NCBI GenBank assembly: GCA_016282145.1
Contig: JAEEJZ010000045.1
Coordinates: forward strand, 1 to 64,000
Source: Bacteroidales bacterium
GTDB taxonomy: Bacteria > Bacteroidota > Bacteroidia > Bacteroidales > UBA932
Length of the DNA: 64,000 nt
Direction of reading: 5' to 3'
Every line of letters begins with the position of its first letter. Positions within the stretch are counted from its first letter, which is position 1. Positions 1 to 64,000 of the stretch are shown here, piece by piece. Both the position numbers and the translations under genes were made by a program. The notes beneath the pieces were generated by a model that was given only the letters and a program-made list of their open reading frames with translations, did not search any database and was not told where the DNA came from.

Positions 1-2
1 CC

Positions 3-3000
3 GCGCTGGAAGGGAAGGACATCGCTCCGGAAGCCTATACTTACTATCAATACGCCGCTTGGCAGAAGGCCTCCGAAGGCAGCGAGGCCTACACGCAGGC
101 CCGGGAGTTCTTCGCTTCCCAGCTCGCCGGTATGGAAAGCCCCACCGCCGTCATCCCCGACCTGGAAAACCAGGAACAGGGCGGCCGGGAGGTTTTCCTG
201 CAAAAGGCTGTCGAAGCCGATATCCATCCGCTCTGTCAGAAAATGGGCATCTCGCCCGCCAGTTTCTATCTGGGCGCCGCCTACCTCACCCTGAGTGCCT
301 ACAGCGCCTCCAGGAAAGTCTATATCTGCACCATCAGCAACGGCCGCGGCAACCTGAAAACCGCCGACAGTTTCGGGATGTTCGTCAACACCCTGGCCCT
401 GGCGGGCGACTGCAGCATTCCCGACAGGGAGAACTATCTGAAGCGCTGTGACCAGGATTTCCAGGCCACCCTGCAGCACCAGGATTATCCCTTTGCAAAG
501 GTTGCCGCTGAATCCGGTTTCCAACCGCAGGTCATGCTGGCTTACCAGGTGGGCGTACTGGCCGATTACCGCGTGAACGGCCGGAAGGTGAGCGGAGAGA
601 GTCTGGAGGCCGGCGCCCCAAAATTCCCGCTCAGCATCTACATTGACGGCAGCGAAGGACAGGAACGCATCGTCCTGGGTTACGACGACAGCAAATACAG
701 CGAAGCCCTTATGCAGGCCTTTGCCGATGCGATGGAATGCGTGGTCCGCGGCCTGCTGAAGCACGAAAAACTCAGTGAGATCCCGTTTGTAGACGGTGCC
801 CGCCTCAATGAATTGCAGGACTTCAACCACTACAGCCAGCCGGTGGACGGCAGGCAAACCATCGTGAGCCTCTTCCGCGCTCAGGCGAAAAAGACGCCCG
901 ATGCTCCTGCCGTCAGTTTCGAGGGCCTTTGTTTTAGCTATGCGCAGGTCGATGCGCTGAGCGACCGTATCGCCGCGGCCATTGCCGCGAAGGGGCTGGG
1001 CCCCGAAGACGTGGTGTCCGTGCTTATCGGCCGCAACCAGTGGATGGCGCTCGCGTCGCTGGGTATCCTGAAGGCCGGCTGCGCCTATCAGCCGCTGGAT
1101 CCTTCCTACCCCCGGGAACGGCTGAATTTCATGATTACGGACGCATCGGCAAAACTGCTGGTCGCCGACCGGGAACTGCTCCCGCTGCTCGATGCGTACG
1201 AAGGTCCCGTTCTGGCCACCGATGAGCTGGAAGCCCTGCCCGAGGGACCGCAACCGGAGGGCCCCAAACCGGAGAACCTCTTTATCCTGCTCTACACTTC
1301 CGGCTCCACCGGCGTACCCAAGGGCGTGATGCTGGAGCATCGCAACCTTGTCAATTTCTGCGCCTGGTACCGGAGCTATTACTCACTGGACGATAACAGC
1401 AGGGTGGCGGCATACGCCAGTTACGGTTTCGACGCCTGTATGATGGATATGTACCCTGCCCTCACTTCGGGCGCCTGCGTGCACATCATCCCGGAGGAAA
1501 CGCGCCACGATATGGGCCAATTGGATGCCTTTATCAGCCGGAACGGCATCACGCACAGTTTTATGACCACCCAGGTGGGTGTGATGTATGCCAAGAACTA
1601 CCCGGACAATGCCTCGCTCAGGCATCTCTCGGTGGGCGGCGAGAAACTGGTGTCGATGGATCCGCCTTCCTACGGCTTCCACAATGGCTACGGACCTACG
1701 GAATGCACTATTTTCTCCACCGTCTTCGACGTACTGAAGCGCGAGCCCAACATTCCCATCGGCCACGCTCTGGACAACACCTTTATGTATGTGACGGACA
1801 GTGACTTCCGCCTTCTGCCCGTGGGAGCTGCCGGCGAACTGCTCATTGCCGGCGCCGGCGTAGGCCGGGGGTACCTGAACCGGCCCGAGAAGACCGCCGA
1901 ATGCTTTATCGACAATCCGTTCCATCAAGGAATGCGGGCTTACCGCAGCGGCGACATCGTACGCTGGCGCACCGACGGCAACATCGAATTCGTAGGACGC
2001 CAGGACGGTCAGGTGAAAATCCGCGGTTTCCGCGTCGAACTCAAAGAAGTGGAGGAAGTGCTGCGCGAATGTCCGGGCATCAAGGACGTCACGGTGCAGG
2101 CCTTTGACAATCCTTCCGGCGGCAAGTTCATCGCCGCCTACGTGGTCGCCGAAGGGAAATTCGACATCCCGTCGGCCGTCGCCTTCATCAAGGACCGCAA
2201 ACCGCCTTATATGGTGCCTGCCGCCTTCATCCAGCTGGATAAGATTCCGCTGAACGTCAATCAGAAGGTCGACCGGAAGGCCCTGCCCAAACCCACCCCC
2301 GACACCAGCCAGGATTACGTTGCACCGGTGGGTGAGACAGAAAAGAAGCTCTGCGAGGTGTTCGCCGAGGTCCTGAGCGTCGAGAAAGTGGGTGCGACGG
2401 ATAACTTCTTCGACCTGGGCGGCTCGTCGCTGATGGTCACCAACGTGCTGGTGAATGCGGGCAAACGCGGGCTTAAATTCGCTTACGCCGATGTCTTCGC
2501 ACATCCCACCGCACGCGACCTGGCCGCCTTCCTGGGCGGCGGCGCCGACACTCCGGTCCTGGACCAGGAGATCAGCGGCTACGACTACTCGGCCATCAAT
2601 GCCCTGCTCCAGGGCAACTCGAAGGAGGCGATGCGGGAAGGGACGCCGCAAAGCCTGGAAGGGAATATCCTGCTCACCGGCGCCACAGGCTTCCTGGGCA
2701 TCCACCTGCTGCGGGAACTGCTGGAATCCACCTCGGAAGAGACCGTCATCTGGTGCCTGTTGCGCTCGAAGGGCACGCTGACCGCCGAACGCCGCCTCAG
2801 GGAAATGCTGGTGTACTATTTCGAGAAGGACTACCGTCCGCTGATCGGCACGCGCATCCGCCTCGTGGAGGGTGACATCACCCGGCCGGAGGACTTCGCC
2901 GCCCTTCAGACCTCGGGAACGGCCTGGACCCTGGCGGTGAACTGCGCGGCCAACGTAAAACACTTCTCCAAGGGAAGCGATATAGAGGACATCAATTACG

Positions 3001-3767
3001 GCGGCGCCAAGAACCTCTGCGCCTTCTGCGAGGCCACAGGGGCACGCCTGGTCCACATCTCTACCGAGAGTGTGGCCGGTACCAGCCTGGGCAGCCATCC
3101 GACGGCGCTGACCGAGCAGCAACTCTACTTCGGCCAGCAGACGGACAACCAGTACGTCCACTCCAAGTTCATGGCCGAGCGCTACATCCTGGAGCGTATG
3201 GCCGCCGGAGCCCTCAACGCCAAGATCATGCGCGCCGGCAACCTTTCGCCGCGCGCTTCGGACGGAGAGTTCCAGATGAATATGAACGCCAATACGACGA
3301 TGGGACGCATCCGGGCCTACAAACTCCTGGGCGCCTGCCCCTATTCCCTGCTGGACGCCACAATGGAATTCTCGCCCATCGACGAGACCGCCCGCGCCGT
3401 GGTGCTGCTGGCGGGAACGCCCCGTGAGAATTGCGTCTTCAACGTTTCCAACAACCATCTCCTGCCTATGGAAGACATCATTTCCCGCCTGAACAAACTG
3501 GACGGGAAGGAGGTCGAGTATCTGGAATTCCCCGAGTTCCTGGCCCGGATGAAGGAGATGATGGCCCAGCCGGAAAAGGCGCCGCTGCTCAGCAGCCTGG
3601 TGGCTTACGCCCAGTCCCCTTCACAGGCCGAGGCCGTCATCAATCCGCCGTCCATCCACTTCACGATGCAGGTGCTTTACCGCCTGGGCTTCCACTGGAA
3701 CAAGACTTCCTCGCATTACGTGGATATGATTTTCGAAATGCTCCGGACCCTGGAATATTTTGCCTGA
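3..3767 (+). CDS. NRPS, partial at 5' end: condensation - adenylation - PCP - thioester reductase
   Basis: Frame is open from nt 3 (ALEGKDIAPEAYTYYQYAAWQKASEGSEAYTQAREFFASQLAGMES...), so ATG 132 is internal. A-domain motifs LLYTSGSTGVPKGVM, NGYGPTE, YRSGDIVRW, NQKVDRKALP; PCP DNFFDLGGSSLM; reductase NILLTGATGFLGIHLL. Confidence 0.93.
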   Translation, partial: ALEGKDIAPEAYTYYQYAAWQKASEGSEAYTQAREFFASQLAGMESPTAVIPDLENQEQGGREVFLQKAVEADIHPLCQKMGISPASFYLGAAYLTLSAYSASRKVYICTISNGRGNLKTADSFGMFVNTLALAGDCSIPDRENYLKRCDQDFQATLQHQDYPFAKVAAESGFQPQVMLAYQVGVLADYRVNGRKVSGESLEAGAPKFPLSIYIDGSEGQERIVLGYDDSKYSEALMQAFADAMECVVRGLLKHEKLSEIPFVDGARLNELQDFNHYSQPVDGRQTIVSLFRAQAKKTPDAPAVSFEGLCFSYAQVDALSDRIAAAIAAKGLGPEDVVSVLIGRNQWMALASLGILKAGCAYQPLDPSYPRERLNFMITDASAKLLVADRELLPLLDAYEGPVLATDELEALPEGPQPEGPKPENLFILLYTSGSTGVPKGVMLEHRNLVNFCAWYRSYYSLDDNSRVAAYASYGFDACMMDMYPALTSGACVHIIPEETRHDMGQLDAFISRNGITHSFMTTQVGVMYAKNYPDNASLRHLSVGGEKLVSMDPPSYGFHNGYGPTECTIFSTVFDVLKREPNIPIGHALDNTFMYVTDSDFRLLPVGAAGELLIAGAGVGRGYLNRPEKTAECFIDNPFHQGMRAYRSGDIVRWRTDGNIEFVGRQDGQVKIRGFRVELKEVEEVLRECPGIKDVTVQAFDNPSGGKFIAAYVVAEGKFDIPSAVAFIKDRKPPYMVPAAFIQLDKIPLNVNQKVDRKALPKPTPDTSQDYVAPVGETEKKLCEVFAEVLSVEKVGATDNFFDLGGSSLMVTNVLVNAGKRGLKFAYADVFAHPTARDLAAFLGGGADTPVLDQEISGYDYSAINALLQGNSKEAMREGTPQSLEGNILLTGATGFLGIHLLRELLESTSEETVIWCLLRSKGTLTAERRLREMLVYYFEKDYRPLIGTRIRLVEGDITRPEDFAALQTSGTAWTLAVNCAANVKHFSKGSDIEDINYGGAKNLCAFCEATGARLVHISTESVAGTSLGSHPTALTEQQLYFGQQTDNQYVHSKFMAERYILERMAAGALNAKIMRAGNLSPRASDGEFQMNMNANTTMGRIRAYKLLGACPYSLLDATMEFSPIDETARAVVLLAGTPRENCVFNVSNNHLLPMEDIISRLNKLDGKEVEYLEFPEFLARMKEMMAQPEKAPLLSSLVAYAQSPSQAEAVINPPSIHFTMQVLYRLGFHWNKTSSHYVDMIFEMLRTLEYFA

Positions 3768-3773
3768 TCGCTT

Positions 3774-5753
3774 ATGAAAAAGTTTCTTCTTACACTCTCG
3801 GCCCTGGGGCTCCTGACGGGTTTTCAGGCCTCCGCCGACGAAGGGATGTGGATGGTGAACGCCATTTCCCGGGCACTTGTGCAGAATATGCAGCGCGAGG
3901 GGCTCAGACTGCCTTCCAAGGCCATTTATGACGAAGAAAGCGTTTCCCTGAAGGACGCCATCGTCTCGCTGGATTTCGGCTGCACCGGCAGCATGATTTC
4001 CCCGGACGGCCTGCTCATCACCAACCACCACTGCGCCTACTCGGACGTACACGCCCTCAGCACGGCGGAGCACAATTACCTCGAAGAGGGCTTCTGGGCC
4101 CGCACCCGCTCCGAGGAGATGCCCGTCAAGGGCAAGACCGCCTACTTCCTGCGCAAGGTCATCGACGTGACGGAGGAAGTGGCCGCGCTGGAAGCGGAAC
4201 TGAAAGCCGAAGGCAAGCCCTTCGGGATGCGCAGGCTCAGCCACATCCTGGAAAAGCGCTACAGTGAAAGCACGGGGGCCGAAGCGTCCCTGAGTTCAAT
4301 GTGGGCGGGGGAGAAATACTATATGGCGATCTATGACAGCTGCACCGACGTACGCCTGGTCGCCGCGCCGCCCGTGAGCATCGCGGCCTTCGGCGGAGAT
4401 ACGGACAACTGGGAATGGCCGCAGCAGAAATGCGACTTCGCCCTCTATCGCCTCTATAAGGACGGACAGCCCTACCAGCCCCGCAGATACCTTAAAATCA
4501 GCGATAAGGGATATAAGGAAGGGGACTTCTCCATGGTGCTCGGCTATCCGGGAAGGACGGACCGTTACGCCTCCTCGGCCAAGGTCGGCTTCATGACGGA
4601 CATCGCCCTGCCCATCATCACGGATATCCGCGGCACCCAGATGGAAATCATCCGCAAACACATGGATGCGGACCCGTCCGTACGGCTGCGCTATTCGGAC
4701 CGCTTCTTTTCCCTGAGCAATGTCCAGGAACTCCAGGCGGGACAGGTCGCCTGCAGCCGGCGCTTCGGTGTAACGCAGCAGAAAGCCGCCGAGGAAAAGG
4801 CGCTCGCGATTCCCGCCCCCCTGCTGGATTCGCTCGACTGGAGTTATCGCACCATCCGGAAGGCGGAATGCAACCGCATCTACTACCGGGAAACCCTGGT
4901 CCGCGGCACGCGGCTGGGACTGATTGCAACCCGCCTGAACTCCCTGAGCAAGAGCCGCGGGGAGGACAAGAAGGAGCAGATTGGCAAACAGGTGGAAAAG
5001 GAATTCTCCAGCCTGGACCTCGCGACCGAAACCGAACTCCTGCGCTTCAGCCTCCGGACCTACTATAGCAACGTGGACAGCAGCCTCTGGGGACCTTACC
5101 AAAGGCAGCTATACCGCCAATGGGGCGGCGATACGGACGCGATCTGCGACGCCATCGCTCCGACAGCGCTGCCCGAAGCTTCGGATCCGCTGTGCCGTTT
5201 CTTCGGCGATGTCGGCATCGCCGATTTCAACAAGCAGGTCGATTCCGTGCTGGCCGGTGCCAGTCTTCGGAATCTCGGCCGCCGCTATACCCGCGCCGTC
5301 TATGAAGCCCGCGACAAGCGCTTACAGTATCCGGACGCCAATTCCACGATGCGGCTGACCTACGGCAGCGTTAAAGGCTACAGTCCCAAGGATGCGCTTC
5401 TCGGCCATTGGCAGAGCCGCAGCCAGGGCATCCTCGAGAAGGTGGACCCGGCCAGCTACGATTTTACGCTCAAGCCCGAATGGGAGGCGCTGCTGCGCGA
5501 ATCGGACGACATTCCGCCGGTGAATTTCCTGACGGACAACGACATTACCGGCGGCAATTCCGGCAGCCCGGTGCTGAATGCGAAGGGAGAAATCATCGGC
5601 CTGGCCTTCGACGGGAACAAGGAGTCCCTGGCCTCCGACTGGTCGTTCACGCCCGACTACAACCGCTGTGTCTGCGTAGATATCCGCTTCGTCCTCTGGA
5701 CCCTGCGGCACTACGCCCAGCTGGACGGCATCCTCGCTGAAATCGGAAAATAA
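3774..5753 (+). CDS. S46 family dipeptidyl-peptidase (DPP7-like)
   Basis: Signal peptide; TNHHCAY (His), GGDTDNWEWP (Asp), GGNSGSPV (Ser). LAFDGN carries Gly where DPP11-type enzymes carry Arg. Confidence 0.92.
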   Translation: MKKFLLTLSALGLLTGFQASADEGMWMVNAISRALVQNMQREGLRLPSKAIYDEESVSLKDAIVSLDFGCTGSMISPDGLLITNHHCAYSDVHALSTAEHNYLEEGFWARTRSEEMPVKGKTAYFLRKVIDVTEEVAALEAELKAEGKPFGMRRLSHILEKRYSESTGAEASLSSMWAGEKYYMAIYDSCTDVRLVAAPPVSIAAFGGDTDNWEWPQQKCDFALYRLYKDGQPYQPRRYLKISDKGYKEGDFSMVLGYPGRTDRYASSAKVGFMTDIALPIITDIRGTQMEIIRKHMDADPSVRLRYSDRFFSLSNVQELQAGQVACSRRFGVTQQKAAEEKALAIPAPLLDSLDWSYRTIRKAECNRIYYRETLVRGTRLGLIATRLNSLSKSRGEDKKEQIGKQVEKEFSSLDLATETELLRFSLRTYYSNVDSSLWGPYQRQLYRQWGGDTDAICDAIAPTALPEASDPLCRFFGDVGIADFNKQVDSVLAGASLRNLGRRYTRAVYEARDKRLQYPDANSTMRLTYGSVKGYSPKDALLGHWQSRSQGILEKVDPASYDFTLKPEWEALLRESDDIPPVNFLTDNDITGGNSGSPVLNAKGEIIGLAFDGNKESLASDWSFTPDYNRCVCVDIRFVLWTLRHYAQLDGILAEIGK

Positions 5754-5758
5754 AGTGA

Positions 5759-6796
5759 CTACACCTCCGGGGCGGAAGCGAATTCGCCCAGGAAGCGCAT
5801 ATCGTTCTCGAAGTAGTGGCGCAGGTCGTTCACCTGCCACTTGAGCATCGCGATGCGCTCAATGCCCATACCGAAGGCGAAACCGCTGTACTTCTTGGAA
5901 TCGATGCCGCTGGCTTCCAGCACGTTGGGATCCACCATCCCGCAGCCCAGGATTTCCAGCCAGCCGGTCCCCTTGCAGATATTGCAACCCTTGCCGTGGC
6001 AGATGTTGCAACTGACGTCCACCTCGGCCGAAGGCTCGGTGAAGGGGAAATACGAAGGACGCATACGGATCTGCGTATCCGGACCGAACATCTCGCGGGC
6101 GAAGAGCAGGATGGCCTGCTTGAGGTCCGCGAAGGTGACGCCTTCGTCGATGTAGAGGCCTTCCACCTGATGGAAGATGCAGTGCGCGCGGGCGCTGATG
6201 GCCTCGTTGCGGAACACGCGGCCCGGGCAGATGACGCGGATGGGAAGTTTCATCGTCTCCATCGCACGCACCTGCACGCTCGAGGTATGGGTACGCAGCA
6301 GCAGGGGGTTGGGGTGCCCCGCCGATACGAAGAACGTATCCTGCATGTCGCGCGCAGGGTGGTTCGGAGGGAAGTTCAGGGCTTCGAACACGTGATAATC
6401 GTCCTCCACCTCGGGGCCCTCGGCCACATCATAGCCGAATTTCCGGAAGATGGAAACGATCTCCTCCCGGACGATCGAAACCGGATGGCGCGAACCCATA
6501 GGAAGCGGGTCGCCGGGCATCGAAAGGTCCACTCCGGACGCGCCGGGGCCCTGCGTCTCGCACACACTATCCTTCAGCGCGGAGATCTTCTCCTGCGCGG
6601 CCTGTTTGAGCTCGTTGAGCGTACGCCCGAACTCCCGTTTCAGTTCCGGGGCGACGGTGCGGAACTCATCGAAAAGCGCGGTAATCTCGCCTTTCTTTCC
6701 GAGCAGGCGCACCCGCGCCTCCTCCACTTCTTTCTCGGTCTTGCACTTGAGCGCCTCCAACTCGGCGCGGAGTCTTTCAATGTCCTGAATCGTCAT
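5759..6796 (-). CDS. pheS: Phenylalanyl-tRNA synthetase alpha subunit
   Basis: MGSRHPVSIVREEIVSIFRKFGYDVAEGPEVEDDYHVFEALNFPPNHPARDMQDTFF; class II motifs; GMGIERIAMLKW. Confidence 0.97.
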   Translation of the reverse strand: MTIQDIERLRAELEALKCKTEKEVEEARVRLLGKKGEITALFDEFRTVAPELKREFGRTLNELKQAAQEKISALKDSVCETQGPGASGVDLSMPGDPLPMGSRHPVSIVREEIVSIFRKFGYDVAEGPEVEDDYHVFEALNFPPNHPARDMQDTFFVSAGHPNPLLLRTHTSSVQVRAMETMKLPIRVICPGRVFRNEAISARAHCIFHQVEGLYIDEGVTFADLKQAILLFAREMFGPDTQIRMRPSYFPFTEPSAEVDVSCNICHGKGCNICKGTGWLEILGCGMVDPNVLEASGIDSKKYSGFAFGMGIERIAMLKWQVNDLRHYFENDMRFLGEFASAPEV

Positions 6797-6799
6797 AGC

Positions 6800-7213
6800 C
6801 TATTGACTGCGTTTCGCCGCGCGTTTGTCCCGTGCGGCCTTTTCCCGTTTTGCCCCGCTCTTGAGGTATTTTTCCCACTGCTCATCATTGAGCACCTTGC
6901 GGAAGGCGTTGTAGGTTTCCTCCATCCATTTATCGCTCGCGATGAGGTGATACTCCGACGAACTGACGCGGGCGGCGTTCAGGGATTCGAGTTCCTCCTT
7001 CAGGGCGGTCATATTGTGCATCAGGATGGAATCCACGTAAAAAACCTGCCATTCCTCGAGTTTCAACTGCTCGGCATAGCGTTCCACCTGCGACTCCAGC
7101 GCTTCGTAAAACTGCTTTTCCATCTCCTCCCGGTCCCTGTCCTGGGCGGAAAGTCCGGAGGCGGGCAGCAGCAGTGCCATCGTAGCGAAAAATATTGTAA
7201 ATTTGCGGGTCAC
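6800..7213 (-). CDS. Small secreted protein of unknown function
   Basis: Signal-like N-terminus (FFATMALLLPASGLSA), charged helical body. GTG at 7213 preferred over the TTG at 7222 because a TATTTTTG motif lies at 7226-7219 on the minus strand. Confidence 0.6.
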   Translation of the reverse strand: MTRKFTIFFATMALLLPASGLSAQDRDREEMEKQFYEALESQVERYAEQLKLEEWQVFYVDSILMHNMTALKEELESLNAARVSSSEYHLIASDKWMEETYNAFRKVLNDEQWEKYLKSGAKREKAARDKRAAKRSQ

Positions 7214-7257
7214 AAGTTGCAAAAATACGAAACTGTTTTGAAATATCGCCCCGCCCG

Positions 7258-8958
7258 ATGAAAAAAGTCCTTTTCTTCCTCCTCCCGGCCGTACTTTTCC
7301 TGCAGACCGTCCGCCCCGCGAGCGCCTGCACGAACATCGTCGTCACCCCCGGAGCGAGCGCCGACGGCAGCAGCCTGGTTTCCTACGCCGCAGATTCCCA
7401 TTGGCTCTACGGCGAACTCTACAGCCACGCCGGCGGCCGTTGGAAAGCGGGCAGCCTGGTGGATATCGTGGAATGGGATACCCAGAAACCCCTCGGGAAG
7501 ATTCCGCAGGTCCCCTTCACCTTCCACACAGTGGGGAATATGAATGAAAAGCAGCTCATCATCGGCGAGACCACCTGGGGCGGACGCGAAGAGTTGATTG
7601 AACCCGACGGAATCCTGGACTATGGCTCCCTGATCTACATCACGCTGCAGCGGGCCTCCACCGCACGGGAAGCGATACAGACCATCGTCGACCTGGCCAC
7701 GGCCTACGGCTATCCCTCCGAGGGAGAGACCTTCTCCATCGCGGACAAGCACGAGGCCTGGATCATGGACCTCGTCGGCAAGGGGCCCGGCAATAAAGGC
7801 ATCCTCTGGGTAGCCCGGCGCATTCCCGACGGCTATATCTGCGCCCACGCCAACCAGGCGCGCATCACCCGTTTCCCGCTGAACGATCCGGACAACTGCC
7901 TCTATGCCCCCGACGTAATTCAATTTGCCCGCGAGAAGGGCTGGTACGAGGGTCCGGACGAGAACTTCAGTTACCGCGATGCCTATAATCCCCTGGATTT
8001 CGGCGGAGCCCGCGCCTGCGAAGCTCGCGTCTGGAGCGCCTTCAACCTGCTCTGCGACGAGGTCTTCACTTACGAAGCGGACGGACAGCTTCTCCGCCGC
8101 CCTTCCTACGACTGGATCGACTACGCGATGGGCTACGACCTTTCGGGCGAAATGCCCCTGTTCGTCAAGCCTTCCCGGAAATTGACGGTCAAAGACGTCG
8201 CCGATGCGATGCGCGACCACTTCGAGGGGACGCCGATGGATATGACCCGCGATATCGGCGCGGGCGGGAACGGCTGCCCCTACCGCTGGCGCCCGATGCA
8301 CTTCGAAGTGGACGGCAAAGCCTACATCAACGAACGGGCCATCGCCACCCAGCAGACCGGATTCTGGTTCGTCGCCCAGGCGCGGCCGGCCCTGCCCGAC
8401 CTTGTGGGCGCCCTGATCTGGTTCGGCTGTGACGATGCCGCCACCTCCTATCTGACCCCCATCTACGTAGCGACAGAGCGCGTTCCCGACTGCCTTGCAC
8501 CGGGGAACGGAGACCTGCTGCACTACAGCGCCACATCGCAGTTCTGGATCTGCAACCGCGTCGCCAACGCCTGCTACCGTATGTACGACCGTATGGCTCC
8601 TGTTGCCCGCGCGGCGGCCGATGCCTACGAGAACGAAATGCTCGGCGCCGGCGTCCCGGCGCAGGATGAGCAAGTACTGAGACTTCTGCAAAAAGGCGGG
8701 GAACGCAAGGCCCGCAAAGCGCTGACCGCCTTCAGCTGCGACAGGGCCCAGACCCAGTTCGAGCGCTGGAAAGCCCTGGAAGAAATGCTCCTGGTCAAAT
8801 TCATCGACGGAAACATCAAGGCACAGGATGCAGAAGGAAACTTCCTCCACTCCGAATATTCCCAAGGGATTCCCGACAGCCTGATGTTCGGCGGTTACAG
8901 CGAAATGTGGAAACGCGCCGTCGCCAACCACGCAGGCACTACACTGGAAAGCAAATAA
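7258..8958 (+). CDS. C69 family dipeptidase
   Basis: ACTNIVVTPGASADGSSLVSYAADSHWLYGEL: N-terminal-nucleophile Cys region typical of C69 dipeptidases, after a signal peptide. Confidence 0.9.
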   Translation: MKKVLFFLLPAVLFLQTVRPASACTNIVVTPGASADGSSLVSYAADSHWLYGELYSHAGGRWKAGSLVDIVEWDTQKPLGKIPQVPFTFHTVGNMNEKQLIIGETTWGGREELIEPDGILDYGSLIYITLQRASTAREAIQTIVDLATAYGYPSEGETFSIADKHEAWIMDLVGKGPGNKGILWVARRIPDGYICAHANQARITRFPLNDPDNCLYAPDVIQFAREKGWYEGPDENFSYRDAYNPLDFGGARACEARVWSAFNLLCDEVFTYEADGQLLRRPSYDWIDYAMGYDLSGEMPLFVKPSRKLTVKDVADAMRDHFEGTPMDMTRDIGAGGNGCPYRWRPMHFEVDGKAYINERAIATQQTGFWFVAQARPALPDLVGALIWFGCDDAATSYLTPIYVATERVPDCLAPGNGDLLHYSATSQFWICNRVANACYRMYDRMAPVARAAADAYENEMLGAGVPAQDEQVLRLLQKGGERKARKALTAFSCDRAQTQFERWKALEEMLLVKFIDGNIKAQDAEGNFLHSEYSQGIPDSLMFGGYSEMWKRAVANHAGTTLESK

Positions 8959-8966
8959 TTTTTTTC

Positions 8967-10166
8967 ATGAGAAAGAAGAAAAGCATACATCAGTTCTGTG
9001 AGAGCTTCACTGCCGCAAAGGAACTTCGGGACAGTGGACTCTACGTCTATTACCGCCCCATCGCATCCGGGCAGGATCCGGTGGTCACCATGGCCGACGG
9101 GCGCAAAGCCCTGATGTTCGGCTCCAACTCCTACCTCGGACTCTCCGATGACCCCCGCCTCAAGGAAGCGGCCATCGCCGCCATCAAGAAATACGGAACC
9201 AGCTGCTCCGGCTCCCGTTTCCTCAACGGGACCCTCGACATCCACGAGGAACTGGAAGCCAAACTGGCCGCCTTCGTCGGCAAGAAATCCGCCGTTACCT
9301 TCAGTACCGGATTTCAGGTGAACCTGGGGGTCGTTTCCACGCTCGGTACGCGGGACGGCTTCATTTTCCTGGATTCCCTCGACCACGCCTGCATCATCGA
9401 CGGGGCAAGACTTTCGTTCAGCAAGATCCTGAAATTCCCCCACAACGATATGGATGTCCTGGAGCTCCGCCTCCGCCGGGCGCCGAAAAGTGCCCGTAAA
9501 CTCGTCGTCGTGGACGGGGTCTATTCGATGGAGGGCGATATCGCCCCGATGCCGGACCTCGTGCACCTCTGTGACAAGTACGACGCCACGCTGATGGTGG
9601 ACGACGCCCACGGACTCGGCGTCCTGGGAACGCAGGGGCGCGGAACGGCCAACCATTTCGGGCTGACGGACCGCGTGGACCTCATTATGGGCACCTTCTC
9701 CAAGAGTTTCGGCTCGCTGGGCGGCTTCATCGCCTCGGACAGCGATATCATGGACTATCTCAAGCACACCGCCCGTTCCCTGATTTTCAGCGCCAGCATG
9801 CCGCCGGCCAATGTCGCCGCGGTCAGCACGGCCATCGACATTATGCTCACGGAACCTGAGCGCATCGACAATCTCTGGAAGGTAACGCATCACGCACAGG
9901 CCTCCTTCCGGGCGGCGGGCTTCGACATCGGGCATACCCAGTCCCCCATCATCCCGCTCTTCGTGCGGGACACCCAGAAGGCGATGAAGATTGTGAACAT
10001 GGCCCTGGACGAGGGAATCTTCATCACCCCGGTCATCGCTCCGGCCGTTCCGGAAAAAGACGTGCTGATCCGCTTCGCACTGATGGCCACGCATACCATC
10101 GCACAGGTGGACGAGGCCGTGGAAAAACTCACCCGCATCTTCAAGGAGATGGGCATAATCGAATAA
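8967..10166 (+). CDS. spt: Alpha-oxoamine synthase, probable serine palmitoyltransferase
   Basis: SNSYLGLSDDPRLKEAA, GTSCSGSRFLNGTLDIHEELE, DDAHGLGVLG, TFSKSFGSLGGF (PLP lysine region). ATG 8967; the track's 8907 start lies inside the upstream CDS. Confidence 0.88.
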   Translation: MRKKKSIHQFCESFTAAKELRDSGLYVYYRPIASGQDPVVTMADGRKALMFGSNSYLGLSDDPRLKEAAIAAIKKYGTSCSGSRFLNGTLDIHEELEAKLAAFVGKKSAVTFSTGFQVNLGVVSTLGTRDGFIFLDSLDHACIIDGARLSFSKILKFPHNDMDVLELRLRRAPKSARKLVVVDGVYSMEGDIAPMPDLVHLCDKYDATLMVDDAHGLGVLGTQGRGTANHFGLTDRVDLIMGTFSKSFGSLGGFIASDSDIMDYLKHTARSLIFSASMPPANVAAVSTAIDIMLTEPERIDNLWKVTHHAQASFRAAGFDIGHTQSPIIPLFVRDTQKAMKIVNMALDEGIFITPVIAPAVPEKDVLIRFALMATHTIAQVDEAVEKLTRIFKEMGIIE

Positions 10167-10169
10167 ATT

Positions 10170-10964
10170 ATGGTCATTCTCATCACTGGCATCAGTTCGG
10201 GCTTCGGCAAGGCGATGGCGCAGCGGCTCAGCGCCGAGGGGCACCGCGTCTACGGCACCTACCGCAAGGTGCAGGAACGCCTGCCAGGCGTGACCTACCT
10301 CCAGGCCGATGTCCGCAGCGAAGAGGATGCAAAAAATGCCGTACAGGCCGTACTTGACGCCGAAGGCCGCATCGACGCCTTCATCAGCAATGCCGGTATG
10401 GGCATCGGCGGTCCGCTGGAATTCTGCAGCCTCGAAGCCGCACAGGAACAGATGGACACGAACTGGATGGGCATGGTGCGTTTCCTGCATTTCGTGCTTC
10501 CGGTGATGCGCGCCCAGCGCAGCGGCAAGATCCTCTGCTTCTCCTCCATCGGCGGACTGATGGGCCTGCCCTTCCAGGGATTGTACAGCGCTTCGAAATT
10601 CGCCATCGAGGGCTATTGCGAAGCGCTCCGGCTCGAAGTGCGCAGTTTCGGCATCGACGTCATCCTGATCGAGCCCGGCGATTTCGCCACTTCCTTCACC
10701 GCCAGCCGCAAATCGGTGGCGCAGGACGAGGCGTTTGCCGTCTATACGAGTTACCGGGACTCGCTCGCGAGCATCGAAAAGGACGAGACCGGCGGACTGA
10801 AGCCGGAATACCTGGCGGAGAAGATTGCCCGGATCCTGCGCAAAAAGCGGCCGGCGTACAGTTACATCATCTCCACTTTCGAACAGCGGCTGTCCGTCAC
10901 ATTGAAAAAGATATTGCCGCAGCGCTGGTTCGCCGCCATCCTTTCATCTTATTATAAACTATAA
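10170..10964 (+). CDS. SDR family oxidoreductase (candidate 3-ketosphinganine reductase)
   Basis: ITGISSGFGKAMA cofactor motif, NAG, YSASKFAIEG (YxxxK); starts 3 nt after the SPT stop codon. Confidence 0.85.
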   Translation: MVILITGISSGFGKAMAQRLSAEGHRVYGTYRKVQERLPGVTYLQADVRSEEDAKNAVQAVLDAEGRIDAFISNAGMGIGGPLEFCSLEAAQEQMDTNWMGMVRFLHFVLPVMRAQRSGKILCFSSIGGLMGLPFQGLYSASKFAIEGYCEALRLEVRSFGIDVILIEPGDFATSFTASRKSVAQDEAFAVYTSYRDSLASIEKDETGGLKPEYLAEKIARILRKKRPAYSYIISTFEQRLSVTLKKILPQRWFAAILSSYYKL

Positions 10965-11009
10965 TGAGGGGTTGCAAAGTGCGCTACTTTGCAACATCAA
11001 GATTAATAA

Positions 11010-12881
11010 ATGCCGAAATTTAAGATACAATACAACACAGCCTGGGGCGAAAACCTGGTCCTGGCCACAAGGTTCAGGAAGTTCCCGATGCAATGGAACG
11101 AGGGGAATGTCTGGAGCGTGCAGGTCAAGGAAAAGGACCTGCTGCAGGAAGGCGGAAGGTATGCTTACCTCGTAGAGCGGGACGGAATCACCCTCCGCTG
11201 CGAATGGGAGGACCATTACTACGATGCCCTGATGGCGGGAAAGACCGTCACCGACAGCTGGATAACGGCTCCCGAGGGCAATCCTTTCAACCGGAAGCAT
11301 TCCGCGGCGGTCTTTGACCGGCCGGGCTTCCGCGGCGCAGGCACCGCGATTCCGGTCTTCTCGCTGCGTTCGGAAAAGGATTTCGGCATCGGGGAATTCC
11401 GCGACCTGCGTCTGCTCGTAGACTGGGCGGCATCGACAGGACAATGCGTCATTCAGCTGCTTCCCATCAACGATACCACCCGTCAGGGCGGATGGGAGGA
11501 TTCCTATCCTTACAGCCCCGTTTCTTCTTTCGCCCTGCATCCGCTGTATATTCATCTGCAAGACCTCGGCATTCGCGAAACAGCGGACTTCAAGCGGCAG
11601 CAGGCGGCCCTGAACGCACTGCCGGAGCTGGATTATCCCGCCGTGTTCCAAGCCAAGACGACCCTGCTCCGCAAGGTCTGGGAACGCCGCGGCGCAAAGG
11701 ATATCGCATCGGCCGCTTTCCGGGACTTCAGCTCGCGCAACGCCTACTGGCTGGATGAATATGCCGATTTCTGTGCGCAGCGCGACGGCTTCGTGCCCGA
11801 ATACTACCGCTGGGTGCAATATCATCTGGACCTGCAATTATCGGAGGAAGTGGCCTACGCACGCGCAAAGGGCGTGTTTTTCAAGGGCGACCTGCCCATC
11901 GGCGTCAGTGCGGACAGCGCCGACGCCCATTTCCACCCGAAACTCTTCAACCTGGACAGTTGCGCCGGAGCCCCGCCGGACTTTTTCTCCGCCGACGGCC
12001 AGAACTGGGGCTTCCCGACCTATAACTGGGAAGCGATGGCGCGGGACGGCTACGCCTGGTGGAAGCGGCGCCTGCTGAAGATGGCCGAATACTTCGACGC
12101 CTTCCGCATCGACCATATCCTGGGCTTTTTCCGCATCTGGGAGATCCCCGTCCGCGAAAAAAGCGGAAAGATGGGGCATTTTAACCCCTCGCTGCCCTAT
12201 ACGCGCGAGGAAATACGGGCGATGGGGCTGGACGGCTTCAAGGGGCTGTTCCTGCCCGATCCGCGCCATCGCGGCTGCCTGGTTCCGCGCATTTCGCCGG
12301 AAACCGAAGGCCTTTCGCCCGCACAACAGCGGCGCTTCGGTGCCCTTTACGACGATTTCTTCTTCCATCGGCACGAGGCTTTCTGGAAACGCAATGCGGA
12401 AAAGAAACTGCCCGAACTGCTGCGCGTGACGGGAATGCTCGCCTGCGGCGAAGACCTCGGCATGATTCCCGCCTGCGTCCCGGAGGTAATGGCGCAGGAG
12501 CGCATCCTTTCCCTGGAAATGCCGATGATGGAAAAGGGCCGCCACTGGCCATATTTAAGCGTCTGCACCACGGCCAGTCACGACATGGATACGCTGCGCA
12601 TGCAGGGCGGAGCCGACCGCAGTCCGCAGGAATGCCGGCAGATTATCCGCGGAATTCTCGCTTCCGCGTCGATGCTTGCGATTCTTCCCTTACAGGACTG
12701 GCTGTCGCTGGACGGAACGCACCGCCGGGCGGATTACCGTGAGGAACGTATCAACCAGCCGGCCGACCCGCATCACCACTGGCGCTACCGCCTGCATTTC
12801 AATGTGGAGGAACTGGCGTCGATGTCCGACTGGAACACCGCCCTCGCCGCGCTGCTCAAGGAGAGCGCCCGTACCGCATAA
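11010..12881 (+). CDS. malQ: 4-alpha-glucanotransferase (GH77) with N-terminal CBM20-like domain
   Basis: FSLRSEKDFGIGEFRDL, FDAFRIDHILGFFRIWEIP, CGEDLGMIP; N-terminal starch-binding-like region. Confidence 0.9.
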   Translation: MPKFKIQYNTAWGENLVLATRFRKFPMQWNEGNVWSVQVKEKDLLQEGGRYAYLVERDGITLRCEWEDHYYDALMAGKTVTDSWITAPEGNPFNRKHSAAVFDRPGFRGAGTAIPVFSLRSEKDFGIGEFRDLRLLVDWAASTGQCVIQLLPINDTTRQGGWEDSYPYSPVSSFALHPLYIHLQDLGIRETADFKRQQAALNALPELDYPAVFQAKTTLLRKVWERRGAKDIASAAFRDFSSRNAYWLDEYADFCAQRDGFVPEYYRWVQYHLDLQLSEEVAYARAKGVFFKGDLPIGVSADSADAHFHPKLFNLDSCAGAPPDFFSADGQNWGFPTYNWEAMARDGYAWWKRRLLKMAEYFDAFRIDHILGFFRIWEIPVREKSGKMGHFNPSLPYTREEIRAMGLDGFKGLFLPDPRHRGCLVPRISPETEGLSPAQQRRFGALYDDFFFHRHEAFWKRNAEKKLPELLRVTGMLACGEDLGMIPACVPEVMAQERILSLEMPMMEKGRHWPYLSVCTTASHDMDTLRMQGGADRSPQECRQIIRGILASASMLAILPLQDWLSLDGTHRRADYREERINQPADPHHHWRYRLHFNVEELASMSDWNTALAALLKESARTA

Positions 12882-12939
12882 TCTTTCGCCCCGGAATACT
12901 GCCGTCCACGCGACACGTAGCACCCCCTGGCATCTCCCG

Positions 12940-13147
12940 CTGCCCGACGCGGACGCGGAGTCTTCCAGACGGGTGGCCGGGACTTCTCTATGGGCGAGGG
13001 ACGTCATTTTGGCCAAAATGCGCCGTTTTCTTGCAAATCGATGTACCCGGGGTACATGGTTTTAGTGAAAATCGGGCTATTTTTAACAAAACGGCGTTCC
13101 TTTTGTGATGCGGAGTGCATATAAGCGTTGAAAAACTTTTTCAACGG
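12940..13147 (+). repeat. RAYT-associated long palindromic repeat, copy 1
   Basis: 12975-13130 aligns without gaps to 14266-14421. Contains catttt-ggcc-aaaatg (13005-13020), tgtacccggggtaca, cgccgtttt/aaaacggcg, and terminal hairpin cgttgaaaaa-c-tttttcaacg (13126-13146). Confidence 0.93.
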
Positions 13148-13171
13148 TTGATTTCTCTTCATCTTTGCAGC

Positions 13172-14086
13172 ATGGATAAGATGAGAAGATTGCGCCGGGA
13201 GTATCAGGCACTCCCAAAAGGATATTATCATCTTTGCACAGACGGTTGGAAAGATGGGGTGTTGTTCGGGGCGAACCGGCAATATGCTGCAGGCGTGACA
13301 AGTATCGCTTTAGCTACATTAAAGTACGAAGTTGTCGTTTATGCTTACGCGCTGATGCCGAACCATGTGCATCTGTTGCTCTCCGGAACGGGGAAAGATT
13401 GTGTGAGTACTTTTGACTTGCTGGTGCGGCGGTGCGCTTTGATGTTAAAACACAACGACGATCCTCCGCTTCCCAAGGGCTATGGTTTCAAGCTGGTTCC
13501 CATAGATTCCCAGGACTCTTTCCGTTCCCATTTGTTGTATCTGGCTCGCAATCCTTACGAAAAGGGATACGGAATTCCGGGATCTTATCCCTGGGGAAGC
13601 GATTATCTGTTATATAACCCTATTGGTGAAACGCTTCGGGGAGAGAGGGCGGGCACGATGTCTTCCCGTCGTGTGTCGTGCATCACCGGATGTACCGACC
13701 GGCTTCCTCCAGATTGGGAGATTCATACGGAGTTTGGCATACTTCCCAAGAATTTTGTTTCCATAGACAAAGCCCGTTCTCTCTTCCCTTCTCCCAAAGC
13801 TTATACATCGCGTTTGGTGAAAGATTACGAAGCCTTGCTTCATATCTCAGGAGCCCTGGACGAAACGATTGACTTATCTGATGCTGAAGTGGATGATATT
13901 TTCTATTCGCAACTTCGTATTAAGTTCCCCGGAAAATCGCTCGGGAGCCTGGAGGTAAAAGAAAAATACCAACTGGCCACCTGGTTGAGTAATAAATATG
14001 GCCTCTCGGCCAAACATCTTGCCCCCAGACTCCGCCTCAGTGAATATGCGATTACCCAGGCACTAAATGCCAAGGAGCGATGGTAA
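13172..14086 (+). CDS. REP-associated tyrosine transposase (RAYT/Y1-HUH) family protein
   Basis: YALMPNHVHLLLSG (HUH motif), LLYLARNPYEKGY (candidate catalytic Tyr), C-terminal HTH-like GLSAKHLAPRLRLSEYAITQAL. ATG 13172. Confidence 0.88.
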   Translation: MDKMRRLRREYQALPKGYYHLCTDGWKDGVLFGANRQYAAGVTSIALATLKYEVVVYAYALMPNHVHLLLSGTGKDCVSTFDLLVRRCALMLKHNDDPPLPKGYGFKLVPIDSQDSFRSHLLYLARNPYEKGYGIPGSYPWGSDYLLYNPIGETLRGERAGTMSSRRVSCITGCTDRLPPDWEIHTEFGILPKNFVSIDKARSLFPSPKAYTSRLVKDYEALLHISGALDETIDLSDAEVDDIFYSQLRIKFPGKSLGSLEVKEKYQLATWLSNKYGLSAKHLAPRLRLSEYAITQALNAKERW

Positions 14087-14265
14087 TCTTATCTCGTTAA
14101 AAAACAATAGATAAGACCGACGGTGCAGGCAGGGGAACAGTTCATCATTTGGCGTTTTTTCTGAGCAAGCAATAACAAATGTACGGCTTTTATATGAAAA
14201 CGCCAACCGGCCCGCTCCGCTTTTCCGCGTCCGCTTCGAAAACGGCCCGCCGCCCCGGTAACTTC

Positions 14266-14433
14266 GGCCGGGGCTTCTCTATGGGCGAGGGACGTCATTT
14301 TGGCCAAAATGCGCCGTTTTCTTGCAAATCGATGTACCCGGGGTACATGGTTTTAGTGAAAATCGGGCTATTTTTAACAAAACGGCGTTCCTTTTGTGAT
14401 GCGGGGTGCAAATAAGCGTTGACGACTCAACGG
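14266..14433 (+). repeat. RAYT-associated long palindromic repeat, copy 2
   Basis: Near-identical to copy 1, direct orientation, flanks the 3' side of the RAYT gene; ends in hairpin cgttga-cgac-tcaacg (14417-14432). Confidence 0.93.
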
Positions 14434-14469
14434 CTTGGACATACCGCCATTTATAAAAAATCGCTCCTG

Positions 14470-16605
14470 CTACCCGGCGATTGAAAAAGAGACGGAAGCG
14501 CTGCGGCCCTGCGGGTCGACGACGACCAGGGTGTGGCGGCCCGGGGCCGGGGCAAGTCGCAGTTCGTGAAGCAGTTGCGTCTCGCCGAGGTATTCGCCGT
14601 CCAGGTGCCACCAGAGGCGGGTTTGGGGTGTAGGATGCGCCGCCCGGAATACGGCGCTTCCGGCCGAGCCGTCCAGTTGGCGGGGAAGGCGGAGCACGCT
14701 GCCGCTTTCCGGGTAGATGAAGGCGGGACCGTCGGCGGGCGCCGGGGCCGGAGGATTGTATTCAGGGTGCCGTTTCCGGTAGTACCATTCCATCGCCGGC
14801 GGCAGACGGAACACCCCGCCCCGGTGATAGGGGCAGACGGGACTCTCTTCCGCCCGGGCGGGGAGGTGACGGCGCCGGTAATCCCCGCAGTCCGGCCCGC
14901 GCAGGAAGCCGGAGGCGAGGCAGACATCGGCGTACATCCCTCCTTCGGGCTCCTCGAACCAGCGTCCGTCTTCCGGCAGAAGGTTCAGCAGTTCGAAGAG
15001 GACGGGGCCGGCGCAGGAGGCACCGGTGAGCGCGGGAACCCCGTGTCCGTCCGCGTTGCCGCACCAGACGCCCACCGCCCAGCGGGGCGTGAGTCCGACG
15101 GCCCAGGCATCCCGGTAGCCGTAACTCGTGCCGGTCTTCCAGGCCGCCTTGCGCACGGAGGGGATTTTCCGCCAGTCCATCTCGTCGGCGCGGTTCACGG
15201 TGGAAAGAATCTCCAGCGTCTGCCATACGGCTACGTCATCCGTCAGCGGCCATCCGTCAGGCCGGCGCACGAAGCCCGCATAGGCACGGGTGATGTCCAG
15301 CAGGCTGCCTTCGCCGCCGCCCAGGATCAGCGAAAGGCCGTAGTCGTCACTGCTGCGGTTCAGGGTGCCCAGGCCGCAGTCCTTGAGCAATTGGTGGAAA
15401 CGGGGAACGCCGTAGAGGCGCAGCAGATGCACGGCCGGGACGTTCAGCGAGCGGGCCAGGGCCTCGGAGGCGGGGACGGCACCGTGGAACTGCCGGTCGA
15501 AGTTGTGCGGGGTGAACCCGCCGATGTTGACGGGGGTGTCGGGCAGCAGCGATTCCGGCAGGATCAGGCCCTCTTCCAGCGCCGCAGCATACAAAAACGG
15601 CTTCAGGATGCTGCCGGTGGAACGCGGTGCCGCGGCGATGTCGACATCCATTCCGTCCCGGAGACGCATCGGGGAACTGTTCCCGACATAGGCGCGGACG
15701 GAGCCGTCGGCAAGGTCGAGTACGACCGCGGCCATGTCGGCCGCCCCGCTGCGCGCGAGTTCGTCGCTGCAGCGGTTGACGACGGCTTCCACCCGCTCCT
15801 GCAGGGTGGCATCGATGTCCGTGCGCGTCAGCTTGCCTTCGGGCTGGGCGTCCACCAGGTGCCGGGCCAGGGAGGGAAGGGGATGAGGCGCTCCGGGCAG
15901 CGCTTCGCCGATCGCATCTTCGCAGGTCCCGGCGGAAAGATATCCGGCGTCGCGCAGGTCGCGCAGCAGTGCGTTGCGTTTTTCCAGGAGCCGGTCGCGC
16001 CGGCGTCCCGGATGGATGGCGGCGGGAGCATTGGGCAGAACGGCCAGCGTGGCGGCCTCCGCCCAGGAAAGTTCGCCGGCGGGCCGGCCGAAATAGCGCC
16101 AGGCGGCAGCGTCAAGGCCTACGACATTGCCCCCGAAAGGGGCGTGGGAGGCGTACATCGCCAGAATCTCGGCCTTGGAGCAGCGCGCCTCCAGCCGGGT
16201 GGCCAGCACGGCCTCCACGAGTTTTTGCCAGAGGGTCCGTTCCCTGCGGCGGGACAGGCGGATGACCTGCATCGTCAAGGTACTGGCTCCGCTCCTTATC
16301 CTTCCCGCGCCCAAATTGTCGCGCAGTGCGCGGCCGATGGCGAGGGGATCCACGCCGGGATGCCGGTAGAAGCGCCGGTCTTCGAAGCGGATCAGCGCCG
16401 CGGCGTAAGTGGCAGGTACGCTGTCGCAGGGCGGAAAGCGCCACTGCCCGTCCGCTGCGATGCGCGCTCCCAGCAGGCGGCCGTCCCGGTCGGTGACGAC
16501 CGTAGAATAAGGGGTTCCCTCAAACAGGTCCCGCGGCAGGCAGCAGAGCCAGCACCCCAGGATAAGGAGGGCGGGAAGGCCGAAAAGCAGGGCGCGCCGG
16601 CGCAT
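14470..16605 (-). CDS. pbpC: Penicillin-binding protein 1C
   Basis: Transglycosylase motifs FEDRRFYRHPGVDPLA, RIRSGASTLTMQV; transpeptidase RSTGSILKPFLYAAAL, KTGTSYGYRDAWAVG; C-terminal BiPBP-like domain. Confidence 0.95.
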   Translation of the reverse strand: MRRRALLFGLPALLILGCWLCCLPRDLFEGTPYSTVVTDRDGRLLGARIAADGQWRFPPCDSVPATYAAALIRFEDRRFYRHPGVDPLAIGRALRDNLGAGRIRSGASTLTMQVIRLSRRRERTLWQKLVEAVLATRLEARCSKAEILAMYASHAPFGGNVVGLDAAAWRYFGRPAGELSWAEAATLAVLPNAPAAIHPGRRRDRLLEKRNALLRDLRDAGYLSAGTCEDAIGEALPGAPHPLPSLARHLVDAQPEGKLTRTDIDATLQERVEAVVNRCSDELARSGAADMAAVVLDLADGSVRAYVGNSSPMRLRDGMDVDIAAAPRSTGSILKPFLYAAALEEGLILPESLLPDTPVNIGGFTPHNFDRQFHGAVPASEALARSLNVPAVHLLRLYGVPRFHQLLKDCGLGTLNRSSDDYGLSLILGGGEGSLLDITRAYAGFVRRPDGWPLTDDVAVWQTLEILSTVNRADEMDWRKIPSVRKAAWKTGTSYGYRDAWAVGLTPRWAVGVWCGNADGHGVPALTGASCAGPVLFELLNLLPEDGRWFEEPEGGMYADVCLASGFLRGPDCGDYRRRHLPARAEESPVCPYHRGGVFRLPPAMEWYYRKRHPEYNPPAPAPADGPAFIYPESGSVLRLPRQLDGSAGSAVFRAAHPTPQTRLWWHLDGEYLGETQLLHELRLAPAPGRHTLVVVDPQGRSASVSFSIAG

Positions 16606-19600
16606 TACCTCTTGACGACGGTCGTGCCGGAGGCGCTGCGGGCGTAAACCTTGGGCGCGTACATCGCGGAAGCGGAGACGGAAGGCAGGATATAACTACC
16701 CTCATAGGCTGCACGGACCCGCAGCGAGAAGCTTCTCGTCGCTCCCGGGGCCAGGTCGAAGAACCAGTCCACCCGGTCGTCCCGGATATCCCGGTAATCG
16801 CCCTCGTCGGCACCGCCGCGCAGGCGTTCATTGATGATTTCCCAGCCGGAAGGCAGCGGTACGCGCAAGGCGACGGAACTCTGGGCCACGGGGGTCGTGT
16901 TCCGGACCTTGACCTGGATGCGGAAGTCCGTTCCCTGGGAAATTTCCCTGACGGAAAGCGCTCCGTTGTCCGTGAAATAGCCGACACTGAGCGCCAGGCC
17001 GTTCGCAGCCGCCTCCACCTTTTCCTCCGCACCGGGCCTCCAGCTGCGGACGAGGGAAGCGCTCAGATAGCCTCCCGACAGGTTCTTCACGGGCACTTCG
17101 CCGGAAACGGGAAGGCGGTAGAGCGCGCCTTCGGAACTTACTTCCGTTCCGCCGACATCGGCAAGGATCCTTCCTTCGCCGAAGGCTCCGTGCAGGCGGT
17201 TCATCGCGATGGCGGCGAAGCTCGCTTCCTGCGTACTGTACCATCCGTCGTTGATCTCGGCGGCAAGCTGCTGCGCGAGCGACATCGCCCCTTCGTAATC
17301 ATTGCAGAGAATGGCGACGTCGAGCGCAACCGCCTTGTCGCGCAGATCGGAGCCGTAGGGCACGCTTTCGGCCGCGCTGTCCTCAGTTTCCTGCGAGAGT
17401 TCAGCAGCGGTTTTGGCCTTGCCGCTCAGGGCATAGGCCGCGGCGAGCATCATTCTTGCCCGGGGATCCCGGAGTCCGGCTTCCTTCAGCCGGTTCATCG
17501 CAGCGCCCTGGGCATTGCCGGCCGCTGCCAGGCTGTAAAGCCGGAAGCTTTCGTCCAGTTCCGAGAACGCCGAGGCTCCCGCAAGGCGGAACGCCTGGCT
17601 CAGGTTCTTCTGGTATTTCGTCCAGGCGGCCAGTACGCTGCCCTGCACGTCGAAGCCGCGCGCCTGCGCCATCGACAGGAAGAGTCCCGCCATCGAACTT
17701 TCCCAACTGCCGCTGTGCTGGGCATTGGGCCAGAGGAGGAAGCCGCCGTCGCCGTTCTGCCGGGCATAGAGCGTCTTGACGGTGGCGCTTACGATCGCCG
17801 CCGCCTCATCGGCCTCTTCCCGGGAAAGCATGGGCTGCAGGCAGAGTGCCGTGATGCCCTTGGCCGAGAGTTGCTCGGTGCAGTTGTAGGGATAGTCCCG
17901 GAGTTTCTTATAGAGTGCTTCCGCGTTGACGGAGGGGTAAAGGGTGAGTTCCAGGCTGCTCTGGCCCTCGCCGCCGTTGAATTTCGCCGCTTCCCCGGGT
18001 GCGAGGAAGCGCTGTGTCACGACGGTCTGTTCCGCATTGGGATTGCGCACGCTCAGGGTCAGCGCTTCGGTGGCCTTGTGGCTGCCGGAACTGGCGCTGA
18101 GGCTGAATGTCGCCACACCCTCGCCGGTCGTGCGGAAGCGGAAACGCGCCACGGCGCCGTTTTCTTCCGAGAAGGGAAGTTCGACGGAAGAGGCTCCCAT
18201 CAGGCTGACGGGGCCTTCCGTGCGGACTTTGACCTGGACTTTGCCGCTGCCCTTGTCTTCACTGAGCAGGTTGACGACCAGGCAGGACTCCTCGCCGGGA
18301 GCCGAGAGGCGGGGCAGGGAGCCCATCATCATCAGCGGCGCCTTGACCGTGACGGTCTTGTCCGTACTGCCCCAGGCGCCTTCGCTGCCCGCGACCAGCA
18401 TCGCCCGCAGGCTGCCGGTATACATCGGAAGCGTAATTTCGTGGCTGGCGCTGCCCTTGGTCAGGGTGAAGGGACCGAGGAACTGGACCACGGGGTTGAA
18501 GCGATTGTCCTTGCGGGGGTTCAGGATCCCGCCCTCGTCTCCGCCGATGGCGAGCATCCCGGCAAAACTGCCGCTTACGCTGCCCACCACCCGGTCATAG
18601 AGGTCCCAGGTGCGGACGCCCAGCGCTTCCGCCTTGTTCATCGCCGTATAGGGATCCGGCGTCTTGAAGCCGGTGATGTCCAGCAGGCCTTCATCCACGA
18701 GGGCCAGGGTATAGGTCATCGGGCGTCCGTCCTTCTCGGAGACCTTGACGCGGAACGGCTCGCCCGGCGCCACGGTCTGGGGAAGGCTGAGTTGCGGGTG
18801 CAGCCTCGCCCCGGGGTTCTCCACCTTGATGCGCTGTACTCCGTAGAGCCGCAAAGGAAGGTCGTTGTCCGCGTTTCCGCAGGGCTGTATGAGGGTGATG
18901 TGCACATAGAAGTTCGGCGCCATCTTCTCGTTGACGCGGATGGTGTAGGGCGTATCCTGGCTGCCGCTTGTGGCCACCCATTCGCGGGAGATGACCCTGG
19001 ATCCGTTCTCCAGGGAGACCAGCGCACGGCCGCCGGCCGCAGCGGGGATATAGACGGTCAGCTTCTCCCCGGGGGCGCAGGTGTTGCGGTCCATGGAAAA
19101 GCCCAGCATCGTCAGCGCTTCCGGGTCACGCCGGGAGGCGCGGCCCCTTTGCGCGGGCCAGTCCAGCATCAGCACTTTCCCGGCCGTATGTCCGGAATCG
19201 AGATCGTGGGCCAGGACCAGGTAACGGCCCCATTCGGGGTAATCCACCCGGAAATTGAAGGAAGCGTCCTTCTGGCCGGGGCTCAGCATGCCGTAGAAGA
19301 GGGGCTGCGCGGCGCTGCCGTTCACATAGGCGTTTTCGTCCAGGCGGCCGCCGTCCCACCACCAGCTCCATTTGAGTTTATAGACGCGGTATTCCACCCG
19401 GTGCCCGGTGATGCGCTTGCCGTCGGGGCCGGCGACCGCCACCCGGACCGTATGGTCGCAGTCCGTGTCGAGGCATTCGCCTTCCGGGAATTTCAGGCCG
19501 ACATACGCGCTGAACGGGGAATAGGGCAGCGTCATCGTCGTAAAACTTTCATCGCCGCCTTCTTCCTGGACGCTCGTGACGATAAAGGCATTGAGCAGAC

Positions 19601-21458
19601 CGGGGGCATCGGCCGCCGCTGGCAGTCTCAGCCGCGTACTGCCTTCTCCGGCAGCGTTGAGTTTCAGGGAGAAGAGCTCGTGCGTGCTGCGCTCGAACTC
19701 CGATACGGGGGAGCGGAAGACATAGCCCTCGAAGCCGGGCAGGGCGCCGCCCGCCGCACTCAGGGTCATCTCCGCCTTGGCCTTCATTCCCGCGGCGGGC
19801 GGACCGCTGAGCCAGGAAGCGGCGACGGACGCGTTCGGTTCCGTTCCGCCCTGCAGGATCTTGTCGCCGATATCCAGTTTGATTTTCAGCCGGTTGGGCT
19901 TGATGGTCTCGATCTGGACCGCTTTGTGGAAAGCGCTGCCGCCGACCTTGAACCAGGCATTCCAGCCGCCGGTAGGGTCGCTCTCTTCAGTGGCGACGGA
20001 GAAGCAGTAGAAGCCGTTCTCGCCCGTGGTGACGCTGCGTGCATAGAACTGCCCTTCGGGCGTATAGAGTTCCAGGCTGGCGGGATGCCCTTCCGGCAGG
20101 CTGCGGTCCTTGTCGGAGACCATCATCGTCAGATGTAGCGTATCTCCGGGACGCCAGACGCCGCGGTCGCCGTAGATATAGGCTTTCAGACCCTTTTCGA
20201 GGGTGGTGCCGCCGACATCGAAGCGGCTTACGGAGCGTTCGCCGCCGTCCGCAAGTTTCAGGTAGCCGCGCGAATTGCCGCTTTTGGCAACGACGGCGAA
20301 GGGTTTTCCGGACAGCGGGATTTCCGCCATGCCGTGCAGGTCGGTGCCGCCGCTGCCGATTTTCTGCAGCTGGTAGTTATAGACATCGAGCCGCACCGCC
20401 GAGCGGGGTTTGGCGCTGACCAGGTCCGCGACGCTCAGCCAGAGCTTGTCGCCGCCGGCATACTGGGCGACCAGGCCGAGGTCCGAGGAGAGCAGGTTGA
20501 CCACCGGGAAGCGGCTTTCCATCATATAATACGTCGGCGTTTCGGGATTGTCCCGGTCCCGCCAGTGGTATTTGTCCCAATCGGTGAAGTCTTCCCAATA
20601 ATAGGGCTGCTGCTCGTCCCATCTCTCCGCGTCTTTCAGTGCTTCCTCCGTCGGGCCGACGGGCAGGAGAGCGCCCGGCGCGGTCTTTCCGTATAGCGAA
20701 TACTCGGGGCGGAAACAGAGCCGGATGCGGTAAATGGCGCCGGGATCCCGCTTGAACAGTCCGCCAAGGTCGATGGAAAAGTCATTCCAGCGGTGGAGGT
20801 CCAGATCCGGATTCTCATCGAGGCGCAGCGTGCGGGAGAGCACCAGCCGGCCCGAGCGGCGCAGGTATTCGTCCCCGCCGAGGTCGTTGTCCTGCAGGAA
20901 AGCCAGGACATTGTCTTCGAAAATCTGGATGACCTTGACGTCCACGGCACAGAGGCTGACGGCGCTGAAGGGCAGGATGAGCGCGCCCTTGTCCGGCAGG
21001 ATATTGCCTTTCAGGGGGATTTTTACCTGCGGAAGGCTGTCGAGCGGAGTCGCCTCCTCCCCTTCCGGAACTTCTTTCGGATACAGGAAACGGAAGCGGA
21101 ACTTCCGGAGTCCCGGTTCCTTTACGCCGATGGCCTTGCCCAGGTCGAAACAGACGTCATAGACCTTCCCGGGCTTGACGCTGCCGGCCTCCGGCTGGAA
21201 TTTCACGACATTGAGGCCTTCCCTTACCGCCGTTCCGCTGAGCGCGGGACTGAAGCGGAAGAGTTCCGCCGGATCCGCGCCTTCCAGCAGCGGGGCTGCC
21301 AGTTCCAGGCGGATGGCTACGCCGTCGGGGACCAGGCCGCCGGTATAGCCCTTCACATAGGGGGCAAAGGCGGGGTCAGGGTTTCCCGAAGGACGGGAGG
21401 TACAGGCAAAAAGGAGCAATGAAAAGAGGAGCAGGGCTCCCAGGCGAAGCGTTTTCAT
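16605..21458 (-). CDS. Alpha-2-macroglobulin family lipoprotein
   Basis: Lipobox LLLFAC; MG domains; thioester motif CTEQ in YPYNCTEQLSAKG; adjacent to pbpC. Start MKTLRLG at 21458. Confidence 0.93.
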   Translation of the reverse strand: MKTLRLGALLLFSLLLFACTSRPSGNPDPAFAPYVKGYTGGLVPDGVAIRLELAAPLLEGADPAELFRFSPALSGTAVREGLNVVKFQPEAGSVKPGKVYDVCFDLGKAIGVKEPGLRKFRFRFLYPKEVPEGEEATPLDSLPQVKIPLKGNILPDKGALILPFSAVSLCAVDVKVIQIFEDNVLAFLQDNDLGGDEYLRRSGRLVLSRTLRLDENPDLDLHRWNDFSIDLGGLFKRDPGAIYRIRLCFRPEYSLYGKTAPGALLPVGPTEEALKDAERWDEQQPYYWEDFTDWDKYHWRDRDNPETPTYYMMESRFPVVNLLSSDLGLVAQYAGGDKLWLSVADLVSAKPRSAVRLDVYNYQLQKIGSGGTDLHGMAEIPLSGKPFAVVAKSGNSRGYLKLADGGERSVSRFDVGGTTLEKGLKAYIYGDRGVWRPGDTLHLTMMVSDKDRSLPEGHPASLELYTPEGQFYARSVTTGENGFYCFSVATEESDPTGGWNAWFKVGGSAFHKAVQIETIKPNRLKIKLDIGDKILQGGTEPNASVAASWLSGPPAAGMKAKAEMTLSAAGGALPGFEGYVFRSPVSEFERSTHELFSLKLNAAGEGSTRLRLPAAADAPGLLNAFIVTSVQEEGGDESFTTMTLPYSPFSAYVGLKFPEGECLDTDCDHTVRVAVAGPDGKRITGHRVEYRVYKLKWSWWWDGGRLDENAYVNGSAAQPLFYGMLSPGQKDASFNFRVDYPEWGRYLVLAHDLDSGHTAGKVLMLDWPAQRGRASRRDPEALTMLGFSMDRNTCAPGEKLTVYIPAAAGGRALVSLENGSRVISREWVATSGSQDTPYTIRVNEKMAPNFYVHITLIQPCGNADNDLPLRLYGVQRIKVENPGARLHPQLSLPQTVAPGEPFRVKVSEKDGRPMTYTLALVDEGLLDITGFKTPDPYTAMNKAEALGVRTWDLYDRVVGSVSGSFAGMLAIGGDEGGILNPRKDNRFNPVVQFLGPFTLTKGSASHEITLPMYTGSLRAMLVAGSEGAWGSTDKTVTVKAPLMMMGSLPRLSAPGEESCLVVNLLSEDKGSGKVQVKVRTEGPVSLMGASSVELPFSEENGAVARFRFRTTGEGVATFSLSASSGSHKATEALTLSVRNPNAEQTVVTQRFLAPGEAAKFNGGEGQSSLELTLYPSVNAEALYKKLRDYPYNCTEQLSAKGITALCLQPMLSREEADEAAAIVSATVKTLYARQNGDGGFLLWPNAQHSGSWESSMAGLFLSMAQARGFDVQGSVLAAWTKYQKNLSQAFRLAGASAFSELDESFRLYSLAAAGNAQGAAMNRLKEAGLRDPRARMMLAAAYALSGKAKTAAELSQETEDSAAESVPYGSDLRDKAVALDVAILCNDYEGAMSLAQQLAAEINDGWYSTQEASFAAIAMNRLHGAFGEGRILADVGGTEVSSEGALYRLPVSGEVPVKNLSGGYLSASLVRSWRPGAEEKVEAAANGLALSVGYFTDNGALSVREISQGTDFRIQVKVRNTTPVAQSSVALRVPLPSGWEIINERLRGGADEGDYRDIRDDRVDWFFDLAPGATRSFSLRVRAAYEGSYILPSVSASAMYAPKVYARSASGTTVVKR

Positions 21459-21497
21459 GGCCGAAAATGTTTGAATACTCAAATGTACGCAAAATTT

Positions 21498-21646
21498 TTG
21501 TTAAAAATAGCCCGATTTTCACTAAAACCATGTACCCCGGGTACATCGATTTGCAAGAAAACGGCGCATTTTGGCCAAAATGACGTCCCTCGCCCATAGA
21601 GAAGCCCCGGCCGCCCGTCTGGAAGACTCCGCGTCCGCGTCGGGCA
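21498..21646 (-). repeat. RAYT-associated palindromic repeat, copy 3 (inverted)
   Basis: Reverse complement of 12940-13090, including the ctgcccgacgcggacgcggagtcttccagacggg segment shared only with copy 1; lacks the terminal aaaacggcg and hairpin. Confidence 0.92.
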
Positions 21647-21699
21647 GGGGGCAGGAGCGAAAAAATCCCGGCCCTATTTTAATATCCGCCAATTTTTGC

Positions 21700-21707
21700 T
21701 ATCTTTG
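21700..21707 (+). promoter_or_regulatory. Bacteroidales -7 promoter motif upstream of secDF
   Basis: TATCTTTG matches TAnnTTTG; predicts a ~130-140 nt leader containing repeat element E1. Confidence 0.6.
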
Positions 21708-21740
21708 CGGGCTAATTACTTTTTGTAATGGGTTCGTCCG

Positions 21741-21805
21741 TTTGCCGCGGAGGGAACATTTACCCGGACAGGGTTGCGCAAGCAACAAGTGACCGTAGCG
21801 GCAAA
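21741..21805 (-). repeat. Core-in-palindrome element E1
   Basis: Core 21758-21788 (revcomp ttgttgcttgcgcaaccctgtccgggtaaat); outer arms tttgccgc/gcggcaaa with imperfect inner pairing. Confidence 0.8.
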
Positions 21806-21851
21806 AGGGCAAAAACAAAGAACAAACAAAAACTAAAAACGTATAAAAATT

Positions 21852-24818
21852 ATGCAAAGTAAAGGTGCAATCCGGCTTGTGGCCATTCTGCTCGCCCTCG
21901 CATGCCTTTGGCAGCTTTCCTTCACCGTGGTATCCAACGTCCAGGCGAAGAAGGCGGTAAAGCATGCGGAAGCGATCGCCGCCGCAGCGCAGGAAGAGGC
22001 CGCTTTCCAGGCGGTCGCCGAAGAGGACCGGGCTTACTGGCTCGACTCCCTCAAGAAAGTGGAAAACCGTCGCTACATCGACTCCATCTCCTCGGAGAAG
22101 GTGTATTTCGGTTACACGTACAAGGATGTCCAGGCTAAGGAAATCAACCTCGGCCTCGACCTCAAGGGCGGTATGAACGTGATGCTGCAGGTGCAGCTCG
22201 AGGACCTGATCAAGGCCCTTTCCAGCAACGCCTCCGATCCCGAATTCATCAGCGCACTCGCCAGCGCGAAAGAGCGCAGCGTGGGTTCGCAGTCCGACCT
22301 GATCACCCTCTTCGCCGAGGAATACGGCAAGGTCAGCGGCGGCAAGCGTCTCGCCCAGGTCTTCGGTACCTATGAGATGCGCGACAAGATCAAACCCGAA
22401 TCCACCGACGAGGAAGTCCTCGCCGTCGTGAAGGGCGAGGCGGAGAGTGCCATCTCCAACTCCTTCAACGTCTTGCGCAACCGTATCGACCGTTTCGGCG
22501 TTACCCAGCCTTCCATCCAGAAACTCGGCAACACCGGCCGCATCCTGGTGGAACTCCCGGGTGTCAAAGAGCCCGAGCGCGTCCGCAAACTGCTCCAGGG
22601 CACCGCTTCCCTGGAATTCTGGACCACCTTCACCAGCACGGAAATCTACCAGTATCTGGTCGAGGCCAACAGCCTCATCGCCCAGATGCAGGGTGAAGAC
22701 AGCGCCGAGGGAGAGGAACTCTCCGAGGAGGAGGCCGCCCGCCGGGCGAATCCGCTCTTCTCCGTCCTGCAGCCTTCCGAGCCCAGCAACAGCGCCTGCA
22801 TCGGTTACGCCAACGCGATGGACACCGTCAAGGTGAACCGCTTCCTGGCCATGCCGCAGGTCGCCGACCTCTTCCCTGCTGAATTCCGGCCGATGTGGTC
22901 CGTCAAGCCCGCCTCTTACCTGAAGAGCGACAACATCTACGAACTCGTCGCCATCAAGGCCGCCACCCGCGACGGCAAGGCTCCGCTTGACGGAAGCGCA
23001 GTCGTGGACGCCCGCGTCTCCTATCCTCAGCAGCGCGGCACCGGCAACCCCACCGTTTCCATGACGATGAACGCCGAGGGCGCCAACACCTGGGCCCGCC
23101 TCACCAAAGAGAACATCGGCAAGCAGATCGCCATCGTGCTCGACGGTACGGTCTATTCCTACCCTGTCGTCAACAGCGAAATCAGCGGAGGCAACTCCGA
23201 GATTTCCGGCAACTTCGACGTGGAGGAAGCCACTGACCTCGTCAACGTCCTCAAGTCCGGTAAACTGCCCGCCCCCGCTACCATCGTACAGGAGCAGGTG
23301 GTCGGACCTTCGCTCGGTGCCGAGTCCATCCGCGCCGGTCTGATCTCCTTCGTCATCGCCTTCCTGCTCGTGCTCCTCTACATGATCCTCTTCTATCAGG
23401 GAGCCGGTCTGGTGGCCAATATCGCCCTGCTGACCAACGTCCTGCTGCTCTTCGGCACCCTCGCCTCCTTCGGCGCCGTGCTGACGCTGCCCGGTATCGC
23501 CGGTCTGGTCTTGACGATGGGTATGGCCGTCGACGCGAACGTGATCATCTATGAGCGTATCAAGGAAGAACTCACCGCCGGCAAGGGCCTGGGCAAGGCC
23601 ATCGCAGACGGTTATTCCAACGCCTACTCCGCCATCATCGACGGTCAGGTGACGACGCTCCTCACCGGTTTCGTGCTCTTCTTCTTCGGTTCCGGTCCCG
23701 TCAAGGGCTTCGCCACGACCCTGATCATCGGTATCATCACCTCCGTGATTACCTCCATCTTCATCACCCGTCTCATCTTTGACGACCGTCTGAAGAAGGG
23801 CAAGGGCATCACCTTCCAGAACAACCTCACGAAGAATATCCTGAAGAACACGCACATCGACTTCGTGAAGGGCCGCAAGATCTCCTACATCCTTTCCGGT
23901 GCCCTGATCGTCATCTCCCTCGTGTCCATCTTCACCAAGGGCTTCACTTACGGTGTCGATTTCACCGGCGGCCGTACCTATGTGGTTCGTTTCGACCAGA
24001 GCGTGACCGCCGAGAGCGTCCGCGCCGCGACCCTGGAAGTCTTCGCCAATGCGGAAGAGAACGCTTCCGTCGAGGTCAAGCAGTTCGGTGGCGAATCCCA
24101 GATGAAGATCACCACCTCCTACAAGTACAAGGATGACTCCAGCAGCGTTGACAACGAAATCGAAAGCATGCTCTACGAGGCCCTCAAGGGCTTCTTCACC
24201 ACCGAGCCCAGCTTCTCCGAGTTCACCTCCACGCTGGATAACCCCAACGGTATCATCTCCTCCGACAAGGTGGGCGCCTCGATCGCCAGCGACATCCGCC
24301 GCAATGCGGTCATCGCGGTCATCATCGCCCTCTTCGTCATCTTCGCCTACATCGCCTTCCGCTTCAAGGGTTGGACCTGGGGCCTCGGCGGCGTCGTTTC
24401 CCTGGCGCATACCGCGATTATCGTCATCGGCTTCTTCTCCCTGTTCTCCGGCATCCTGCCGTTCAACCTGGATGTGGACCAGACCTTCATCGCGGATATC
24501 CTGACCATCATCGGTTACGCCATCAACGACAACGTGGTTATCTTCGACCGTATCCGTGAATTCTCCGGCCTGCATCCCGGCGCCGACTTCAAGGACACGG
24601 TCAACACCGCCCTCAACGCCACCCTCACCCGTACCGTGAACACCTCGGTGTCCACCCTCGTGACGATGCTCGCCATCGCCATCTGGGGCGGCGAGAGCAT
24701 CCGCGGTCTGGCCGTCGCCCTCATCCTCGGTATCTGCATCGGAACCTATGCTTCCATCATGATCGGTACCCCTGTGATGTTCGACGCCACCCGCAAAGCG
24801 GCTGCGAAGAAGAAATAA
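21852..24818 (+). CDS. secDF: Protein translocase subunit SecDF (fusion)
   Basis: GLDLKGGMNVMLQV; GMAVDANVIIYERIKEEL; VDFTGGRTYVVRF; GYAINDNVVIFDRIRE. Confidence 0.98.
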   Translation: MQSKGAIRLVAILLALACLWQLSFTVVSNVQAKKAVKHAEAIAAAAQEEAAFQAVAEEDRAYWLDSLKKVENRRYIDSISSEKVYFGYTYKDVQAKEINLGLDLKGGMNVMLQVQLEDLIKALSSNASDPEFISALASAKERSVGSQSDLITLFAEEYGKVSGGKRLAQVFGTYEMRDKIKPESTDEEVLAVVKGEAESAISNSFNVLRNRIDRFGVTQPSIQKLGNTGRILVELPGVKEPERVRKLLQGTASLEFWTTFTSTEIYQYLVEANSLIAQMQGEDSAEGEELSEEEAARRANPLFSVLQPSEPSNSACIGYANAMDTVKVNRFLAMPQVADLFPAEFRPMWSVKPASYLKSDNIYELVAIKAATRDGKAPLDGSAVVDARVSYPQQRGTGNPTVSMTMNAEGANTWARLTKENIGKQIAIVLDGTVYSYPVVNSEISGGNSEISGNFDVEEATDLVNVLKSGKLPAPATIVQEQVVGPSLGAESIRAGLISFVIAFLLVLLYMILFYQGAGLVANIALLTNVLLLFGTLASFGAVLTLPGIAGLVLTMGMAVDANVIIYERIKEELTAGKGLGKAIADGYSNAYSAIIDGQVTTLLTGFVLFFFGSGPVKGFATTLIIGIITSVITSIFITRLIFDDRLKKGKGITFQNNLTKNILKNTHIDFVKGRKISYILSGALIVISLVSIFTKGFTYGVDFTGGRTYVVRFDQSVTAESVRAATLEVFANAEENASVEVKQFGGESQMKITTSYKYKDDSSSVDNEIESMLYEALKGFFTTEPSFSEFTSTLDNPNGIISSDKVGASIASDIRRNAVIAVIIALFVIFAYIAFRFKGWTWGLGGVVSLAHTAIIVIGFFSLFSGILPFNLDVDQTFIADILTIIGYAINDNVVIFDRIREFSGLHPGADFKDTVNTALNATLTRTVNTSVSTLVTMLAIAIWGGESIRGLAVALILGICIGTYASIMIGTPVMFDATRKAAAKKK

Positions 24819-24838
24819 AAAAAGTTTTCAACAATCAG

Positions 24839-24868
24839 CGCCCGGCCCCCAAAAGGTCGGGCGTTTTT
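24839..24868 (+). terminator. Rho-independent-like terminator after secDF
   Basis: cgcccggcc-cccaaaa-ggtcgggcg followed by ttttt. Confidence 0.8.
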
Positions 24869-24870
24869 GT

Positions 24871-24878
24871 TATCTTTG
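24871..24878 (+). promoter_or_regulatory. -7 promoter motif for dnaE
   Basis: TATCTTTG, 4 nt before the dnaE ATG at 24883. Confidence 0.6.
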
Positions 24879-24882
24879 CACT

Positions 24883-27800
24883 ATGGCGGACTTCGTACAC
24901 CTTCACGTTCATACCCAATATTCCATCCTGGACGGCTTCTCGGCGATTCCCAAACTGTTCGACCGGGTGGAGGAACTGGGCATGAAGGCCGTGGCCATCA
25001 CGGACCACGGCAATATGTACGGCGTCAAGGAGTTCTTCAACTGTGCCAAGAAGCATCCTTCGGTCAAACCCATCCTGGGCTGCGAGGTCTATGTCACGCA
25101 GCACTACGACCACAGGCTCAAGGACAACGAGCACCGCAAGTACTATCACCTGATCCTGCTGGCCAAGAACGCCAAAGGCTACCGGAACCTGACGAAACTC
25201 GTCTCGGCCGGCCACACCGAAGGCTTCTACTACAAGCCGCGCGTCTCCCACGAACTGCTGGAGCAATACCACGAAGGCCTCATCTGCTGCTCCGCCTGCC
25301 TGGCGGGAGAAATCCCCAAGGACATCATGGCGGACGACCTGGAGGCTGCGCGCAAGGCCATCGCCTGGCACAAGAACCTCTTCGGGGACGACTACTACCT
25401 CGAGGTGCAGCTGCACAAGACCGAGGTGCCCGGCGCTACCGAAAAGATGTGGGAGGTCTATCACCAGCAATGCAAGGTGAACGAGCTGATCTTCGCGCTG
25501 GCCGCCGAAACGGGCACCAAGGTCATCGCCAGCAACGATGCGCACTTCATCCGCAAGGAGGACGGTCCGGCGCACGACCGGCTCATCTGCATCTCCACCA
25601 ATGAATATGTCGATGACCCCGACCGCCTGCGCTATACGCAGCAGGAATACATCAAGAGCGCCGATGAGATGGCCGCCCTTTTCCCGGAGCATCCGGAAGT
25701 GCTGGAGAACACCCTGGAAATCGCCGACAAGGTCGAAGCCTATTCCATCGACCGCGGCAACGTCCTCCCGAAATTCAACATCGACCCCCGGTTCCTGAAG
25801 GACATCGATACCTATCTGGAAAAATATAAGGAAATCATCGACGAGGGCCGCTGCGACAAGGACGGCAATCCCCGCGGCGAGGCCTTCTGCACTTCCGTCG
25901 CCTACCTGACTTACCTGACCTACCAGGGCGCGCACGAGCGCTACGGAGAGCATTTGAGCGAAGAACAGCGGGAGCGCATCGACTTCGAACTGAAGACCAT
26001 CTGCCGCATGGGCTTCCCGGACTACTTCCTCATCGTCCAGGACTATATCGCCGCCTCGCGCGCCGCCGGTTCGATGGTCGGACCCGGGCGCGGTTCGGCC
26101 GCCGGCTCCGTCGTCGCTTACTGCCTGAAGATCACCAACCTCGACCCGATCAAATATAACCTGCTGTTCGAGCGTTTCCTCAATCCGGACCGTATCAATA
26201 TGCCGGATATCGACGTGGACTTCGAGAACCTGCAGGTGGCGCACGAGTATGTGGAACGCACCTACGGGACCGACCACGTCTCGCGCGTGATTACCTTCGG
26301 TACGATGGCGGCCAAGAGCGCCATCAAGGATGTCGCCCGTATCAGCCACGTCAGCATAGAAGAATCCAACCGTCTCTCCAAGATGGTCCCGGACCGGCTG
26401 GCGGACGAGAACGGGAAGGACCTGAAAATCACGCTGGATAACTGTTTCAAGTATGTCGCGGCCTTCAAGAAGGAACTTTCAGAGGGAACGACACTGAACC
26501 GCGAGGTGCTGGAATACGCCCGCCAGCTCGAAGGCAGCATCCGCCAGGTGGGCATGCACGCCTGCGCCACCATCATCGGCCCGGGCAACCTTACGGACTA
26601 CATCCCCATCTGCCTTTCCAAGGACAAGGAGACCGGTGAGGATGTATGGACCTCGCAGTACGACGGCCACTACATCGAGGAGGCCGGGATGCTCAAAATG
26701 GACTTCCTCGGGCTGAACACCCTGTCCATCATCCACGCCTGCCTGAACTACATCAAGGAACTGCACGGCATCGATATCGACATCGAAGCCATCCCCATCG
26801 ACGACAAGGAGACCTATGAACTCTACGGGCGCGGCGACACGGTCTGCCTCTTCCAGTTTGAATCGGACGGCATGCGGTCCTGGCTGCAGCGCCTCCACCC
26901 GGAGCGCTTCGAGGATCTGATCGCTATGAACGCGCTCTACCGCCCGGGCCCCATGGACTACATCCCGGACTTCGTGGCGCGCAAACAGGGACAGCAGAAA
27001 ATCGAGTACGACCTCCCGGACATGGAGGAATACCTGAGCGAGACCTACGGCGTCACCGTCTATCAGGAACAGGTGATGTTGCTGTCGCGCAAACTGGCCG
27101 GCTTCACCAAGGGCGAGGCGGACACGCTCCGCAAGGCCATGGGAAAGAAGCAGAAGGCCGTGCTGGACTCCCTCAAAGGCAAGTTCATGGACGGGGGAAA
27201 GGCCAACGGCCATCCCCTCGACACCCTCGACAAGATCTGGAAAGACTGGGAGAAGTTCGCGCAATACGCCTTCAACAAGTCCCACTCCACCTGCTATGCC
27301 TGGGTCAGTTACCAGACCGGCTGGCTGAAGTGCCACTACCCCGCCGAATTCTTCGCCGCCAACCTCAGTTGTTCCGGCACCATCGAAGACATCAAGAAAA
27401 TCATCGGCAACGCCAAGGCGCACGGGATCCAGGTGCTGAGCCCCGATGTCAACGAATCCGCCCAGCACTTTGCCCCGGTCGGGGCGAAGAAGGGTCGCGC
27501 GGAAAAGGTGCGTTTCGGCCTGGGCGGCATCAAGGGCTTCGGTCAGAACATCGTGGACCAGATTATCCGCGAGCGGAAGGAAAACGGGCCCTTCGCAGAC
27601 CTGTACGACTTCTGCGAGCGGCTCTCCGGCGCCCTGAACCGCAAAGCGCTCGAGGCGCTCATCTATGCCGGCGCGCTGGATTCTTTCGGCTTCAGCCGCG
27701 GCCGCTATTTTACGCCCGGAAAGAGCGGGGAACTCTTCATCGACGAACTGACCCGCTACATCGAACTCTGGCGCAACGACAACCTGGATTCCTCCGCATC

Positions 27801-28554
27801 GCTGTTCGGCGCCATCGAAGAACTGAAGCCCGTGCGGCCCGAAGTGCCCGAACTGATCAGCGAAGAAGATACCCTCCAGTTCCTGCAAAAGGAAAAGGAA
27901 TATGTGGGAATGTACCTCTCCACGCACCCGCTGGATGCCCATTCCTTTGAAATCAGGTATTTTACCACCCTGGCGCTCAAAGACATGGACGAGGCCGTCG
28001 CCCGCTGCCAGGAAGAGAACAAGGGGCGGAAAGTACGCATCGCCGGCATCATCACGGACGTGAAGATGATCACCTCGCGCCGCGGCAAGCAGGGCTGCGC
28101 CGTTACGCTCGAAGATTATACGGGGACCTACGAACTGTCCCTCTGGGACAAGGACTTTACCACCTACGTTCCGCTGCTGAAACTACATGCGCAGGTCTTT
28201 ATCTGCGGAGAAATCAAGAACCGGAACAGTTTCCGCAAGGATGAAGCCTTGCCCCCGGAGTATAACTTCCGCATCAACGAGGTACATCTGCTCGGCGATA
28301 TCGCGGCAAAATACCTCAGCGGCCTGCTGTTGACCCTGGAGAAAAAGCAGATTACCCCGGCGTTCCGCAAGTCGCTTACCGCGCTGCTGAAGCGCTTCAA
28401 AGGGGAAACCCCGCTCTATCTGACCCTGATTGACGAGGAAAACCGCTACCGGATTCCTTTCCTTTCCAAGAAATTCCGCATCGCGGTTTCCGAGGAGGCG
28501 CTGGACGGTCTCGCCACCGCCGGCATCCCCTGCGAAGTCTTGATTAAAGAGTGA
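24883..28554 (+). CDS. dnaE: DNA polymerase III alpha subunit
   Basis: PHP domain VHLHVHTQYSILDG; VGPGRGSAAGSVVAYCL; NMPDIDVDF; 1223 aa. Confidence 0.97.
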   Translation: MADFVHLHVHTQYSILDGFSAIPKLFDRVEELGMKAVAITDHGNMYGVKEFFNCAKKHPSVKPILGCEVYVTQHYDHRLKDNEHRKYYHLILLAKNAKGYRNLTKLVSAGHTEGFYYKPRVSHELLEQYHEGLICCSACLAGEIPKDIMADDLEAARKAIAWHKNLFGDDYYLEVQLHKTEVPGATEKMWEVYHQQCKVNELIFALAAETGTKVIASNDAHFIRKEDGPAHDRLICISTNEYVDDPDRLRYTQQEYIKSADEMAALFPEHPEVLENTLEIADKVEAYSIDRGNVLPKFNIDPRFLKDIDTYLEKYKEIIDEGRCDKDGNPRGEAFCTSVAYLTYLTYQGAHERYGEHLSEEQRERIDFELKTICRMGFPDYFLIVQDYIAASRAAGSMVGPGRGSAAGSVVAYCLKITNLDPIKYNLLFERFLNPDRINMPDIDVDFENLQVAHEYVERTYGTDHVSRVITFGTMAAKSAIKDVARISHVSIEESNRLSKMVPDRLADENGKDLKITLDNCFKYVAAFKKELSEGTTLNREVLEYARQLEGSIRQVGMHACATIIGPGNLTDYIPICLSKDKETGEDVWTSQYDGHYIEEAGMLKMDFLGLNTLSIIHACLNYIKELHGIDIDIEAIPIDDKETYELYGRGDTVCLFQFESDGMRSWLQRLHPERFEDLIAMNALYRPGPMDYIPDFVARKQGQQKIEYDLPDMEEYLSETYGVTVYQEQVMLLSRKLAGFTKGEADTLRKAMGKKQKAVLDSLKGKFMDGGKANGHPLDTLDKIWKDWEKFAQYAFNKSHSTCYAWVSYQTGWLKCHYPAEFFAANLSCSGTIEDIKKIIGNAKAHGIQVLSPDVNESAQHFAPVGAKKGRAEKVRFGLGGIKGFGQNIVDQIIRERKENGPFADLYDFCERLSGALNRKALEALIYAGALDSFGFSRGRYFTPGKSGELFIDELTRYIELWRNDNLDSSASLFGAIEELKPVRPEVPELISEEDTLQFLQKEKEYVGMYLSTHPLDAHSFEIRYFTTLALKDMDEAVARCQEENKGRKVRIAGIITDVKMITSRRGKQGCAVTLEDYTGTYELSLWDKDFTTYVPLLKLHAQVFICGEIKNRNSFRKDEALPPEYNFRINEVHLLGDIAAKYLSGLLLTLEKKQITPAFRKSLTALLKRFKGETPLYLTLIDEENRYRIPFLSKKFRIAVSEEALDGLATAGIPCEVLIKE

Positions 28555-29550
28555 TTACGGCGTCGTGACGGGCAGTTCCACGCCGGTGGGCTCCACCAGG
28601 ACGCAGCCGGCTTCCGGAAGCGCCAGGTGGCCGATAATGTCGAAGGTCTGAAAATCCCGACGGAATTTTTCCAGTTTCAGGATGGGCACGGTGAACAGCA
28701 CGCGGAAATCCTCCCCACCGTTCATCGCAGCGCTCACCGGATCGGAATCAATGCTTTTCCCGAGGTCGAAGGAACCTCCCTCGAAGGGAATCTTGTCCGC
28801 ATAGACCTTTACGCCGAGCCCCGTGATCCGGGACAGCGTCTGCATCGCCGCAGCGAGGCCCTTGTCCACCAGGCAGCCCGCCGAGGGATAGATTTCCGAC
28901 GAAGCGAGCAAGGCCGGCAGTTCCGGCTGCAACTCGGGCTTCAGGTAAGCCCCGACGAGCATCTTGTAGCGTTCCATCTCCTCGCTGCCCTGGGCGGAAC
29001 CCGCCTCGAAACGGGTTTTCTCGCGTTCCAGGACCTGCAGGCCCAGGTAAGCCGCACCGAGGCTGCCGCTCACGCAAAGCAGATCCTTGCTCTGCGGCTT
29101 GGGGCGGCGGGAAGCGTCGAGCGCCGGCAGCGTTCCCGTGGCGGCTGCCGCGATGAGGAAGCCGTTGCGCGAGGGCTGCAATTTCAGCTCGAGGCTTTCG
29201 TAGTGATACTGACGGGCCGCGCTGACCACTCCGCTCCAGAACTCCTGCACCTGAGCAAAATCCAGTTTCGCGGAAATTCCGAGGTTCAGGCTCAGGCTCC
29301 GGGGCCGCGCGAGGCGGGCATACAGCGCAGCCGTGACCGCGACGACAGCCTTATAGCCCAAATGCTTGAGCGGGAAATAAACCAGGTCGAAATCGATGCC
29401 TTCGCTCAGCAGCCGTGAGGCGCTGACCACCTGGTCCTTGCCGGCTGCGGCAAAGACCTGCGCATCGGCGCCACGCGTAAAGCCCGAACCCTCAAAAAGC
29501 AGGTTCAGGGCCTCTTCACGACCAATCTGGGCGAATGTCCTTTCCTCCAT
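28555..29550 (-). CDS. ThiL (thiamine-phosphate kinase)-like protein with degenerate active-site motifs
   Basis: SEGIDFDLVYFPLKHLGYKAVVAV, DLLCVSGSLGAAYLGLQVLEREK, MNGGEDFRVLFTVP match the ThiL fold, but GDDAAV, TTD, NxSD, GGDTT and DxSDGL motifs are lost. Confidence 0.75.
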   Translation of the reverse strand: MEERTFAQIGREEALNLLFEGSGFTRGADAQVFAAAGKDQVVSASRLLSEGIDFDLVYFPLKHLGYKAVVAVTAALYARLARPRSLSLNLGISAKLDFAQVQEFWSGVVSAARQYHYESLELKLQPSRNGFLIAAAATGTLPALDASRRPKPQSKDLLCVSGSLGAAYLGLQVLEREKTRFEAGSAQGSEEMERYKMLVGAYLKPELQPELPALLASSEIYPSAGCLVDKGLAAAMQTLSRITGLGVKVYADKIPFEGGSFDLGKSIDSDPVSAAMNGGEDFRVLFTVPILKLEKFRRDFQTFDIIGHLALPEAGCVLVEPTGVELPVTTP

Positions 29551-31088
29551 TAAAGATTGCGGAGGAGGTTGTTCATATTCACCTTCGCGTCAATCATCGC
29601 CTTGAGATTGTCGATGCTGACCCGCTCCTGGGCCATCGTATCGCGGTCGCGGACGGTCACGCAGCGGTCTTCGAGCGACTGGTGGTCGACGGTGATGCAG
29701 AAAGGGGTGCCGATGGCATCCTGGCGACGATAGCGCTTGCCGATGGAGTCTTTCTCCTCGTACTGGCAGTTCATATCGTATTTCAGCAGGTCCATCACCT
29801 CCTGGGCCATTTCCGGCAGACCGTCCTTCTTGACGAGCGGCAGGACCGCCGCCTTCACCGGAGCAAGCGGCGCAGGGATCGAAAGCACCGTGCGCGTCTC
29901 GCCGTTCTCCAGTTGCTCTTCCTTGTAGGAATGGCTCAGCACGGCAAGCACCATACGGTCCACGCCGATACTGGTTTCGATGACATAGGGCGTGTAGGCG
30001 CGGTTCTCTTCGGGATCGAAGTACTCGATCTTCTTGCCGCTGAACTTCTGGTGGTTGCCCAGGTCGAAGTCCGTACGGCTGTGAATACCCTCGAGTTCCT
30101 TGAAGCCGAAGGGGAAATTGAATTCGATATCGGTGGCCGCATTGGCGTAGTGGGCCAGTTTCTCGTGATCGTGGAAACGGTAGTTCTCCGCACCCATGCC
30201 GATGTTCACGTGCCACTTCATGCGGGTTTCCTTCCACTTGGCGAACCAGTCGAGTTCCGTGCCCGGCTTGATGAAGAACTGCATCTCCATCTGCTCGAAC
30301 TCGCGCATACGGAAGATGAACTGGCGGGCCACGATTTCATTGCGGAAGGCCTTGCCGATCTGGGCGATGCCGAAAGGAATCTTCATACGTCCGGTCTTCT
30401 GCACGTTCAGGTAGTTCACGAAGATGCCCTGGGCGGTCTCCGGACGCAGATAAATGGTATTCGCGCCTTCCGAGGTGCTGCCCATAGAGGTGCTGAACAT
30501 CAGGTTGAACTGGCGCACTTCCGTCCAGTTGCAGGTGCCGCTGATGGGGCAGACGATGCCGCAGTCGATGATGATCTGGCGGTACTCGGCGAAATCGTTC
30601 GCCTTCTCCGCCTTCACATAGCGGTCGTGCACCTCGTTCCACTTGGCCTGCTCGCGCAGGACGTTGGGGTTCGTTGCGCGGAACTGCGCCTCGTCGAAGG
30701 CTTCGCCGAACTTCTTGCGGCCCTTCTCCACCTCCTTGTTCATCTTCTCCTCGATCTTGCCGAGGTAATCCTCGATGAGAACATCGGCGCGGTAGCGCTT
30801 CTTGGAGTCCTTGTTGTCGATGAGCGGATCGTTGAAAGCGCCCACGTGGCCGGAAGCCTCCCAGATGCGGGGATGCATGAAGATACAGGAATCGATGCCG
30901 ACGATGTTCTCATGCAGCCGCGTCATCGCGTTCCACCAATATTGCTTGATGTTGTTCTTCAGTTCAGAACCCATCTGGCCATAGTCATAGACGGCGGCCA
31001 GACCATCATAAATCTCACTCGAAGGGAAAATAAAACCGTACTCTTTGCAGTGCGCAACCAGTACCTTGAAAAGTTCGTCCTGTGTCAT
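29550..31088 (-). CDS. glyS: Glycyl-tRNA synthetase (single-chain)
   Basis: EYGFIFPSSEIYDGLAAVYDYGQMGSELKNNIKQYWW; RPETAQGIFVNYLNV; FRNEI. Start MTQDELF at 31088. Confidence 0.97.
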   Translation of the reverse strand: MTQDELFKVLVAHCKEYGFIFPSSEIYDGLAAVYDYGQMGSELKNNIKQYWWNAMTRLHENIVGIDSCIFMHPRIWEASGHVGAFNDPLIDNKDSKKRYRADVLIEDYLGKIEEKMNKEVEKGRKKFGEAFDEAQFRATNPNVLREQAKWNEVHDRYVKAEKANDFAEYRQIIIDCGIVCPISGTCNWTEVRQFNLMFSTSMGSTSEGANTIYLRPETAQGIFVNYLNVQKTGRMKIPFGIAQIGKAFRNEIVARQFIFRMREFEQMEMQFFIKPGTELDWFAKWKETRMKWHVNIGMGAENYRFHDHEKLAHYANAATDIEFNFPFGFKELEGIHSRTDFDLGNHQKFSGKKIEYFDPEENRAYTPYVIETSIGVDRMVLAVLSHSYKEEQLENGETRTVLSIPAPLAPVKAAVLPLVKKDGLPEMAQEVMDLLKYDMNCQYEEKDSIGKRYRRQDAIGTPFCITVDHQSLEDRCVTVRDRDTMAQERVSIDNLKAMIDAKVNMNNLLRNL

Positions 31089-31164
31089 AGCCCGCAAATT
31101 TAGCAAATTCTTATGAAAAAAGCCCGACCTTCATCGGGCCGGGCTCGTATTCATCAAAAGTTTT

Positions 31165-31806
31165 TCATCCGTTCAGGTAACCGACGACCTCGAAGGCGGG
31201 CTTGCCGTAAGCATCGACGACCAGGTTGTAGAGCGTGTTGTAGACGCGGTAATACCGGATCCCGTTCATCGTTATGATATCGTAGTTTGCGGGGAGCTCG
31301 TAGACAATGGCGCCGACGGGCGGATCGCAGACGTAGTAGGCTCCGTTGATCAGGCGATAGAACAGATTGTCCCAGAAATAGTAGCACAGGCCGTTATAAT
31401 ACCGTCTGACCGCGTGGGACGGAAGGACCGTGACGTGATGGCGGTGAGGGACCGGGTGCGAAGGACGGTGAGACGGGCGGTGCGCCACAGGAGGGGGCGT
31501 AGGACGGTGAGACGGGCGGTGCGCCGCAGGAGGGGGCGTAGGACGGTGAGACGGGCGATAGCCGGGATCCGGCCGATGGGCCGTGCCGCCGTGCGAAGGG
31601 TTGCTGGTGATGGCGCCGTGGCCGCTGGGCTTGCCCGAAGGACGGGCGGCGTCTTTTCCGGGCTTCGCACTGCTGCCGGAAACCGTCGCGTGGTGTCCGG
31701 GACGGTTGCTGCCGCCGGGGTTGTGTCCGCTGCGGGACTGCGCATTGAGGACAGGGGCAGCGAGCATCGCTGCGATAGCAACAAGAAGGCGGATGTTCGT
31801 TTTCAT
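31165..31806 (-). CDS. Secreted His/Pro-rich repeat protein, DUF6515-like C-terminus
   Basis: Signal peptide; HRPSHRPTPPPAA repeats; C-terminal GAYYVCDPPVGAIVYELPANYDIITMNGIRYYRVYNTLY. Confidence 0.75.
   Translation of the reverse strand: MKTNIRLLVAIAAMLAAPVLNAQSRSGHNPGGSNRPGHHATVSGSSAKPGKDAARPSGKPSGHGAITSNPSHGGTAHRPDPGYRPSHRPTPPPAAHRPSHRPTPPPVAHRPSHRPSHPVPHRHHVTVLPSHAVRRYYNGLCYYFWDNLFYRLINGAYYVCDPPVGAIVYELPANYDIITMNGIRYYRVYNTLYNLVVDAYGKPAFEVVGYLNG
31462..31558 (-). repeat. 39-bp tandem repeat within CDS (about 2.5 units)
   Basis: Unit aggacggtgagacgggcggtgcgccacaggagggggcgt at 31462, 31501 and partial at 31540; encodes a 13-aa HRPTPPPAAHRPS-type unit. Confidence 0.9.
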
Positions 31807-31877
31807 GACTTCAATGGTTTTAACGGTTCAACTTCACCCCCTTAATGGCAATAGCCGTGCCAATCGAAAAAATTCGC

Positions 31878-31885
31878 TAATTTTG
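31878..31885 (+). promoter_or_regulatory. -7 promoter motif for ybeY
   Basis: TAATTTTG, 8 nt before ATG 31894. Confidence 0.5.
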
Positions 31886-31893
31886 CACCCGCT

Positions 31894-32304
31894 ATGATTC
31901 GTTATTTTACGGAGGACACAAGGTTTCTTTTTAAAGGTAAACGGCTCACCAGTAACTGGTTAAAGAAAGTTGCAGGGCAGGAGGGCAAACGCATCGGCCA
32001 GATCAGCGTCATCTTCTGCTCCGACCCCTATCTGCTGGACATCAACCGCAAATACCTCGGGCACGACTACTATACGGACATCATCACCTTCGATTACTGC
32101 GAGGGGGATCTGCTGAACGGCGACCTGTTCATCAGCATCGACACCGTCCGCGACAACGCCGCTTTCTACGGCGCAAGCTTTGAAGAAGAACTTCACCGCG
32201 TCATCGTGCACGGCCTGCTGCACCTGATCGGCTACGACGACCACAGCGACGCCGACACCGCCGCCATGCGCGCCGCCGAAAACCGCGCTCTCGCCATTTT
32301 TTGA
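31894..32304 (+). CDS. ybeY: rRNA maturation endoribonuclease YbeY
   Basis: HRVIVHGLLHLIGYDDHSD metal-binding motif; YTDIITFDY. Confidence 0.95.
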   Translation: MIRYFTEDTRFLFKGKRLTSNWLKKVAGQEGKRIGQISVIFCSDPYLLDINRKYLGHDYYTDIITFDYCEGDLLNGDLFISIDTVRDNAAFYGASFEEELHRVIVHGLLHLIGYDDHSDADTAAMRAAENRALAIF

Positions 32305-32333
32305 TATCTTTGCACGATATTTCAAGCGGAGCG

Positions 32334-34196
32334 GTGGAAAGGCAGTATGATATCATCGTCATCGGAGGCGGACACGCAGGGTGCGAGGCGGCCATGGCGG
32401 CAGCGGCCCTCGGTTCGTCCGTGCTGCTCGTTTCGATGGACCTGCGCGGATTTGCGCGGATGTCCTGCAATCCCGCCGTCGGGGGAATCGCTAAGGGGCA
32501 GATTGTCAGGGAGATAGACGCACTCGGAGGCTGGAGCGGCATCATTACCGACCGCTCGACGCTGCAATTCCGGATGCTCAACCGCTCCAAGGGTCCGGCG
32601 ATGTGGAGCCCGCGTGCCCAATGCGACAAGGAGGCCTTCTCGGCCCATTGGCGCAAGGTCCTTGAAAACCAGCCGAATCTCCATCTCTATGCCGATACGG
32701 CGACGGAATTCCTGTTCGAAGGCAAGCGCATCTGCGGTATCCGCACGCTTACCGGAGCGACCTTCCGGGCAAAGGCCGTCATCCTGACCGCCGGGACCTT
32801 CCTGGGCGGAAAACTTTTCATCGGACGGCACAGCTTCGAAGGCGGCCGTATCGGCGAGCAGGCTTCCTACGGCCTGACCGCGCAATTGGTCGCCCTGGGT
32901 ATCCGCAGCGCAAGGATGAAGACCGGCACGCCGCCGCGCATCGACATCCATTCGGTCGATACCGACGCGCTTGCCATCCAGGAAGGCGACGAGCAGCCGC
33001 AGAAATTCTCCTTCCTGCCGGAGCCTTCGGCCATCCAGCAGAGCGGAAAGCAGATGCACTGCTACATCCTGCATACGAACCCATCGGTACACGAGGCGCT
33101 GCGCAAGGGATTCGACCAATCTCCCCTCTTTACCGGGATGATCAAGGGAATCGGCCCGCGCTACTGCCCCAGCATCGAGGATAAACTGCGGGTCTTCCCG
33201 GAAAACGACGCCCACCAGCTCTTTCTGGAGCCCCAGGGCGCAAGCACGACGGAATACTATCTGCAGGGCTTCTCCTCCTCGCTTCCGCTGGACGTGCAAC
33301 TGGATGCACTGCACCGAATCAAAGGCCTGGAAAACGCCCGAATCTTCAAACCCGCCTACGCGGTGGAGTACGACTTCTTCGATCCCACCCAGCTGGACGC
33401 CAGCCTGAAACTGCGCGATCTGGAAGGGCTCTATCTGGCCGGACAGGTCAACGGCACCACGGGCTATGAAGAGGCGGCGGCACAAGGACTGATGGCCGGC
33501 ATCAACGCACACCTCAGCCTGCAGGAGAAAGAACCCTTCATCCTGAAACGTGATGAAGCCTACATCGGCGTACTGATCGACGACCTGATTACAAAGGGTG
33601 TGGACGAGCCCTACCGCATGTTCACATCGAGGGCGGAATACCGCATCCTGCTGCGCCAGGACAATGCCGACAAGCGCCTGACGGGCATTTCCCACAGGCT
33701 CGGACTGGCTTCTGAGGAACGCTATGCGCTGATGCAGCGCAAATACGAGGCAGCAGAAGAACTGGAGGCCTGGTGCGGCCGGACCAACCTGAGCGCGAAG
33801 GTGGCGAACGCATACCTGGAAAGCCGCGGTTCGGCACCCTTGACGGACTCCCGTAAAATCGCCGACCTGGCCACGCGGCCGGAGGTCAATCTCGCCGACC
33901 TGCTGAAAATTGTTCCACGTGGAACATCGGAAAATCCGGAGGTCGTCGAGTCCGTTGAAATCAACATCAAATACCGCGGTTACATCGACCGCGAGATCCA
34001 GCTGGCGCAGAAAGTATCCCGGCTGGAGAACCTGATTATTCCCGAAGGTTTCGATTTCGACAGCGTCAGCGGACTGACCATCGAGTGCCGCCAGAAACTC
34101 AAACGCTACCAGCCCCGCACCCTGGCACAGGCGTCCCGCATCTCCGGCGTCTCCCCGGCGGATATCGCCGTCCTGCTGGTCCGCTTCGGACGCTGA
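32334..34196 (+). CDS. mnmG: tRNA uridine-5-carboxymethylaminomethyl synthesis enzyme MnmG (GidA)
   Basis: YDIIVIGGGHAGCEAAMAAA; CNPAVGGIAKGQIVREIDALGG; GQVNGTTGYEEAAAQG. GTG 32334 preferred; the track's TTG 32301 overlaps a putative promoter. Confidence 0.96.
   Translation: MERQYDIIVIGGGHAGCEAAMAAAALGSSVLLVSMDLRGFARMSCNPAVGGIAKGQIVREIDALGGWSGIITDRSTLQFRMLNRSKGPAMWSPRAQCDKEAFSAHWRKVLENQPNLHLYADTATEFLFEGKRICGIRTLTGATFRAKAVILTAGTFLGGKLFIGRHSFEGGRIGEQASYGLTAQLVALGIRSARMKTGTPPRIDIHSVDTDALAIQEGDEQPQKFSFLPEPSAIQQSGKQMHCYILHTNPSVHEALRKGFDQSPLFTGMIKGIGPRYCPSIEDKLRVFPENDAHQLFLEPQGASTTEYYLQGFSSSLPLDVQLDALHRIKGLENARIFKPAYAVEYDFFDPTQLDASLKLRDLEGLYLAGQVNGTTGYEEAAAQGLMAGINAHLSLQEKEPFILKRDEAYIGVLIDDLITKGVDEPYRMFTSRAEYRILLRQDNADKRLTGISHRLGLASEERYALMQRKYEAAEELEAWCGRTNLSAKVANAYLESRGSAPLTDSRKIADLATRPEVNLADLLKIVPRGTSENPEVVESVEINIKYRGYIDREIQLAQKVSRLENLIIPEGFDFDSVSGLTIECRQKLKRYQPRTLAQASRISGVSPADIAVLLVRFGR
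33911..33926. promoter_or_regulatory. parS-like centromere site
   Basis: tgttccacgtggaaca, a perfect 16-bp palindrome matching the chromosomal parS consensus form TGTTCCACGTGGAACA; inside mnmG. Confidence 0.75.
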
Positions 34197-34226
34197 GAGC
34201 AGCTGGCTGCCCTCTAGCGACGGCTT

Positions 34227-34826
34227 TTACAGCATTTGCAGCGCCGCCTTGATAATCTCTTCAACGGAAGCGGTGGGGGATTTCTTCAGGATGGCCTGTA
34301 CCGCCTTGGAAACGGCAGGGCGGGAGAAACCGAGCATCTGGAGCGCCGTGGTCGCCTCGTCGGCAGCCGCATTGCGGTCGGAGGCACCGAACAGGGCGGA
34401 AGGGGCGATTTCCCCGTCGCCGCGGACGATCTTGTCCTTCAGTTCCAGCACCAGCCGCTGGGCTCCTTTCAGGCCGATTCCCTTCACGCTCTTGATTCTC
34501 GCAACGTCCTCAGACAGAATCGCTTCACGCAATTCCTCGGCACTCAGCGCGGAGAGCACCATACGGGCAGTGGAAGCCCCCATTCCGGAGACCCCGGTAA
34601 TGAGGCGGAAGAGGTCACGCTCCTCCTTTTCTGCGAAACCGTAATAGACGGCCGTCCCTTCGCGAGGGTTCACCTGCTGCTGGACGTAGATGGTCGCCGT
34701 TTCGGCGTTTTCCAGCTTGGAAAAGGTTCGCAGCGATATCTCCATTCCGTAACCGATACCGCCGTTGTCAATCACTACCCGCGTCGGGGTCAATTCGGCA
34801 ATCCTGCCCGATACATAGTCGTACAT
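34227..34826 (-). CDS. ruvA: Holliday junction DNA helicase RuvA
   Basis: MYDYVSGRIAELTPTRVVIDNGGIGYGMEISL; GVSGMGASTARMVLSAL; GIGLKGAQRLVLELKDK. Start 34826. Confidence 0.97.
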   Translation of the reverse strand: MYDYVSGRIAELTPTRVVIDNGGIGYGMEISLRTFSKLENAETATIYVQQQVNPREGTAVYYGFAEKEERDLFRLITGVSGMGASTARMVLSALSAEELREAILSEDVARIKSVKGIGLKGAQRLVLELKDKIVRGDGEIAPSALFGASDRNAAADEATTALQMLGFSRPAVSKAVQAILKKSPTASVEEIIKAALQML

Positions 34827-34865
34827 ACCACAAATGTATGTAATTTTTGTTAATTTTGCAGGCTC

Positions 34866-36095
34866 ATGATACACAATATGCAAAACATACGCGCCCAGTT
34901 CCCGCAACTTCAGGAGAAGGTGTACGGGAAGGCGCTCGTGTATCTGGACAATGCGGCGACCTCCCTGCGGCCGCAGAGCGTCATCGACTGCTGGCAGGAA
35001 ATGGCCCTCCGTTACAACGCCAACGTTCACCGCGCAGTGCACAAGACGGCCTCCGAGGCCACGCTGCGCTATGAAGCGGCACGTAAGGCGGTCGCTGCGC
35101 ACATCGGTGCCGCATCGGAGAAGGAGATTGTCTTCACCTCCGGCGATACGGCCGCCCTCAACCTCGTCGCCCGCTGCTTCGGCACGGCTTTTATCGGCGA
35201 AGGGGACGAAATCATCGTCGCCCAGAGCGAGCATCACTCGAACCTCGTGCCCTGGCAGATGATCTGCAAGGAAAAGGGCGCAGTGCTGAAATGCCTTCCC
35301 GTCGATGAAAGCGGCCACCTGCAGATCGAATTACTGCCGCAGTTGCTGACGGAGCGCACGAAACTGGTCTGCGTCGCGGACATTTCGAATGTACTCGGGC
35401 TGCGCAATCCCGTCGCGCAAATCGTCCGCCTGGCGCACGAAAAAGGCTGCCCGGTGCTTGTCGACGGCGCACAGGGCATCGTGCACGAAAACATCGACGT
35501 ACAGGCCCTGGATTGCGATTTTTACACTTTTTCCGGGCATAAGGTCTATGCCGCTCCGGGCACGGGCGTGCTGTATGCGAAGCGCAAGTGGCTGGAGGCG
35601 ATGCCGCCGTATATGGGCGGCGGCGAGATGATCGAAAGCGTCGCCTGGGAAGGCAGCACCTACGCGGCGCCGCCGTACCGCTTCGAGGCCGGAACCCCGA
35701 ATATCGCCGGCGTCCCGACGCTGGTCCCCGCACTGGAGATGGCCCGCCTGCTGAATTCCGCCGACATCGCCGCGGAAGCGGATGCCGTACGGGATTTCGT
35801 GCTGGAGTCGCTGAGTTCCATCCCGGGGCTGCGGCTCTTCGGCGTCCCCGCGGACAGGCAGGAAAAACTGCCGATCTTTTCCTTTACGGTCGAGGGGGCG
35901 CATCACGAGGACCTGGCGCTGCTGCTGGACAAGATGGGCATCGCCGTGCGTTCCGGCCAGATGTGCGCCGAGCCGCTGATGACGCGCTTCGGCGTGACCG
36001 GAATGCTGCGCGCATCCTTCGCGCCGTACAACACGATGGAGGAGGCGGAGTTTTTCGTTGCATCGTTGAAGAAGGCAATTAGTATGTTGATATGA
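34866..36095 (+). CDS. sufS: Cysteine desulfurase SufS
   Basis: YLDNAATSLRPQSVID; DFYTFSGHKVYAAPGTGVLY (PLP Lys); RSGQMCAEPLMTRFG. Confidence 0.94.
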   Translation: MIHNMQNIRAQFPQLQEKVYGKALVYLDNAATSLRPQSVIDCWQEMALRYNANVHRAVHKTASEATLRYEAARKAVAAHIGAASEKEIVFTSGDTAALNLVARCFGTAFIGEGDEIIVAQSEHHSNLVPWQMICKEKGAVLKCLPVDESGHLQIELLPQLLTERTKLVCVADISNVLGLRNPVAQIVRLAHEKGCPVLVDGAQGIVHENIDVQALDCDFYTFSGHKVYAAPGTGVLYAKRKWLEAMPPYMGGGEMIESVAWEGSTYAAPPYRFEAGTPNIAGVPTLVPALEMARLLNSADIAAEADAVRDFVLESLSSIPGLRLFGVPADRQEKLPIFSFTVEGAHHEDLALLLDKMGIAVRSGQMCAEPLMTRFGVTGMLRASFAPYNTMEEAEFFVASLKKAISMLI

Positions 36096-36502
36096 ATCTG
36101 GAAGAAGCAAAGCAGGCCGTCATTGACGATTTTTCGCTCTATGACGAGTGGCTGGACAAATACGAATACCTGATCGAACTGGGAAAGAACCTGGAAGCGT
36201 TCGATGAGAGCCACAAGACCGAGGACCGGCTGATCAAAGGCTGCCAGTCCCGGGTCTGGCTGGACTGGCGCCTGGAGGACGGCAAACTCTTCTTCACCGC
36301 CGACAGTGACGCCATCATCACCAAGGGTATCATCTCGCTGCTCATCGGGGTATATTCCGGACGGACGCCGGCCGAGATCGCCGGGGACGATTTCGCTTTC
36401 GTCAGCGCCATAGGCCTGCAGGAAAACCTTTCGCCCACGCGGGTGGGAGGGCTTCGCTCGATGATTGAGACCATTCAAAGAATCGCCGCTGAAAATGCCT
36501 GA
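36092..36502 (+). CDS. sufE: SufE family protein
   Basis: Follows sufS with a 4-nt ATGA overlap; EDRLIKGCQSRVWLDWRLEDGKLFFTADSDAIITKGIISLLI. Confidence 0.93.
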   Translation: MNLEEAKQAVIDDFSLYDEWLDKYEYLIELGKNLEAFDESHKTEDRLIKGCQSRVWLDWRLEDGKLFFTADSDAIITKGIISLLIGVYSGRTPAEIAGDDFAFVSAIGLQENLSPTRVGGLRSMIETIQRIAAENA

Positions 36503-36869
36503 GAAAGAAATACTTACACCTGAAGACGTCAAGGAACTCGCCCCGCTCTACGAGGCGGTGGTGCTGGCGTTGAAACAGGTTTACGACCCGGAGATTCCGG
36601 TAAACATCTACGATCTCGGGCTGATTTACGAACTGCATATCAGCAAGGAGCGGGAGGTCTTTATCAAGATGACCTTCACCGCACCCACCTGTCCGATGGC
36701 GGACGAGGTGCTCGCGGAGGTGAAACATACGGTGGAACTGACGCCCGGCGTCAAGGCCTGCACGGTGGAACTGACCTTCGAGCCGCCCTGGGACCAGAGC
36801 CTCCTTTCGGACGAGGCGCGGGTCGCGCTGGGCTTCGATCCGGAGATGGGCGACGATGACGAACTCTGA
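36495..36869 (+). CDS. MIP18/DUF59 family Fe-S assembly protein (SufT-like)
   Basis: ALKQVYDPEIPVNIYDLGLIYELHI; MTFTAPTCPMADEVLAEV; FEPPWDQSLLSDEARVALGF. Confidence 0.9.
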   Translation: MPEKEILTPEDVKELAPLYEAVVLALKQVYDPEIPVNIYDLGLIYELHISKEREVFIKMTFTAPTCPMADEVLAEVKHTVELTPGVKACTVELTFEPPWDQSLLSDEARVALGFDPEMGDDDEL

Positions 36870-37290
36870 ATTTACGCTGGTGACGCTGCTGCTCGGGAGC
36901 AATCTCGGGGACAGGGGCGGAGCGCTCGCGAAAGCGGAGCGACGCCTGGACGCCCTGTTCGGAGAAGCGGCCGTCAAACGCACGGAAATCCTTGAAACGG
37001 AAGCTGTTGGTTTCGACGGACCGCCCTTTTTCAACCGCCTTTTACAGTATCGCTGCCGCATCGGCGCCCTGGATCTGCTCGACGCCTGTAAAAACATCGA
37101 ACGGCAGATGGGCCGCACCGACGGTCCGGAATACGACGCGGACGGACAGCGCATCTACCATAACCGCATCATCGACATAGACATCCTCTTTTTCGGCGAC
37201 CTGCAGCTCGAATCCCCGCGGCTGACGCTTCCGCATCCGCAGGTTTCTTCGCGCCCTTTCGTGGGGGAACTTTTGGCGATGCTGCAATAA
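36856..37290 (+). CDS. folK: 2-amino-4-hydroxy-6-hydroxymethyldihydropteridine diphosphokinase
   Basis: LLLGSNLGDRGGALAKAERRL; HNRIIDIDILFFGD; LTLPHPQVSSRPFV. Confidence 0.93.
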   Translation: MTNSEFTLVTLLLGSNLGDRGGALAKAERRLDALFGEAAVKRTEILETEAVGFDGPPFFNRLLQYRCRIGALDLLDACKNIERQMGRTDGPEYDADGQRIYHNRIIDIDILFFGDLQLESPRLTLPHPQVSSRPFVGELLAMLQ

Positions 37291-37358
37291 AAATTGGTTT
37301 ATTCGATTAATTATTCCTATCTTTGGGGATGAATGTCTGAAAACACTAAAAAACGGAT

Positions 37359-38048
37359 ATGGAAATAAAGAAGTCGGATAAAGCAAGTCTTGAGAATAAG
37401 AGGCTTCTTTTCGTGGAAATCGGATTTGTCGTGGCGCTGGCCGCAGTGCTCTTTGCGTTCGAGTGGAGCAGCAAGGAGAAGTCAGCGTCCCTGCTCGACG
37501 CCGGTAACCAGGAAATTATCGAGGAGGAAATCATCCCCATCACGCAGGAAACCCCTCCGCCCCCGCCCGAGCAGATCAAGATTCCTGTTCTCTCGGACAA
37601 TATCGACATCATTGACGACGATATCAAGGTGGATGACAACATCATCAACCTGGAGGATGCTTCCGACCTGGGTGTAGAGATTCAGGATTACAAGGAGGAA
37701 GTGGTCGAGGAAGTGGTCGAGGAAGAGGCTATCCCGTTCCAGTTGGTGGAAGAGAAACCGACCTTCCAGGGTGGCGACGCCAACGCGTTCTCCGCCTGGG
37801 TGGCCCAGCACATCAACTATCCCGAGACCGCGAAGGAAAACAACGTCCAGGGTCGTGTGATGTTGCAGTTCACCGTGGAGAAAGACGGAACCGTGACCGG
37901 TGTCAAGGTCGTCCGTGGCGTGGATCCCGAACTGGACAAGGAAGCCGTGCGCGTGGTGAAGAGTTCTCCGAAATGGAAACCGGGACGGCAGCGTGACCGC
38001 GCCGTAAAGGTAACCTATACCTTCCCCGTGTATTTCCAGCTTCGTTAA
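37359..38048 (+). CDS. tonB: Energy transducer TonB
   Basis: N-terminal TM anchor, PPPPPEQIK linker, C-terminal YPETAKENNVQGRVMLQFTVEKDGTVTGVKVVRG. Confidence 0.92.
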   Translation: MEIKKSDKASLENKRLLFVEIGFVVALAAVLFAFEWSSKEKSASLLDAGNQEIIEEEIIPITQETPPPPPEQIKIPVLSDNIDIIDDDIKVDDNIINLEDASDLGVEIQDYKEEVVEEVVEEEAIPFQLVEEKPTFQGGDANAFSAWVAQHINYPETAKENNVQGRVMLQFTVEKDGTVTGVKVVRGVDPELDKEAVRVVKSSPKWKPGRQRDRAVKVTYTFPVYFQLR

Positions 38049-38068
38049 AACTTAATTGTATTTTGTTG

Positions 38069-38095
38069 AAAGGCTGCCGACAGGCGGCCTTTCTT
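38069..38095 (+). terminator. Terminator after tonB
   Basis: aaaggctgccgacaggcggccttt hairpin followed by cttt. Confidence 0.65.
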
Positions 38096-38129
38096 TGATA
38101 AATAAAAGAATTACCTCATTTGTTTTTGG

Positions 38130-38208
38130 GAAATATCCGGCATCAACGGATGCTTGTTGCTGCGCAACCCTGTCCGGGTAAATGCATCCTTATGATGCCG
38201 AATATTTC
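38130..38208 (+). repeat. Core-in-palindrome element E2
   Basis: Arms gaaatatccggcatcaacggatgc / gcatccttatgatgccgaatatttc around core 38154-38183 ttgttgctgcgcaaccctgtccgggtaaat. Confidence 0.92.
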
Positions 38209-38235
38209 TGGTTCAATTCGGTAAAGGGACTATAT

Positions 38236-39420
38236 ATGTCTGTATTTGATACAAACAAAGCTGTATTTGTAGGAATCATCCGCCCGGAAGATGACGAGCG
38301 GAAGATCATGGAGTACCTGGACGAACTGGAGTTCCTGGCAGATACGGCGGGAGCCGTGGGCGACAAGAAGTTCGTACAGCGGGTGGACCGGCCGGACAAG
38401 GCGACGTACATCCGCAGCGGCAAGCTGCAGGAAATCGCCGCCTATTGCGAGGAAAACTGCATCGAGTATGTGATTTTCGATGATGAACTGACCGGAATGC
38501 AGCAGCGCAACATCGAAAAGATCATCAAGACTTCCTCCGTCATCGACCGCACCAGCCTCATCCTGGAAATCTTTTCGCAGCGTGCGAAGACCTCCTATGC
38601 GAAGATGCAGGTGGAACTGGCGCACTACAATTATATCCTGCCCCGGCTCGCCGGTATGTGGACCCACCTCGAGCGCCAGCGCGGCGGTATGGGAACCCGC
38701 GGCGGCATGGGTGAGACCCAGATCGAAATCGACCGGCGTATCGTCCGGGAAAAGATTGCGAAACTCAAGGAGCAGCTGAAGAAGGTGGACAAGCAGATGG
38801 CGACCCAGCGCGGCAACCGCGGGCAGCTGGTGCGGCTTTCCCTCGTGGGATACACGAACGTGGGGAAGAGCACGCTGATGAACCTGCTTTCCAAATCCGA
38901 CGTCTTCGCCGAAAACAAGTTGTTTGCGACGCTGGACACCACGGTGCGCAAGGTGGTCATCGGGAATTGTCCCTTCCTGCTCAGCGATACGGTCGGCTTT
39001 ATCCGCAAACTGCCCACCCAGCTGATCGAGGCCTTCAAGAGCACCCTGGACGAGGTGAGGGAAGCGGACGTGCTGGTGCACGTCGTGGATGTATCGGCCC
39101 CGGACTTCGAAGAGCAGATGACGGTGGTGAACAAGACGCTGTCGGATATCGGCGCGGACGGAAAACCGGTCTATCTCGTCTTCAATAAGACCGACCTCTT
39201 TACCTGCGAGGAATACGATCCCTTCTCCATCCTGCCTCCGGACAAGAACAATACGACCCTGGAGGAACTGAAGCAGCGCTGGATCGAGGAGAAGAAGGTG
39301 CCCTGCATCTTCATTTCAGCCAAAAAGAAAGACGGTCTGGCCAAACTGCGCGAGGATATCTATAAGATGGTCGCGGAGATCCACGCCGGGCGCTATCCCT
39401 TCAATAATTTCCTCTGGTAA
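38236..39420 (+). CDS. hflX: GTPase HflX
   Basis: GTRGGMGETQIEIDRR; LVGYTNVGKSTLMN; DTVGFIRKLPTQLIEAFKSTL. ATG 38236; the track's 38182 start lies in repeat E2. Confidence 0.96.
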   Translation: MSVFDTNKAVFVGIIRPEDDERKIMEYLDELEFLADTAGAVGDKKFVQRVDRPDKATYIRSGKLQEIAAYCEENCIEYVIFDDELTGMQQRNIEKIIKTSSVIDRTSLILEIFSQRAKTSYAKMQVELAHYNYILPRLAGMWTHLERQRGGMGTRGGMGETQIEIDRRIVREKIAKLKEQLKKVDKQMATQRGNRGQLVRLSLVGYTNVGKSTLMNLLSKSDVFAENKLFATLDTTVRKVVIGNCPFLLSDTVGFIRKLPTQLIEAFKSTLDEVREADVLVHVVDVSAPDFEEQMTVVNKTLSDIGADGKPVYLVFNKTDLFTCEEYDPFSILPPDKNNTTLEELKQRWIEEKKVPCIFISAKKKDGLAKLREDIYKMVAEIHAGRYPFNNFLW

Positions 39421-42400
39421 TCCAGGGCTTTTGAAAGGCTGTCCACCCCGCGGGAGACGGTCTTGAGTTTGTCTTCGCTCTGTTTCAGGGTGAACAGGGT
39501 CGGATTCGCGCTAATCTTTTCCAGGACGGAAGCAAAGAGCGGGGACTCGTAGTACTTTGTCATCTTGTTGGAAATGAAGAACATAATCAACATTCCATTC
39601 TTGATGATGATTTTCTCAAAGCCCAGCGAGGCGCCCAGGTTACGGATACGGACGACCAGGAAGAGGTTTTCCACCTCGACGGGGAATTTGCCGAAACGGT
39701 CCTGCAGCCGCCGGGCGCACAGGTCTATCTCCTTATCCGTCTTCATCGCATCCAACTGCTTGTAGATGCGGATTTTTTCAGCGGTAATGTCGATATAATC
39801 GTCGGGGATCAGGGCCGGCTGGTCGGTTTCGATGGTACATTCCTCGACAAAGGAATCCCTCCGGCCGCGCTTGCTAATCAATCCGGTCTCCACGCCCAGT
39901 TCCTCCATCGCCTCGGAAAGGATCTTCTGATAGGTTTCGAAGCCCATATCCATAATGAAGCCGCTCTGTTCCGCGCCGAGCAGGTTGCCCGCTCCGCGGA
40001 TGTCCAGGTCCTGCATCGCGATATTGAAGCCGCTGCCCAGATCGGAGAATTCCTCGATGGCCTTGAGGCGGCGGCGGGCATCTTCGGTGATGCTGATCAG
40101 CGGCGGAACGATCAGGTAGCAGAACGCCTTGCGGTTGGAACGGCCTACGCGGCCGCGCAACTGATGGAGGTCGCTCAGGCCGATGTTCTGCGCCTGATTG
40201 ATGATGATGGTATTCGCATTGGGAATGTCCAGGCCGTTCTCGATGATGGTCGTACAGAGCAGCAGGTCGTAATCGCCGCGCATGAAATCCATCACCCGGT
40301 TTTCCAGTTCGGTGGATTCCATCTTGCCGTGCGCGACGCAGATTTTCATATCGGGCACCAGCCGGTGCAGGATATCGTGGATCGATTCCAGTTCCTCCAC
40401 TTTATTATGCAGGAAGAAAATCTGCCCGCCGCGGTTCAGTTCGTAGTTGATGATGCTGCGGATTTCGTTCTCATCGAAAAGAATGATTTCCGTCTGTACC
40501 GGAATCCGGTTGGGCGGCGGCGTATTGATGATGCTCAGGTCGCGCGCGCCGAGCAGGGAAAATTGCAGCGTCCGCGGAATCGGCGTAGCGGTCAGCGTCA
40601 GCGTATCGACATTATTCTTGAACTGCCGCAGTTTTTCCTTGGCACTGACGCCGAATTTCTGCTCCTCGTCGATAATCAGCAGCCCCAGATCCTTGAATTC
40701 GAAGCCTTTACCCAGGATTTTGTGCGTACCTATCAGTATATCGATGCGGCCTGCGGCGAGTTCTTCGCGAATGCGCGAAAGGTCCTTCGCAGTGCGCAGG
40801 CGGCTGACATAATCCACGGTACAGGGAAAATTCGACAGGCGTTCGCGGAAAGTATTGTAATGCTGCAGCGACAGAATCGTCGTAGGCACCAGCACCGCCA
40901 CCTGCTTTCCGTCAGAAACCGCCTTGAACGCCGCCCGTATGGCTACTTCCGTCTTACCGAAGCCCACATCGCCACAGATCAGGCGGTCCATCGGGCAACT
41001 GTCCTCCATATCCTCCTTGACGGATTTGGTGGCCAGTTCCTGGTCCGGCGTATCCTCATACATAAAGGAAGATTCCAGTTCTTCCTGCAGGTAACTGTCC
41101 GCAGAAAAGGCAAAGCCCTTGGACGCACGCCGTTTGGCATAGAGCTGAATCAAGTCCTTGGCGATATCCTTGACCCGGGATTTGGCGCTGTTCTTGAGCG
41201 TCACCCAGGTCTTGGAACCCAGTTTATTGATTTTCGGCGCCTCTCCGTCCTTGGAACGATACAGGGAAATCTTATGCAGCGAATGCACGGACACAAACAC
41301 CACGTCACCGTCCTTGTAAGTGATTTTCACCACCTCGCGGACGCGGCCGTAATCGTCCTTTAGACGCACTAATCCGCCGAATACGCCAATACCGTGGTCG
41401 ATATGCACAATATAATCGCCGATATTGAACGCATTCAGGTCATTCAGGGTCAGCCGCTCGCTCTTTTCGACGGTCCGCCGCAGATTTACCCGCTGGAAGC
41501 GGTCGAAAATTTCATGATCGGAATAGCAGCAAATCTTATCCTCCGTGTCGATGAATCCGCGATGCACGGTCTTTCCCGCTTCGAAGGAAGGCAGGTAGCC
41601 GCCCTCCTTTCCGAGAATGGAGCGCAACCGGCCCAACTGCGCTTCCTTATCGCCGAAAATCGTGACCTTGTATCCGTTTTCCATACGGCTGCGGATATCC
41701 TCCTCGAGCAGTTCGAAATTCTTATTGAAGACCGGCTGCGGCTGGATATGGAACAGGACCGGAGACTCCGGAGCGGCAGATACGGGAATATCGAGAAAGA
41801 CTCTTCGATAGTTTTCCGTCAGGGAAAAGAAGTCCTTTTCCTTATACATATCCGAAGAATCCAGCCAGAGAGTGCTGTCCTTCGGAAGGATTTGAAGGAT
41901 ATTTTCCGTGCTTTCCTGCGTTCCCGAAGAAAGGTCGGAGATAATCGAAACACTGTCCGTTTCTTCGATGGACAGCTGCGTATTGGCATTGAAGCAGTGG
42001 AGGGATTCTACCTCATCGCCCCAGAAAGAAATCCGGTAAGGATGATTGTCGGCATAGGAAAAAATATCGACGATCGATCCCCGCATTGCGTATTGCCCCG
42101 GCGCGGAAACGAAATCCACCTTCTCGAAGCCTTTTTCCGCCAGTTTCTCTTTCAGGCTCTCGTAATTGATTTCATCTCCCTTATTAATATTCAGTACGGA
42201 AGACTGTATCTGATTCAGCGCGGGTATCTCTTCTTCCAGGGCCTCCGGATAAGTGACGAAGACGGAAAATTCCTGTTTCCTGTCCATCAGGCGGGACAGG
42301 GCGGAAGTACGCTGTACGCCGAGGGAAGATTTATAATTACTCCTTTCTATATTCTTTCCGGAAGGCGGAAGATAGAATACATTGTCCCCGCTGAGCAGGG

Positions 42401-42587
42401 AGTAGAGGTCGGCGCAGGTATATTCCGCAGTTTCTCTGTCCGGCATCAGGATCAGATGGGTGCCCTGGCGGGCGACCTCACTGAAAACAAACCAGCGGGC
42501 GGATAAAAAAAGGCCCTTACAATAGATAAGCCGCTCCTTTTTAATCCTATCTCTTAATTGCGCGCAGGAAGAAGAACTTATCAACAT
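39393..42587 (-). CDS. mfd: Transcription-repair coupling factor
   Basis: DRLICGDVGFGKTEVAIRAAFKAV; RID module YIVHIDHGIGVFGGL; HGKMESTELENRVMDFMRGDYDLLLCTTIIENGLDIPNANTIII. Confidence 0.97.
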   Translation of the reverse strand: MLISSSSCAQLRDRIKKERLIYCKGLFLSARWFVFSEVARQGTHLILMPDRETAEYTCADLYSLLSGDNVFYLPPSGKNIERSNYKSSLGVQRTSALSRLMDRKQEFSVFVTYPEALEEEIPALNQIQSSVLNINKGDEINYESLKEKLAEKGFEKVDFVSAPGQYAMRGSIVDIFSYADNHPYRISFWGDEVESLHCFNANTQLSIEETDSVSIISDLSSGTQESTENILQILPKDSTLWLDSSDMYKEKDFFSLTENYRRVFLDIPVSAAPESPVLFHIQPQPVFNKNFELLEEDIRSRMENGYKVTIFGDKEAQLGRLRSILGKEGGYLPSFEAGKTVHRGFIDTEDKICCYSDHEIFDRFQRVNLRRTVEKSERLTLNDLNAFNIGDYIVHIDHGIGVFGGLVRLKDDYGRVREVVKITYKDGDVVFVSVHSLHKISLYRSKDGEAPKINKLGSKTWVTLKNSAKSRVKDIAKDLIQLYAKRRASKGFAFSADSYLQEELESSFMYEDTPDQELATKSVKEDMEDSCPMDRLICGDVGFGKTEVAIRAAFKAVSDGKQVAVLVPTTILSLQHYNTFRERLSNFPCTVDYVSRLRTAKDLSRIREELAAGRIDILIGTHKILGKGFEFKDLGLLIIDEEQKFGVSAKEKLRQFKNNVDTLTLTATPIPRTLQFSLLGARDLSIINTPPPNRIPVQTEIILFDENEIRSIINYELNRGGQIFFLHNKVEELESIHDILHRLVPDMKICVAHGKMESTELENRVMDFMRGDYDLLLCTTIIENGLDIPNANTIIINQAQNIGLSDLHQLRGRVGRSNRKAFCYLIVPPLISITEDARRRLKAIEEFSDLGSGFNIAMQDLDIRGAGNLLGAEQSGFIMDMGFETYQKILSEAMEELGVETGLISKRGRRDSFVEECTIETDQPALIPDDYIDITAEKIRIYKQLDAMKTDKEIDLCARRLQDRFGKFPVEVENLFLVVRIRNLGASLGFEKIIIKNGMLIMFFISNKMTKYYESPLFASVLEKISANPTLFTLKQSEDKLKTVSRGVDSLSKALDYQRKLLKG

Positions 42588-42764
42588 AAGGGATAAAAAG
42601 TGGTTAAAAACCTGTTTATATCAGGGTGGAAAACCGGGGCTTCAATGGTGGGGAAAATTCAGGGAAAAGTTATTCACAGGAAAAGTGGGGAGAATAAGTA
42701 AAGTTATCCACTGAAATTTTTAAAGTAAATTACTAAAAATGAATAAAATAATAAGTTATTAACA
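42578..42764. promoter_or_regulatory. Cluster of DnaA-box-like 9-mers in an AT-rich divergent intergenic region (candidate oriC or DnaA-regulated region)
   Basis: TTATCAACA 42578, TTATTCACA 42670 (exact TTATNCACA), TTATCCACT 42704, TTATTAACA 42756. Confidence 0.4.
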
Positions 42765-42822
42765 AAATCCCCGGGTATATAAAACCAATAAAACAAAATT
42801 TAAGTCTATCTTTGTATTTGTT

Positions 42823-43878
42823 ATGAAGGAGAATCGCGAAACTGATTTTGACCCTCACAACGAAACAGGGTACAAAGATAAGGATTTGGACGGAATAATC
42901 CGCCCCCGGGAACTGGATGATTTTACCGGGCAGGGTGAAACGGTGTCCAATCTGCGCATTTATATCCAGGCGGCAAAAATGAGGGGGGAATCCCTGGACC
43001 ACGTCCTCTTCCACGGCCCTCCCGGCCTGGGAAAGACCACGCTGGCCCATATCATCGCCCAGGAGATGGGGGTGAATATGAAAATCACCTCAGGACCGGT
43101 TCTTGACCGCCCCGGCGACCTGGCCGGCCTGCTGACCTCGCTCGAAAGCGGCGATGTCCTTTTCATCGATGAAATCCACCGCCTCTCTCCCGAAGTGGAA
43201 GAGTATCTTTATTCCGCGATGGAGGATTATGTCATCGATATCATGATCGATAAAGGACCTGGCGCCCGCTCGGTGCGGATTTCCCTGAATCCCTTCACTT
43301 TAGTAGGAGCCACGACGCGCAGCGGCCTGCTGACCGCCCCTTTACGTGCCCGCTTCGGCATCACTTGCGCGATGGAGTATTACGATATCGCAGACCTGGT
43401 GCGTATCATCAAGCGCAGTGCCGGGATCCTCAAGATTAGCATCGAAGAAAATGCGGCGCACGAGATTGCGCTCCGCAGCCGGGGAACTCCGCGAATCGCC
43501 AATGCACTGTTGCGGCGGGTCCGCGATTTCGCGCAGGTGATGGGGGATGGCATCATCAACCTGAAAATTACGCGCTACGCGCTGGATAAACTGAATATCG
43601 ATACCCGGGGGCTGGATTCCATCGACAATAAGATTCTCCGGACGATCATCACCACCTTCAAGGGAGGTCCGGTGGGCGCAAGCACCATCGCCACCGCCAT
43701 CGGGGAAGATCAGGGAACCCTGGAAGAAGTTTACGAGCCCTTCCTGATCAAGGAAGGCTTCATCGCCCGTACTCCGCGCGGCCGGGTGGCGACGGAACTT
43801 TCCTATAAGCATCTGGGATTGGAGTCTTTTTACACCCAGGACAGGGCGCCTAAAGAGGGTGAAGGGACGTTATTTTAA
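42823..43878 (+). CDS. ruvB: Holliday junction branch migration helicase RuvB
   Basis: [55 protein letters not shown]. Confidence 0.98.
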
Positions 43879-43945
43879 ATTCCGGCCTTTTTTTACTGCG
43901 TAAAAATTGTTAAACTTGCAGTCTAAATATTTAAAATATGTTTTA

Positions 43946-44018
43946 AAAATAATACTGTCAGCTAACATTTACCCGGATAGGGTTGCGTCAGCAACAAGTT
44001 AGCTGACAGTATTATTTT
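43946..44018 (-). repeat. Core-in-palindrome element E3
   Basis: Perfect 21-bp arms aaaataatactgtcagctaac / gttagctgacagtattatttt around core 43967-43997 (revcomp ttgttgctgacgcaaccctatccgggtaaat). Confidence 0.96.
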
Positions 44019-44031
44019 AACCAAGATTTTT

Positions 44032-45978
44032 ATGTCGGAAAAATTGAATTCAAAAATTCCCGCTGGTCCCCTTTCGGAGAAATGGACCAAGAGAAAATCA
44101 GAAATTCATCTGGTAAGTCCCAACAACAAGCGTAAACTCGACATCATCGTCGTAGGTACGGGTTTGGGCGGTGCGTCTGCAGCTGCGGCACTCGGTGAAC
44201 TGGGGTACAATGTTAAAATCTTCTGTATCAGCGACTCTCCCCGTCGGGCGCACTCTATTGCCGCACAGGGAGGTATCAATGCTGCAAAGAATTACCAGAA
44301 CGACAACGACTCTGTTTACCGCCTTTTCTATGACACCATCAAAGGTGGGGATTACCGCAGCCGCGAGGCGAATGTGTACCGTCTGGCGGAAGTCAGTGCG
44401 GCCATCATCGACCAGTGCGTGGCGCAGGGTATTCCCTTTGCCCGCGAATACGGCGGCTATCTGGCGAACCGTTCCTTCGGCGGCGTGCAGGTGAGCCGTA
44501 CCTTCTATGCCCGCGGACAAACCGGTCAGCAGCTGCTGCTTGGCGCGTATGCTTCCTTGAACAAGGAGATTGCGGCGGGAACGGTCAAAGCGTATCCCCG
44601 TCACGAAATGCTGGACCTGGTGCTCGTAAACGGTCAGGCGAAGGGTATCATCACCCGCAACCTCGTGACCGGAGAGTTGGAGCGTTTCGGTGCCCACGCG
44701 GTCATCATCGCCACCGGCGGTTACGGAAATACCTATTTCCTCTCGACGAACGCAATGAACAGCAACGGTTCCGCCGCGCTGCAGTGCTATAAGAAGGGTG
44801 CTTTCTTTGCGAATCCCTGCTTTGCGCAGATCCATCCGACCTGTATCCCCGTCCACGGGGACCAGCAGTGCAAACTGACGCTGATGTCCGAATCCCTGCG
44901 TAACGACGGCCGCATCTGGGTGCCCAAGAAACTCGAGGATGTGGAAAAACTGCGCAAGCACGCCATCAAGCCTTCCCAGATTCCTGAGGAAGACCGCGAC
45001 TACTACCTGGAGCGCAGGTATCCCGCCTTCGGAAACCTTGTTCCGCGCGATGTCGCGTCGCGTGCCGCGAAGGAAAGATGCGATGCGGGCTTCGGTGTCA
45101 ACGAAACCGGCAAGGCGGTCTTTCTTGATTTTGCCGATGCCATCAAGCGGCTCGGCAAGCAGCGGGTTGCGGAGCGCTACGGCAACCTCTTCGAAATGTA
45201 CGAGAAAATCACCGCTTCTTCCCCTTGGGAGGAGCCGATGATGATTTATCCTGCCATCCACTATACGATGGGCGGCATCTGGGTGGACTACGACCTCCAG
45301 ACCACCGTTCCCGGCCTTTTCGCCATCGGCGAAGCCAACTTCTCCGACCACGGCGGCAACCGGCTCGGCGCCTCCGCGCTGATGCAGGGTTTGGCGGACG
45401 GTTATTTCATCGTTCCCGTAACCATCGGTGATTATCTTTCCAACAAGTTCGCAGAACCTCGTCCGGATATCAATGCGCCGGAATTCATTCAGGCGGAAAG
45501 GGCTGTACGGGAGCGTATCGACCGTCTTTTCGCCGTCGGCGGAACGGAAACCGTCGATTCCATCCACAAGCAGCTCGGCCACATCATGTGGGAGTATGTG
45601 GGTATGGCGCGCGATGAGAAGGGCCTGAAGAAAGCCATCGAGGAAATCAAGGCCCTCAAGGAAAAATTCTATACTTCCGTCAAGGTACCCGGCAGCCAGT
45701 TCGAATTCAACCAGGAACTCGAAAAGGCCCTGCGCCTGGAAGACTTCTTCGAAATCGGTGAACTGATGGCGCGCGACGCCCTGAACCGTGAGGAGTCCTG
45801 CGGCGGTCATTTCCGTGTGGAAAGCCAGATCGAGGAAGGAGAAGCCAAGCGCGACGACAAGAACTTCATGTACGTGGCCGCCTGGGAGTACAAGGGGGAA
45901 GGGAAGGAACCCGAACTCCACAAGGAGCCGCTCAAGTATGAGTTCATTGAGGTAAAAACGAGAAACTACAAAGACTAA
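44032..45978 (+). CDS. frdA: Fumarate reductase/succinate dehydrogenase flavoprotein subunit
   Basis: [86 protein letters not shown]. Confidence 0.97.
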
Positions 45979-45982
45979 CGCG

Positions 45983-46726
45983 ATGAATTTCAATATAAAG
46001 GTATGGCGTCAGAAAAACGCCAAGTCGAAGGGACATTTTGAAACCTATCCGATTGCCGGTATCGAGGAGGACGCTTCTTTCCTCGAGATGCTGGATATCC
46101 TCAATGAACAGTTGATCCGGGAAGGGAAAGACCCGATTTCCTTCGATCACGACTGCCGTGAAGGTATCTGCGGGGCCTGTTCCCTCTACATTGACGGACG
46201 TGCCCATGGTCCTGATGACCATGTGACAACCTGTCAGCTCTTTATGCGTCATTTCAAGGATGGCGCCACCATTACCGTGGAGCCCTGGCGGAGTGCCGCC
46301 TTCCCGGTCATCAAGGACCTGGTGGTGGAACGCCGCGCATTCGACAAGATTCTCCAGGCCGGCGGATTCATCTCGGTACGCACCGGATCCGCACAGGATG
46401 CCAACAATATCCTGATTCCCCACGACAAGGCGGAGGAAAGCATGGATGCAGCGGCCTGCGTAGGTTGCGGCGCCTGTGTGGCGACCTGTAAGAATGGCTC
46501 GGCGATGCTCTTTGTCGCGGCGCGCGTGAGTTCTCTCGCGCTGCTGCCGCAGGGCCGGCCCGAGGCCGCCCGCCGCGCCAAGGCGATGGTCGCCAAGATG
46601 GACGAGCTGGGCTTTGGTAACTGTACCAATACCCGCGCCTGCGAACTGGAATGCCCGAAAGGCATCACCGTGGCGCACATTGCCCGCCTGAACCGGGAAT
46701 TCCTGAAGGCGAAGTTCAGCGACTGA
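45983..46726 (+). CDS. frdB: Fumarate reductase/succinate dehydrogenase iron-sulfur subunit
   Basis: [47 protein letters not shown]. Confidence 0.97.
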
Positions 46727-46737
46727 TAACCGCGGTT

Positions 46738-47460
46738 GTGTGGTTACTGATTGAAATTGGAAATACGGCGCTGAAGGCGGCGTGGAGCGATGGACTTACC
46801 CTTGGGAAAATCTACCGTTACCAGGGAGAGAAAATCGTGGACTTTATTGTTTCCCTGACGGAACAACAGCGTCCGCAGGTGATGACCATCGCCGCCGCGG
46901 AGCCGGTCAGTACGGAAACGGAAGCCGTCTTGCAGAAATGCTGCTCCCATCTGATCTTTTTGGATGCAGACCATCGCCAGGCACTCTCAGGCTTCAGCCT
47001 TCCGGACTACCTTTCCTGCGACCGGGCGGCCTCCATTATTGCGGCCCGTTTCCTGTTTCCCGGTAAGAGCACTTGCATTTTCGATTTCGGAAGCACCCTG
47101 ACCATCGATTTCACGGATGCTGAAGGCGGCTATCTCGGCGGCAATATTTCCCTGGGATTCCGGACGCGCTTCCAGGCCCTGAACCGCTATTCGCGTTCCC
47201 TGCCGCTGGTCAATACTCCGGAAGCGCCGCAGGAATTGGGGGACAGCGTGGAGACTTCCATCGCTGCCGGCGTCGTTTCAGGCATGTTGTTTGAACTTGA
47301 CGGATATATCCGTTCGCACCCCGATGCGATGCTAATTTTTACGGGTGGAGATGCAAATTATTTTGCCAAAAAGATGAAAAACTCCATCTTTGTAGTTTGT
47401 AACCTTGTTTTGATGGGGTTGGCATTAATAACCGATGCGTTTGTCAGGAAGAATAATTAA
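46738..47460 (+). CDS. coaX: Type III pantothenate kinase
   Basis: LLIEIGNTALKAAWSDG; CIFDFGSTLTIDFTDAEGGYLGGNISLGFRTRFQAL; likely GTG start. Confidence 0.9.
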   Translation: MWLLIEIGNTALKAAWSDGLTLGKIYRYQGEKIVDFIVSLTEQQRPQVMTIAAAEPVSTETEAVLQKCCSHLIFLDADHRQALSGFSLPDYLSCDRAASIIAARFLFPGKSTCIFDFGSTLTIDFTDAEGGYLGGNISLGFRTRFQALNRYSRSLPLVNTPEAPQELGDSVETSIAAGVVSGMLFELDGYIRSHPDAMLIFTGGDANYFAKKMKNSIFVVCNLVLMGLALITDAFVRKNN

Positions 47461-48787
47461 GCTTTTGGCGCTGGCATTTTGCCTGCTCTCTCCCTTGTCC
47501 GTACGGGCGGACGACGGAGCCACTTCTTCCTATTCTCCCTACTCGATTTTCGGCATCGGAGACCTCATCATCCCCGGCACGGCGTACAACCACAGCATGG
47601 GCGGCGTAGGTATCGCCAACCGCAATCGCAAATACCTCAATCCCCTGAATCCCGCCTCCGTCACGGCGCGGGACACCCTGGCGTTCATGGCGGATTTTTC
47701 CGTCCACGGAGAAAACAAGTACTTCCGCCAGGGGGATGTACGCAGCGCCCACAATACCTTCAATGTCAACGACTGCATCATTTCCTTCCCGATCTGGCGC
47801 AGCAGTGCGATGATGGTGGGGGTGCGGCCCCTTTCTTCGACGGGCTTTGCCTATCGTACGGAGTACACCGATCCTGCCATCATCGGCAAAACCGGCAAAA
47901 TCAGTTATGAAGCCGAAGGCAACGGCGGCCTGTACCAGGTATTCCTGGGCGCCGGCGTTACTTTCTGGAAGCGGCTTTCCCTGGGCGCCGAAGCGAGTTA
48001 TACCTTCGGCAATATCCGCAAGCAATTCAGCCAGTCGTTTGCGGATGCTTCGTACAGCGGAGCGAATACCTATTATGAACTGTCGCTCCGTGCCCTGACC
48101 GGCAAGGTCGGGCTTCAGTACGAACAGCCGCTCGGGAAGCGCGCGAAACTTTGCATCGGCGCCACTTACGGTTTCGGCAATGCCATCGGCGGCTTTGTGG
48201 AAAAGTACAAGCTTTCCACGAGCACCGCTGCTTCCGATACGCTGTTCATGCATATCGATACCCTGGCGCAATGCTCTCCGAAGCCGCGTCTGGCCTCCGA
48301 GTTGGGCGTGGGTATTTCACTCCGGGTCGATGACAAATGGATGCTGGAGTTCGACTATACCCGCTCGGACTGGCGGAAGTCGAACTTCGACAACGCGGCC
48401 AGTCAATTCGAAGCCTTTAACGGCAATACTTCGGTGATTTCCGGAAAATCGATTTTCAGTACCACCGTTTCCGAATCCTTCCGGCTGGGCTTTGAACTGG
48501 TTCCCAACCGAAACGATATCCGTTATTATATGCGCACCTGCGCGTATCGTGCGGGCCTTTATTACAAGCGGGATTACTTCAAATTGGACGGGAACGATAT
48601 CCATGCCTTCGGTTTGACGCTGGGTATGACCTTGCCGGTTTTCCGCTGGCACAACGGCTTGACCGTAGCCCTGGATGTGGGGCAGCGGGGCAGTGTGGCA
48701 AACAATTTGATAAGGGAAAGGTATGTTAACTTTTCCGTGGGCCTGAACATTTATGATATTTGGTTCCAGAAACCCAGGTACGAATAA
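47435..48787 (+). CDS. Outer-membrane beta-barrel protein
   Basis: Signal peptide; SPYSIFGIGDLIIPGTAYNHSMGGVGIANRNRKYLNPLNPAS; alternating beta-strand pattern. Confidence 0.8.
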   Translation: MRLSGRIIKLLALAFCLLSPLSVRADDGATSSYSPYSIFGIGDLIIPGTAYNHSMGGVGIANRNRKYLNPLNPASVTARDTLAFMADFSVHGENKYFRQGDVRSAHNTFNVNDCIISFPIWRSSAMMVGVRPLSSTGFAYRTEYTDPAIIGKTGKISYEAEGNGGLYQVFLGAGVTFWKRLSLGAEASYTFGNIRKQFSQSFADASYSGANTYYELSLRALTGKVGLQYEQPLGKRAKLCIGATYGFGNAIGGFVEKYKLSTSTAASDTLFMHIDTLAQCSPKPRLASELGVGISLRVDDKWMLEFDYTRSDWRKSNFDNAASQFEAFNGNTSVISGKSIFSTTVSESFRLGFELVPNRNDIRYYMRTCAYRAGLYYKRDYFKLDGNDIHAFGLTLGMTLPVFRWHNGLTVALDVGQRGSVANNLIRERYVNFSVGLNIYDIWFQKPRYE

Positions 48788-48801
48788 ATTATTGAAGAGA
48801 T

Positions 48802-50127
48802 ATGAAAAAAGCGTTTTTGATTTTCTTTGCCGTCATGGCCGCCGGATGGACTTCCGGCGCGCAGGGCAAGTTTGGAGCGGACAGCGCGGAATGCATCAAA
48901 TACCTCTCCTATTACGAGGAATATTTCAAGCAGAAGAGTTATGGCGACGCGCTGACCAACTGGCGTAAGGCCTACAGCCTCTGCCCCCATTCTTCCCGGC
49001 AGACCCTTCTGATCAACGGTGCCACCCTGATTCGTCAGGTGATCGCCAAGAATTCCCGCAACGCCGTCTATCGCGAGGCGCTGGTGGATTCCCTGCTGAC
49101 CCTGAGCGACGAGCGCGTGCAGTATTTCCCCAAGTATGCCGTTTCCGCCCTCAACGCCAAGGGACAGGATGTGTATAACTATCTCAGGAACGATCCGGAG
49201 AAACTCTACAAGGGTTTCGAGGAGATTATCGCCAACAACGGCAGCGGCACCAAGGTGACCTTCTTCCAGTATGATATGAAGGCGGCCCTGGACCTCTATC
49301 AGGCCGGAACGCTCTCCGCGGATGATATCATTTCCCTGTACACCCGCAATACCGACCTGCTGGACCAGGTGGTGACCAAAACCGACGGAGAAGCCAACCA
49401 GAAAGCCGAGGTGAAGAAGGCGGTCGAGACGCTCTTCGCTTCCAGCAAGGTCGCTTCCTGCGAGGAACTGGTTTCCCTCTTCGAGCCCCGTTTCGAGGCG
49501 GATCCTACCAATGTCGTCCTGGCGACTCAGATTGCCAAGATGCTCGGAAAAACCGAGGGATGCGTGGACAATGCCCTGTTCCGCAACGCCCTTACGGTCA
49601 TGCACAAGAATGCGCCTACGCACAATTCTGCGTATCTGCTCTATAAGTTGAATCTTTCCCAGGGCAATAACGAAGAAGCGTACGCCTTTATGGAGGAAGC
49701 CATCTCTTATCCCGAGTCCGATGACGAGCAGGATGCGGATTACCTCTATGAACTGGCGACCGCTTATTTCAAGAACGGCCAGCTTTCGCGTGCCTATGCC
49801 GCCGCCCGCAAGGTGACGGATCTGGACAAGGACGGAGACAAGACCGGAAAGGCCTATATGCTGATGGGTCAGATCTGGGGTTCCGTCAGTTGCGGCGGAA
49901 ACGAGGTGGAGGCCCGTGCCCACTTCTGGGTGGCTTGCGACTATATGAACAAGGCTTCAGCAGCGGATGCTTCGCTCGCCGATGAAGCCCGCCGACTGAG
50001 CGGCTCCTACAGCGTCTATTTCCCGAATACCGGAGATGCTTTCATGTATGGCCTGGTGAAGGGACAGTCTTATACCGTGAACTGCGCCGGCATGTCTGCC
50101 GTGACTACGGTGAGAACCAAGGACTGA
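48802..50127 (+). CDS. Tetratricopeptide-repeat periplasmic protein
   Basis: Signal peptide; TPR-like helices (SYGDALTNWRKAYSLCPHS; LYELATAYFKNGQLSRAYAAARKVTDLDKDGDKTGKAYMLMGQI). Confidence 0.8.
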   Translation: MKKAFLIFFAVMAAGWTSGAQGKFGADSAECIKYLSYYEEYFKQKSYGDALTNWRKAYSLCPHSSRQTLLINGATLIRQVIAKNSRNAVYREALVDSLLTLSDERVQYFPKYAVSALNAKGQDVYNYLRNDPEKLYKGFEEIIANNGSGTKVTFFQYDMKAALDLYQAGTLSADDIISLYTRNTDLLDQVVTKTDGEANQKAEVKKAVETLFASSKVASCEELVSLFEPRFEADPTNVVLATQIAKMLGKTEGCVDNALFRNALTVMHKNAPTHNSAYLLYKLNLSQGNNEEAYAFMEEAISYPESDDEQDADYLYELATAYFKNGQLSRAYAAARKVTDLDKDGDKTGKAYMLMGQIWGSVSCGGNEVEARAHFWVACDYMNKASAADASLADEARRLSGSYSVYFPNTGDAFMYGLVKGQSYTVNCAGMSAVTTVRTKD

Positions 50128-50128
50128 T

Positions 50129-50767
50129 TTGACGGCCCCCTTCATCAAAGCTTTGGAGTTGGCAACCGCGGCTGCGGTTGCCCTCTTCGTTGTTTCCTGT
50201 AAGAGCAAACTTGCGGAGGCGGAAAGGATCGATCCGTCCAAGGCGCCCTCGCAGGAGGTGCGCGGCATGTTCGCCGCGAACAGCACGAACGGCAGCCTTT
50301 CGATGCGTGCGGAAGCGCCGCGGATGCAGCGTTTCGAGACGGATACGTCGACCCTGGAAATCTTTCCGGAAGGTTTTACCGTGTATGCCTATACCGCGGA
50401 GGGGATGCTTGAGACAGTGATTACCGCCGATGTGGCCCGTCACAGGGCCGACAAGCGTTTCAAGGACAATGAGTCCTGGCAGGCCTTCGGCAACGTCATC
50501 GTGAAAAATGTCATCAAGCAGGAACAGATGGAGACGGACACCCTTTACTGGAACAAGGAAAAGAACGAAATCTACACCGACTGCTACGTCAAAATGTATT
50601 CTCCGAGCGGTTTTATGCAGGGTTACGGCATGCATTCCGACGACCGGGCCCGCACGGCCATCATCCACCGTCCCTTCGACAGTTTCGGCTATACGGTGCA
50701 GGATACGACGACGGTTGTCCTTGATTCTGTGAATTTCATCGGTCCATTTTTGCGGAAATCCAACTAA
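50129..50767 (+). CDS. lptC: LPS export ABC transporter periplasmic protein LptC
   Basis: LptC-like fold: FPEGFTVYAYTAEGMLETVITADVARHRADKRFKDNESWQAFGNVIVKNV. Confidence 0.8.
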   Translation: MTAPFIKALELATAAAVALFVVSCKSKLAEAERIDPSKAPSQEVRGMFAANSTNGSLSMRAEAPRMQRFETDTSTLEIFPEGFTVYAYTAEGMLETVITADVARHRADKRFKDNESWQAFGNVIVKNVIKQEQMETDTLYWNKEKNEIYTDCYVKMYSPSGFMQGYGMHSDDRARTAIIHRPFDSFGYTVQDTTTVVLDSVNFIGPFLRKSN

Positions 50768-50819
50768 AATTACTAACTTCGCACCCCAATATCGTTTTTA
50801 ATCAAAAAACTACAATAAT

Positions 50820-52829
50820 ATGGCAGTACTTCAGAAAATGCGCGACAAGTTCGGTCTTGCGATTTCGATTATCATCGCGCTGTCACTACTGTACTTCATC
50901 GCCCCTATGGACGATCTGATGAACATGTTCGGTTCCCGGAAGACGACCGTCGGCGTCATTTCCGACAAGAAGATTTCCTACGAGGACTTCAATGCCGAGA
51001 CGGAACGGTTCAAAACCATCGCCCGGATGAACGGCAACAATGTCAATGAGGAAGACAATTTCCGGAACATGGCCTGGGACTATCTGCTGTCCCGTTATCT
51101 GCTGGTGGAGAACGCCAAGGAGGCGGGCATCACGGTTGGCGATGTGGAACTGGTGAACCAGATTAATGAGAATGTTCCCAAGGAAAACCTGGAAGCCCTG
51201 ATCAACGGTGCGTCCGAACAGGTGGAATATGAAATGTACTGGAAACATCTCCAGAACAGCATCAATATCCAGCAGTACGTCTCCAAGTACGCTTCCCTGT
51301 TCGTGAACGGCGCCGTCTGCAACAAGCTGCTTGCCCAGGCGGAAATGGCCTTCAACAACAGCACCGCGGACGTGGACTATGTCGAGTACATGTATCCCTA
51401 CGTGACCGACACCACCATCGTGGTCAAGGATTCTGAAATCAAGAACTACTACAACGCCCACAAGGAGAATTATAAGCAGAGCGAGAGCCGCGACCTGGAG
51501 TTCGTGCTCTATGAGGTGTCTCCTTCCGCTTCCGACGTCGCCAAGGCATCCGACGCTATCAACGATGCCTATGACGAGTTCTGCACGACCGGAAAGATGA
51601 AGAATTTCCTGTCCAAGAACTCCGACAAGCCCTATGCGGACAGCTGGTACAAGCCCGGTGACCTCAATGTCGTTTCTTCCCAGTTGGAGAAGCAGATTTT
51701 CACCGAGGGCAAGACGGTTACCGGCATCGTGCGCGACGAGGATACCTTCCGCGCCGCCCGCGTGATGGAGACCGCGATGGTCCCCGATTCCGTCTATGTG
51801 AAGCACATCCTGCTCCGCGGTACCGAAATGACCAAGGCGGACAGCCTGATGAATGTCCTGAAGGGAGGCGCTGATTTTGCCGACCTGGCCGCCCGTTTCT
51901 CCGCGGACCAGAATTCTGCGGATGAAGGCGTGAAGGGTAACATCGGCTGGCTGACCCAGAGTTATATGATTCCCGGCTTCGAATCTTCGCTGACCGCAGC
52001 GGTGGGCAAGCCCTTCGTGGTGAAGACGATGTACGGCAACCATATCGTCGTGGTGAGCCGTCGCAGCGCCCCTATCGCCAAGAAGAAGGTGGCCGTGCTG
52101 GAGAAGGCGGCCTATGCCAGCAGCGAGACGCACAATGTCGTCTATGCCAACGCCAAGAAACTCGCCATCCTCGCCGGTGGCAAGTATGAGGGCTACAAGG
52201 CAGCGGTTGATTCGCTCGGCGTCTATTCCCAGAAGCGCAACAAGGTCAGCCGCAGCAACACCCGTTACGGTTCCGCCGAAGACAGCGGAAAGGCGGTGGC
52301 TCGCTGGGCCTTCGAGGCCAAGACCGGCAAGGTCTCCGATGTCATCGAGATCGGCAACTACTATATCGTAGCGGCCGTCACGGGCGCCCGTGAAGAAGGG
52401 TATACCCCGCTTTCCGAGGTTTCTTCCGGTATCCAGAACACGCTCTACAACAAGAAACTGCACGAGAAAGTGAAGGCCGAAGTCGCGGAGAAGATCGCCG
52501 GAAAGGCGACGCTTGCCGAGGTGGCGGAAGCCCTGGGGAGCAGCGTCTCTTCAGAGAAAGAGGCTTCGCTGGCTACCGGTCGCGGTGCGTTTGAGCCCGC
52601 TCTCGCCGGTGCCGTGCTGGTCGCCAAGGAAGGTGAGATCTCCGGTCCTGTGGCCGGTGCCCGTGCCGTTTATGTCTTTACGGTGGCGAACCGTCAGGAG
52701 CAGTCCTTCTTCACCCTTGAAGATGCCCAGATGGAAACGACCCAGAAGGCACAGTACTGCACCCGTCTCTTCGAGCCGGTGATGAGCAAGGCTGCTGACG
52801 TCAAGGATTATAGGGCGAAATTCTATTAG
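50820..52829 (+). CDS. ppiD: Peptidylprolyl isomerase (PpiD/SurA-like)
   Basis: N-terminal TM anchor; parvulin domain VKHILLRGTEMTKADSLMNVLKGGADFADLAARFSADQNSADEGVKGNIGWLTQSYMIPGFE. Confidence 0.93.
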   Translation: MAVLQKMRDKFGLAISIIIALSLLYFIAPMDDLMNMFGSRKTTVGVISDKKISYEDFNAETERFKTIARMNGNNVNEEDNFRNMAWDYLLSRYLLVENAKEAGITVGDVELVNQINENVPKENLEALINGASEQVEYEMYWKHLQNSINIQQYVSKYASLFVNGAVCNKLLAQAEMAFNNSTADVDYVEYMYPYVTDTTIVVKDSEIKNYYNAHKENYKQSESRDLEFVLYEVSPSASDVAKASDAINDAYDEFCTTGKMKNFLSKNSDKPYADSWYKPGDLNVVSSQLEKQIFTEGKTVTGIVRDEDTFRAARVMETAMVPDSVYVKHILLRGTEMTKADSLMNVLKGGADFADLAARFSADQNSADEGVKGNIGWLTQSYMIPGFESSLTAAVGKPFVVKTMYGNHIVVVSRRSAPIAKKKVAVLEKAAYASSETHNVVYANAKKLAILAGGKYEGYKAAVDSLGVYSQKRNKVSRSNTRYGSAEDSGKAVARWAFEAKTGKVSDVIEIGNYYIVAAVTGAREEGYTPLSEVSSGIQNTLYNKKLHEKVKAEVAEKIAGKATLAEVAEALGSSVSSEKEASLATGRGAFEPALAGAVLVAKEGEISGPVAGARAVYVFTVANRQEQSFFTLEDAQMETTQKAQYCTRLFEPVMSKAADVKDYRAKFY

Positions 52830-53926
52830 ACATTAAAGAGGAAGTGCATTATGTCGCCGTCACAGACGACATAGTCCTTCCCTTCAATACCCATTTTACC
52901 GGCGGCCCTTACGGCCGCTTCGGTTTTATATAGCACGAAGTCTTCGTACTTGATGACCTCCGCACGGATGAAGCCTTTCTCGAAATCCGTGTGGATGACG
53001 CCGGCCGCCTTCGGCGCCTTGTCTCCCTTTCGGATAGTCCAGGCGCGGCATTCGTCCGCCCCGGCGGTGAAGAAGGTCTGCAGTCCGAGCAGGTCGTAGG
53101 CGCCCTGGATCAGGCGCACGACGCCGGATTCCTCCAGGCCCATTTCCGCCAGGAACATCTGCCGGTCTTCGTATTCTTCGATTTCCGCGATTTCCGCTTC
53201 CGTCTTGGCTGCGATGACCAGGATGCCTGCGTTTTCCTGCTTTACGGCCTCGCGCACCGCTTCGACATAGGCGTTTCCGCCGGCGGCCGATGCATCGTCG
53301 ACATTGCAGACATAGAGGACGGGTTTGTTGGTGAGCAGGAACAGGTCGTGCGCCATCCTTTCCTCTTCTTCATTGATGAGGGCGACGCTGCGGCAGGATT
53401 TTCCCGCCTGCAGGGCATCGCGGTAGCGGATCAGCAGGGCAGCGAGTTTGGCGGCCTCCTTGTCACCGGCTTTTCCGGCCTTCTCCACCTTGGCAAGGCG
53501 GCTCTCGACGGTTTCGAGGTCCTTGATCTGGAGTTCCGTCTCTACGATTTCCTTGTCACGCACCGGGTCTACGCTGCCGTCCACGTGCACGACATTGCCG
53601 TCATCGAAGCAGCGCAGCACGTGCAGGATCGCATCGCATTCGCGGATGTTCGCGAGGAACTGATTGCCGAGGCCTTCTCCGCGGCTGGCGCCTTTGACCA
53701 GTCCGGCGATATCGACGATATCCACCGTCGCGGGAATGGTGCGCTGCGGTTTGCAGATCTCGGAAAGGGTATCCAGACGGCGGTCCGGAACCGCGGTCGA
53801 ACCCAGATTCGGCTCAATCGTACAAAACGGGAAATTGGCGCTTTGGGCCTTGCCCGAGCTGATACAGTTGAAGAGGGTGGATTTTCCGACGTTCGGCAAG
53901 CCGACGATACCGCATTTGAGTGACAT
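52826..53926 (-). CDS. ychF: Redox-regulated ATPase YchF
   Basis: MSLKCGIVGLPNVGKSTLFNCISSGKAQSANFPFCTIEPNLG; start 53926. Confidence 0.97.
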   Translation of the reverse strand: MSLKCGIVGLPNVGKSTLFNCISSGKAQSANFPFCTIEPNLGSTAVPDRRLDTLSEICKPQRTIPATVDIVDIAGLVKGASRGEGLGNQFLANIRECDAILHVLRCFDDGNVVHVDGSVDPVRDKEIVETELQIKDLETVESRLAKVEKAGKAGDKEAAKLAALLIRYRDALQAGKSCRSVALINEEEERMAHDLFLLTNKPVLYVCNVDDASAAGGNAYVEAVREAVKQENAGILVIAAKTEAEIAEIEEYEDRQMFLAEMGLEESGVVRLIQGAYDLLGLQTFFTAGADECRAWTIRKGDKAPKAAGVIHTDFEKGFIRAEVIKYEDFVLYKTEAAVRAAGKMGIEGKDYVVCDGDIMHFLFNV

Positions 53927-53979
53927 AAGGGCAAACTTTTTACAAAATCGCCACAAATTTACAAATTATTTCATTACGA

Positions 53980-54143
53980 TTGCGGCGGAAGGCAGCTGCC
54001 TACGGGCGGGAGGGGTCGGGCGGTACGCCCCTTCGGGGCTATCCCTCCCATCGCAAGCGATGGGCCCCTCCCACTCACGAGTCGTGGGCGACTACGCCGC
54101 CCGACTCCTCCCGCCCTTCGGATAACGCTGTCTCCCGCCGCAA
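53980..54143. repeat. Multi-hairpin nested palindromic element
   Basis: Outer arms ttgcggcgg/ccgccgcaa; second arms ggcgggaggggtcgggcgg/ccgcccgactcctcccgcc; inner hairpins gcccc-ttc-ggggc (54027-54039), cccatcgc-aa-gcgatggg (54047-54064), cccac...gtggg (54070-54088). Confidence 0.9.
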
Positions 54144-54144
54144 A

Positions 54145-54972
54145 ATGAAGAAAATATTGTGGATAATGGCGTTTTGTCTGCTCTGTGAGGTTGTACGGGC
54201 GGAGGAGCGGGATTCGCTGGTGGTGATGTTTTGGAATGTGGAGAATTTTTTTGAGACGGGGCCGAAGAAGCGGTTTTATGCCAAGTGTCACGCCATTGCC
54301 TCTACGGTGCTGGCGGCCTCTGACGTCTTCGGAAAGGTGCCGGACGTGGTGGCGCTGGCCGAGGTGGAGAACCGTCAGGTGCTCCAGGCGCTGGTGGGCA
54401 CTACGCTGCTGCGCAAACTCGGCTACCGCATCGTCCATTATGATTCTCCAGACCGTCGGGGCATCGACTGTGCCCTGCTCTACCGGGCCTCTTCGCTCAC
54501 GCTTAGCGCCTCTTCGCCCCGCCATCTTTTTGCCGGGGACGGACGCATCCTGCCGACGCGGGATATCCTGCTGGCGGAGTTTCCCGGACTGGATATCCTG
54601 GTCAATCATCACCCTTCCAAAGTGGGGAAGGATTCCGAGGGGAGGCGTGCAATTGCAATGGCGCGGATGCGTTTCCTCTGCGATTCGCTGCGCGCCGCAG
54701 GACATCCTGCGCAGTTGTGCGTGGGCGATTTTAATGACAATCTTTGGGGCTCCCGCGGAGAGGGGTCCATCAAGTATAACGGAAGTTGGGAGAAGATTGA
54801 CGGGTATTTTATGTTTGGGCCGATGGAGGTGCGGGAGACGGTGTTCCATCCCGCATTTTTGAGCGAGCCGGACCCGGCATTCGGCGGCCTGAAGCCGAAG
54901 CGGACCTATGTCGGCCCCGCCTATCATGGTGGGGTCAGTGATCACTATCCCGTTATTTTTTCGCTTTTTTGA
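54145..54972 (+). CDS. Endonuclease/exonuclease/phosphatase family protein, secreted
   Basis: Signal peptide MKKILWIMAFCLLCEVVRA; VMFWNVENFF; VVALAEVENRQVLQAL; SDHYPVIFSL. True start 54145. Confidence 0.9.
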   Translation: MKKILWIMAFCLLCEVVRAEERDSLVVMFWNVENFFETGPKKRFYAKCHAIASTVLAASDVFGKVPDVVALAEVENRQVLQALVGTTLLRKLGYRIVHYDSPDRRGIDCALLYRASSLTLSASSPRHLFAGDGRILPTRDILLAEFPGLDILVNHHPSKVGKDSEGRRAIAMARMRFLCDSLRAAGHPAQLCVGDFNDNLWGSRGEGSIKYNGSWEKIDGYFMFGPMEVRETVFHPAFLSEPDPAFGGLKPKRTYVGPAYHGGVSDHYPVIFSLF

Positions 54973-55038
54973 AAACAGTTTAGTACATTTGCTCCTGTTG
55001 TAGCGGCAGCGAAGCAAATAACCATTAAGTAACAGAAT

Positions 55039-56184
55039 ATGAAAGCAAAAATCCAGGAAAAATTCAAAGCCCTCTACGGAGACGGCGCATCGCTTTATGC
55101 GGCATCGGGACGTATCAATCTGATTGGCGAGCACACCGATTATAATGGCGGTTATGTGTTCCCCGGTGCGATTGACAAAGGCATCATGGCCGCATTTAAA
55201 ATCAACGGGACGGATAAGGTCCGCGCCTTCTCGCTGGACTATAACGAGGAAGCCGTGTTCGGCCTGAACGAGGCGGACAAGCCCGCACAGGCCTGGGCCT
55301 GCTATCTCTTCGGCGTTTGCCGCGAGACCATCAAGCGCGGCGGTACCGTCAAGGGTTTTGATACGGTCTTTGCCGGTGACGTGCCCCTTGGCGCGGGTCT
55401 TTCTTCTTCCGCGGCCCTCGAGAGCTGCTTTGCCTTTGCCATCAATGATGCGTTCGGCAATGGCATCGACAAGTTCGAGCTGGCGAAGATCGGACAGAGC
55501 ACCGAGCACAATTACTGCGGCGTGAACTGCGGTATCATGGACCAGTTCGCTTCCTGCTTCGGCAAGGCTGGCTGCCTGATTCGCCTGAACTGCAAGACCC
55601 TGGAATACAAGTATTTCCCCTTTAATCCGAAGGGCTATAAGTTGGTGCTGCTGGATTCCTGCGTGAAGCACGAACTGGCGTCATCGGCGTACAATTTCCG
55701 CCGTCAGTCCTGCGAGCGTGCCGCGGCCGCCATCAAGAAGAATCATCCGGAGGTGGATTTCCTCAGCGATTGCAAGCGGGTCTGGCTGGACGAGGTGCGC
55801 GACCAGATTTCCGCCGAGGATTTCCTGCGGGCGGAGTATGTGATCGGCGAGGTGCAGCGGGTGCTGGATGTCTGCGATGCGCTCGAGCGCGACGATTACG
55901 AGATCGTTGGCGAGATGATGTATCAGACCCATTTCGGTATGAGCAAACTGTATGAGGTGAGTTGCGAGGAGTTGGATTTCCTCAATAAACTGGCCCGCAG
56001 GATGGGTGTTACCGGTTCTCGCGTCATGGGCGGCGGCTTCGGCGGATGCACCATCAACCTGGTGAAGGACGAGCTATACGATGACTTTGTCGCGGCGGCC
56101 AAGAAGGAGTTCGCGGCGGCGTTCGGCCACGAGCCGAAGGTCTATGACGTCGTCATCTCCGACGGCGCCCGGAAAATTGCATAG
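55039..56184 (+). CDS. galK: Galactokinase
   Basis: ASGRINLIGEHTDYNGGYVFPGAID; DVPLGAGLSSSAALE; MGGGFGGCTINLV. Confidence 0.96.
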   Translation: MKAKIQEKFKALYGDGASLYAASGRINLIGEHTDYNGGYVFPGAIDKGIMAAFKINGTDKVRAFSLDYNEEAVFGLNEADKPAQAWACYLFGVCRETIKRGGTVKGFDTVFAGDVPLGAGLSSSAALESCFAFAINDAFGNGIDKFELAKIGQSTEHNYCGVNCGIMDQFASCFGKAGCLIRLNCKTLEYKYFPFNPKGYKLVLLDSCVKHELASSAYNFRRQSCERAAAAIKKNHPEVDFLSDCKRVWLDEVRDQISAEDFLRAEYVIGEVQRVLDVCDALERDDYEIVGEMMYQTHFGMSKLYEVSCEELDFLNKLARRMGVTGSRVMGGGFGGCTINLVKDELYDDFVAAAKKEFAAAFGHEPKVYDVVISDGARKIA

Positions 56185-56190
56185 TTCCAA

Positions 56191-56273
56191 TAAAAAGGAC
56201 TGGCGGCAACGGATGCTTGTTGCTTCGCAACCCTATCCGGGTAAATGCATCCTAACGCCGCCAGTCCTTTTTA
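56191..56273 (+). repeat. Core-in-palindrome element E4, also a plausible bidirectional terminator
   Basis: Arms taaaaaggactggcggcaacggatgc / gcatcctaacgccgccagtcctttttag around core 56217-56246 ttgttgcttcgcaaccctatccgggtaaat, between convergent genes. Confidence 0.94.
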
Positions 56274-56274
56274 G

Positions 56275-56883
56275 TTATCCGAAATATTGCGCTAACCAGG
56301 CCTGGTCGATTTGGACCGGGCCTTTTGCATTTTCTTCCAGAGAGGGATTGCGCTGGAGGATGCCGCAGCAGTCTTCGTAGACGTTGAGCCCGACGGCCAG
56401 GATGTCCATCTTGCCATCCCGGGGGCAGGCGAAGTGCAGTTCGGCGGCGGCGCCGTCGATGCCCAGGAATTTCAGCGGCAGGTCTTCGCCGGCTTCACGG
56501 GCGGTGACGAATTTGCAGAGTTCGATGGCGATGTCGCTCAGGCCCGCATCGAAAATCTTGATCTTTTCGATGAGTTCGCCGGGGCTGTCCACCAGGCGGA
56601 TATGGTAGTCCTGCATTTCCGGGGTGGAGGAGAGGACATCGATGGCGCGTGTGCGGGCGTCTTCTTCCGCGCCCAGCCAGATCATCAGTTGTGCGTCCGG
56701 ATCGTGGTAGAGGAAGGGGAAGGGGAGCAGTTGCCGGTTCCCGCAGGCTGGACATTGGGCGACGAACAGTTCACCGCTCAGTACGGAGGCTTTTTGCTCG
56801 GGCTGCGTACGGACATTGAGGGAACTGGGAATATCTTTGGAAATGGCGCCGCCGCAACGGGCGCAGTGGGTCTGGATCGTCAT
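56275..56883 (-). CDS. CpXC domain-containing protein
   Basis: THCARCGGAISKDIPSSLNV ... AQCPACGNRQLLPFPFLYHDPD. Confidence 0.8.
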   Translation of the reverse strand: MTIQTHCARCGGAISKDIPSSLNVRTQPEQKASVLSGELFVAQCPACGNRQLLPFPFLYHDPDAQLMIWLGAEEDARTRAIDVLSSTPEMQDYHIRLVDSPGELIEKIKIFDAGLSDIAIELCKFVTAREAGEDLPLKFLGIDGAAAELHFACPRDGKMDILAVGLNVYEDCCGILQRNPSLEENAKGPVQIDQAWLAQYFG

Positions 56884-56932
56884 GACGCAAAATTAGCAAT
56901 TATTTGCCTATCTTTGCCAAAATCGTTTTGTT

Positions 56933-58258
56933 ATGAGAACTGAAGATTGGTTGGCCGTATGGCTGGGATGTATTGTGATTGCCATTGCCTGTCTGTCCGT
57001 TTTGACGGGCTGGTTTGATTTTTCCGCGCTGAAGTTCAGCACCTGGGCCCTGGGAGAGCATCTCAGTGAGGCGGCTGCCGCGAAGGTGGTACCGCTGGGA
57101 GAGCAGTTTGCCGCGTCGGCGTTTTGGTGGAAGTTGCTGCGGACGGTGCTCGTGCTCGGCGTGCTTTTCACCATCGGCATAAAGTTGCAGGGAGGAAGTG
57201 TGAAGAAGTATGTGCCTGCGTTCCTACTGCTGTTTGTGCTGGCGGTCGTGGTGCGGCTGATCAGTGCGGAGTTTACCCTGAACCGCTATCTGGAGTGGGC
57301 TTTCTGGGCCTTGATCGTCGGTTTGCTGATTGCCAATACCGTCGGCGTTCCCGCTTGGCTCAAGCCCGCCGTGCGCACGGAATTCTATATCAAGACCGGA
57401 CTGGTCATCATGGGCTTTTCGGTGCTCTTTTCCAATATCGCCAAGTTCGGCCTGTATGGGCTTGGTATTGCCTGGGTGGTGACGCCGATCGTCATTCTGT
57501 TCATGTGGTGGTTCGGGACGCGCGTGCTGAAAATCGGCAATAAGCCGCTGGTCATTACCATGGCCTCCGCGACGAGTGTCTGCGGTACCAGTGCGGCCAT
57601 CGCGACGGGTGCGGCTTCCGGCTGCAAGAAGGACGACCTGACGATGACCGTTTCCATATCGATTATCTTTACCATTTTGATGATGGCGCTGGAGCCGGTC
57701 CTGATTCGGGCGACGGGCATGTCTGCCCTGATGGGCGGAGCGCTGATCGGCGGGACCGTGGACAGTACCGGTGCCGTCGCCGTGGCCGGCAATGTGCTGG
57801 GCGGCGAGGCGGAGAAGGCTGCGGTGCTGGTGAAGATGATCCAGAATATCCTGATCGGCTTTATCGCTTTCTTTGTGGCGATTTTCTTTGCCACGGCTTC
57901 CCGGCGCGGTAAGGAAGGCAGCGTCGGCGCTTCGGAAATCTGGAATCGCTTCCCCAAGTTCATCATCGGCTTTTTTGTGGCTTCGCTCGTGGCGTCTTTC
58001 CTCATTCAGCCGCTTTGTGGCGCGGATCAGGTGGGAGCGATCAACAAGGTGCTGGACCAGTATAAGAACTGGGCGTTTGTGCTGGCCTTTACCAGTATCG
58101 GCCTGGATACGAATTTCCGGGAGTTGATGAAGCAGATGCAGGGCGGGAAGGTGCTCTGGCTCTACATCGTCGGGCAGGCATTCAATATCGCGCTGACCTT
58201 TGCGATGGTGTGGTTCCTGCTTTCCGGCGTGGTTTTCCCGATTCCGGTTCTCGAGTAA
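56933..58258 (+). CDS. YeiH/UPF0324 family putative sulfate exporter
   Basis: Polytopic; ITMASATSVCGTSAAIATGAASGCKKDDLTMTVSISIIFTILMM; GGTVDSTGAVAVAGNVLG. Confidence 0.92.
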   Translation: MRTEDWLAVWLGCIVIAIACLSVLTGWFDFSALKFSTWALGEHLSEAAAAKVVPLGEQFAASAFWWKLLRTVLVLGVLFTIGIKLQGGSVKKYVPAFLLLFVLAVVVRLISAEFTLNRYLEWAFWALIVGLLIANTVGVPAWLKPAVRTEFYIKTGLVIMGFSVLFSNIAKFGLYGLGIAWVVTPIVILFMWWFGTRVLKIGNKPLVITMASATSVCGTSAAIATGAASGCKKDDLTMTVSISIIFTILMMALEPVLIRATGMSALMGGALIGGTVDSTGAVAVAGNVLGGEAEKAAVLVKMIQNILIGFIAFFVAIFFATASRRGKEGSVGASEIWNRFPKFIIGFFVASLVASFLIQPLCGADQVGAINKVLDQYKNWAFVLAFTSIGLDTNFRELMKQMQGGKVLWLYIVGQAFNIALTFAMVWFLLSGVVFPIPVLE

Positions 58259-58260
58259 GT

Positions 58261-58334
58261 GGGCAGTTATCCCTTCGGGGACTTGTTGCTTCGCAACCCT
58301 GTCCGGGTAAATGTCCCCTTCGGGACAACTGCCC
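58261..58334 (+). repeat. Core-in-palindrome element E5
   Basis: Arms gggcagttatcccttcggggac / gtccccttcgggacaactgccc around core 58283-58312 ttgttgcttcgcaaccctgtccgggtaaat; begins 2 nt after the YeiH stop. Confidence 0.93.
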
Positions 58335-58366
58335 AAAAACGACGGGTGTGCAATCAGGGAAAGAGG

Positions 58367-58636
58367 ATGAAAAATGCCGGAAAGACAGTAACGTTGGTGG
58401 TCGGTGGGGCGGTCCTTGCCGCTGCGCTCTACATTATGATCCGGGGTATCGGGCTCAGTGACAAGCTGGATTTTGGTGCCGGGGCCTATTATTATGCGGA
58501 TGTTCCGGATTTTGACAAGACCCTTGTGCCCGGAGAGTTTGCTGCTGCTTTGCCGTTTTGGGTGTACCTGTTGCTGTTTTTGGCCTGGGGGGTGCTGATG
58601 TATGCCCTCTGGAAGTGGCTGGACCGCCGCAGCTAG
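58367..58636 (+). CDS. Small two-TM membrane protein
   Basis: MKNAGKTVTLVVGGAVLAAALYIMIRG...FWVYLLLFLAWGVLMYALWKWLDRRS. ATG 58367; the track's upstream extension is repeat E5. Confidence 0.7.
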   Translation: MKNAGKTVTLVVGGAVLAAALYIMIRGIGLSDKLDFGAGAYYYADVPDFDKTLVPGEFAAALPFWVYLLLFLAWGVLMYALWKWLDRRS

Positions 58637-58661
58637 ACCGGTAGGTTTTGAGAAAAAATTG

Positions 58662-58669
58662 TATCTTTG
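58662..58669 (+). promoter_or_regulatory. -7 promoter motif for the ECF sigma gene
   Basis: TATCTTTG (TAnnTTTG), 12 nt before ATG 58682. Confidence 0.55.
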
Positions 58670-58681
58670 CGGCAAAGCCTC

Positions 58682-59254
58682 ATGGGAATGCAAGACATCG
58701 ATTTCACCAGGGTATATCTGGATACCTATAAGGACTTATGCCTCTTGGCCCTGAGGTATGTGCATTCTGAATCGGTTGCCGAGGATATAGTGCAGGAGGC
58801 TTTCTGCAAGGTGCTGGTCCGGCGTCCGGAAGTGTTCCGCTATGAAGACGAATCGCAGAGCCGGGCCTATATGTGGCGGGTGGTGCGCAATGAATCCATC
58901 GACTGGTGCCGCCGGAATGCCGGTCGTGCCGTCAGTATGGAAGAGCGTATGCTGGATGCGGAACTTTCACTCTTCGTGGAGGGTCTGATTGCCAAGGAGA
59001 ATTATGGTTCCTATGATTTCGACATGGTCTCATCGACGGTGAACGATGTGGTTACCGGTCTGCCTCCCCGGGCCCGCGAAGTATTTTCTCTCCGTCGCTC
59101 GGAAGGTTTGTCCAACAAGGATGTGGCCCAGCAGCTCGGGGTGACGGTCAAGGCGGTGGAAAAGCAGATGACCTTTGTGCTGAAACGTATCCGCCGGGCC
59201 TTTCATGAGAAGGGCATACCTTTTATTATATTATTAGGACTGTTTCTTAGATAG
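58682..59254 (+). CDS. ECF RNA polymerase sigma-70 factor
   Basis: Region 2 LALRYVHSESVAEDIVQEAFCKVLV; region 4 LPPRAREVFSLRRSEGLSNKDVAQQLGVTVKAVEKQM. Confidence 0.92.
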   Translation: MGMQDIDFTRVYLDTYKDLCLLALRYVHSESVAEDIVQEAFCKVLVRRPEVFRYEDESQSRAYMWRVVRNESIDWCRRNAGRAVSMEERMLDAELSLFVEGLIAKENYGSYDFDMVSSTVNDVVTGLPPRAREVFSLRRSEGLSNKDVAQQLGVTVKAVEKQMTFVLKRIRRAFHEKGIPFIILLGLFLR

Positions 59255-59292
59255 GAAGGTAGGGTAACTACCGTCTGTTTCGTGGTTATAGC

Positions 59293-60426
59293 GTGAGCCA
59301 CGAAAAAGAATTATTCCTTCATTATCTGGACGGCAAGGCCAGTCCAGCGCAGAAGCGTCAGCTTCTTGAATCCCTGAAAACGAACGAGACCGCCCAGGCG
59401 GAGTTCAAGGAAGTCTATAAGGAATGGGCTTCCGAGCATGGTGCGGCGTTCGATCCCTATCAATCCCTGGGTGTCATCCTGGAGCGGATTTCGCGCCGGC
59501 GCCCCTTCCGTTTCCCCGTTTGGGCGACGGTCGGTGCGGCGCTTGCCGTTGCCATGCTTTCCCTGGTGCTTTTCCTGCCGATGCGCAGAGGAGAAGGGGT
59601 CGAGGCGCCTGCCCCGGAATCCGGGCTGTATACCTGGCCGGAGTCTGCGGATCCCGTTGCCGTGCTTTGGGAGGGACTGACCGTCCGTTCCGAAGCCACG
59701 GAGATGCAGGTCGCCTGCACTCCCGGCGGCATCCGGATAGACGGTAACGAGTACATCGCCCCCAGCGGAGTACAGGCTACCTGTATGCTGGTCATTCCCT
59801 TCGGACACCGGGCGCGGGTGCTGTTCGCCGATGGGTCCGAAGTACATATGAATGCCCATTCCCGTATGCTCTTCCCTTTGAAGTTCGGCAAAGAACGCAA
59901 TGTGCGTATGACGGGAGAAGCCCTGTTTGATGTAAACAGGGACGCTCGCCGGCCCTTCATCGTCAGAATGGATGATCTGAGGGTCCGCGTCCTGGGAACC
60001 CGTTTTCTGGTGTCCGGGCGGGAAGATGAGTCCCGCAAGGTTGCCCTGGTTTCCGGTTCTGTGAATGTTTCCCTTGGCGGTGCACGCGCGCAATCGGTCA
60101 CCCTTGTTCCCAAACAACTCTATACGCTGGATGACAATGGGAAGATCAATGTCGAGGATGTTCCCGACATACTCCGGCTTCTGGACTGGACCAACGGAAC
60201 CTGTTGTGCCGACGGAACTTCCCTGCCGGAAGTGCTGGTCCGGGTGGGCCGCTATTATGGAGAAAAGATTCATTGCAGCCCGAAAGTGGCCGGGATCGCC
60301 TGTTCCGGTAATCTGCAACTCAAGGAGAATCTGTCTGAAATGTTTACCGAACTGTCACGAATCTTCCCTATCAAAAGCATAAAGCAGGACGGGGTCTGGC
60401 AAGTAACACTGGCAAGCGAAAAATAA
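59293..60426 (+). CDS. FecR family anti-sigma factor
   Basis: Single TM, then FecR domain: GHRARVLFADGSEVHMNAHSRMLFPLKFGKERNVRMTGEALFDVNRDARRPFIVRMDDLRVRVLGTRFLV. Confidence 0.92.
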   Translation: MSHEKELFLHYLDGKASPAQKRQLLESLKTNETAQAEFKEVYKEWASEHGAAFDPYQSLGVILERISRRRPFRFPVWATVGAALAVAMLSLVLFLPMRRGEGVEAPAPESGLYTWPESADPVAVLWEGLTVRSEATEMQVACTPGGIRIDGNEYIAPSGVQATCMLVIPFGHRARVLFADGSEVHMNAHSRMLFPLKFGKERNVRMTGEALFDVNRDARRPFIVRMDDLRVRVLGTRFLVSGREDESRKVALVSGSVNVSLGGARAQSVTLVPKQLYTLDDNGKINVEDVPDILRLLDWTNGTCCADGTSLPEVLVRVGRYYGEKIHCSPKVAGIACSGNLQLKENLSEMFTELSRIFPIKSIKQDGVWQVTLASEK

Positions 60427-60430
60427 CCAT

Positions 60431-63400
60431 ATGAAAAAACTAATCCTATTCATCTTCTGTATTTGGATGGGGCTTCAGGCAAGCCCCGTGCGTGCGCAGG
60501 ACGCAAAGGCGGGAATCACTTTCCCCTATGCGTCCCGAACCGTGGAGCAGACGCTTTCCATCCTGGAGCAGCAGGGTGGTTATTCGTTTTTCTATCAGAC
60601 CGGGACGATCGACCTTGCGCGCACCCTCACCATCGGCGCCCAGAACGAGACCATCGAGCAGGTGCTGACCAAACTGTTCGCCGGTTCCCAGGACAACTGG
60701 TCGGTTTCCGGCAAACAGGTTTATCTCAAGCATGATGAGGCCGCGGCTGCCCCCCATAACAAGAAGAAAACCAACAAACGCACCGTCGTGGGAACCGTGC
60801 TCGATGCGACGGACGATTATCCCATCATCGGAGCCGGCGTCGTGATCAAAGGTTCCCGTACGGGGACGGTCACGGACACGGAAGGCCATTTCTCCATTGA
60901 AGTGACCGGAGAGAGCTGCGAGATTGTCGTCAGTTCCCTTGGGTATAAGGACCTGACCATCTTCATTACCGATCAGGGCCTTATCGATGCCCGGCTCGAA
61001 CCGGATAACGAAGTGCTGAGCGAGGTGGTCGTCGTGGGTGCCGGTACGCAGCGCAGGGTCTCGGTGACGGGCGCCATCGCTGCCATCGAGGGAAAAATCC
61101 TGAGTGCGCCGACTTCCTCGCTGACCAATTCCCTGGCCGGTAAGCTGGCGGGTGTGATTTCCGTCACCTCCAGCGGCCAGCCCGGCAGTACCTCGGATTT
61201 CTATATCCGCGGTATTTCCACCTTCGGAGGACGTTCCACTCCGCTCATCCTCCTGGACGGCGTAGAAATCACGGCCAGCGACCTGAACAACATTCCGGCC
61301 GAGTCCATCGAGTCCTTCTCCATTCTGAAGGATGCTTCCGCGACCGCCATCTACGGTGCGCGCGGTGCGAACGGCGTCATGATCGTTACGACCAAGACCG
61401 GTACGGAGAATACGAAAGCCAAGATCAACGTTACGGTGGAGGCTTCCATCCTCCAGCCGGTGAATGTCGTGGAGTATGCTGACGGTGCCACCTTTATGGA
61501 GGCGTACAATAATGCCCAGCTGGCCCGCAACCCGAATGCCGAACTGCGCTACAGCGCCACCGATATCGAGAATACCCGCACCGGGCGCAACCCGTATATC
61601 TGGCCCAATGTGGACTGGTACGACCTGATGTTCCGGGACTTCTCCCTGAGCCAGCGGGCCAATGTCAACCTGCAGGGCGGCGGTTCGCGCGTTACCTATT
61701 ATATGAGTATCCAGATGAACCACGACGGCGGTATCCTGGATATCCCCCAGAACTATTCGTTCAACAACAACTATGACCGCTGGCTGTATACCTTCCAGAA
61801 CAACATCGGTTACCAGATTACGCCTTCCACGAAGATGACGCTCAAGATGAACGCGCAGATCATCAATCAGACCAGCCCGTCCATCTCCGCCAATTCCATC
61901 TTCCAGGCCATCTACAACAATACGCCGGTGTCCTTCCCGGCGGTGTTCCCCGAGCAGGAGGGATACGACCATCTGCTGTTCGGCTCCCAGATCATGAGTG
62001 CAGGGCGCTTCTACACGAACCCCTACGCCAATATGCTCAATACTTTCCAGGAGACCAACACTAACAAGCTGAACATTTCCCTGACGCTCAACCAGAAACT
62101 GGACTTCATCACCGAGGGCCTGTCCATCAACGCCCTGGTGAACTTCAATAATTACGCGTCCACCTGGTACACCCGTTCGCTTTCTCCCTATCTGTACAAT
62201 GTTCTCCCCGGAAGTTACGATCCTGAAAATCCCGTGGACTTCCGGCTCAACGAGTTGCAGGTAGGAACGAAGTATGTCAGCCAGTCCGGCATTTCTACAT
62301 CGACCAACAATACCTTCTATTTCGATGCCCGGCTCAACTACGAGCGTTCGTTCGGCCACCACAATGTGACGGCGATGGTGATGTATATGATGCGCCAGTA
62401 TCGAAGCGGCGTATTGCCCAACCGTAACCAGGGCTTCTCCGGCCGCGTGACCTACGACTGGTACAACCGTTATCTGGTAGAGTTGAACTTTGGTTACAAC
62501 GGTACCGAGCGTCTGGCAAAAGGGGAGCGTTTCGAATTCTTCCCCGCTATTTCCCTGGGTTGGGTACCTTCCAGCGAACCCTTCTGGAAAGTTATCCGCC
62601 CGGTCATCGATTACCTGAAGATCCGTGGTTCCTACGGTCTGGTGGGTAGCGACGAGACGGGATCTTCCGCCGGCGCGGCGCACTTCCTCTATGAAAATTC
62701 CGTGAGTATGAGCGGTGGTGAAACCTTCCGTACCGGCTACACCGGAAACACGGCGCGTACCGGCCCGATCGTGACCTCCTACGCGGTAGACGGTGCCCAC
62801 TGGGAAAGGGCCCGGGAACTGGATCTGGGTGTGGATATGAAGTGGTTTGACCAGTTGAGCGTCACCTTCGACTGGTACTACAATCAGCGGGAGCGCATCC
62901 TGATGAAGCGCGCCTCCTTCCCCAAGAGTCTGGGTTATGCCTCTTCCGTGCCCTGGAGCAACATCGGAAAGGTGGACAATACCGGTATCGAACTCAGCGT
63001 CAAGTGGGTGAAGCAGATTACGCCGGACCTGCTCATTGACCTTCGCGGCAACTATACCTATGCAAGAAATAAGTACGTGTATGTGGACGAACCGGATTAC
63101 CCCTATGTCTGGCAGACGGAGACCGGCAAGCCCTTGAGCCGTATGACGGGTTACATCGCCGAAGGCTTGTTCCAGAGTGAAGAGGAGATTGCCAACAGCG
63201 CGGACCAGTCCAACTTCGGCTCCTCCATCATGGTGGGTGACATCAAATACCGCGACGTCAACGGAGACGGCAAGATTACTACCGCTGACCAGGTGATGAT
63301 TTCCCCTTACGGGACGATGCCGCGCATCCAGTACGGTTTCGGCATCAGCGTCAACTGGAAGAAGTTCGACCTGAGCGTGTACTTCAACGGCTCCGCGATG

Positions 63401-63772
63401 CGGAACATCATGCTTTCCGGCTTCGAGCCCTTCATTGCCGACGATTCCAACGACCACAACCTGATGAAGTGGATTGCCGACGGGTACTGGCGCGAAGGGG
63501 CGGACAACAGCAACGCCACCTATCCCCGCCTCGGCCTGCTCAAGAGCAATATCTACAACAACCGGCAGCCGTCCAGTTATTGGGTGCGCCGGGCGGACTT
63601 CCTGCGCTTCAAGACCCTGGAGTTCGGCTGGTCCTTCCCTTATGGCCGTGTATATGTCAGCGGCGACAACATTTTTGTCTGGTCGCCCTTCAAATACTGG
63701 GATCCGGAACTCAGCTACTATTCCTATCCGCTTTCCAGGACCTTCAACCTTGGCGTACAATTCAAGTTTTGA
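60431..63772 (+). CDS. SusC/RagA family TonB-linked outer membrane protein with STN domain
   Basis: STN domain, carboxypeptidase-like repeat VVGTVLDATDDYPIIGAGVVIKGSRTGTVTDTEGHFSIEV, plug SVTGAIAAIEG, IYGARGANGVMIVTTK. Confidence 0.95.
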   Translation: MKKLILFIFCIWMGLQASPVRAQDAKAGITFPYASRTVEQTLSILEQQGGYSFFYQTGTIDLARTLTIGAQNETIEQVLTKLFAGSQDNWSVSGKQVYLKHDEAAAAPHNKKKTNKRTVVGTVLDATDDYPIIGAGVVIKGSRTGTVTDTEGHFSIEVTGESCEIVVSSLGYKDLTIFITDQGLIDARLEPDNEVLSEVVVVGAGTQRRVSVTGAIAAIEGKILSAPTSSLTNSLAGKLAGVISVTSSGQPGSTSDFYIRGISTFGGRSTPLILLDGVEITASDLNNIPAESIESFSILKDASATAIYGARGANGVMIVTTKTGTENTKAKINVTVEASILQPVNVVEYADGATFMEAYNNAQLARNPNAELRYSATDIENTRTGRNPYIWPNVDWYDLMFRDFSLSQRANVNLQGGGSRVTYYMSIQMNHDGGILDIPQNYSFNNNYDRWLYTFQNNIGYQITPSTKMTLKMNAQIINQTSPSISANSIFQAIYNNTPVSFPAVFPEQEGYDHLLFGSQIMSAGRFYTNPYANMLNTFQETNTNKLNISLTLNQKLDFITEGLSINALVNFNNYASTWYTRSLSPYLYNVLPGSYDPENPVDFRLNELQVGTKYVSQSGISTSTNNTFYFDARLNYERSFGHHNVTAMVMYMMRQYRSGVLPNRNQGFSGRVTYDWYNRYLVELNFGYNGTERLAKGERFEFFPAISLGWVPSSEPFWKVIRPVIDYLKIRGSYGLVGSDETGSSAGAAHFLYENSVSMSGGETFRTGYTGNTARTGPIVTSYAVDGAHWERARELDLGVDMKWFDQLSVTFDWYYNQRERILMKRASFPKSLGYASSVPWSNIGKVDNTGIELSVKWVKQITPDLLIDLRGNYTYARNKYVYVDEPDYPYVWQTETGKPLSRMTGYIAEGLFQSEEEIANSADQSNFGSSIMVGDIKYRDVNGDGKITTADQVMISPYGTMPRIQYGFGISVNWKKFDLSVYFNGSAMRNIMLSGFEPFIADDSNDHNLMKWIADGYWREGADNSNATYPRLGLLKSNIYNNRQPSSYWVRRADFLRFKTLEFGWSFPYGRVYVSGDNIFVWSPFKYWDPELSYYSYPLSRTFNLGVQFKF

Positions 63773-63775
63773 CGT

Positions 63776-64000
63776 ATGAAAAAGATATTTCCCGTATTTC
63801 TTATTCTTTTTGGCGTTATCTCCTGTGATTACCTCTCGGTGGTTCCGCCCGAGCAGCCCGACCTGGACGATATGATCACGGACAACGCCACTGCGTTGAA
63901 CCACCTGTACGGCTGTTATGGCTACCTTCAGGAGGAAATCCGTATTTTCCCGGACTTCACCAGTATCGACGGTGGCGGTACGGACGAAAGCGTCGCACCG
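63776..64000 (+). CDS. SusD/RagB-like lipoprotein, partial (runs off window)
   Basis: ATG 63776; MKKIFPVFLILFGVISCDYLSVVPPEQPDLDDMITDNATALNHLYGCYGYL, lipobox, position after susC. Confidence 0.85.
   Translation, partial: MKKIFPVFLILFGVISCDYLSVVPPEQPDLDDMITDNATALNHLYGCYGYLQEEIRIFPDFTSIDGGGTDESVAP

Follow-up and report, generated by a model that had tools for sequence, protein, structure and literature searches.

The DNA analysed here, a 64,000-nucleotide stretch from a Bacteroidales bacterium (hereafter, the window), harbors, at five places, a small mobile DNA element that is non-autonomous, ~80 nt long in its intragenic form, and often longer in intergenic regions. A near-invariant core of ~30 nt forms the apex of a palindrome whose arms are specific to each locus. 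The element constitutes a family, is spread among species of the genus, has moved recently, occurs in both orientations, bears locus-specific perfect stems, and has inserted in frame into genes. An invariant apex over a stem that differs at each site and yet is paired is a feature neither of REPs, nor of MITEs, nor of integron attC sites, and it points to hairpin-templated DNA synthesis.

The five elements of the original prediction were re-found on the strands and at the coordinates given below, and each of their cores is an exact match to the consensus; the arm scores measure complementarity counted outward from the core, and the classes are described further on.

E1, 21741..21805, − strand: core at 21758-21788 (TTGTTGCTTGCGCAACCCTGTCCGGGTAAAT on the − strand), between divergent genes
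E2, 38130..38208, + strand: class A, core at 38154-38183, just 5' of hflX, arm score 18
E3, 43946..44018, − strand: core at 43967-43997, directly upstream of frdA, arm score 24
E4, 56191..56273, + strand: class A, core at 56217-56246, between the 3' ends of convergent genes, arm score 18
E5, 58261..58334, + strand: core at 58283-58312, at a gene 3' end, arm score 15

The elements are placed between divergent, tandem, and convergent genes, and no core match was obtained in 100 dinucleotide shuffles of the window. The arms of E2 and E5 (GGGCAGTTatCCCTTCGGGGAC/GTCCCCTTCGGGacAACTGCCC for the latter) pair near-perfectly, and those of E3 form 20-21 perfect base pairs (fold z −8.7), are AT-rich, and differ from the class A consensus. 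E4 combines 17 and 6 pairs in its arms (TAAAAAGGACTGGCGGC/GCCGCCAGTCCTTTTTA) and, since it is located between convergent gene 3' ends, may now also serve as a two-way terminator. E1, with outer arms TTTGCCGC/GCGGCAAA and a partly mismatched inner arm, has an arm score of 9, the lowest among the 39 copies of the host genome.

These 39 exact copies of the core were counted in the 2.0-Mb host genome (G000; every genome used in this work is a draft MAG), the reversed pattern used as a control giving none. The exact core is absent from the 36 same-genus and 24 same-order genomes tried first, and a scan of GTDB genomes recovered it in three relatives, i.e., RGIG3510 (goat rumen), RUG11938, and RUG478. 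Variants of the core are present in 20 of the 121 species sampled in the genus (control matches, 0), with a nearly homogeneous version in each species, for instance GCTTCGCGACCCTGTACGGGCAAATG in G019 or GCTTCGCAGCCCTGTACGGGTAAATG in G020, G126, and G136. Judging from the sequences, this homogeneity looks like the picture of a recent within-species amplification or of concerted conversion. Decayed older copies, searched for within 3-6 edits of the core, were not found in the window. Nor was the core found in viral contigs, or in phages and plasmids, where a 32-nt query makes such tests weak. Literature searches gave no match to the core string and no account of such elements in Bacteroidota. 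In G126, G136, and G020 (L224, L225, and L226), class A elements form short tandem arrays with a period of ~80-130 bp, adjoining purM.

The core is predicted to fold, as ssDNA, into two hairpins, GYYGC-TTC-GCRRC and CCT-n4-GGG, atop a stem of 20-24 bp, and when the window elements are folded as ssDNA, two small hairpins indeed crown the stem (z −4.8 to −8.7). The GTTGC-n3/4-GCAAC mini-hairpin of the original prediction is supported by compensatory changes: across the genus, the pairs GTTGC/GCAAC, GTCGC/GCGAC, and GCTGC/GCAGC are found, with 12 two-sided compensatory cells and 96.5% of pairing vs 29-43% in slid-partner controls. Concerning the arms, the mean score is 15.3 for arms of the same locus, 3.1 for arms taken from different loci, and 0.9 for shuffled arms (maximum 9), so that the conserved apex on locus-specific stems, announced as the reverse of ordinary REP or attC sites, is supported. 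The fear that most genomic copies of the core would lack flanking inverted repeats was unfounded: the score is at least 9 for 39/39 copies of G000, and only 5 of the 77 copies over all genomes fall below.

The claim that arms differ between loci has to be amended, as the arms are not unrelated and most G000 copies belong to class A or class B. Class A (approximately ...TGCAACAACGGGCAC-core-GTGCCCTAACGTTGCA...) is made of a 6-bp inner stem at the core, an internal loop of 3/4 nt (AAC/TAAC), and an outer stem of 8-17 bp; class B (...CTGTGTCAGAAGTCCTCTGCTCC-core-GGTCGCAGAGGACAACCCGCCACAG...) is longer and has additional internal loops. Positions 1-11 of the class A outer arms are paired in 77-100% of copies, while copies agree with each other at only 24-47%. 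The same is seen in G019, whose 13 copies are of class C: at positions 10, 14, 17, and 19, 85-100% of copies are paired, with a between-copy identity of 23-29%, i.e., at background. Pairing ends there at ~20-23 bp, and a weak arm consensus extends to about position 18, identity reaching 78-85% at positions 11 and 15. One long conserved repeat was considered as a simple explanation and rejected, the core being constant and the arms different.

In the window genome, the copies are intergenic or located at gene ends and are not in frame within genes. In RUG478, 8/8 copies are in frame within protein genes (biotin carrier protein, M20 peptidase, M16 protease, helix-hairpin-helix protein, DNA polymerase I, glycosidase-like protein, alpha-2-macroglobulin, and prephenate dehydrogenase) and, in G019, 13/13 copies lie within long ORFs. 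The genes interrupted in other species include CysS, AtpG, AtpB, Fmt, DnaX, and a YfhO-like protein; Pfam domains support CysS, AtpG, Fmt, and TyrA. PolA, DnaX, AtpB, YfhO, and the other names are given from sequence reading only. Translation runs through the core in at least three frames (LRDPVRANAP, AFARTGSRSDAE, and HLPGQGCEATR). Moreover, GGGCAAATG replaces GGGTAAATG in 20 of the 21 class C copies of G063 and G019, which removes a stop codon (TAA) from the core.

The comparison of orthologous loci revealed empty, filled, and flipped sites, and the element is therefore mobile DNA, not an RNA gene. The E2 site is empty in RUG11938, both arms being missing, and the core and both arms of E3 are missing from RGIG3510 and RUG11938. 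Between G000 and its sisters, empty sites were also found at L012, L015, L022, L024, and L034:5958, and L011 and L034:4953 are filled in both. L006 and L020 are filled in the opposite orientation relative to RUG11938, and L021 and L035 carry class A in one genome and class B in the other. Many gene sites are common to several species, with the core flipped and the stem changed yet paired. Indeed, the core is on the + strand in G117 and G125 and on the − strand in G028 and G080 at the CysS site; + in G063 and − in G080 at the M20 site; and + in G097 and G005 and − in G019 at the DnaX site. The empty sites compared are strongly diverged, and neither a target duplication nor a transposition event was seen among them. 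Not every empty site can be taken as ancestral, because that of the G005 AtpG gene proved to be a deletion derivative: relative to the G080 gene (L213), the left arm and the core are gone exactly (54 nt, in frame) in G005 (L302), and the right arm is kept. The G005 gene thus reads as a natural half-deleted element, and some other empty sites may likewise be decayed elements, e.g., the Fmt site of G080, which resembles a left-arm remnant. Upstream of hflX, RGIG3510 (L116) has a different long palindrome, with another tip and the arms GAGAAAGTTTTATCTGTCTAAAAAC/GTTTTTAGACAGGCAAAACTTTCTC, which suggests further families of such elements.

The reading that we tentatively favor, and that we consider nearly as likely to be right as wrong, is that a protein recognises the mobile core and that the stem of the element is built anew at each site, the target flank being copied by fold-back. 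Its strictest form, in which the mobile DNA would carry the apex alone and the stem would be ~20 nt of flank (two helical turns) copied in inverted form, even in frame in essential genes, is put forward with more reserve. The core, a candidate recognition site, would probably be recognised as folded ssDNA by a host or mobile protein and would be inserted in either orientation; the hairpin end would then fold back and be extended along ~20 nt of the flanking strand. Of the two arms, one would come from the target and the second would repeat it in inverted form, and the stem would not be inherited intact. With such a fold-back on the flank, each locus would acquire a perfect stem of its own, and either orientation would be allowed. 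What we observe are the products, whereas a step of folding back, a hairpin intermediate of ssDNA, and a dedicated enzyme are inferred.

Several sites bear on this proposal. In the M20 gene, the left arm of G080 (GCAGAAGGCATGGGCC) and the core-less orthologue of G005 (GCAGAAGACATGGGCC) are alike at 17 positions over 19 nt into the arm, and 0/60 shuffles were as good, in a test that covers few genes, shuffles single alignments, and ignores the choice among orthologues. The right arm of G080 (GGCCTATGCCTTCTG) is an inverted copy of the left arm and is missing from G005. One native-like arm is also found at Fmt (G005 vs G080) and, on the right side, at YfhO (G028 vs G034), the CysS and TyrA comparisons being ambiguous. 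Both arms present with the core absent is not the state of most empty orthologous sites: neither arm is seen in the orthologues of E2 and E3, and at M20 and Fmt close relatives show a single arm-like sequence. The net gain relative to uninterrupted orthologues is ~60 nt (56 for M20, 58 for A2M, and 65 for TyrA) for hairpins of 78-85 nt, and is therefore short by one arm. On the other hand, the arm-like M20 stretch of G005 is itself not conserved in G081, and both arms of L024 are missing from the sister genome, which argues against fold-back copying. The near-constant stem length and the weak arm consensus also count against it, because a pure target copy predicts neither; coding selection may lie behind the weak consensus.

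The last two features are those expected if the arms of the same mobile element travel with the core and diverge later, pairing being kept by self-templated correction or by selection on the hairpin. Template switching or cruciform conversion would then let one arm rewrite the other and the apex flip, or else selection would act on a hairpin serving mobility. This explanation is possible, though we find it doubtful rather than likely. It agrees with the TyrA site shared by G019 and G063, in which changes are paired (TCAGAGG/CCTCTGA vs TCAGGGG/CCCCTGA); with the outer arms of L011/L072, strongly different and both self-complementary; and with L006/L043, where the outer arms are similar and the part enclosed by them is inverted. 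The "empty" AtpG and Fmt sites resemble remnants as well, and remnants in such relatives leave arm co-evolution open beside fold-back copying. On the contrary, shared sites bear the core variant proper to each species (CCCTGTACGGG in G019, CCCTRTCCGGG in G063), which suggests a recent separate insertion or a whole-core conversion; a net insertion one arm shorter than the element also disfavors travelling arms. The entry of the core into the loop of pre-existing palindromes (terminators or REPs), both arms being older host sequence, is unlikely. The original prediction had evoked an ssDNA module targeting hairpin loops, and a mobile module of the ssDNA/hairpin type does fit best; strict loop targeting is not seen at most empty sites. 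It is kept alive by the core-less CysS site of G081, which has a small palindrome (GAAGGGGAGGCGTCCCCTTC), by CGTC-type REP palindromes at the A2M, YfhO, and M16 sites of sister species, and by the terminator-like stem of E4. However, the empty orthologues of E2, E3, L012, L015, L022, and L024 have no palindrome with the corresponding arms, the M20 site of G005 has one arm only, and a near-constant stem of 20-24 bp is unexpected for arbitrary host palindromes.

The original prediction had also envisaged a structured RNA or an RNA-protein binding loop. The elements would then be a family of regulatory RNAs or terminators dispersed through numerous transcription units, the apex forming a pocket for a protein or a ligand. 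The leader position of three window copies and the 3'-end position of the two others, the stable RNA folds of the tested elements (z −4.9 to −8.2), and the covariation of the core hairpin would suit such an RNA. An RNA function is nevertheless very improbable for the family, because copies are in frame within genes of other species and orientation is free, being opposite at orthologous loci; gene contexts are mixed, most species of the genus are without the element, and no Rfam covariance model reached its gathering score anywhere in the window. Slightly less improbable, but still improbable, is a REP family moved by a RAYT (TnpA_REP), an enzyme of the HUH class. RAYT-like genes are frequent in the genus, two being present in G000, and in G020 a RAYT and a class A copy are separated by ~300 bp. 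No protein of the window had been assigned to the elements, and none is assigned now, but a RAYT/Y1-transposase-like ORF had been missed at 13115-14086 (+ strand). It has an MPNHVHLLLSG motif, a PF01797 E-value of 0.014 (below cut-off), and relatives in RUG11938 and RUG478, and its ends are other repeats, two perfectly matching direct copies of 131 bp (12983-13113 and 14274-14404). Indeed, the RAYTs inspected in most detail bear other palindromes or repeats at their ends: in the assembled parts, the core flanks neither this ORF, nor the RAYTs of G000 L103 and G020 L098 (other repeats), nor those of the other RAYT loci inspected. RGIG3510, with more than 30 copies, yields no PF01797 match, and the stem foot has no GTAG/CGTC-type tag. 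On the present evidence (Y1_Tnp search and flank inspection), a RAYT is thus rejected as the mobiliser. An autonomous parent element was also rejected as an explanation of the cores ~1.16 kb apart in G020, G126, and G136 (three places), since the gene between them is purM, which has a housekeeping role. The searches made yielded no mobilising enzyme. The second G000 RAYT (L103) is flanked by palindromes (TGTCGATACCCTC.../...GAGGGTATCGACA, at L103 1251-1288 and 2305-2396), presumably its own REP.

By analogy, the Rickettsia palindromic elements (RPE) appear to be the nearest in behavior and REPs the nearest in form. RPEs are ~150 bp long, comprise ten families, and encode a conserved peptide (PMC10969869, PMC3733652). 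Like them, the present elements are short dispersed palindromes that occupy both intergenic regions and, in frame, protein genes unrelated to each other, with no mobiliser found here either; they are set apart, by description, by the conservation of the ~30-nt apex only, the lack of a conserved peptide, the locus-specific stem, and the Bacteroidales host. REPs are 20-50 nt long and carry their conserved tag at the foot of the stem (PMC3733652, PMC8266576). REPs or REPINs with their RAYT share with the present family the small palindromes, the tens of copies, the species-specific variants, and the possible location inside genes; here, on the contrary, the apex is conserved, no conserved foot is seen among the 77 copies nor in class C, and no RAYT linkage was found. 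Similarly, integron attC sites have conserved ends and a variable center, of which the present element is the reverse. An ssDNA-hairpin architecture is also that of IS200/IS605, and the ends of these elements and MITEs resemble our family in being non-autonomous and mobile; unlike MITEs, it has no conserved terminal inverted repeats (outer-arm identity falls to background) and no parent transposon was found. Quasi-palindrome correction makes or restores perfect inverted repeats by self-templated synthesis. Fold-back priming in yeast has the same outcome (PMC10622511). Both are known as repair or mutation processes; neither is known as a way of inserting a dispersed element.

The in-frame insertions in CysS, AtpG, AtpB, Fmt, PolA, and DnaX also offer a natural test of how far protein loops tolerate added sequence. 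Rickettsia is the main group from which palindromic repeats spreading within bacterial genes have been described. The present family is a separate case, from gut Bacteroidales: it covers many species, offers sites with and without the element, and inserts in two ways (intergenic and in frame), so that the mechanism becomes testable by comparison. Other repeats occupy genes of this genus. CGTC-type REP palindromes (TGTCATTTCGAG... and TGTCATTCTGAGCGAAGCGAAGAATCT) are in frame in conserved genes, i.e., M16 (L171, L186), A2M (L325, L334), and the YfhO-like gene (L295, L296), at the same positions as the present element in sister species. A second in-frame repeat, encoding GGSAPLLSPCGSRPISPQDKPSD, was observed in two unrelated genes, the M20 peptidase of G063 (L137 ORF) and the Fmt of G019 (L307).
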